A DNA stretch of 28,775 nt from a virus (IMGVR_UViG_3300050821_004464:1-28775), one strand, 5' to 3'. Numbered from the stretch's first letter, positions 1 to 28,775 are shown. Notes: generated by a model from the letters alone, not told the origin. Program-made: numbers and translations.

Positions 1-1575
1 ACGCCGGAAAAAGAGGCCCAGAGCTATTGGGGCATATCGGTGCTGGAGCCGATCTACGAGTCGGTGACCATGCTCGACAACCTTTATTTCAACATCCTCA
101 ACCTGAGCTTCCGTGCAAATTTGTTGGGGATGAAGTTTCCGCAACTCGCGAACATGCTGTCGGGGCTCGGGGCCACGCAGCGCGCGGCTCAAGGCTTCGA
201 GGAGCGCATGTCTTCGCTCAATCATTTGATCAGCTCGCAGTCATTAATTCCGCTGCCAGCCGACGGCTCGATAGAGGCCACGCAGTACAGCTTCAGCGGG
301 CTGGCCGACATCCTCCAACTGTTTCAGTTGAACCTGTCGGGTGGCTCGCAGATACCGGTGGCGCGCCTGTTCGGGCGCACCTACAGCGGGCTCGGGCAGA
401 CCGGCGACGGCGACGAGCGCATCTACGAGGAGAAGATATCGACCGATCAGTCGGCCTATCTTCTGCCCCAACTGGAGAAACTCTATCCGGTGCTTTGCAT
501 GAGCGAGCTGGGAGAGGTGCCGGACGACCTCGACCTGGTCTGCCCCTCGATCAGGGTGCTGGACGAAAAAGAGAAGTCAGAACTGGCCAAGTCCGTGGCC
601 GACACGGTTACTGTCTACATGAACGGCGGCATAATGTCTCCGCGCAAGGTAGCCCAAGAGGTCAAGAGATCAAGCGATCTCACTGGCATTGGAGCTACGT
701 TAGATGACGAGTTCATCGAGAAGCTCTCCGACGACGTAAGCTCCGAGGGCGAACTTGGCGAGGGTCTCTTCGGCGGAGAAGGCGCGGGCCTGAACGAAGC
801 ATCCAGCCCTGCCAAGGCCATCAAGGAAGAGAACAAGGACGGCAAGCAAGGCGGCGGTGAGAAGCCTGGTGACGAAGACGCTAAGTCCTCCTCTGCCAAA
901 GCCCAAATGCTGAAGAAAGCCGGAGACGCGGTATCCACGGCTCCGGCCATGGACGCACTGCCAGCCGAACTCAAGGCAGGCGAGCGCATCTTGGTGAACA
1001 ACAAACTTCTCACCGTGGCGAAGATCACCACCGGCACCGAGGACCTGTTCGGGGAACCCACCGTACAGGTCATGTTCACCACTGGTGAGATCATGGCGTA
1101 TCGTCCCACCCAGGTGCTGAAGCCACAAAAGGCCAAGGCAACGGATGAGGACGGCCCGTCCACTCTCCACAAGGGCATGCAGCTCTATCACGGCCTGCCG
1201 GTACGCATTGAGACCAAACAAGGCCAACCGCGCATCGGCAAAGGCTGGAAGGTCAACATGCCCGCCGACTACGGTTTCATAGAAGGCATCAATGGTGCAG
1301 ACAACGATAGTTTGGATTGTTATGTGGCTAGTACGCCTGAGTCGAACAACGTCTACATAGTGGACCAGTACGACCTCGATGGTAAGCACTTCGACGAGCA
1401 CAAATGCATGCTCGGCTACCACACGCTGGAGAGCGCGAAGGAGGACTACATGCTGGGCCATCACCTCTCCCACAAGACGTTCGCAGCCATTACGCCATTC
1501 ACCATGCCCATGTTTAGGAAGTGGATGGCCACGGCGGATCTGACCAAGCCGTGCTCTAAAAAGGTGGCCGTTTGA
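1..1575 (+). CDS. Portal protein (DUF1073 type) fused to C-terminal InPase domain, 5' truncated
   Basis: The frame is open from base 1, so the N-terminus lies outside the window; the GTG at 40 is not a convincing start. Residues about 1-220 of the fragment match the C-terminal half of DUF1073 portal proteins, including the typical stretch IPVARLFGRTYSGLGQTGDG and the following ISTDQ helix. Portals form the dodecameric DNA channel at the head vertex. A charged linker follows, then a small beta domain around residues 320-370, then an inorganic-pyrophosphatase-like InPase domain (about 391-515) with YGFIEGINGADNDSLDCYV, VYIVDQYD and FDEHKCMLGYH. InPase domains are known from phage polyvalent proteins; activity here is inferred from motifs only. 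The stop overlaps the next TTG start. The portal call rests on family motifs and on position upstream of the protease and capsid genes. Confidence 0.85.
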   Translation, partial: TPEKEAQSYWGISVLEPIYESVTMLDNLYFNILNLSFRANLLGMKFPQLANMLSGLGATQRAAQGFEERMSSLNHLISSQSLIPLPADGSIEATQYSFSGLADILQLFQLNLSGGSQIPVARLFGRTYSGLGQTGDGDERIYEEKISTDQSAYLLPQLEKLYPVLCMSELGEVPDDLDLVCPSIRVLDEKEKSELAKSVADTVTVYMNGGIMSPRKVAQEVKRSSDLTGIGATLDDEFIEKLSDDVSSEGELGEGLFGGEGAGLNEASSPAKAIKEENKDGKQGGGEKPGDEDAKSSSAKAQMLKKAGDAVSTAPAMDALPAELKAGERILVNNKLLTVAKITTGTEDLFGEPTVQVMFTTGEIMAYRPTQVLKPQKAKATDEDGPSTLHKGMQLYHGLPVRIETKQGQPRIGKGWKVNMPADYGFIEGINGADNDSLDCYVASTPESNNVYIVDQYDLDGKHFDEHKCMLGYHTLESAKEDYMLGHHLSHKTFAAITPFTMPMFRKWMATADLTKPCSKKVAV

Positions 1576-1799
1576 CAGGGCTCAGTTTGAAGCAAGTGGC
1601 GGTGTTCGCGCAGGAGCAACTCTCCGGTACGGGCACCGCTTTCACTTTGTCCGCCACCCCAGTGTTCCTCATGGCGGTGTATCTGAACGGGCTGTTTCTG
1701 ACCGTCAACGTGGACTACGTCGCAGCCGGAGCACTCATAACCTTGGTGAGCAAGACCGTCGTCGCCACCGATGTTCTGACGGCTTGTTACATCCACTAG
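1572..1799 (+). CDS. Small beta-rich protein, free-standing copy of a dispersed virion module
   Basis: This 75-residue product starts at a TTG overlapping the portal stop (TTGA), suggesting translational coupling. Almost the whole protein is one module: FTLSATPVFLMAVYLNGLFL, then VDY, then a hydrophobic strand. The same pattern (YTLS..P....v..NG.f..p.iDYTl) lies inside the connector protein at 11316, the neck protein at 13420 and the fibre-associated protein at 26823. It has no signal peptide or catalytic motif. A role as a small virion decoration or adaptor is an inference from its relatives and position; no function is established. Confidence 0.7.
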   Translation: MTGLSLKQVAVFAQEQLSGTGTAFTLSATPVFLMAVYLNGLFLTVNVDYVAAGALITLVSKTVVATDVLTACYIH

Positions 1800-1810
1800 G
1801 AGGTGCGTAG

Positions 1811-2161
1811 TTGAGCGAAAACAAATACGAAGACTACGCCATCATCATGAGCCCGGCGGAGCTTACGCGCTACGTCATAAAGCACAACCAGTTGCTGGTC
1901 ACAGGAAACGGACAGAAGAGCGTCATGGTCAGGTTGGACAGTGTAGAAGAGTACCGAGAGCAGCGCTTGGAGCCGGATTTGTACGACGCAGAAACTGGCA
2001 TCGTCCCGCAGATCCGCAACTTCTTCAACCTCCAAGCGGAGCGCGACAAGCAGTCGACCAACAAGCTTAACCGTGCGTTGGTCATCGTCACTGGAGTGGC
2101 CATAGGCACTCCCATCTTTTGGGACTGGTTCAGGCACGCGGTGCTGGGGTGGGCGAAGTGA
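1811..2161 (+). CDS. Small single-pass membrane protein, function unknown
   Basis: A 116-residue product starting at TTG 1811, behind a strong AGGAGG site at the end of the previous gene. The N-terminal about 85 residues are polar and charged. One hydrophobic segment near the C-terminus (ALVIVTGVAIGTPIFWDWF) looks like a single membrane span or an amphipathic anchor. No family is recognised. A holin is possible, but a single C-terminal span after a soluble domain is atypical for one. The next gene starts inside its stop codon (GTGA), so the two are probably co-translated. Confidence 0.65.
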   Translation: MSENKYEDYAIIMSPAELTRYVIKHNQLLVTGNGQKSVMVRLDSVEEYREQRLEPDLYDAETGIVPQIRNFFNLQAERDKQSTNKLNRALVIVTGVAIGTPIFWDWFRHAVLGWAK

Positions 2162-2349
2162 CAGCCTGGTTGATCGAGAACTACGTCATCGACAGGCCGT
2201 ACTGGCTCACTGTCTACCTGGGCGAGATGACCTACTCCGCCGACGTGAACGACGCCATACGATTCTCCAGCCCAGGTGACGCCGTCAAGATGCTTGACCA
2301 TAAGTTCTTCAACGCACCGGTCACGGTGGTGGAGCACGTCTTTCTATGA
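2158..2349 (+). CDS. Small hypothetical protein
   Basis: A 63-residue product. GTG 2158 is chosen as the start because it overlaps the previous stop as GTGA; an upstream ATG at 2119 in the same frame would lie deep inside the previous gene. The sequence is soluble and mixed alpha/beta (starts VTAWLIENYVIDRPYWLTVY). No family is recognised. Its stop overlaps the next start as ATGA, so it sits in a chain of coupled small genes. Confidence 0.6.
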   Translation: MTAWLIENYVIDRPYWLTVYLGEMTYSADVNDAIRFSSPGDAVKMLDHKFFNAPVTVVEHVFL

Positions 2350-3074
2350 CACCAGTGACGCAGTCCCGCGTGGGCTTGGACGGCACATGTTTTCGCGCGT
2401 GCCTAGCTTCCATTTTGAACTTGAAAGAATCTCAGGTGCCCGACTTCGGCGAAGAGGGCTGGGTGGAAGAGGCAAACGACTTCCTCTCCAAACACGGCTT
2501 GAAGTACAGGCGAGTGCCTGTGACCTCCACCAAGCCGGACGGCTACTCCACTATTGAGGGCATCAGTCCGCGCGGCAGACTGCATGCATGTGTCGCCAAA
2601 GATGGTGAACTTGTCCACGACCCCCATCCGCAAGACGGCACCGGTCGTGGGTTGGTGGAGCCTCGGTACTACGGGCTGCTGGAGCCGATACTTGGGCGCA
2701 CTAAGTACGAACGCGAGCGGCAGCCGGATGTGGCTCCGGTGGGCGACGCGGGGCCTACGTACAAAAAGATCTGCTCTAGTTGCGGCGTGCCATTGCAGAC
2801 CAAGATGAAAGTCTTGACCTGCCAGGCATGCCGCTATGAGCAGATGCAGAAGTCAGCTGGCAGGCCGTTAGACGCGGCGTACGCCGAGCGCATACGTGCG
2901 GCGTTGCGAAGAGCGGTCAAGGCCGCTGCGAGCGACAGAGCCGACGACAGAGCCGACATGGCGCGGCTGCGCAGGAACACCGAGCGTCAGGGCGGCCCGT
3001 TCTTCATGCAAGTCACCGAACCGAATGGCCGTGAGCACACCATACCGGCAAGCAAGTTACGCAAGGAGAACTAA
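2346..3074 (+). CDS. C39-like papain-fold cysteine peptidase with C-terminal zinc ribbon
   Basis: A 242-residue protein with two parts. Residues about 8-115 look like a phage C39-like peptidase domain: GTCFRACLASIL places the likely nucleophile at Cys15, SPRGRLHACV the His at 80, and HDPHP an acidic residue at Asp92. Residues 143-162 form a four-cysteine ribbon (C143-x2-C146, C159-x2-C162). The C-terminus is strongly basic with alternating Arg/Asp (DRADDRADMARLRR). Such domains often sit near head genes and may trim virion or host proteins; the substrate is unknown. Whether it is active, or only a structural relative, cannot be told from sequence. Confidence 0.7.
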   Translation: MTPVTQSRVGLDGTCFRACLASILNLKESQVPDFGEEGWVEEANDFLSKHGLKYRRVPVTSTKPDGYSTIEGISPRGRLHACVAKDGELVHDPHPQDGTGRGLVEPRYYGLLEPILGRTKYERERQPDVAPVGDAGPTYKKICSSCGVPLQTKMKVLTCQACRYEQMQKSAGRPLDAAYAERIRAALRRAVKAAASDRADDRADMARLRRNTERQGGPFFMQVTEPNGREHTIPASKLRKEN

Positions 3075-3380
3075 ATGGCTTCAGGATCGTTCGCAGTATC
3101 GGGTGCGCAGGGCACGAGCTTCGGCTTCGCCTCCACCAATGTGGCACTACCGGGTTCCGGTGCCGTGCTGCGGATCGCCAACCTGGGTCCGTGCCACATC
3201 ACCGTCGCGCTCGGTACGGGCTCAACCACTGTGAACCAGTCGAATGGCCTGACCATCCTGGCTGGGCAGACGGAGTGGATCACGGTGTCCGGGGCGACCA
3301 ACATCGCTGGCGTGGCGGCTGGTGGGCCGGGCAACAGCTCCACTGTGAATCTCAGCACTGGCGCGCTGACCGCAGCGTAG
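3075..3380 (+). CDS. Small beta-rich putative virion protein
   Basis: A 101-residue product starting one base after the previous stop, with AAGGAG ahead of the ATG. It is rich in Gly, Ser, Thr and Ala, with alternating hydrophobic strands (AVLRIANLGPCHITVALG and TILAGQTEWITVSG) as in small beta-sandwich decoration proteins. There is no signal peptide and no catalytic motif. Its place between portal and capsid genes suggests a head-associated role; this is an inference, and the protein is not assigned to a named family. Confidence 0.65.
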   Translation: MASGSFAVSGAQGTSFGFASTNVALPGSGAVLRIANLGPCHITVALGTGSTTVNQSNGLTILAGQTEWITVSGATNIAGVAAGGPGNSSTVNLSTGALTAA

Positions 3381-3426
3381 CCGCACCTCCGCACCATCAC
3401 AAAGCACTCTTCGCAAGGAGTCCACC

Positions 3427-4305
3427 GTGAAACTTTTACCCGCAGTACTGTCGTTAGCGTTGTCCGTCGCAATGCCCATGTCGGGCCAGCAGAGCACTGT
3501 CCCTGACTCCAGTTGGGTTGCTGCTGCCCCGTACGTCGCCACGCACTTGTCGGGGCACCCCAGCGGTTACGGCGATGCCAAGCCGTTGCCCCGCCCGGCG
3601 CAGTCCGAAATCGCATTCGTCAAGGACACGCTGTACAAGGCCACCGTGCTGCTGTACTCGCAGGACGAGAACGGCACGCTGAAGATGCGCTGCACGGCTA
3701 CCGCCATCGACAAGACCGGGGACGGCTACCTGTTTGCCACCGCCGCCCACTGCGGCTGCGTGGACGACGAGGACGCCCGTGCGGTTTCGCCCGCCAAGAC
3801 TTTCTTCTTCATCACCCCGGACGCCGTCGGTGAGAAGGTGTTCCTGGAGGCCAGGCCCTTGGTTTGCGGCTACCGACATGCCGGAGACGACGTGTTCCTG
3901 CTGACGGTCGATACCAAGCTGCCGTTCGTGACCATTGACCTCGGTGAAGATCCGAAACTCATGGACTCGGTGGTGAACGTGGCCAGCCCGCTGGGCATCG
4001 GCAAACAAGTGTTCTTGGGCACCGTCTCGGCCGCAGACCTCGACCGCCCCGTCATCGATGGCGACATTAACTGGACCCACGCCTCGCTGCTGCAGCTGTT
4101 CGGCACGGATGGCGGCTCCAGCGGCAGCGCGGTGGTGTGCCTGGATCAGCAAAAGATTTGCGGATTTGTGGTCGGCTCCATCGATAAGACAAGCATCATC
4201 GCCATGCCGGTTAGCCGTTTGATCAAGTTGCGTGAGCAGTTCGCTTCTGGCGCATATAAGCATTGGGTAGCCGACCCTGACGCGGTCAACACTAAGAAGA
4301 AATAG
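3427..4305 (+). CDS. Exported trypsin-like (chymotrypsin-fold) serine protease
   Basis: A 292-residue protein from GTG 3427, with AAGGAG just upstream. Residues 1 to about 20 form a Sec-type signal peptide (MKLLPAVLSLALSVAMPMSG). The catalytic triad is visible: His108 in TAAHC, Asp154 or 155 in GDDVFLL, and Ser232 in GGSSGSAVV. Paired cysteines (89 and 109; 238 and 245) fit disulfides in an oxidising compartment, as in S1-family proteases. The DegP-like mid region has no PDZ domain after it. It is likely active in the periplasm or outside the cell. In a phage head cluster this is odd, since capsid maturation proteases are cytoplasmic; a role in envelope modification, host-range or defence is speculative. 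Confidence 0.85.
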   Translation: MKLLPAVLSLALSVAMPMSGQQSTVPDSSWVAAAPYVATHLSGHPSGYGDAKPLPRPAQSEIAFVKDTLYKATVLLYSQDENGTLKMRCTATAIDKTGDGYLFATAAHCGCVDDEDARAVSPAKTFFFITPDAVGEKVFLEARPLVCGYRHAGDDVFLLTVDTKLPFVTIDLGEDPKLMDSVVNVASPLGIGKQVFLGTVSAADLDRPVIDGDINWTHASLLQLFGTDGGSSGSAVVCLDQQKICGFVVGSIDKTSIIAMPVSRLIKLREQFASGAYKHWVADPDAVNTKKK

Positions 4306-4338
4306 CGCACCTCGCGCACAGACACAGAAAGGTCCTAG

Positions 4339-6462
4339 ATGCCACTCGCAGTTCGTAGTACAACCAAACCATGGGTGCGGGCCATTGGCGAACTTGAACC
4401 CGTGGGCGCCGAGGACCCGCAACGCGCCCTTGCGCTGGCGAAACACAATGCTGGTGTGACCAAGTCGCAGGACTTCAAGGGGTTCGCGGACGAGGAATTA
4501 AAGCACGTCGGAGCGAAGGACGGCTTTCGCCCGTGCGCCGAGCCAGCCCCGAAGAAGGGCTACGAGTCCTTCATGGACACGGTGAAGCGGCTGAAGGAAA
4601 AGGAACTGGCCAAGAAGCCGGAGGCCAAGGACACCCTGGAACCCGTGGGCGACGAGCTTTGGACGCCTGGTCACAAGAACCCAGTGCCGGCCGGCTGGCT
4701 CAAGCTGTCCAAGGAGGCCATGCGCGCTGCCGGGGAGGCCCAAGTGGCCGCCGCGAAGTACGACAGATATCGGCCGGATAACAAGTCACTGTTCTCCGCG
4801 CTGCGCAGGCTGAATGAGGCGCAAAACAAGGGCGACGAGGCAAAGCTTCGTAAAGAGGCCGCGACAATCATGGCAGAGACGGCCTCCAAGCGCGCCAAGG
4901 ACACCGAGCTCCCCGTCCCCGTCAAGACCTCCAACCTGGTGCCCATGCCCTCTGGCGAGCGGAACGAGGAGCGGTACGCGCCGAGGCCGGTGGGTGACGC
5001 TTACAAGGCCCACGACCCGTGGTACGGTGAGCGTATCAAAGAGCTTGAAGAGGAAGTCGAGCGATGTAAGAAAGCTGGCGAACCTTACAAGGATGAACTA
5101 CGCGACATCGCTGAGTACAAGAAAGAAGACGCCGAACGAGAGAAGCACACCAAGCGCGCCCGTGGCGGCGACCGCAAGCGCGCCAAAGACAATGCCTTTG
5201 AGCGGGGCGATGCCGTAAAAGTGACAAAAACTCCGGCAGCGGGGGCGATAGGCGTCATTGTGGGCAGGACGTCACTGGGACAGTGGAAAGTGAAGTTTGA
5301 AGACGGCAATACGGGGGCGTTCGACGCCGCTTCACTAAGGCTGCTGGACGGCTCACGAATGTCGGACCGCAAGCATGCCACCGACTCCATCCAAGAGCAG
5401 ATATCCGGTTCTGAGCCCAAAGACCACCTGCACCGCGCCGCCCTGAGGGCGGGCGCGGCGAAGGCAAGGGACGCCAATTTGAACAACCTGAGCCTCCCCG
5501 AACTGCGGCAAGAACTCAGAACCGTGCGCGATAAGCTGGGAAAGAAGCACTCGCCCCAGATGGACAAGGTGTGGAAGAACGACGTTGAGCGCCTGATGTC
5601 GCTCATAAAGGCTAAATCTGGCGCGAAGGACGAATACCACTTCGCCAAGCAGCGCTCGGGCAGCGGTCCGGCCGACCACCTGCACCGCGCCGCCCAGTAC
5701 GAGATCCAGGGCGACCGTGCACGTGCGCTCGACAGCTACCGCGCGGCGGCGTCTGGGTACCGCAAGGCCAATGACCGCGCTAACGAGGCCAAAGCACGCG
5801 ACGGCGTCGAGGCCTGCCAGTCGAGGTTCGCCGCGCAGTACGACCATCCAAGCGCAGGCCGTGTCAAGGTGTGCGACTCTGCGGAGCAGGCCGTCCGCAC
5901 GGCGGTGGAGCGCACACGGGCTGGCGAGGTTGTGCGCGTCGACGGCAAGACTGTTCGCCCTGGGAGGGCGCGAGACACGCAGCAAGGTCTTGGGTACTCC
6001 GACAAACGTAAGTGCCTGTCATGTGCCGGAGTTGGTGAGCGCACATCTGGCAACAAGTGCGTTACGTGCAATGGCACTGGCAAGGTCAAGGTCAAGGACG
6101 ACACCGGCGGGCCGCCCCCGGTGGACGAGCCCGCGTACCCCGGCATGCCTGATCCGGTGCGGACGGATGACGCAAAACTTTGCGAAGAGTGCGGCAAAGA
6201 GTCGCAAGAGCCACGCAAGCCTAATGAACACATGGATTCTGAAGGTTTGTGCAAGCACTGTAAAGTGAAGCTCGGGTACCGTGCTACGGACGAACATCTT
6301 GGCTTCAAAAAGCTCGAAGGCAAACTGGCCCACGAAAAAGGTGTCTCCGACCCGGCAGCCGTAGCGGCTTCTATTGGGCGCAAGAAATACGGTGCGACTG
6401 GGATGGCCAGGAAAGCTGCGGCGGGTAGGGCGAAGGACGCAAGGGAGGTCCAGCCGGTATGA
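4339..6462 (+). CDS. Large charged multidomain protein with KOW-like, TPR-like and zinc-finger segments
   Basis: A 707-residue, strongly charged protein of unknown function, ending at ATGA coupling with the DUF2213 gene. In order: coiled, lysine-rich helices (about 75-265, including KELEEEVERC); a KOW/SH3-like strand set (about 288-337); a duplicated DHLHRAA segment (362-368 and 446-452), the second running into a TPR-like helix pair (445-500); a DnaJ-type zinc finger with two CxxCxGxG units (C559, C562, C574, C577); a second four-cysteine site (C615, C618, C638, C641); and a C-terminal tail with SIGRKKYGATGM, a motif common in phage proteins. [KR]A[KR]D occurs many times between the segments. 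It may be an internal head or scaffold-associated protein cut during maturation; this is an inference. Confidence 0.75.
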   Translation: MPLAVRSTTKPWVRAIGELEPVGAEDPQRALALAKHNAGVTKSQDFKGFADEELKHVGAKDGFRPCAEPAPKKGYESFMDTVKRLKEKELAKKPEAKDTLEPVGDELWTPGHKNPVPAGWLKLSKEAMRAAGEAQVAAAKYDRYRPDNKSLFSALRRLNEAQNKGDEAKLRKEAATIMAETASKRAKDTELPVPVKTSNLVPMPSGERNEERYAPRPVGDAYKAHDPWYGERIKELEEEVERCKKAGEPYKDELRDIAEYKKEDAEREKHTKRARGGDRKRAKDNAFERGDAVKVTKTPAAGAIGVIVGRTSLGQWKVKFEDGNTGAFDAASLRLLDGSRMSDRKHATDSIQEQISGSEPKDHLHRAALRAGAAKARDANLNNLSLPELRQELRTVRDKLGKKHSPQMDKVWKNDVERLMSLIKAKSGAKDEYHFAKQRSGSGPADHLHRAAQYEIQGDRARALDSYRAAASGYRKANDRANEAKARDGVEACQSRFAAQYDHPSAGRVKVCDSAEQAVRTAVERTRAGEVVRVDGKTVRPGRARDTQQGLGYSDKRKCLSCAGVGERTSGNKCVTCNGTGKVKVKDDTGGPPPVDEPAYPGMPDPVRTDDAKLCEECGKESQEPRKPNEHMDSEGLCKHCKVKLGYRATDEHLGFKKLEGKLAHEKGVSDPAAVAASIGRKKYGATGMARKAAAGRAKDAREVQPV
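5422..5695 (+). repeat. Pair of 22-bp direct repeats inside the 707-residue gene
   Basis: The same 22 bases occur at 5422-5443 and 5674-5695, encoding DHLHRAA in the same frame, each preceded by a GSxP turn. The identity at DNA level over this core, 252 bases apart, points to an internal duplication of a helix-start unit rather than chance. Confidence 0.7.
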
Positions 6463-8171
6463 ACGAACTAGAAGAGCCGGAAGTCATACCGGCGACCCGC
6501 AGCCCGCACGGCTACCTTGCCACACGGGTGAGCGACAACATTTCGGTGCGCGAGGAGGACGGCACGCTGATCGTGGTGGGCTGCCCCATCGCCCGCACCG
6601 GCTGGCAGAAGTACGCCGTCAAGGACCTTCCCCAGGAGCGCGCCAAGGAGTTGGGCGTCGATATCAGCAACCCCAACGCGTCCATCGATCTGTACCGCCC
6701 AGCGAGCGAGGTGTTTCACCCAGACTTTTTGGCGTCGTTGAACGGCATCCCCATCACGGACGGACATCCCCCGAATGGCGAGTTCGTCAACAAAGACAAC
6801 TTCAATAAGTACGCCAAAGGCCACATTCAAAACGTGCGCAAGGGCACGGAACCTTTGGAAGACGGCGAGTGGCCTGTCATAGCCGACCTTATCATCAGTG
6901 GCGAGCCGCTTGTGGGCAAAGTGCACCATAAGATGGCCCGAGAAATCAGCCTCGGCTACGACTTTGGCATTGACCGTGATGGCGACAAGATTATCCAGTC
7001 GCACATGTACGGCAACCATAACGCCGTAGTGCCGGACGGACGGGCGGGGGATTTCGTGGCCATTACGGACGCGGAGCCCGGGCCTTCGGAGGCGCCCGTC
7101 GCCGAACAAGTTTTGACCGAGTCAGCCACCCAGGCCGAGCCTCGGTCGAATTCAAAAGAACCTCCTGCGCCGGTGGATGGCATCGAAGCCGCGTACCAAC
7201 CAATAGTGATCAATTTCAAATCCACCAAGGAGAAGCAATCCGTGAACACACGCGAAAAATTGCTGCGCCTTCTCATGGGAAAGCACATCATCGAAATGGC
7301 GAGAGCCACGGACGCTGATCCAGAGAAGATCGCAGAGGCCGCCGAGGCCATGCACGAAGGCAAGGATGACGCCGAACCACCCAAGAACACGCAGGCCAAC
7401 GAGTTCAAGTCCGAGGACAAAAAGGGCAGGGACGGAGAGGTACCCCCAGCTTTGAAAGAGAATGAATTCAAGGCCGACGACAAGCGCAAGGCGGCCCATG
7501 ACGCGCTCGATCGCGCGATGGACGCCAAAGAGCACGCCAAGGACAAGAAGGCGAAGGACAAGAAGCACGCCAAGGACGCCGACATCGAGGAGCTGAAGTC
7601 GCTGCTCGACGAGCTCCTTTCCGAAGAGGAGAAGGAGCCGGAGCACGAAGCAGCCGATGTCGACCCCTCTGAGCTTGAGGCGGTGCTTGGCGGCGGTGCC
7701 GAGGACTGCCCCGACTGCGGTACTGCGCACGACGACGAGACCGAGTGCCCCGGCGAGACGGAAGTCGAGAGCGGCGAGGAAGTCATGGACGCGGAGAACG
7801 GCGAAAGCCCGGACCCCGACTCCGATGACGACCAGGAAGACGTCGAGTCCGGCACTGACAAGCGCCATGCACGAGATCGTGCGCGTGCGGCTGACGGCGC
7901 GACCGCGGTACTTCGCATGCTGCGTCCTGTGGTGGCCCGCAGCAACGACAAGGCCATGCACAGTGCGTTCAACCGTGCCCTTGACTCTGTCAAGAAGTCC
8001 AGCCGTCCTTCCACAGGCAGCTACGGTGCGTTCGCGGCTTCGGCACGCGCCCGCGACAAGGCGCCTCGCAACCCCAACCCTGATCGTGCTCGCGCTGGTG
8101 ACTCTGGCAAGGCTGATCCAATGACCAAGCTGCAGGAGATGTACAACTCCGCGCACAAGGGAGGTAAATAA
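6459..8171 (+). CDS. DUF2213 prohead protease with C-terminal scaffold region
   Basis: A 570-residue protein. Residues about 10-210 match DUF2213, a prohead-protease family: PITDGHPP (His103), REISLGYDFG (Ser164) and YGNHNAVVPDGRAG (His187) carry the likely active-site residues. Residues about 260-570 are highly charged, low-complexity and helical, as in scaffold cores, with repeated AKD motifs (HAKDKKAKDKKHAKD). A small CPDCG site lies near residue 420. The protein would template procapsid assembly, then cut itself and other head proteins. Start ATG 6459 overlaps the upstream stop, and the stop overlaps the cement gene ATG by one base. An internal start at 7242 probably yields the scaffold part alone. 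Confidence 0.85.
   Translation: MNELEEPEVIPATRSPHGYLATRVSDNISVREEDGTLIVVGCPIARTGWQKYAVKDLPQERAKELGVDISNPNASIDLYRPASEVFHPDFLASLNGIPITDGHPPNGEFVNKDNFNKYAKGHIQNVRKGTEPLEDGEWPVIADLIISGEPLVGKVHHKMAREISLGYDFGIDRDGDKIIQSHMYGNHNAVVPDGRAGDFVAITDAEPGPSEAPVAEQVLTESATQAEPRSNSKEPPAPVDGIEAAYQPIVINFKSTKEKQSVNTREKLLRLLMGKHIIEMARATDADPEKIAEAAEAMHEGKDDAEPPKNTQANEFKSEDKKGRDGEVPPALKENEFKADDKRKAAHDALDRAMDAKEHAKDKKAKDKKHAKDADIEELKSLLDELLSEEEKEPEHEAADVDPSELEAVLGGGAEDCPDCGTAHDDETECPGETEVESGEEVMDAENGESPDPDSDDDQEDVESGTDKRHARDRARAADGATAVLRMLRPVVARSNDKAMHSAFNRALDSVKKSSRPSTGSYGAFAASARARDKAPRNPNPDRARAGDSGKADPMTKLQEMYNSAHKGGK
7242..8171 (+). CDS. Probable nested scaffold protein (internal start within the DUF2213 gene)
   Basis: An in-frame GTG at 7242 is preceded by AAGGAG nine bases upstream, at the junction between protease domain and charged region. 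Translation from here gives about 309 residues (starts MNTREKLLRLLMGKH) made of scaffold-like helical, charged sequence with AKD repeats. Lambda C/Nu3 is the known precedent: a scaffold nested in the protease gene. The site could also be chance, since AAGGAG encodes Lys-Glu here. Confidence 0.55.
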   Translation: MNTREKLLRLLMGKHIIEMARATDADPEKIAEAAEAMHEGKDDAEPPKNTQANEFKSEDKKGRDGEVPPALKENEFKADDKRKAAHDALDRAMDAKEHAKDKKAKDKKHAKDADIEELKSLLDELLSEEEKEPEHEAADVDPSELEAVLGGGAEDCPDCGTAHDDETECPGETEVESGEEVMDAENGESPDPDSDDDQEDVESGTDKRHARDRARAADGATAVLRMLRPVVARSNDKAMHSAFNRALDSVKKSSRPSTGSYGAFAASARARDKAPRNPNPDRARAGDSGKADPMTKLQEMYNSAHKGGK

Positions 8172-8983
8172 TGCCACAGTACAGCTTCGGCCAGGTCATT
8201 AATGTAACCGGGCCGGTTAATGGTTTCCCTGGCACGGTAAGCCGCCAGGGCGAGCGCCTCATCACGGCCCGCGAGTTCACGCCGTTCACGGCGACAAACA
8301 ACCTCAACTTCGGCGACCCTGCCGTGCTCATCCCCAACGCCACTGGCGGTGTGTATGACTCGGTGGCCGACTTCGTCGCTCACTCGACTGCCAACATCGG
8401 TTTGGTTGCGCAGTACTTCGCTGGCTTCGCGGTCCGTGAAGTCAAGACGCAGCTCACCTACCCCGCTGGCCAGCAGCCCGGTATCTTGCAGGTCGGTTAC
8501 TACACCAACTTGCAGATATCGGAAGTTCTGGAGCGCGGCAACGGCACCGTCCTGCTTTCGGTCGGTGCGCCCAACTCGCAGGACCAGGTGTACACCCGCG
8601 TCGTGGCGAACACCGCCGTCCCCGCAGGCTTCATCGGCGACTGGGAGACCAACCCCGCTGCCACCGACCTGTTCGCGATCACTGGCATCACCGCCGCAGC
8701 CGCTGGTGCAACCGCGCTGACCGGCACGTTCACCAACGTGCTTGTTGGCCAGCCCATCACAGGCCCCGGCATCGCACCTGGCACCTACGTCGTGAGCGGT
8801 ACCGGCACGGCTGGTGCGTACACCGCCATCGTAATCAGCAAGCCGCTTACTGCGGCCATCACCGCCACATCGTCGCTGACGTTCAGCAACCTCGTGGCCC
8901 TGCCCAATGTTGTTGCCCGTACCGGCAATGTCGATACGAACAGCGTCTTCGAACTCACCATCAAGATCCGCAACGCGGCTTAA
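8171..8983 (+). CDS. Head cement/decoration protein with inserted beta module
   Basis: A 270-residue protein directly before the capsid gene. Its N-terminus (FGQVINVTGPVNGFPGTVSR, then NFGDPAVLI and FAGFAVREVKT) and C-terminus (NSVFELTIKIRNAA) match phage structural cement proteins that clamp capsomers. Between them, residues about 174-240 hold an extra Ala/Gly/Thr-rich module with GQPITGPGIAPGTYVV, which also appears in the connector, sheath and J proteins of this phage. GGAGG lies just ahead of the ATG. The cement role is by family and position; the module's role, perhaps surface display, is unknown. Confidence 0.8.
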   Translation: MPQYSFGQVINVTGPVNGFPGTVSRQGERLITAREFTPFTATNNLNFGDPAVLIPNATGGVYDSVADFVAHSTANIGLVAQYFAGFAVREVKTQLTYPAGQQPGILQVGYYTNLQISEVLERGNGTVLLSVGAPNSQDQVYTRVVANTAVPAGFIGDWETNPAATDLFAITGITAAAAGATALTGTFTNVLVGQPITGPGIAPGTYVVSGTGTAGAYTAIVISKPLTAAITATSSLTFSNLVALPNVVARTGNVDTNSVFELTIKIRNAA

Positions 8984-8995
8984 GGAGCAGAACCA

Positions 8996-10042
8996 ATGAA
9001 GCGTACCATCCCAAACCGCTCGCGGGCGTTCGACGCTGCGGGCGCTACTGGTTTTGCATTCCTCCAGAGCCAGCTGGAACTCATCGACACGGACCTCGTA
9101 CGTCCGTTGCAGGCCGTCACGCACAAGCGCGACGTGGCTGTTGAAGTGGGCGGAGGCTTCCCCGAGTTCATCTCGGCGTTTGCTTCCAACTACGCCTCCA
9201 CCGGTACCGGCTCCTACGGGCTGCAGGGTACCAACAACACCGAGATCCCCGAGGCACAGGCGGACATCCAGAAGGGCATCTGGCGCACGTACAACTGGGC
9301 GATGGGCATGACCATCACCTGGATTGACCTGCGCCGCATGGAGACCGCGCTCCGCACCGGCCAGGCGCCTCCGTTCAGCCTGCAGGAACTGTACGAGGAA
9401 GCGGTAGAGACGATCTGGGGCAAGGCCCTGGATTTCGTCACCTATGCAGGTTTCCTTGGCGACCCCGGCCTGATCAACAACCCGAACATCTTCGAGTCGG
9501 TTGCGACCGCTGGTGCTTCAGGCTCGACGACCTGGGCGAAGAAGACTCCGCAGGAGATCCTTGCGGATGTCAACTTCGCGCTGAACCAGACCGTCGAGAA
9601 CTCGGGCTACTCTGCGGAGGAGGGCATGGCCGACCGCCTGCTCATTCCATACAGCCAGTTCGCGGTTCTGACCCAGCCCATCGCCATCGGCGGCGCGCCT
9701 GTCGCCGTCTCGACGATCAAGTACATCGAAGAGAACTGCGTCGCGGCCCACCACGGCATCGACTTCAAGATCAACTTCCTGCCCAACCCCTGGATCAGCG
9801 GCACCGGAAGCGGCAACACGCTGCCTCCCGGCTCGCCCACTGGCGGCAACGGACTTGACCGCTCGTTCTTCTACAAGAACTCCAAGAAGAGCGTGTACTT
9901 GAAGATCCCGCAGCCGATGATTCAGGCGATGACCGTCCCCACGACCCGCGCAGGCGGAGCGTACGAGACGCTTTACGCGGGCTGCATTTCGCAGGTCATC
10001 TACAAGCGCGCGACGACGGCCTACTACCTTGATGGCGTGTAG
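8996..10042 (+). CDS. Major capsid protein (DUF2184 type)
   Basis: A 348-residue protein with the features of DUF2184 capsid proteins: RLLIPYSQFAVLTQPIAIGG, then IKYIEENC, a Pro/Gly-rich loop, KSVYLKIPQPMIQAM and the C-terminal YETLYAGCISQVIYKRATTAYYLDG. These are HK97-fold proteins that build the icosahedral shell. The ATG has an AAGGAG site a few bases upstream. The start region (NRSRAFDAAGATGF) holds a RAFDA sequence resembling the A-x-D motif of the scaffold and 707-residue proteins, so a short N-terminal peptide might be removed; that is a hypothesis. The following spacer is strongly structured. Confidence 0.9.
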   Translation: MKRTIPNRSRAFDAAGATGFAFLQSQLELIDTDLVRPLQAVTHKRDVAVEVGGGFPEFISAFASNYASTGTGSYGLQGTNNTEIPEAQADIQKGIWRTYNWAMGMTITWIDLRRMETALRTGQAPPFSLQELYEEAVETIWGKALDFVTYAGFLGDPGLINNPNIFESVATAGASGSTTWAKKTPQEILADVNFALNQTVENSGYSAEEGMADRLLIPYSQFAVLTQPIAIGGAPVAVSTIKYIEENCVAAHHGIDFKINFLPNPWISGTGSGNTLPPGSPTGGNGLDRSFFYKNSKKSVYLKIPQPMIQAMTVPTTRAGGAYETLYAGCISQVIYKRATTAYYLDGV

Positions 10043-10049
10043 TTGATAA

Positions 10050-10072
10050 TGGATTCTCATTAGTAGAATCCA
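10050..10072 (+). terminator. Hairpin just after the capsid gene
   Basis: An 8-bp perfect stem (TGGATTCT / AGAATCCA) with a seven-base loop starts eight bases after the capsid stop. No T-run follows, so it is more likely a 3' mRNA-stabilising or processing hairpin than a full intrinsic terminator. Confidence 0.5.
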
Positions 10073-10089
10073 GACGCGTCTAACGAAGT

Positions 10090-10156
10090 TGGGCGGGCGG
10101 TGAGAGCGGTGTGCAGGTGATCCTTGCCACCGCGCGCTGTTCGAGCCGCCTGCCCA
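10090..10156 (+). other. Structured RNA candidate in the capsid-downstream spacer
   Basis: Two nested helices can be drawn. The outer one pairs 10090-10100 with 10146-10156 over 11 bp with one G-U wobble. Inside it, 10106-10111 (GCGGTG) pairs with 10128-10133 (CACCGC) and continues, past single bulged T residues, as GCAGG with CC-TGC around a TGAT loop. The spacer 10043-10200 has no convincing gene; the remainder holds a GACGCGTC palindrome at 10073-10080 and the AAGGAG site of the next gene. This may be an attenuator, processing site or small RNA; pairing was judged by eye. Confidence 0.45.
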
Positions 10157-10200
10157 GCACTACCAACGCCGTACTACCGCAGCAAGGAGAATACAACGCA

Positions 10201-10587
10201 ATGCCAATGACACTGTACTTCAAGCGCGCCAAGGCGTTCGTCACGCAGAGTGACAACGACAAGGGTACGCGCAAGTTTCTCGCACAGCCGGGGCCGACTC
10301 CGCAGCCCGTGCCTTTCTGGGTCGCCGACACCCCCACGTTCAAGCAGGGCATCAAGGACGGCAGTATCGTCAACCTCACGCCTCCAGAGCAGATGCCCGG
10401 GTACGTCTACCCCAAGGCCGCGATCGTCGAGGAAGTGCCGATCGTCGAAGTTCCTGTCGTAGTGGACGAGGACGACATCGAGCAGACCGACCCGCCCAAG
10501 GCCCCGTTCGGTTCGCAGCCCAACACGCCCGTGCAGCCCGCACCCAAGGTCGGCGGCATCACCTCCAGTACACGGAAGCGCGGCTAG
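10201..10587 (+). CDS. Conserved-type phage head protein following the capsid gene, function unknown
   Basis: A 128-residue product. ATG 10201 is chosen because AAGGAG lies about 11 bases upstream; a longer frame from GTG 10111 would run through the structured spacer and has no good site. The N-terminal half is basic with PVPFWVADTPTFKQGIKDGSI, resembling small phage proteins encoded after capsid genes. Residues about 75-100 are acidic and valine-rich (VEEVPIVEVPVVVDEDD), and the C-terminus is Pro-rich and basic. A head-completion role is an inference from position only. Confidence 0.65.
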   Translation: MPMTLYFKRAKAFVTQSDNDKGTRKFLAQPGPTPQPVPFWVADTPTFKQGIKDGSIVNLTPPEQMPGYVYPKAAIVEEVPIVEVPVVVDEDDIEQTDPPKAPFGSQPNTPVQPAPKVGGITSSTRKRG

Positions 10588-10590
10588 TTC

Positions 10591-10851
10591 ATGAGCTGGA
10601 GCGTGGGTAGTGCAGGAAACTCCGATGAAGTGGCTACGGTTATAGAGGCTCAGTTTGAGAGCTATACCGCATGTCCAGAACCTGAAGAGAGCATCAAGCA
10701 GGCAGCCCGTGCACTTATAGCAAAGACACTGGCAGGTAAGATACCTGCAGTAGCCACCACGGTATCTGCGTTTGGCAGTCAAGCCACTAAGTACCGTGTG
10801 GATGGTGCTCTTGACGAAGTGAACAATGGGCTGAGCATCAGCATCACGTAG
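10591..10851 (+). CDS. Small hypothetical phage protein
   Basis: An 86-residue product starting three bases after the previous stop. It has a predicted helical centre (ESIKQAARALIAKTLAG) and a beta C-terminus (YRVDGALDEVNNGLSISIT). No family is recognised. No strong ribosome binding site is visible, so it may depend on coupling to the gene before it. It is the last plus-strand gene before the convergent minus-strand gene. Confidence 0.6.
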   Translation: MSWSVGSAGNSDEVATVIEAQFESYTACPEPEESIKQAARALIAKTLAGKIPAVATTVSAFGSQATKYRVDGALDEVNNGLSISIT

Positions 10852-10859
10852 TACAAAGC

Positions 10860-10879
10860 CCCGCCAGAGCAGCGGCGGG
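10860..10879. terminator. Hairpin between convergent genes, candidate bidirectional terminator
   Basis: A GC-only stem CCCGCC (10860-10865) pairs with GGCGGG (10874-10879) around an eight-base loop. It lies between the stops of the plus gene at 10591 and the minus gene at 10899. On the minus strand it is followed by GCTTTGT, a weak T-stretch, so it fits best as the terminator of the minus-strand gene. Confidence 0.5.
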
Positions 10880-10898
10880 CGCACATTCGCGAGAAGCG

Positions 10899-11264
10899 CT
10901 AACGCATCATTGAGTTCAGATCCGCCAGTTCGCCGAGCGTGGTCGTATGTTCGGCTAGCTCATGGGCGAGGCTGGTGACGTAACTGGCTGAGATGTGTTT
11001 GCCACTCAAGGCATACTGCAGTCGTTCTGCCAAGGACAGCGTGCATGACTGCTGCTCCCGCATGAAGCTCATGATCGGATGTTTGCCGACGTTCGAGAGG
11101 TACGAGTTTTCCAGTACGAACATAGCAAGCTTTCTGCGCTCGTCCGTTGTGAACTGCACATAGAACTCCACCGCTTCTTTGTCGATCCAGTGCTGCTGTG
11201 GTTCTGCGCTCAGTGCGCGCACTGCGACTTGCTTCAACATCTCCACCGCTTCTTGTACCTTCAT
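10899..11264 (-). CDS. Lone minus-strand gene (moron-like), function unknown
   Basis: A 121-residue, mostly alpha-helical protein and the only minus-strand gene in the window. The start is set by AAGGAG (minus strand, about 11271-11276) eight bases ahead of the ATG at 11264; a longer frame to 11840 would run antisense through the connector gene and is rejected. The sequence (starts MKVQEAVEMLKQVAVRAL; contains TDERRKLAMFVLENSYLSNVG) shows no membrane span, zinc site or clear helix-turn-helix. Its base composition looks less GC-rich than its neighbours. With its own promoter and terminator candidates it resembles a moron, a separately expressed accessory gene; a regulatory or host-interaction role is speculative. 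Confidence 0.75.
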   Translation of the reverse strand: MKVQEAVEMLKQVAVRALSAEPQQHWIDKEAVEFYVQFTTDERRKLAMFVLENSYLSNVGKHPIMSFMREQQSCTLSLAERLQYALSGKHISASYVTSLAHELAEHTTTLGELADLNSMMR

Positions 11265-11270
11265 TTGGCG

Positions 11271-11297
11271 CTCCTTTTGGGCTACACAACAATTATA
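11271..11297 (-). promoter_or_regulatory. Candidate promoter and ribosome binding site of the minus-strand gene
   Basis: A perfect TATAAT -10 box reads on the minus strand at 11297-11292, inside an AT-rich TTATATAA island that stands out from the GC-rich surroundings. A -35 box is not clear at 16-18 bp spacing. A start site near 11285 would give a leader of about 20 bases with AAGGAG close to the ATG. The island is palindromic, so a plus-strand -10 (TATAAC) is also possible but less supported. Confidence 0.5.
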
Positions 11298-11315
11298 TAA
11301 CGAAAGCGGGATGTG

Positions 11316-12323
11316 ATGGGCGGCTTTGGCGGCGGAGTACTGGGCACGCAGAACTGGCCCAATTTCAACAGTTGGCTCCAGAATACCTGGGGGTCTGGCG
11401 CATCTTACGAGACGGTGTGCAGCCAGTTTTACGGCGCATCCAACTTTGTCTTTGGGCAAAACCCTCCGTACTATCTCGACAACTTCAAGTCGATCTATCC
11501 GAAGTTCTTCGGACTGCCAACACCGTTGAGCGGCTGTGGTACTACACAGGGTGATGCGACGCTTACAGTACTGTCGATCGACGGACTCGACTACGGCCAG
11601 TTCGTGCAGGCCCCTGGAGTGCTGCCCCAAGGCTCCGTCATCGTGGGCCTTGGCGACGGCACCGTGACGCTCAACAATGCGGCGACCGTCACCAACGCGA
11701 ACGCCACCATTCAGACCTACCAAGCCTCCCCCATTCCCAACGGTGTGATTTTGATGTATCTCCGCCTTGCGTACGAGTCGCTGGTGTGGAAGCGCTGGCA
11801 GGGCGAGTGGTGGGTGGCGATGGGACTCTTCATCGCGCACTACTTAACTTTGTACGCCAAGTCAGATGCCAGCGAAGTTTACTCGCAGCTTCAGACCGCC
11901 ATTCATGGTGAGGCTCCCACAGGGGCCGTGCCGGGCACTGTGTACACGCTGAGCGCACAGCCACCCAACGGCTCGTTGCAGACACTCACCAAGAACGGCG
12001 TGTTTCAGACACCGGGCATCGACTACACACTGAACGGCAACACAGTCACCATGACGAACGCCACGGTGTTGAACGACGCGCTCTACGCCACATGGCCTAT
12101 CTCGTACCAGACCATCGCACCAGCGGCCATCACAGGTTCGCAAATCGCCGCAGCTGGATTGGCTGGCGGCATTCAAACGTCGAAGTCCGTGGGTGACGTG
12201 TCGGTGGGATACGCCACTCTTGAGGTGCTGTCTGGCTTCGGTGCTTGGCAGCTTACCTCCTACGGCCAGCAACTTTCTACGATGGCAATGGTCGTAGGAA
12301 TGGGGCCCGCCCTAGTATGGTAA
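11316..12323 (+). CDS. Head-tail connector (DUF4054 type) carrying two inserted beta modules
   Basis: A 335-residue protein. The DUF4054 core is split: FKSIYPKFFG near residue 55, the helical WKRWQGEWWVAMGLFIAHYLTLYA around 160-185, and the C-terminal SVGDVSVGYATLE with TSYGQQLSTM. DUF4054 proteins are small head-tail connectors, usually about 130-150 residues, so this one is more than doubled in length. The extra length comes from two modules: about 79-135 (QGSVIVGLGDGTVTLNNAAT) and about 203-265 (TVYTLSAQPPNGS, NGVFQTPGIDYTLNG). ATG 11316 is used; a GTG lies one codon upstream. The ribosome binding site is weak. Confidence 0.8.
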   Translation: MGGFGGGVLGTQNWPNFNSWLQNTWGSGASYETVCSQFYGASNFVFGQNPPYYLDNFKSIYPKFFGLPTPLSGCGTTQGDATLTVLSIDGLDYGQFVQAPGVLPQGSVIVGLGDGTVTLNNAATVTNANATIQTYQASPIPNGVILMYLRLAYESLVWKRWQGEWWVAMGLFIAHYLTLYAKSDASEVYSQLQTAIHGEAPTGAVPGTVYTLSAQPPNGSLQTLTKNGVFQTPGIDYTLNGNTVTMTNATVLNDALYATWPISYQTIAPAAITGSQIAAAGLAGGIQTSKSVGDVSVGYATLEVLSGFGAWQLTSYGQQLSTMAMVVGMGPALVW

Positions 12324-12370
12324 GCGCGCAACTCAGGTTCGACTGGCCAGAACAAGACGAAGAGGCTTTC

Positions 12371-12562
12371 ATGAAACACCAATGGACCGTGGACGAAAAG
12401 CTGGACGGTGTCTGTAAAGTGTGCGGCACTGTCTGGAACGGCGAGAACAAGAATCGCGACTGTGACGAGGTCGCCGAAACCGCGTTGATGTGGCTCGTCA
12501 GGCCCGCAGAGCCAGACGACGCTGTTCTGAACACTTTAGTCGGCCCCGCAGATGGCGAATAG
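12371..12562 (+). CDS. Small zinc-binding-type phage protein
   Basis: A 63-residue product with AGAGG five bases ahead of ATG 12371. It begins MKHQWTVDEKLDGVCKVCGT, with a further Cys about 15 residues on (NRDCDE); His, CxxC and Cys could bind one zinc ion. Similar short His-Trp...CxxCG proteins are common in phages and have no known function. An in-frame ATG at 12317, overlapping the connector stop, would add 18 residues but has no clear ribosome binding site. The 3' end overlaps the next gene by 11 bases. Confidence 0.6.
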   Translation: MKHQWTVDEKLDGVCKVCGTVWNGENKNRDCDEVAETALMWLVRPAEPDDAVLNTLVGPADGE

Positions 12563-13118
12563 AACCGGGCCGCAGATCACCATAGCGCGTAAGTCTGGTG
12601 CGGTAGCGCTCACCAAGCGCATAGCCGGACTGACCAAGCTGGCGTCGTATGTGGGCGTTCCATCGGCCAGCAAGGGTGCACGTAAAACGCAACTGATGAC
12701 TCTGGCGGGTAAAACCAACAGCAAGAAAAAGAAGGCCAAGCTGCAAAAGGCCGCACAAGAAGACGTGACCAACGCGGAGCTGCTCTTTATCCACACTAAG
12801 GGCAGCCCGTTGAAGCACATCCCGGCACGTCCCGTGCTTCAGCCGGCCATCGAGGCGGACGGAAACAAGCAGGCCATCGCGTACGAGATCAACGGCGCCA
12901 TCAAGGCCACGCTCGACGGCGATAAAGAACTGGCCAGCAAGAAGATGCTAAGAGCGGCTCTACAGGGCCAATCGGCGGCACGCAAATGGTTCACGGACCC
13001 GCGTAATGGATGGGCACCCAATGCTCCGAGAACGATCAGGGCCAAGGGCAGTGCGCAGCCTCTCATAGACACTGGCGCTATGCGGGCAGCGATCGTGGGA
13101 GTTGTGAGGGAGGAGTAG
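12552..13118 (+). CDS. Neck/tail completion protein (virion morphogenesis, gpS or HK97 gp10-like)
   Basis: A 188-residue basic protein. The pattern AELLFIHTKGSPLKHIPARP, then a helical region, WFTDPRNGWAPNAPRTIRAKGS and a closing PLIDTGAMRAAIVGVVREE is typical of virion-morphogenesis proteins that complete the neck or tail top. A Lys-rich segment (NSKKKKAKLQKAAQE) lies near residues 55-70. It is flanked by connector and terminator genes, as expected. The exact ring it forms is not clear from sequence. Confidence 0.75.
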   Translation: MANRTGPQITIARKSGAVALTKRIAGLTKLASYVGVPSASKGARKTQLMTLAGKTNSKKKKAKLQKAAQEDVTNAELLFIHTKGSPLKHIPARPVLQPAIEADGNKQAIAYEINGAIKATLDGDKELASKKMLRAALQGQSAARKWFTDPRNGWAPNAPRTIRAKGSAQPLIDTGAMRAAIVGVVREE

Positions 13119-13120
13119 GG

Positions 13121-13423
13121 ATGCGGAAAAGGCTGGAGTGTGCCTTTGTGGGCGATGCTTACGACGACAAGGCTACGCGTGTCTACACCATCACAGGCAC
13201 GTCTGAATTTTTAAACCGTCTCGACACTCATTTGGCTTTCATACAGTGGCTCGGTACGGTGGGGCATTCCGCCACTGCTGGCATAGGCGTAGACGGTGAC
13301 GGCTCTGATCGTCTCCGGGTTGTTTCGCCCAAGTTGCCAAGCATAAAAGAAAGTCAAGTGAAGACGAAGGGCACATACCCAGAGCAGTTTGAATATGTGA
13401 CTGGCAAAGCTGGCACCTTGTGA
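13121..13423 (+). CDS. Small hypothetical neck-region protein
   Basis: A 100-residue product from ATG 13121, behind GGAGG at the end of the previous gene. A longer frame from 13010 is rejected because it overlaps the upstream gene. The sequence is mixed alpha/beta (FLNRLDTHLAFIQWLGTVGH, then a Gly/Asp turn and basic C-terminus). No family is recognised. It ends in GTGA overlap with the next gene, so the two are coupled. Confidence 0.65.
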   Translation: MRKRLECAFVGDAYDDKATRVYTITGTSEFLNRLDTHLAFIQWLGTVGHSATAGIGVDGDGSDRLRVVSPKLPSIKESQVKTKGTYPEQFEYVTGKAGTL

Positions 13424-13998
13424 TCACTGTAACCGAAGTCGTAGAAGATCCTACTTTCATCCCTCCACAGCCCTTCACCATACTGCGCAGCGTTGGACAG
13501 TTCGTAGTAGGCGGCTTCAACCCCAACAACACGATATCCATCCCAGTGTTTGGCCCAGTACAGCAAGCTTCGCTGAAGCAACTCGAAATGCTCCTAGAAG
13601 CCGACCGTGTCGGCTACGTGCGAATGTTCTGGTGCCGTCAACCTCTGTACTTGACGCGTGGGTACGCACCAGTGCCTGGTGTGCAGGTCGGTAGCCTCAC
13701 CGGCTCCGGCCTTGTTTACACGCTGAGCAGTACGCCGCCAGACGGCACGGCGATGGTGTACGTCAATGGCCTGTTCATGACGCCGGGCATTGACTACACG
13801 TTGGACGGCAACACTTTGACGTTCGTGGTGGCTCCGTCCACCACGCCCGTGGTGACGTGGCAGATCACAGTTAACATGGCTACGAACAACAGCGACATCA
13901 TCCAGTTTGAGAATTACCAATATCGTCTTATGGACTCCTACTACGATCCTGGCGCAGGTTATCATCGGGCACTTGGTGTCAGAATGCAGGCGTCATGA
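13420..13998 (+). CDS. Neck (stopper-like) protein with inserted beta module
   Basis: A 192-residue protein from GTG 13420 in a GTGA overlap. The outer parts (PFTILRSVGQFVVGG, FGPVQQASLKQLEMLLEADR, and the C-terminal QYRLMDSYYDPGAGYHRAL) resemble conserved phage neck or head-closure proteins. Residues about 90-152 are a beta module: LVYTLSSTPPDGTAMVYVNG and TPGIDYTLDGNTLTF. This copy is close to the connector copy even at DNA level (CCGGGCAT and GACTACAC shared). The neck role is inferred from gene order. Confidence 0.65.
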   Translation: MITVTEVVEDPTFIPPQPFTILRSVGQFVVGGFNPNNTISIPVFGPVQQASLKQLEMLLEADRVGYVRMFWCRQPLYLTRGYAPVPGVQVGSLTGSGLVYTLSSTPPDGTAMVYVNGLFMTPGIDYTLDGNTLTFVVAPSTTPVVTWQITVNMATNNSDIIQFENYQYRLMDSYYDPGAGYHRALGVRMQAS

Positions 13999-14609
13999 GT
14001 TCAGTAACCTTCCCGAACGGACAGATGCTCACGTCCACCGCCATAACGCCGCTGGCATTCGAGACGCAAATACAAGCACTCACCTGCGGCATGCTGGGCA
14101 TTAACCCAGTTGATCCAAACCAAGTGCGTATAAATTGGCAGACGCAGGGGCAGCCCTCGACTGACCTGCCAGCCGTAGACGTATTCTACGTAGCTTGTGT
14201 CCCTGAGAACGTCGACTACCACTTGGTGCGCGATCGCGCATGGACTAGTGCCGACACCGGCCCAGTCACAGAGACGTGGGTGTACACGCGCGGTTGGCGG
14301 GTGTCTTGGGTCAGCTACGGGCCCAACAGCACCGACCGGATGCGTGTGGTTCACTCCGCCGTGCTGTTCATGGACTACTTCAGTGACGCTCTGTCACTCA
14401 TCAACATGTACCCCGTGAGCGACCCACCGCAGCCTACGCGCATACCGGAACAGGTGCAGGCGGAGTGGTGGGAGCGTGCGGACTTCCACGTGGTCATGTA
14501 CGAGCAGATCACAGAGACAATTCAATACGGCGTGGTAACGAGCGTCGAGGTTAAAGTTTACGACGGGTCGCCCAACGACCCTGTCGCTGACATCACAGTG
14601 GAGCGGTAA
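13995..14609 (+). CDS. Neck/tail terminator protein (gp12-like)
   Basis: A 204-residue protein starting at ATG 13995 in an ATGA overlap. It shows the terminator-like order: an N-terminal helix (ETQIQALTCGMLG), VRINWQTQGQP, a strand region ending WVSYGPNSTDRMRVVHSAVL, the helix YFSDALSLINMYPV and a C-terminal WWERADFHVVMYEQI strand. This matches phage neck terminator domains that cap the tail tube at the neck. It lies directly before the sheath gene, as usual in contractile tails. Confidence 0.75.
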   Translation: MSSVTFPNGQMLTSTAITPLAFETQIQALTCGMLGINPVDPNQVRINWQTQGQPSTDLPAVDVFYVACVPENVDYHLVRDRAWTSADTGPVTETWVYTRGWRVSWVSYGPNSTDRMRVVHSAVLFMDYFSDALSLINMYPVSDPPQPTRIPEQVQAEWWERADFHVVMYEQITETIQYGVVTSVEVKVYDGSPNDPVADITVER

Positions 14610-14675
14610 ATTGCGTGGAATGGCGCACTGTCCTGACTCACCACATCAACACGCTGTATAAGGAGCCGATCAATC

Positions 14676-16310
14676 ATGGCGACAACGCCACCGCTTTCGC
14701 TAACCAATATCGTCGATATCACGGTGCAAGTGTCGCCCACCGCGCCAGCCGTCAACTCATTCAATGTGGGGCTGTTCGTCGGCCCTAGCACAGTTATTCC
14801 ATCGTACGGTGCTAACTCGCGTGTGCAGCTCTTCAGCGTTCCCACCTCTACGCCGATGCTGTCCGCAGGGTTCACCACCACCGACCCCGAATACATCGCG
14901 GGCCAAATTTACTCCTCGCAGTCTCCTGCAGCTGCGCAGTTTGCCGTGGGGCGCCAGGACCTCACCGCTATCCAGACCATCACGCTCGATGGACGCACCG
15001 TCACTGATGGCGCTATCACCAACGGCACTGATGTTCTGACCTCCGCCACTGCCGCGTTCGTCAGCGGAGACGTAGGGTCTGCGGTCATCGTCGAGGGCGC
15101 GGGCGTCGCAGGTGCTGCGCTAAGCACGACCATTGCGTCCGTGACCAACGCCACTACAGCCGTACTCGTGGCCGACGCCAGCACCACTGTAACTGGTGCA
15201 CAGACCAGCATCGGTGCAGTTGGTACTGCTTACGCGGTCAACGACACGTTCAACATCACGCAGGGCGGCGGTACTTTCGGTATCGGTCAGGTGCTGACGG
15301 TCGGCATCTCCGGCCAGGTGCTCACGGCCCAGTTGGTGCAGGGCAATCAGGGCACCGGCTACACGGTCGCCAATGGGCTCTCCACCGTGGCCGTGGCACC
15401 TTCGACGGGCACCGGTCTCAAGGTCAACATCACCGCCATCGGCGAGACGCTGGTGCAGGCCGCCGAGGCGTGCCGCATCGCCAGCGGCCTGTGGTACGGC
15501 CTCACGGTCAATGCACCCGTGGATGCCGATAACCTCGCCATCAGCGAGTGGGCTGATCCGTTGTGGGCCACCACGCGCTACTACCCTTATTCCGGCGACG
15601 CGACAATCGCGGCGGGCACGGCGAACAATCTGGCCTTGCAGCTTCAGACGTTGGACCTGCGGGTGCTCGGACAGTACGCCACCACGCAGAACGGCCTGTA
15701 CCCCAACAACATCTACGCAGCGGTCGCCGCTATGGGCGTCGAGATGGGGCTGAACACCGGGCTGGCCAACAGCTTCTTCACCATCGCGCACAAGCCTCTC
15801 GCGGGCATCGCGCCAGAGCCGTTGACGCAGACCCAGTACACGAACATCAAGAACGCTGGGTTCAACGTGTACGGCGACTTACAGAACTTCGAGCTGGAAG
15901 AGCCGGGCTTCATGTCCAACGGCACGCCGTCGTTCCTGTGGCTGTTCCTGGCCGTGTATGTGGCCCAGTTGCAGAGCGAGATCATGGCGGTGCTTCAAGA
16001 CAACCCCGCCGTTCCGCAGACCAACGCTGGTGAGCAGTTGTTCCTCCACGCCGCCAACCAGGCCGGGGTGTACATGGCGAACATCGGCTTCCTGGCTCCG
16101 AACGTGTGGGGCGGCGCGTCGGTCAATCTGACCGGACTCTCCATCACCAACGGGCAGGCGCTGTCCAACGGCTACCTCAACATGGCCCAGCCGTACTCGC
16201 AGCAGTTGACCGCTGACCGCGACGCTGGCAAGGCGATGCCGGTCTATTCGTTCATCACCACGGCTGGCGCGGTTCAGTCAATCGCGATCGGCGTGTACGT
16301 TCAACTGTAA
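14676..16310 (+). CDS. Tail sheath protein (DUF3383 type) with inserted modules
   Basis: A 544-residue protein. The N-terminus (SLTNIVDITVQVSPTAPAV, NVGLFVGPS) and the C-terminal half (NNIYAAVAAMGVEMGL, GEQLFLHAANQAGVYMANIG) match DUF3383 sheath proteins, which contract to drive the tube through the envelope. Residues about 108-180 hold a module of the type NGTDVLTSATAAFVSGDVGS, and about 181-256 a second one (GGGTFGIGQVLTVGISGQVL, QGTGYTVANG). Both look like surface insertions, between N-terminal strands and core. AAGGAG lies 11 bases ahead of ATG. Confidence 0.85.
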   Translation: MATTPPLSLTNIVDITVQVSPTAPAVNSFNVGLFVGPSTVIPSYGANSRVQLFSVPTSTPMLSAGFTTTDPEYIAGQIYSSQSPAAAQFAVGRQDLTAIQTITLDGRTVTDGAITNGTDVLTSATAAFVSGDVGSAVIVEGAGVAGAALSTTIASVTNATTAVLVADASTTVTGAQTSIGAVGTAYAVNDTFNITQGGGTFGIGQVLTVGISGQVLTAQLVQGNQGTGYTVANGLSTVAVAPSTGTGLKVNITAIGETLVQAAEACRIASGLWYGLTVNAPVDADNLAISEWADPLWATTRYYPYSGDATIAAGTANNLALQLQTLDLRVLGQYATTQNGLYPNNIYAAVAAMGVEMGLNTGLANSFFTIAHKPLAGIAPEPLTQTQYTNIKNAGFNVYGDLQNFELEEPGFMSNGTPSFLWLFLAVYVAQLQSEIMAVLQDNPAVPQTNAGEQLFLHAANQAGVYMANIGFLAPNVWGGASVNLTGLSITNGQALSNGYLNMAQPYSQQLTADRDAGKAMPVYSFITTAGAVQSIAIGVYVQL

Positions 16311-16340
16311 CCTGCCACATGGCAAACATAGGAGAATTAA

Positions 16341-16808
16341 ATGGCGGCGGGAGTTACATACTCGTTCAAAAGTCTGACCGGGGTACTGACGAACCCGGTC
16401 TTCGGCGTATCCATCCCGCTCACGGGCGGCAACATTGGCGTGGGTAGCTTCACTATTCGCATGAACACCACGCGTACCGTGCATGACGTGGCGGCTGACG
16501 GAACTGTCATGCCGTCCTACGTCGCCGGTGACAACGGCGAGGTCGACATCCAAGTGCAGGAGACCTCTGGCATCCACCAGTCGCTGCTCAGCCTGTACAA
16601 CCAATGCGTGCTCGCGGCCAACAACGACGACGTGAGCGGGTGGGCCGCGACGGCCATCTCGTTCACGTTGCTCATCGACGGCAGCACCCATATATTGACC
16701 GGAGTCAGCTTCGAGAAGATCCCCGACAAGCCGTACGAGGCTGCCGGGCAGAAGATGACTTGGAAGCTTATGGCGGCGCAAGTGATCAATCAGGGCAGTC
16801 AGGGTTAA
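16341..16808 (+). CDS. Tail tube protein (DUF3277 type)
   Basis: A 155-residue protein with the DUF3277 layout: YSFKSLTGVLTNPVF at the N-terminus, FTIRMNTTRTVHDVAADGT, SYVAGDNGEVDIQVQETS, a helix (HQSLLSLYNQCVLAA) and a C-terminal MTWKLMAAQVIN. These proteins stack into the inner tube. It follows the sheath gene directly, the normal order, with AGGAG about eight bases before the ATG. A strong hairpin follows the stop. Confidence 0.85.
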   Translation: MAAGVTYSFKSLTGVLTNPVFGVSIPLTGGNIGVGSFTIRMNTTRTVHDVAADGTVMPSYVAGDNGEVDIQVQETSGIHQSLLSLYNQCVLAANNDDVSGWAATAISFTLLIDGSTHILTGVSFEKIPDKPYEAAGQKMTWKLMAAQVINQGSQG

Positions 16809-16813
16809 CTTAC

Positions 16814-16849
16814 GGCCAGGCTTTTGTCGCACTGGGTGAAAGTCTGGCC
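16814..16849 (+). terminator. Long hairpin between tail tube and chaperone genes
   Basis: GGCCAGGCTTT (16814-16824) pairs with AAAGTCTGGCC (16839-16849) over 11 bp with one G-U wobble, around a 14-base loop. No T-run follows, so read-through is expected. It may protect the highly needed tube mRNA from 3' decay or reduce expression of the chaperone genes. Confidence 0.5.
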
Positions 16850-16882
16850 ACGCAGTACCAGCACCAAGGAGAACATTCAATA

Positions 16883-17344
16883 ATGTCTACACGAAGCAAG
16901 GTCGTGGAGCTGAACGGGCAGCGGTATGAGATCCGCAAGCTGGCCCCAGATGTCGGCAGTTTCATTTTCATGCGCATGATGGGGTTGAGCCTCAGGTCCA
17001 GAGCATCAGAGAAAGAACAGGCCGAGGAGTCGTCCAGGCCAGCGACGACAGCGGAGCCGGTAAAGATTAGCGGCGAGATGCAGGTGCGTGCCCTGGCGTT
17101 CTCGGTGTTCGCGGGTGCCATCGGCCTGGACGACTTCAAGCTGATCCAGAACGCCTGTATCAAGTCCGTGTCCAAGCAGAACCCCAAGACCAACTTCTTC
17201 ATGCCTGTCATGACCGACGGCGGCCAGTACACACCAGACGGCGAAGACGTTGAGAACAACATCGGCCTTGTGATGAACCTCACCACCGAGGTGCTGATCT
17301 TCTGCTTTGCGGATTTTTTCGAATCCCCGAGCCTTGGTACGTAG
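16883..17344 (+). CDS. Tail assembly chaperone, short form
   Basis: A 153-residue product from ATG 16883, with AAGGAG 11 bases upstream; the longer frame from 16604 overlaps the tube gene and is rejected. It starts TRSKVVELNGQRYEIRKLAP and contains a helical region with an Ala-rich, acidic linker. Position between tube and tape measure, and a slippery site near its end, identify it as the first of the two tail assembly chaperone forms (compare lambda G and G-T). These coat the tape measure during tail assembly and are absent from mature tails. Confidence 0.8.
   Translation: MSTRSKVVELNGQRYEIRKLAPDVGSFIFMRMMGLSLRSRASEKEQAEESSRPATTAEPVKISGEMQVRALAFSVFAGAIGLDDFKLIQNACIKSVSKQNPKTNFFMPVMTDGGQYTPDGEDVENNIGLVMNLTTEVLIFCFADFFESPSLGT
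17314..17320 (+). promoter_or_regulatory. Programmed -1 frameshift site TTTTTTC
   Basis: The heptamer T TTT TTC is exactly in register with the chaperone frame (GAT-TTT-TTC), matching the X XXY YYZ rule. A -1 slip leads into an open frame that ends at 17562, giving a fusion of about 226 residues; without slipping, translation stops at 17344, 24 bases on. Context and gene position match known tail chaperone frameshifts. No clear downstream pseudoknot was found by eye. Confidence 0.75.
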
Positions 17345-17562
17345 ACCCGACCGAGGATGAAGGCGGCTACGAGGCTGCGGCGTTCAAGACACTGAACCCG
17401 CTCCTCTGGCGGCCTGTGGCAGCCGGGCTATGGCGTCAGCACGAGACTTACGACGGTACCTACGACGTTGGCGACCTTTTGCACGCGTTGGAGTTCCTCG
17501 ACACCAAAGAAGAGAACGCTCGGCGTCACCGGGCGTACGTTGAAACGCACAAAGACAAGTAA
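17320..17562 (+). CDS. Tail assembly chaperone, -1 frameshift extension (T-like domain)
   Basis: This 80-codon frame has no start codon of its own worth using and follows the slippery site in the -1 frame. It reads RIPEPWYVDPTEDEGGYEAA, then a helical, Trp-rich part (LLWRPVAAGLWRQHETYDG) and an acidic/basic C-terminus. It ends 11 bases before the tape measure GTG. The fused product G-T-like form is expected to recruit the tape measure and tube. It would be missed by ordinary gene calling. Confidence 0.75.
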   Translation, partial: RIPEPWYVDPTEDEGGYEAAAFKTLNPLLWRPVAAGLWRQHETYDGTYDVGDLLHALEFLDTKEENARRHRAYVETHKDK

Positions 17563-17573
17563 GGAGGTGCACA

Positions 17574-19298
17574 GTGGCGACTAACTATATTGATGAGTTC
17601 CTTGTGCGCCTCGGTTCAAGTGTGGACGCCTCCGGCATGCAGCGCTTCAATCAAGCCCTGCGTGAAGCTCAGAATGTGGCTACGAATAGTGCTACTAGTA
17701 TGGCTGGCAGCTTCTTCAAAGCACAAACAGAGATCGTCGGCGGTTTCCTCGCCATCGGCTCGGCTGCGGTTGGACTGGTCGACAAGGTAGCCATGTCCGA
17801 CCAGACCTTCCGTTTGTTCGCCCTTCATATGTACATGTCGAAGACGGCTGCCCGCGACCTCAAGGTTGCTATGGACGCCCTCGACCAACCGCTCGAAAAT
17901 TTGACGTGGGACCCCGAGCTGCGCGCCCGTACCCAGCAACTCATCGCCGATCAGAAGGCGATGGCACCAGAGGGTGGTGGCCAAGACTTCGAAGCGCAGA
18001 TGAAGAAGATCCGCGACATCCGCTTCGAGTTCACCCGCATGGAGGTGGAGGGCCAGTACCTCGCGATGCACGCGGTGAACGACTTCTTGACGGCGCTCGG
18101 CATGGGGCCGGACACGCTTCTCCAGAAGCTGGAGCGTTTCAATGACTATGTCATTCACCACATGCCTGAAATTTCCACGTTCTTAGTGACGAAGTTCATG
18201 CCAGTATGGCGCGACATCGAGCACATCACGCTGGACGTGTGGCACGGCGTGGAGCAGGCCACCATCGCCTTCGCCAACTTCGTGGGCGTGCTGTCCGGCG
18301 ACAATTCCATCGTCGGCTCCACGATGAACTTGGACCACTTCGCCACCGCACTAGAACATGTCAGCCACGGATTCGCCACTGTCGTAGAAGAGATGCTGAA
18401 GGGTGAGACCCAGCTTCTCCACCTCGCCACTGCCGCTGAGTTGATGTCCAAGGGCAAGTGGAAAGAAGGCTGGGAAGAGGTCAAGGCTGCTCAGCTTTTC
18501 GTGCACGGCAAAGAAGCCGACGACTTGAACGCCAAGCGTTACAACCCCATCACATCGATCTTTGGTGCGATGAACAACAGCATCAATGGAAGCGCCGCCC
18601 CGGATTCTGCGGCAGGTGCGCTCAACTCATCCGTACTGAACGGCTTGAATAAACTGGGTTTGAATGTGGCGCCTGCGCAGACCACCGGACTCAGTAGATT
18701 CTTCGCTCCGATGTCCAGTAACCCAACCGAGTCCAACGGCAAAGTCTCCAGCTTCATCGACCAGTACGTCACACCCATGTGGCGGTCTCTGGTGCACGCC
18801 GTCTCTCATGTGGAGAGCGGAGAACGTCAGTACGACAGTAACGGTAACTTGGTAACGTCGAGCACAGGGGCTGTGGGTGCCATGCAACTGACGCGCGCCA
18901 CGGCAGCCGCCCTGGGTGTAGATCGCACGGACACGGCACAGAATGTTAAGGGCGGAGCAACACTACTTGATCAACTGTTGAAAAAGTATGCTAAGTACGG
19001 CTCCAACGACGTACCATACGCCATTGCCGCGTACCACGAGGGCGAACCCAAGATGGCCCAAATACTCGCCAAGAAGGCGACCTTGTCGCCAGAGGGCCAG
19101 AGCGAGGTCGCCGCAGTTCTTCGCACGATGGGCCAACACGGTGATGTGCAGATTGGAACTATCACAGTTCACATCGACAAACCAGGTGCCACCAACGCTG
19201 ACGTGGGCAAGGCCGTCGTGGACAAAATACGCGAGTCGCAGAACAAACGCATACAACGCAACCTGTACGAAGGCTCAGACGAAGCTTGGGGGTACTAG
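17574..19298 (+). CDS. Tape measure protein with C-terminal lytic transglycosylase (SLT) domain
   Basis: A 574-residue protein from GTG 17574, with a perfect AAGGAGGT site. The N-terminus (IDEFLVRLGSSVDASGMQRF) is typical of tape measure proteins, followed by a hydrophobic segment (about 43-70) and long helices. Residues about 404-505 are an SLT domain: HAVSHVESGE gives the likely catalytic Glu414, then TGAVGAMQLTRATAAALGV and AIAAYHEGEPKM. It sets tail length and, on injection, would cut peptidoglycan. At about 0.15 nm per residue the length predicts a tail of roughly 85 nm, a rule-of-thumb figure. AYHEG replaces the usual AYNAG. Confidence 0.85.
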   Translation: MATNYIDEFLVRLGSSVDASGMQRFNQALREAQNVATNSATSMAGSFFKAQTEIVGGFLAIGSAAVGLVDKVAMSDQTFRLFALHMYMSKTAARDLKVAMDALDQPLENLTWDPELRARTQQLIADQKAMAPEGGGQDFEAQMKKIRDIRFEFTRMEVEGQYLAMHAVNDFLTALGMGPDTLLQKLERFNDYVIHHMPEISTFLVTKFMPVWRDIEHITLDVWHGVEQATIAFANFVGVLSGDNSIVGSTMNLDHFATALEHVSHGFATVVEEMLKGETQLLHLATAAELMSKGKWKEGWEEVKAAQLFVHGKEADDLNAKRYNPITSIFGAMNNSINGSAAPDSAAGALNSSVLNGLNKLGLNVAPAQTTGLSRFFAPMSSNPTESNGKVSSFIDQYVTPMWRSLVHAVSHVESGERQYDSNGNLVTSSTGAVGAMQLTRATAAALGVDRTDTAQNVKGGATLLDQLLKKYAKYGSNDVPYAIAAYHEGEPKMAQILAKKATLSPEGQSEVAAVLRTMGQHGDVQIGTITVHIDKPGATNADVGKAVVDKIRESQNKRIQRNLYEGSDEAWGY

Positions 19299-19301
19299 CA
19301 G

Positions 19302-20141
19302 ATGTCGACCTCGCCTGTAAGCTGGCGGCCTCCACAGTGGGCGAAACCGGCGCAGGTAATGATCACCGTACCGGCCGGTACCGCCACTACCAACCCAGAC
19401 AGCGCGGCTCCCACTGGATCGAGCGTCAACGCCGTCAACACCACGGCTCCGTCTAACTCCAGTGCCACTGCCTACGTCTTCGACGCGGTGCTGGCGCTGG
19501 AGCACGATCAGACGCTGGTGAAGACGCAGCACCCTGTGCAGTCCGGCCCGTCAGTATCGAGCCACGCGTACATCCAACCGGCTGAGCTGGTGTTGTACGT
19601 ACTGATGTCTGACGTGACACCGCAGTACGCCTCGTCGGCCCAGACGAGTGCACCTTACATCCAGCCTTGGACCGGCAACCCATCCAAGAGCGTGTCGGCG
19701 TACCAGCAGATGCTCAATCTGCAATCGCTCCGCACGCCGCTGACCGTTACGACTCGGCTCCGCACGTACTACAACATGTTGATCATGAAGATCGCGCCGC
19801 GCGAAGACGAGAAGACCACTACCGGCGCACGCTTCCGCATTGAGTTCGGACAATTGTTCGTGGCCAGCACGCAGGCCGCACCAGCCAGTGCGCGCCCCAA
19901 TGATACGCAGTCCACGGGCCTGGGCGCGCAAAACGTGCAGCAGCCGTCGTCCACCGTCAACAATCAGTTTGGCGTCAACACCACATCGACAACGGTGGAC
20001 GGAGGCGGCGTCGAGGTGACGACACAGAACCTTGGGCCATCGACGGCTTCCAACATACCTTTCATAGCCCCGGTGGACGTGCCCGGGGCCGGTGACTATT
20101 CATCCGTCAACGTCAACAGCGTGCCGTCGCTCACCCAGTAA
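19302..20141 (+). CDS. Dit-like baseplate/distal tail protein
   Basis: A 279-residue protein. After a Ser/Thr/Pro-rich N-terminus, residues about 58-195 follow the Dit-like pattern: VFDAVLALEHDQTLVKTQHP, SHAYIQPAELVLYVLMSD, then LRTPLTVTTRLRTYYNMLIM. Such proteins form a ring joining tube to baseplate hub. The last 80 residues are Asn/Ser/Thr/Val-rich and low in complexity, possibly an arm. A short GAGGT/ACCTC hairpin (20142-20155) sits right after the stop. Gene order before plug and hub agrees. Confidence 0.7.
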   Translation: MSTSPVSWRPPQWAKPAQVMITVPAGTATTNPDSAAPTGSSVNAVNTTAPSNSSATAYVFDAVLALEHDQTLVKTQHPVQSGPSVSSHAYIQPAELVLYVLMSDVTPQYASSAQTSAPYIQPWTGNPSKSVSAYQQMLNLQSLRTPLTVTTRLRTYYNMLIMKIAPREDEKTTTGARFRIEFGQLFVASTQAAPASARPNDTQSTGLGAQNVQQPSSTVNNQFGVNTTSTTVDGGGVEVTTQNLGPSTASNIPFIAPVDVPGAGDYSSVNVNSVPSLTQ

Positions 20142-20198
20142 GAGGTGCCTACCTCGCCACATGGCATCGAAGTTTCACAGCGCTGAAGAAAGGTGCCC

Positions 20199-20537
20199 AT
20201 GTCCGCCCAGATTATCCCGCTCACACAGGCACCCAATCAGACCTTCAGCGTGCAGTTGACTGTGGACGGAAGTCCGCTAACGCTCAATTTCGTGCTGAGC
20301 TACTCTGCTATGTCGGGTTGGTGGCAGCTTCAGGTGGCGAATGCGCAGAACACTGTGCTCATCGCGTCCGTGCCGCTCATCACCGGGTACTACCCCGCCG
20401 CGAACATGCTGGCTCAGTACGGCTATCTTGAGATAGGGAGCGCCTATTTGCTCAATACTGGCAACAGCCCGGACGACTATCCAGGCGCCAATGACCTGAC
20501 GGCGTTCTCTTTGCTGTGGTCTGACACTGCCACTTAA
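20199..20537 (+). CDS. Baseplate plug-type protein (Pam3 gp18-like)
   Basis: A 112-residue protein. ATG 20199 is preferred over the GTG two codons upstream because the AAAGG site fits it. It contains QTFSVQLTVDGSPLTLNFVL, WWQLQVANAQNTVLIASVPL and a final LLWSDT strand, the pattern of small baseplate plug proteins described in cyanophage Pam3. It would sit in the tube/hub channel. The call rests on the strand pattern and its place between Dit-like and hub genes. Confidence 0.65.
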   Translation: MSAQIIPLTQAPNQTFSVQLTVDGSPLTLNFVLSYSAMSGWWQLQVANAQNTVLIASVPLITGYYPAANMLAQYGYLEIGSAYLLNTGNSPDDYPGANDLTAFSLLWSDTAT

Positions 20538-20558
20538 AGCGCGGGCAAGGAGAACCCT

Positions 20559-21671
20559 ATGAGCACCGCGTCGACAATACCTCTATGGGGTCAAGCGTGG
20601 GAGCTGACCATCACGTACGCCGCGCGCCCCACGCTCGACTCAAGCGGGCCGACAGCCAGCAACGCCACCACGAGCACGGTCGTATCCACCAACTCGTGGG
20701 AGCCAGAGGCGCTTAAGATAACGTTCGAGGTGCTGCAGTCTACTATCTCCTCGCCGTGGTGGTACGCGGACATTACGATCTACAACCTTGATGCCTCTGA
20801 GATCCAGAACATCATCTTCAACGCCACGTCGGTGCAGCTCAAGGCTGGGTTTCAAGTGGGACCGACGCAGTCCGCCGTCATCTGGGACGGCCCCATCTTC
20901 CAAGTATTGTACGACCAAGAAAACGTGGTCGACCAGCGCGTCACGCTTCATTGTGTGGCTAACCCCATTGTCATGCAAGACGGTGTGGTGGCGTTCTCGC
21001 TCGGCAGGTTCGCCAGTCAGGCACAGTTGCTCGCTAAGGCGGCTGGTGCCATCAACCTGCCGCCAGTCAACACCGCGACCACGAACACCAACGGCACGTC
21101 GCTCAGTCCGTACGCTGCGCAGGTGCTGTCGGCGAAGCAGTATCCACGCGGTAACACGGTGTTCGGCAAAGTCGGCGGGTTCTTCTCGCAGATAGCGGAC
21201 GACCAGCAGCTCCAGACATTCAGAGACAGCCAGCAAGCGTACATGACGCAGTTTGGCACGCCTGGCGGCCCGGTGCCGCCCGCCGATTTCATCTACGGCC
21301 CGCCGAATCCTCCCAATACCACGCTAGCGCTGCCGCCAGGCACCACACAGAGCATCATTGGTACGCCGCGTCAGACGCCGCAGGGCGTCATCTTCACTGT
21401 GCTGCTTGACCCGCGCCTCAAGGTGCAGATCCAACCCCACGTGCAAGTAGTGCAGTTAGTGCGCACACTGCCATCGCAGTTGGCCCAGCAGCCGGACCCC
21501 AATGGTGGCTACGTCACGCCGCTCAACACGAACTTGACGTTCTTCGTGGGGCAGGTGCGGCATGTGGGCGACTCGCGCGGTAACGACTGGTACACAGAGG
21601 TTACTGGGTACAACACGACCTATGGCACGAATTTGTTGAACGGTGTGTTCAACGCCAGTTCGACCACATAG
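20559..21671 (+). CDS. Baseplate hub protein
   Basis: A 370-residue protein. It begins with a strand-rich domain (LWGQAWELTITYAARPTL, LKITFEVLQS, YADITIYNLDASEIQNII) that is characteristic of gp27/gpD-like hub proteins, followed by FQVGPTQSAVIWDGPIFQVL, and a later domain ending VGQVRHVGDSRGNDWYTEVT. Hub trimers form the base of the tube and bind the spike, whose gene follows 12 bases later. AAGGAG precedes the ATG. No lysozyme-like insert is seen, so wall cutting is probably left to the tape measure. Confidence 0.75.
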   Translation: MSTASTIPLWGQAWELTITYAARPTLDSSGPTASNATTSTVVSTNSWEPEALKITFEVLQSTISSPWWYADITIYNLDASEIQNIIFNATSVQLKAGFQVGPTQSAVIWDGPIFQVLYDQENVVDQRVTLHCVANPIVMQDGVVAFSLGRFASQAQLLAKAAGAINLPPVNTATTNTNGTSLSPYAAQVLSAKQYPRGNTVFGKVGGFFSQIADDQQLQTFRDSQQAYMTQFGTPGGPVPPADFIYGPPNPPNTTLALPPGTTQSIIGTPRQTPQGVIFTVLLDPRLKVQIQPHVQVVQLVRTLPSQLAQQPDPNGGYVTPLNTNLTFFVGQVRHVGDSRGNDWYTEVTGYNTTYGTNLLNGVFNASSTT

Positions 21672-21683
21672 GCAAGGAGCCCG

Positions 21684-22481
21684 ATGTCGACTACGCCCAC
21701 AGTTCCAAGCCTGACGCCATCACAGCTCAACTCCGCCGATCCTGCCCAGTGGAAGCAGCTTGTAAAGCAGGCGCTGATGGACACGCGGTGCGCCACCCCG
21801 GCCTTTTTGGCGGAGGACATGGACTACACGGCACAGACCGTCACGGTGCAGGTCGCTATTCAAGAGCGTGTGCGAACCCCGAACGGGGCACAGTGGTGGG
21901 ACATCCCGCCCATCGTGCATGTCCCCATAGTCGTACCGCGCGGTGGTGGCTACAGCGTCACGCTCCCCTTAAAGAAGGGCGACGAGGGGCTACTGGTGTT
22001 CTGCGATACATGCTTTGATAACTGGTGGGTGAACGGACAGAACAACTCGCCTCCTGCGTACACGTCGCCAACTGCACAAGCGGTGTCTGGTTCGCAAACG
22101 CAGTTTGAAGTACGTCGCCATTACGTTCACGACTGCGGCTTCATTCCCGGCATGTGGAGCCAGCCGAACGTGCTGCAGAACTACTCCACGACCTCCATGC
22201 AGGTGCGCGCAGACGACGGCCAGACCATCATCGACGTGTCTGAGAACGGCGTCACGCTGCAGGCAGACGGCACTACTACGGTCGTGCAGCTCACAGGCAG
22301 CGGCGTGAGCGTTACCGCGCCAGTGATGACAGTGGCGAATGGCGGCACGGCGCAAGTGCTTGTTACGGACGCGTTCTACCAGTACTTCGTGACTAAGGTG
22401 CTTCCGTTCTTGGAAGGTTTGGGCTTCACAGGCGGACCTCCGCCCACCAACTCGGAGACAACGATTCTGAAAGGCCAGTAG
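21684..22481 (+). CDS. Central spike protein (gp138-type OB domain plus beta-helix)
   Basis: A 265-residue protein. The N-terminal part (WKQLVKQALMDTRCATPAFL, VTVQVAIQERV, VTLPLKKGDEGLLVFCDTCF) matches the Gp138 N-terminal OB-fold of phage spikes. It continues with RRHYVHDCGFIPGMW, then strand repeats (MQVRADDGQTIIDVSENGVT, VQLTGSGVSVTAP) that would form a trimeric beta-helix needle. The spike pierces the outer membrane. No HxH iron-binding tip is evident at the C-terminus, which instead ends in a helix and a Pro/Gly-rich tail. Confidence 0.75.
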   Translation: MSTTPTVPSLTPSQLNSADPAQWKQLVKQALMDTRCATPAFLAEDMDYTAQTVTVQVAIQERVRTPNGAQWWDIPPIVHVPIVVPRGGGYSVTLPLKKGDEGLLVFCDTCFDNWWVNGQNNSPPAYTSPTAQAVSGSQTQFEVRRHYVHDCGFIPGMWSQPNVLQNYSTTSMQVRADDGQTIIDVSENGVTLQADGTTTVVQLTGSGVSVTAPVMTVANGGTAQVLVTDAFYQYFVTKVLPFLEGLGFTGGPPPTNSETTILKGQ

Positions 22482-22483
22482 CA

Positions 22484-22879
22484 GTGTCCACCACGCCCAC
22501 CATCCAATACCTCCAGCTCGACTCCACCTATGACCCCATCTTCGACCCTACGGCCAACCTAGACGACACCTACGCAGTGGCACAGGCCATACGGACGCGC
22601 TTGAAGTTGTTTCTGGGCGAGTGGTGGGAGAACCTCAGCCTCGGTCTGCCAATGTTCCAGTCGATACTTGGCCAACTCGGCTCGCCGCAAGGTCTGTCGG
22701 CCATGACATTGGCGGTGACGCAGAATATTGAGGGTGCGCCTTACGTCACGTCTGTGACCGGCGTGACTGTGAAGTTTGTAGATGGTGCTCTGTCCATCAC
22801 GGCCACGGCGCAGACTCAGTTTGGCCCTGTCAGCGTCAACACTTCGCCCGCCTTGAACGCGGCCAGTTTGTCTTCGTAG
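22484..22879 (+). CDS. Baseplate wedge protein (gp25-like)
   Basis: A 131-residue protein from GTG 22484, two bases after the spike stop. It has the gp25/W signature AVAQAIRTRLKLFLGEWWEN followed by LGLPMFQSILGQ, and C-terminal strands (VTGVTVKFVDGALSITATAQ). Gp25-like proteins nucleate sheath assembly at the baseplate. The EWW variant and J gene immediately downstream match this family in many myophages. Confidence 0.8.
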   Translation: MSTTPTIQYLQLDSTYDPIFDPTANLDDTYAVAQAIRTRLKLFLGEWWENLSLGLPMFQSILGQLGSPQGLSAMTLAVTQNIEGAPYVTSVTGVTVKFVDGALSITATAQTQFGPVSVNTSPALNAASLSS

Positions 22880-22952
22880 TGGTTCGTGTGGCTATGACGC
22901 TCAGAATCGCCGCTTTGTAAACCGCAGGCCCAGCAAGGAGATCCACCGCGCG

Positions 22953-24371
22953 ATGAGCACGCCAGCATACTTTCCGCCTTCCGTTGGCCCAGCCGGGCTC
23001 GTCGTCCCATCCTACGCAGCCATACTGAACGACAACCTGCAGGCGTTCTTGAACATCTATGGCGCCAATCAATACGTGGCACCGGACAGCGCCATCTACC
23101 AGCTTCTGTCGATCATCTCGCTCAAGCAGTCCGACGTAAACCTGGCACTACAACTCGTATACAACCAGTCGTCACCGCAGACGGCAGTTGGTGCAGGTCT
23201 TGACCGTGAAGTGAAGATGAACGGCCTGGCACGTGCGCCGTTCTCTTTTTCCACCGCACTAGTGACGGTAACTGGCGTATCCGCCACCACGATCACCAAC
23301 GGCTTTGCACAGGATCAGGGCGGCAACCTATGGGCGCTCCCCACTACGGTGGTCATACCCAACAGCGGCTTCATCACCGTCACTGCCGTTTGCACAACAC
23401 CGGGCGCTGTGTCCGCCGAGCCTGGCGCGATCAACATCGTCAACACGCCTGTACCGGGTTGGAACACAGTGACCAACTCCGCCGCCGCCACTGCGGGCGA
23501 ACCTGTAGAGACCGACTCTGCGTTGCGCGCCCGTCAGTCCATATCGGTGGCTCTGCCGTCACTGACCCCCGTGGCAGCCACCATCGCGGCCATTCTCGCG
23601 ACGCCTGGCGTGGTGCGCGTGGCACCCGGCTACCCCACGCCGGGTGGACCTGGATCGTCCATCGAGAACCCCACAGGTGCGGTAGACAGTTGGGGCAACC
23701 CAGCACACTCGATCTCGATGGTGGTGCAAACTAGCAACACCGTCACTGTGGCACAGGCCATCTACAACAAGAAGACGCCTGGCTGCTTCACCAACGGCAC
23801 CACTACGGTTCCGGTGGTCGACGCCACCACCGGCGTGACCGAGAACATCAGCTTCTTCCTTCCCAGCGAGGTGCCCGCGTTCTTGCTTGTGACCGTGCTG
23901 GGCTACGGTTCCGTGCCTAACAGCGCGACACTGACCGCCGTGCAGACGGCACTGGTCAACTACCTGAACGCACTCGCCATCGGCGAGACGATCTCCATTG
24001 GCGCGCTGTACTACGAAGCCATGTCCGTCAACGCTCAACTGACCGCACCAAACTTCGGCGTGCAATCGGTGCGCGTTGGCACTCAAACAGCGTCCACCAC
24101 TGCGACGTTCTCCAACGGCGGTACGTCTATGGTGGTGGCCTCCGCAGCGGGCATCGTCGCGGGGCAACTTGTCGTAGGCGCGGGCATCGCGCCAGGCACA
24201 CTGACGGGCACACCATCGGGCACCACTGTACCACTATCCATAGCCACTACGACAGCGGGTGCAGGGACTGCAGTGGAGTTATCGACACTCAGTTCATCTG
24301 ACGTGCCCATGCCTAATTTCTATTATGCGGCCCAGGGCGTCACGGCCAACGTGTCTGTTGTGGTGGGCTGA
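22953..24371 (+). CDS. Baseplate J-like protein with C-terminal inserted module
   Basis: A 472-residue protein from ATG 22953 with AAGGAG upstream. Features of gpJ-type wedge proteins are present: PDSAIYQLLSIISLKQSDVN, the GAGLDREVKMNGLAR segment, AGEPVETDSALRARQSISVA and ALVNYLNALAIGETISIGAL. Near the C-terminus, residues about 382-448 hold a module (GTSMVVASAAGIVAGQLVVG, then GIAPGTL) like that in the cement protein. The stop falls inside the first copy of a short tandem repeat. Confidence 0.8.
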   Translation: MSTPAYFPPSVGPAGLVVPSYAAILNDNLQAFLNIYGANQYVAPDSAIYQLLSIISLKQSDVNLALQLVYNQSSPQTAVGAGLDREVKMNGLARAPFSFSTALVTVTGVSATTITNGFAQDQGGNLWALPTTVVIPNSGFITVTAVCTTPGAVSAEPGAINIVNTPVPGWNTVTNSAAATAGEPVETDSALRARQSISVALPSLTPVAATIAAILATPGVVRVAPGYPTPGGPGSSIENPTGAVDSWGNPAHSISMVVQTSNTVTVAQAIYNKKTPGCFTNGTTTVPVVDATTGVTENISFFLPSEVPAFLLVTVLGYGSVPNSATLTAVQTALVNYLNALAIGETISIGALYYEAMSVNAQLTAPNFGVQSVRVGTQTASTTATFSNGGTSMVVASAAGIVAGQLVVGAGIAPGTLTGTPSGTTVPLSIATTTAGAGTAVELSTLSSSDVPMPNFYYAAQGVTANVSVVVG

Positions 24372-24443
24372 CCATGGAGCGAGGACGACGCTGGCTAACA
24401 GTGTGGTGGGGCTGACCATGGAGCAAGGACGACGCGGGCTAGC
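24359..24443 (+). repeat. Imperfect tandem repeat (about 42 bp, two copies) over the J stop codon
   Basis: Copy 1 is 24359-24399 and copy 2 is 24402-24443; they differ by one extra G and about three or four substitutions. Copy 1 contains the J stop (GGCTGA). Each copy has an ATGGAG start-like triplet, giving very short frames (13 and 23 codons) without clear ribosome binding sites. This looks like a local duplication of a gene end. The rest of the 104-base spacer shows nothing else. Confidence 0.7.
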
Positions 24444-24475
24444 CAAGATAGTGCCACGCCCAGAACGGAGCATCT

Positions 24476-25102
24476 GTGAATCCTAGCTACGGCGTGCAGG
24501 GCTACGGCACTGGCGGCTACGGCAACGAGCCGATCGAGTCACTGCCTATCGGCTACTACCAGGCGCTGCTTACTTCCGAGTACGCGCTCTCGCCCAAGCT
24601 CAACCAACTTCTGTACGTGCTGCTGAAGAAATTCGACGACGTGTCGCAGGTGATGGTGCAGCTCGATACCGCACTCGACCTCGACATAGCAGTGGGCGCT
24701 CAGTTGGACATGCTGGGTTCCATTGTGGGGGCGAACCGTACCGTGGGGTTCCAGCCCAGCGGCGGTGTCAGCCCCGTGCTCGACGACGCCACGTATCGCA
24801 TCTACATCAAAGCTAAGATTGCCCAGAACCAGTGGGATGGCACGCTCGTCGGGCTGTATCCGATATGGGCCCAGCTGTTTCCCGCAGGCAAGATCGTAAT
24901 CTTAGACGGGCAAAATATGTCCTGCGACATAACGTTGACCGGCACGTTTACCTCGATCCTCCAAGACCTGATCGTCAACGGCTACATCGTCCCCAGGCCA
25001 GAAGGCGTACTTTACACCTTTATCTTCGGCGCACTGCCGTTCTTCGGATTCGGAAGCTCGCCAGGGTTCATCGCAGGGTTCGGAGAAGGCCACTGGGCCT
25101 AG
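24476..25102 (+). CDS. Baseplate protein (DUF2612 type, I-like)
   Basis: A 208-residue protein from GTG 24476, with GGAG six bases ahead. It carries the DUF2612 pattern: LLYVLLKKFDDVSQVMVQLD, VGAQLDMLGSIVGANRTVGF, then DATYRIYIKAKIAQNQWDGT. The C-terminus is Gly/Phe-rich (FFGFGSSPGFIAGFGEGHWA), probably a flexible or strand-swapped end that contacts fibres. In myophages this gene sits between J and the fibre gene, as here. Confidence 0.8.
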   Translation: MNPSYGVQGYGTGGYGNEPIESLPIGYYQALLTSEYALSPKLNQLLYVLLKKFDDVSQVMVQLDTALDLDIAVGAQLDMLGSIVGANRTVGFQPSGGVSPVLDDATYRIYIKAKIAQNQWDGTLVGLYPIWAQLFPAGKIVILDGQNMSCDITLTGTFTSILQDLIVNGYIVPRPEGVLYTFIFGALPFFGFGSSPGFIAGFGEGHWA

Positions 25103-25123
25103 TCATCGTGCAAGGAGAACTAA

Positions 25124-26404
25124 ATGGCAAGTACTAACCTCCAACAGTGGAATCCGACTGCGGTTAATCAAGAGACAGACGCCCAATACGCCGCTGATTC
25201 CACGAGAGCAGGCGGGGCCGTAGATCCCGCCATCTTCTTGTCCGTACTGGGCAACAAAGCCTTCTACCAGTGGTCCACGTACCTGACGGCGCTGTTCCAA
25301 GCATTCGCCAACAAGGGGTTCACCACCTCGGACTCCAGCCTCAACACGCTGACCGCACAGTGCGCCAACTTCTTGACCACGGCGGACACACTGCCGCCCA
25401 TCCAGTCGGTTGCATACTCGTCCACGCCCACTTTCAACGCGGGTGCGGCGAGCGGCTTTCAGATGACGCTGACCGGCAACGTCACGGGCATCACCATCAC
25501 CGGCGTAGCGCCTGGCGAACTCATTGCCATCGAGTTTATTCAGGATGGCACTGGCGGGCGCACTGTGAACGGGTGGCCAACGTTGGTCACGAACACGGCG
25601 GCCATACCGCAGCCGGATCTGTCACCCGGTATCGGAACGCTCTACCTGTTCCGCGTGGAACTGAACGGCAATGTTCATCCAGCGGCTCCCGCAATCAGCG
25701 GCAACGGCACGTACGTAACCAACCTTACAGCAGCTGACACCGTCACTGGGGGCGCCTTGGTCGTGACCGGCAACGGTCGAGTAGTAGGCACACTGACCGT
25801 CAATGGCGTAGCCACCTTCACCAACAACGTCCAAGTGAACGCAGCCCTCGGAGTCACAGGCAACGTCACGGCAGGCGGCGTCATCGCCACCAACACGCAG
25901 ACGAACAATAACGCCAATGTCAACGGCACTACAACCACAGGTGCGTTAAGCGTGACTGGCAGTGCCAACGTCGCCAGCAACTTACTGGTTGGCAGCAGAC
26001 TGACCGCAGGGTCTTTGACGCTATCCTCCCCAGGTTCTAGCGGTCAGGTGCTCACCAACGTTGGTGGCGTGTTTGTGCCGGAGGCCGTTCCAGCACAAAC
26101 AGCGACGCGCAACGATGTCACTGGATCGCGCAGCTTTGGCACGACGTACACCAACAGTAGCGGTGGAGTCATGTATGTCACTGGGTATGGTAACACGCGA
26201 GGCTCGGCTGTTGGAAGCGTTGCCTGCTTTGTCAATGGTGACGCTGATTTTGCCAACACAGCCACGGCCACCATCGACGGCGGCGCTTGTGGTTTCAGTT
26301 TCGTGGTGCCATCCGGGGGGACTTACCAAATACAAGCGAACACACTTGCCAGTGACACCGGCGTCACCGGCGTCGGCAAGTGGATTGAGACAGTTGTCTC
26401 CTAA
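25124..26404 (+). CDS. Tail fibre protein
   Basis: A 426-residue protein from ATG 25124, after an AAGGAG site. The N-terminal about 90 residues (starts ASTNLQQWNPTAVNQETDAQ) resemble fibre-attachment domains. The middle (about 200-310) is a run of short strands with Gly/Asn/Thr/Val repeats (TVNGVATFTNNVQVNAALGV; ALSVTGSANVASNLLVGSRL), as in fibre shafts. The C-terminal about 110 residues form a compact beta domain (FVNGDADFANTATATIDGGA) that may be the receptor-binding tip. No chaperone gene is obvious next to it. Confidence 0.75.
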   Translation: MASTNLQQWNPTAVNQETDAQYAADSTRAGGAVDPAIFLSVLGNKAFYQWSTYLTALFQAFANKGFTTSDSSLNTLTAQCANFLTTADTLPPIQSVAYSSTPTFNAGAASGFQMTLTGNVTGITITGVAPGELIAIEFIQDGTGGRTVNGWPTLVTNTAAIPQPDLSPGIGTLYLFRVELNGNVHPAAPAISGNGTYVTNLTAADTVTGGALVVTGNGRVVGTLTVNGVATFTNNVQVNAALGVTGNVTAGGVIATNTQTNNNANVNGTTTTGALSVTGSANVASNLLVGSRLTAGSLTLSSPGSSGQVLTNVGGVFVPEAVPAQTATRNDVTGSRSFGTTYTNSSGGVMYVTGYGNTRGSAVGSVACFVNGDADFANTATATIDGGACGFSFVVPSGGTYQIQANTLASDTGVTGVGKWIETVVS

Positions 26405-26423
26405 CAATAGAAAGAGAGTTTAG

Positions 26424-26777
26424 ATGAGTTTTCCGTACGCACCGCAAGTCGTCGCCAAGTTGGCTTTGACCGGGCAAACTACCAGTCTGCCTCTTACGAC
26501 TGTGTATACGCCCACAGTCGATGGCGACTATCAGATTGCCGCTTACATCACACAAAGCAATATTGCGTCAGGCTACGCTAGTGCTGAGCTGTCATGGACA
26601 GACGAGTGCGGGCTTGTCGGTCATTGGTCTCTAGGTTCTGGAGTCGACGGTTCCGGTACTCAGACAGCGAATCCGCGTGTTCCAGCTGGCAGCAGCATTC
26701 AAGTAAAGACCACTTACAATTCTGGCAACGGCACGCCTCCATCTTACGATCTCTTTGTAACGGTAACTCAACTATAG
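26424..26777 (+). CDS. Small beta-rich fibre-associated protein
   Basis: A 117-residue product. It closely echoes the C-terminal domain of the preceding fibre in style: TPTVDGDYQIAAYITQSN, SAELSWTDECG, and PAGSSIQVKTTYNSGNGTPP, ending YDLFVTVTQL, a jelly-roll-like strand set. It has no signal peptide. A second tip or adhesin subunit is a reasonable inference from position. GAAAGAGAG about 10 bases ahead of the ATG serves as ribosome binding site. Confidence 0.65.
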   Translation: MSFPYAPQVVAKLALTGQTTSLPLTTVYTPTVDGDYQIAAYITQSNIASGYASAELSWTDECGLVGHWSLGSGVDGSGTQTANPRVPAGSSIQVKTTYNSGNGTPPSYDLFVTVTQL

Positions 26778-26789
26778 CAAGGAGCCAGC

Positions 26790-26822
26790 ATGGCAATGAT
26801 CAAACTGGGTGGAGCCGCGTAG
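26790..26822 (+). CDS. Ten-codon micro-frame with strong ribosome binding site, in frame with the next gene
   Basis: ATG 26790 has AAGGAG five bases upstream and encodes MAMIKLGGAA followed by TAG. The next gene starts directly after this stop (TAGATG) in the same frame. It could be a leader peptide for coupling, a broken N-terminus of the next gene, or a site of amber read-through. Sequence alone does not decide, and the peptide may not be functional. Confidence 0.4.
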   Translation: MAMIKLGGAA

Positions 26823-27212
26823 ATGGCAAGCGAAACATCCACCCCAAACATCGGCTTGCAAGTTCCGGCGTACAACCAGTCGAACTGGCAAGTGCCGATC
26901 AACTACGACCTCAACTTGTTGGACCTCATGCTGGGCGGAATCATACCGATTCCCGCCCTGGCCAACTTCGTCATCACGAACATCGGCGCGCAGATAGCGG
27001 CGGTGGCGGTCTCAGAGACGCCCAGCGGCGTGGTGCCTGGCACCGTCTACACCCTGTCCCAGACCCCCGCGTTCGTCATAGCCTTCTACTGGAACGGCAT
27101 CTTCCAGCGCCCTGCGCTGGACTACACGCTCTCAGGCGCCGTCATCACCATGACGAACAACTCCACCAACACCAGCGACAACGTGTACGTCGTCTACCTG
27201 GCCGCCAGCTAA
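26823..27212 (+). CDS. Fibre-associated adaptor-like protein with beta module
   Basis: A 129-residue product. The N-terminus (TPNIGLQVPAYNQSNWQVPI, then NYDLNLLDLMLGG) is a pattern seen at the start of phage tail-fibre and adaptor proteins. Residues about 69-129 are the dispersed beta module: GTVYTLSQTPAFVIAFYWNG, then PALDYTLSGAVITM. It probably links or decorates fibres; that role is inferred. GGTGGAG lies about eight bases ahead of ATG, inside the micro-frame. Confidence 0.65.
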   Translation: MASETSTPNIGLQVPAYNQSNWQVPINYDLNLLDLMLGGIIPIPALANFVITNIGAQIAAVAVSETPSGVVPGTVYTLSQTPAFVIAFYWNGIFQRPALDYTLSGAVITMTNNSTNTSDNVYVVYLAAS

Positions 27213-27220
27213 GGAGCCCC

Positions 27221-28252
27221 ATGCTGAAGAAACTCACCGTCCTGCTGGCCGTCTTGTTCGCCACGACGCTGGCTTGCGCTGCGCAGACGCAGATCAACCC
27301 CAAGACCCAGATCCGCTGGCCGGACCTCACGGGCACCGTAGACCCGGCCGCCCCCGCGTTTCCCTGCACCACCACGCAGTATGGCATGACGTACGTCAAC
27401 CTCACCACCAACGTCATCTGGGCGTGCCTGCCCGCTGGATGGACGGAGAACGGCGGGGTCGGCGTGACCCTCGGCGGAGACGTGACCGGGCTGGCGAGCG
27501 CCAACAGTCTGGCCAAGCTGCAAGGCAACACGCTGACCTGCGGCACGGTCGGGGCCAACTACGTGCCGCTGTACCAGTCCTCCACCAACTCCTTCGTGTG
27601 CCAGGCGCTCACCGCCGACGAGATAGGGCCCGCGTTCGCCATCGCCTCGTTCACCTGCAGCACCTGCGGAACGTACGAGAACGGGTTCTCGGTGCCTTCT
27701 CCGACCAACTTCACCGCCGCCTACACGAGCGCGCCCACCAGCGCCAACATTAGCGACGGCACCAACGTCGACACGCTAACCACCCCGTTCACCAGCGGCA
27801 ACCTGGCACACGCGTACGCCGGGGCGGCCACGTTCACGCTGACGGCGGTGGGCGCGACCACCAAAACGGCCCAGCAAAGCATATCCCGCGCGCCCTGCGT
27901 GTTCGGCGGCGTGGGCGCGGCAGGCGCCACGGCGACGGTCACGCAGACCGGCTCTGGCCAGTGCACCGCTGGCGAGACGGCGACGCTGTCCACCGGCGCG
28001 GCGCTCGCGGCGCTGCAGCTGTCCGCCTCCCAGGCGGGGCAGACGTTCGGGCCGTTCAACCCGTCCAACCAGAAGATATACCTCCTGCTCATCGGCGGAT
28101 CGCACACGTTCACCAGCGGCGGTTTCGCGTTCCCCATGAACACGCCGACCGCCGTGGCCTACGTGAACATCAACGGCTCGACCGTGGCGATGTACCTGTA
28201 CGAGAGCGCCAACCTGCTCAGCGTTCCATTTAGCGTGCTGGTCGCATCGTAG
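27221..28252 (+). CDS. Exported, cysteine-containing beta-rich protein of the fibre cluster
   Basis: A 343-residue protein. ATG 27221 follows AAGGAG by four bases; a much longer frame from 26594 overlaps other genes and is rejected. It begins with a clear signal peptide (MLKKLTVLLAVLFATTLACA) with likely cleavage near residues 20-21. Cys19 does not sit in a good lipobox. The mature part has a motif QYGMTYVNLTTNVIWACLPA, several Cys pairs (FTCSTCGTYENG, APCVFGG) and Thr/Ala/Gly-rich strands, ending in a possible beta domain. GC content looks higher than upstream genes. Fibre parts are not normally exported, so this may act on the cell surface; function is unknown. Confidence 0.7.
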   Translation: MLKKLTVLLAVLFATTLACAAQTQINPKTQIRWPDLTGTVDPAAPAFPCTTTQYGMTYVNLTTNVIWACLPAGWTENGGVGVTLGGDVTGLASANSLAKLQGNTLTCGTVGANYVPLYQSSTNSFVCQALTADEIGPAFAIASFTCSTCGTYENGFSVPSPTNFTAAYTSAPTSANISDGTNVDTLTTPFTSGNLAHAYAGAATFTLTAVGATTKTAQQSISRAPCVFGGVGAAGATATVTQTGSGQCTAGETATLSTGAALAALQLSASQAGQTFGPFNPSNQKIYLLLIGGSHTFTSGGFAFPMNTPTAVAYVNINGSTVAMYLYESANLLSVPFSVLVAS

Positions 28253-28253
28253 C

Positions 28254-28274
28254 GCGCGGCTGACGGCTCCGCGC
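28254..28274 (+). terminator. GC-rich hairpin after the exported protein gene
   Basis: GCGCGG (28254-28259) pairs with CCGCGC (28269-28274) around a nine-base loop, two bases after the stop. No T-run follows, so it is a weak terminator or an mRNA-end structure. The rest of the 63-base spacer holds only the AAGGAG of the next gene. Confidence 0.35.
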
Positions 28275-28315
28275 CCGGCAACGAGACCCATTCCACCACG
28301 CTCGCAAGGAGCACC

Positions 28316-28775
28316 ATGACAAGGAAACTCATGACCTCATCGCTCAAGCCCCTGCTCGCCTTCGTGGCGGTGCTTATCATGACCACCGGCCTTTTGCGGG
28401 CCCAGGTACAGCTCGGCGGCCACGTGTTCGTGCCGTCCACCACCGACTCCACCCTCGGGCAGTCCAGCGTCGTGTTCACCTCCGACGCCGACTGCACGTT
28501 GACGACCGCCGCCAACTGCACCGTCTCGGGCGGCGCCAGCGGCCCGTACACCGGCACGCTCGTCGTCACCGGCACCATCTCCGCCACGCGCAGCGTCATC
28601 GTGCCCCTGAGTCCCGGGCGCAGCTACACCGTGGAGAACAAGACCACGGGCTCCCAGGACATCACTGTCACAGGGGCCACCGGCAACGGCGTGGTGGTGC
28701 CGAACGGTTCCATAGCCACCGTGAACTCCGACGGCACCAACTACTTCACTCCTAACGGAGGCTTTCTGGCCTCCA
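28316..28775 (+). CDS. Exported beta-rich protein, 3' truncated by window edge
   Basis: An open frame of 153 codons runs from ATG 28316 (AAGGAG six bases upstream) to the right edge without a stop. It starts with a signal peptide (MTRKLMTSSLKPLLAFVAVL, then IMTTGLLRAQ with cleavage likely after RA). The mature part (QLGGHVFVPSTTDSTLGQSS, paired Cys in DCTLTTAANCTVSGG, and VTGATGNGVVVPNGSIATV) is Thr/Ser/Gly-rich with repeated strands, as in surface adhesins or fibre tips. It follows another exported protein, so the two probably work in the same place. Function is unknown. Confidence 0.65.
   Translation, partial: MTRKLMTSSLKPLLAFVAVLIMTTGLLRAQVQLGGHVFVPSTTDSTLGQSSVVFTSDADCTLTTAANCTVSGGASGPYTGTLVVTGTISATRSVIVPLSPGRSYTVENKTTGSQDITVTGATGNGVVVPNGSIATVNSDGTNYFTPNGGFLAS

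Follow-up and report, generated by a model that had tools for sequence, protein, structure and literature searches.

A tail-fibre-type beta module within the head-tail connector and neck protein of an uncultured contractile-tailed phage

A small beta barrel interrupts the head completion protein of phage DT57C (PMC10713586). This internal domain, DII (residues 44-111), makes contact with the portal (PMC10713586). A beta domain inside a gp6-like connector is a feature that the T5-like protein has in common with the connector described here, which is encoded in what I will call the window, the entire 28,775-base IMG/VR record that was analysed. DII is similar in fold to the module considered in this study (Z about 8; DT57C gp120, 8hqo; T5, 9ilp). 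At the level of sequence, a comparison of DII with the module gave an hhalign probability of 1.7% (P 0.03) in a plausible register, and in a separate shuffle test 8 of 1312 scored shuffles came up to the score of DII; the kinship is not significant. The carriers also differ, in that the T5-like protein is of the PF24163 family and the window connector of DUF4054. In each protein the match to a connector family comes behind the domain, a weak PF05135 match in DT57C (E 0.025) and the C-terminal DUF4054 match here. An assignment of the whole window connector to PF24163 was rejected, since it matches DUF4054 instead.

Modules of tail fibres and depolymerases (PHROG 2710 and 18673; structures 9k4a, 8i4m and 8es4) belong to the same sequence family as the module in the window, with the same NG...DYTL core, and among them, as at locus L025 (below), tandem copies occur in giant proteins. 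The difference is that here the module is built into a connector and a neck protein and is found as a free gene besides. The N-terminus of the T7 tail fibre gp17 (7boz) has a similar fold (Z 7.6 and rmsd 2.2 over 62 residues, compared to the free copy), with a sequence score at background.

Ig-like domains on virions are likewise small beta sandwiches. Published descriptions call them optional, possibly adhesive, and promiscuous in the virion proteins that carry them (PMC9022992, PMC9230969). The carriers named in PMC9022992 (reviewing Fraser et al. 2006) are fibre, baseplate, tail tube, major capsid and Hoc proteins, with neither connectors nor head-closure proteins among them. When 68 module sequences were compared with the Ig-like families Big_1, Big_2, I-set and FN3, no match was listed at E 0.5. 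In the window, both ring proteins closing the head-tail joint harbour a fibre-type module, conserved there among relatives, which extends the known shuffling of virion building blocks to a region of the particle for which such shuffling has seldom been described.

Four copies of one module and their carriers

The gene surroundings are those of a normal contractile-tailed phage: portal, major head protein, neck1-type protein, DUF3383 tail sheath, baseplate J and DUF2612 protein. Within them lie four copies of a module of about 55-65 residues. The relevant features are as follows.

1..1575, + strand, portal protein, of which the window has the C-terminal part (PF06381, E 3e-41)
1572..1799, + strand, free module gene, 75 residues, whose TTG start overlaps the portal stop (TTGA)
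1620-1796, + strand, core of the free copy, within the open reading frame 1572-1799
11313..12323, + strand, DUF4054 head-tail connector (PF13262, E 1e-12, in two stretches), which has the module and also another module type, B
11868..12140, + strand, approximate whole extent of the connector insert, from alignment with module-less connectors (L122, L131, L132, L144, L149 and others)
11916-12104, + strand, connector copy, residues 202-264 of 336
13420..13998, + strand, neck (head-closure-like) protein (phrog_939, E 1.5e-7, residues 1-79)
13687-13869, + strand, neck copy, residues 90-150 of 192
26823..27212, + strand, fibre-region protein, a short N-terminal part (NIGLQ.P....NW.....N..LLD) plus the module
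27015-27203, + strand, fibre-region copy, residues 65-127 of 129, the C-terminus of the protein

A preliminary description of this DNA had placed copies of a single module family at these four sites, and both its placement and the common origin hold. With the connector copy as query, tblastn against the whole record returned 11916-12104, 27021-27194, 13705-13863 and 1629-1784 (E 4e-40 for the match to itself, then 1.5e-13, 4e-13 and 6e-6) and found no fifth copy; these coordinates, and those from pairwise alignment, agree with the earlier ones within a few residues. Local scores of the six pairs of copies lie between 80 and 135, against shuffled maxima of 46-67. In each pair the observed score, 11-20 standard deviations over the mean, was reached by none of 2000 shuffles. 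Thirteen columns are invariant across the four copies, which are thereby shown to be homologous, and the residues that occupy them (G, T, L, S, P, N, D, Y and F) look structural.

The names given earlier to the carriers fared differently. That of the connector is well founded: the protein scores 48.6 bits against PF13262, where the gathering score is 23.9, and is thus a member of DUF4054, and the profile of its C-terminus matches solved head-to-tail connectors (7kln gp1, E 1e-4; 8fvh, E217 gp27/28, E 0.003). Its insert is composed of a linker (...HGEAPTGAVPGT...), the module and a trailing linker. The neck protein earns its name by the match to phrog_939, a family of head proteins, which falls on the part outside the module. 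The label fibre-associated had no basis other than gene position and the module itself, and I keep it only as a statement of location, referring to the fibre-region protein, orthologues of which are found at L022, L023, L155 and L157.

Other domains occur in the connector and in neighbouring proteins. The C-terminus of the portal protein (residues about 391-509) is an inorganic-pyrophosphatase-like domain (PF18823, E 5.6e-32), and the tail sheath (14676-16310) has an insert at residues 108-193 that matches phrog_32881 (pectin lyase activity, E 7.6e-10). The type-B module (GQ.V.GPGI.PGT) is dispersed as well, over the connector (11313-12323, residues about 74-140), a virion-structural protein (8171-8983, residues about 173-240) and baseplate J (22953-24371, near the C-terminus), with E values of 6e-24, 2e-11 and 4e-7 from an iterated profile. 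Among relatives it is present in 111 of 123 connector reading frames, near-copies counted, and missing from the connector of L019.

The free copy, modelled from 68 aligned sequences, is predicted to be a compact seven-strand beta sandwich (pLDDT 89.1, pTM 0.72). Its fold matches include TSP4 (Z 8.9), a portal-tail chain of LME-1 (Z 8.5), the neck chain of DT57C (8hqo_P, Z 8.0) and gp48/49 of Shigella phage B2 (Z 8.0), scores that fall mostly in the range 7-9 and are middling by the structure-search tool's own scale. The model of the full connector (mean pLDDT 51.5) is usable only in its two modules, but the module copy within it is confident, and its matches (9d84, TSP4, LME-1, T5 9ilp and DT57C 8hqo) overlap those of the free copy, in line with the single fold expected from the preliminary description. 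By sequence profile, the nearest entries in the PDB are the K1 capsule depolymerase 9k4a (E 5e-11), the fibre 8i4m (E 4e-4) and HRP29 gp44, 8es4 (E 5e-4), and the PHROG tail-fibre families 2710 and 18673 match 28 and 17, respectively, of 68 module members (best E 4e-9). The module is therefore a phage tail-fibre/depolymerase beta module by profile and, for the free copy, by fold.

Module sites in relatives and the history of copying

With a profile made from the four copies 23 viral loci were found, with one of the neck N-terminus 58 and with one of the connector C-terminus 80. In these uncultured relatives the module was recovered at both the connector site (40 of 60 distinct C-terminal hits) and the neck site (35 of 59 distinct hits), some of the remaining hits in each set being cut by contig ends. 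Complete connectors with an empty site have 163-263 residues (e.g., L144, L149, L131, L132 and L122) and necks with an empty site 119-123 (L054, L060, L066, L071 and L109). These homologues fix the boundaries of the inserts to a few residues, and together with the occupied ones they provide natural pairs with and without the domain, by which the function of an accessory domain on phage necks can be tested.

The two sites are shown to be gained or lost independently. In L054, L060 and L071 the connector bears the module and the neck does not, genomes G007 and G008 lack a neck copy beside their connector and fibre copies, and seven genomes (G011-G015, G022 and G025) have zero copies. In cultured phages no match was found to the connector copy (by tblastn) or to the neck protein, nor was any found to the connector family in the host genome contigs searched. 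A connector of 489 residues (L105:3723-5189) has three copies of the module, two of them nested inside the type-B module. The nested copies carry the same upstream linker, pointing to a further duplication. Downstream of the full connector of L071 is a reading frame of 75 residues (L071:3705-3929) that matches the connector C-terminus only and is possibly a partial duplicate.

The connector and neck copies in the window both contain the DNA string CCGGGCAT.GACTACAC, which had been taken as a sign of copying within the genome. The string is indeed shared, but where the two copies have the same residue they use the same codon in 14 of 25 cases, compared to 10.4 (sd 2.3) expected from the codon usage of the genome. 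Agreement so near expectation makes the string no evidence for recent copying. A tree of 93 copies, built on few columns and with weak inner forks, requires 12 changes of site label, as compared to 42.5 when the labels are shuffled. The free copies form one clade (starred; 100/98), and each of the four copies in the window (connector, neck, fibre and free) is nearest to copies at the same site in other genomes. The copies are thus shown to group by site and not by genome and to be inherited by site, and on the strength of the codon test and the tree, recent copying within this genome was rejected.

What does stand is an older event. The connector and neck copies have a common upstream linker (HGExPxG), and the linker pattern H[GSA]E is found in 37 of 41 unique connector copies and 17 of 33 unique neck copies, as opposed to 25 of 3599 random 22-mers from the same proteins. 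The shared linker indicates that the module was copied earlier within the lineage, in one event or a few. Likeness between connector and neck copies is slightly higher within genomes (0.479) than between them (0.446; 3 of 5000 permutations), a difference that shared descent can produce.

The free-standing module gene

The free module gene lies directly behind the portal gene, and its TTG start is preceded by AAAAAGGTGG, a likely ribosome-binding site. A direct pattern scan of viral contigs found no close relative of the gene, and orthologues were recovered only with the family profile. They lie in genomes G001 and G004 (L153:4303-4530, with an ATG start, and L154:4120-4344, with a GTG start) and are 41% and 56% identical to the window copy. 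The reading frame is kept in all three genomes, and in G004 the free gene is divided from the portal gene by a reading frame of 109 residues. I conclude that the free gene is genuine and that part of the clade has conserved it, because its two orthologues have start codons of their own and one is set apart from the portal gene. Small free genes beside the portal can, then, be stand-alone forms of a virion module.

The same facts bear on a different interpretation of this region, that the sequence at 1572 is not a gene but a C-terminal extension of the portal protein reached by -1 frameshifting, which is known to add Ig-like domains to phage proteins (PMC9022992). The free reading frame is in the -1 frame and overlaps the end of the portal gene, and AAAAAG occurs within the overlap. 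Orthologues that begin at their own ATG or GTG, however, and the separation of the two genes in G004 make a frameshift fusion hardly credible, and it was rejected.

Of 11 genomes examined around the portal gene, 3 have the free gene, and in the other 8 an HMM search downstream of the located portal did not find it. G002 is one in which it was not found, although the portal is 78% identical to that of the window (best segment) and the other three copies are kept. All four copies occur together also in G001 and G004. It follows from a distribution of 3 in 11 that the free module is no obligatory partner of the others, a candidate role that was rejected, and the gene is dispensable for the other copies.

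Possible roles and further occurrences

The best explanation of the whole, to which I would assign a probability of about 0.6, is that the module is an accessory virion domain, for docking or decoration, carried by ring and fibre proteins. The clade of uncultured contractile-tailed phages to which the window belongs would have had an ancestor in which the module, together with the short linker ahead of it, was copied into one loop of the connector and one of the neck protein, and the module would also have come to form the C-terminus of the fibre-region protein and a small gene near the portal gene. The domains probably face outwards and add contacts, since the inserts sit at loops of the ring proteins and homologues of these proteins lack them. 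So placed, they may dock to neighbouring parts of the virion, as DII of DT57C does to the portal, or may weakly bind something in the outside world, docking or buttressing being somewhat more likely than the binding of a ligand. The free protein may be a minor virion protein, made by translation coupled to that of the portal.

Binding to the outside world is itself the substance of another explanation, in which the modules decorate the surface and bind glycans or the cell surface weakly and multivalently, with ring and fibre copies sharing the same kind of ligand. The kinship in sequence to fibre and depolymerase modules speaks for it, as do the optional sites among homologues and a weak similarity to CBM_X2 (23 of 68 module members, best E 1e-4); an adhesive role for Ig-like domains has also been put forward as a hypothesis (PMC9230969, PMC9022992). 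The CBM_X2 scores, however, are 13.3 bits for the window connector and 25.9 for that of L105, under the Pfam gathering score of 28.9, so that membership was rejected, and the invariant residues of the module appear to serve structure. I found no literature report of X2 or CBM_X2 domains in phage tails. Glycan binding seems to me rather unlikely, though it deserves consideration. It is improbable that the modules have no selected function and are passengers, neutral or self-propagating, that loops can tolerate. Their independent presence and absence at different sites and the extra copies nested in L105 are what such passengers might produce, but the same sites are filled across diverged relatives, the core is conserved and the frame of the free gene is intact in three genomes.

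Two further explanations treat the copies as a set. The four might make up a coordinated system that surrounds the head-tail vertex as a common outer layer and has a single ligand or scaffold, having spread as a unit of linker plus module through the ring proteins of one phage lineage; I consider this quite improbable. The preliminary description suggested a common surface tag, which as such is possible, or a binding site for one partner such as the free module. Three attached copies and one free copy in the same genome, the full set in G001 and G004 as well, and the slightly higher likeness within genomes fit a tag that head, neck and fibre have in common and that one partner recognises. Against it, the attached copies persist in the 8 of 11 genomes (G002 among them) where the free gene was not found, and connector copies occur without neck copies. 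As a fixed arrangement, a single common partner, or the free module as ligand, finds no support in this distribution, and recognition by one partner is very improbable.

The module also occurs in other proteins. One of 2134 residues (L025:2-6403) has at least 4 copies, or about ten with an iterated profile. Short proteins of other phages contain two or three modules in tandem (L020:3383-4180, L024:3284-4162 and L026:3131-4189), and downstream of the fibre-region gene of G009 is a reading frame of 103 residues with a copy at its C-terminus (L155; 18123-18431).
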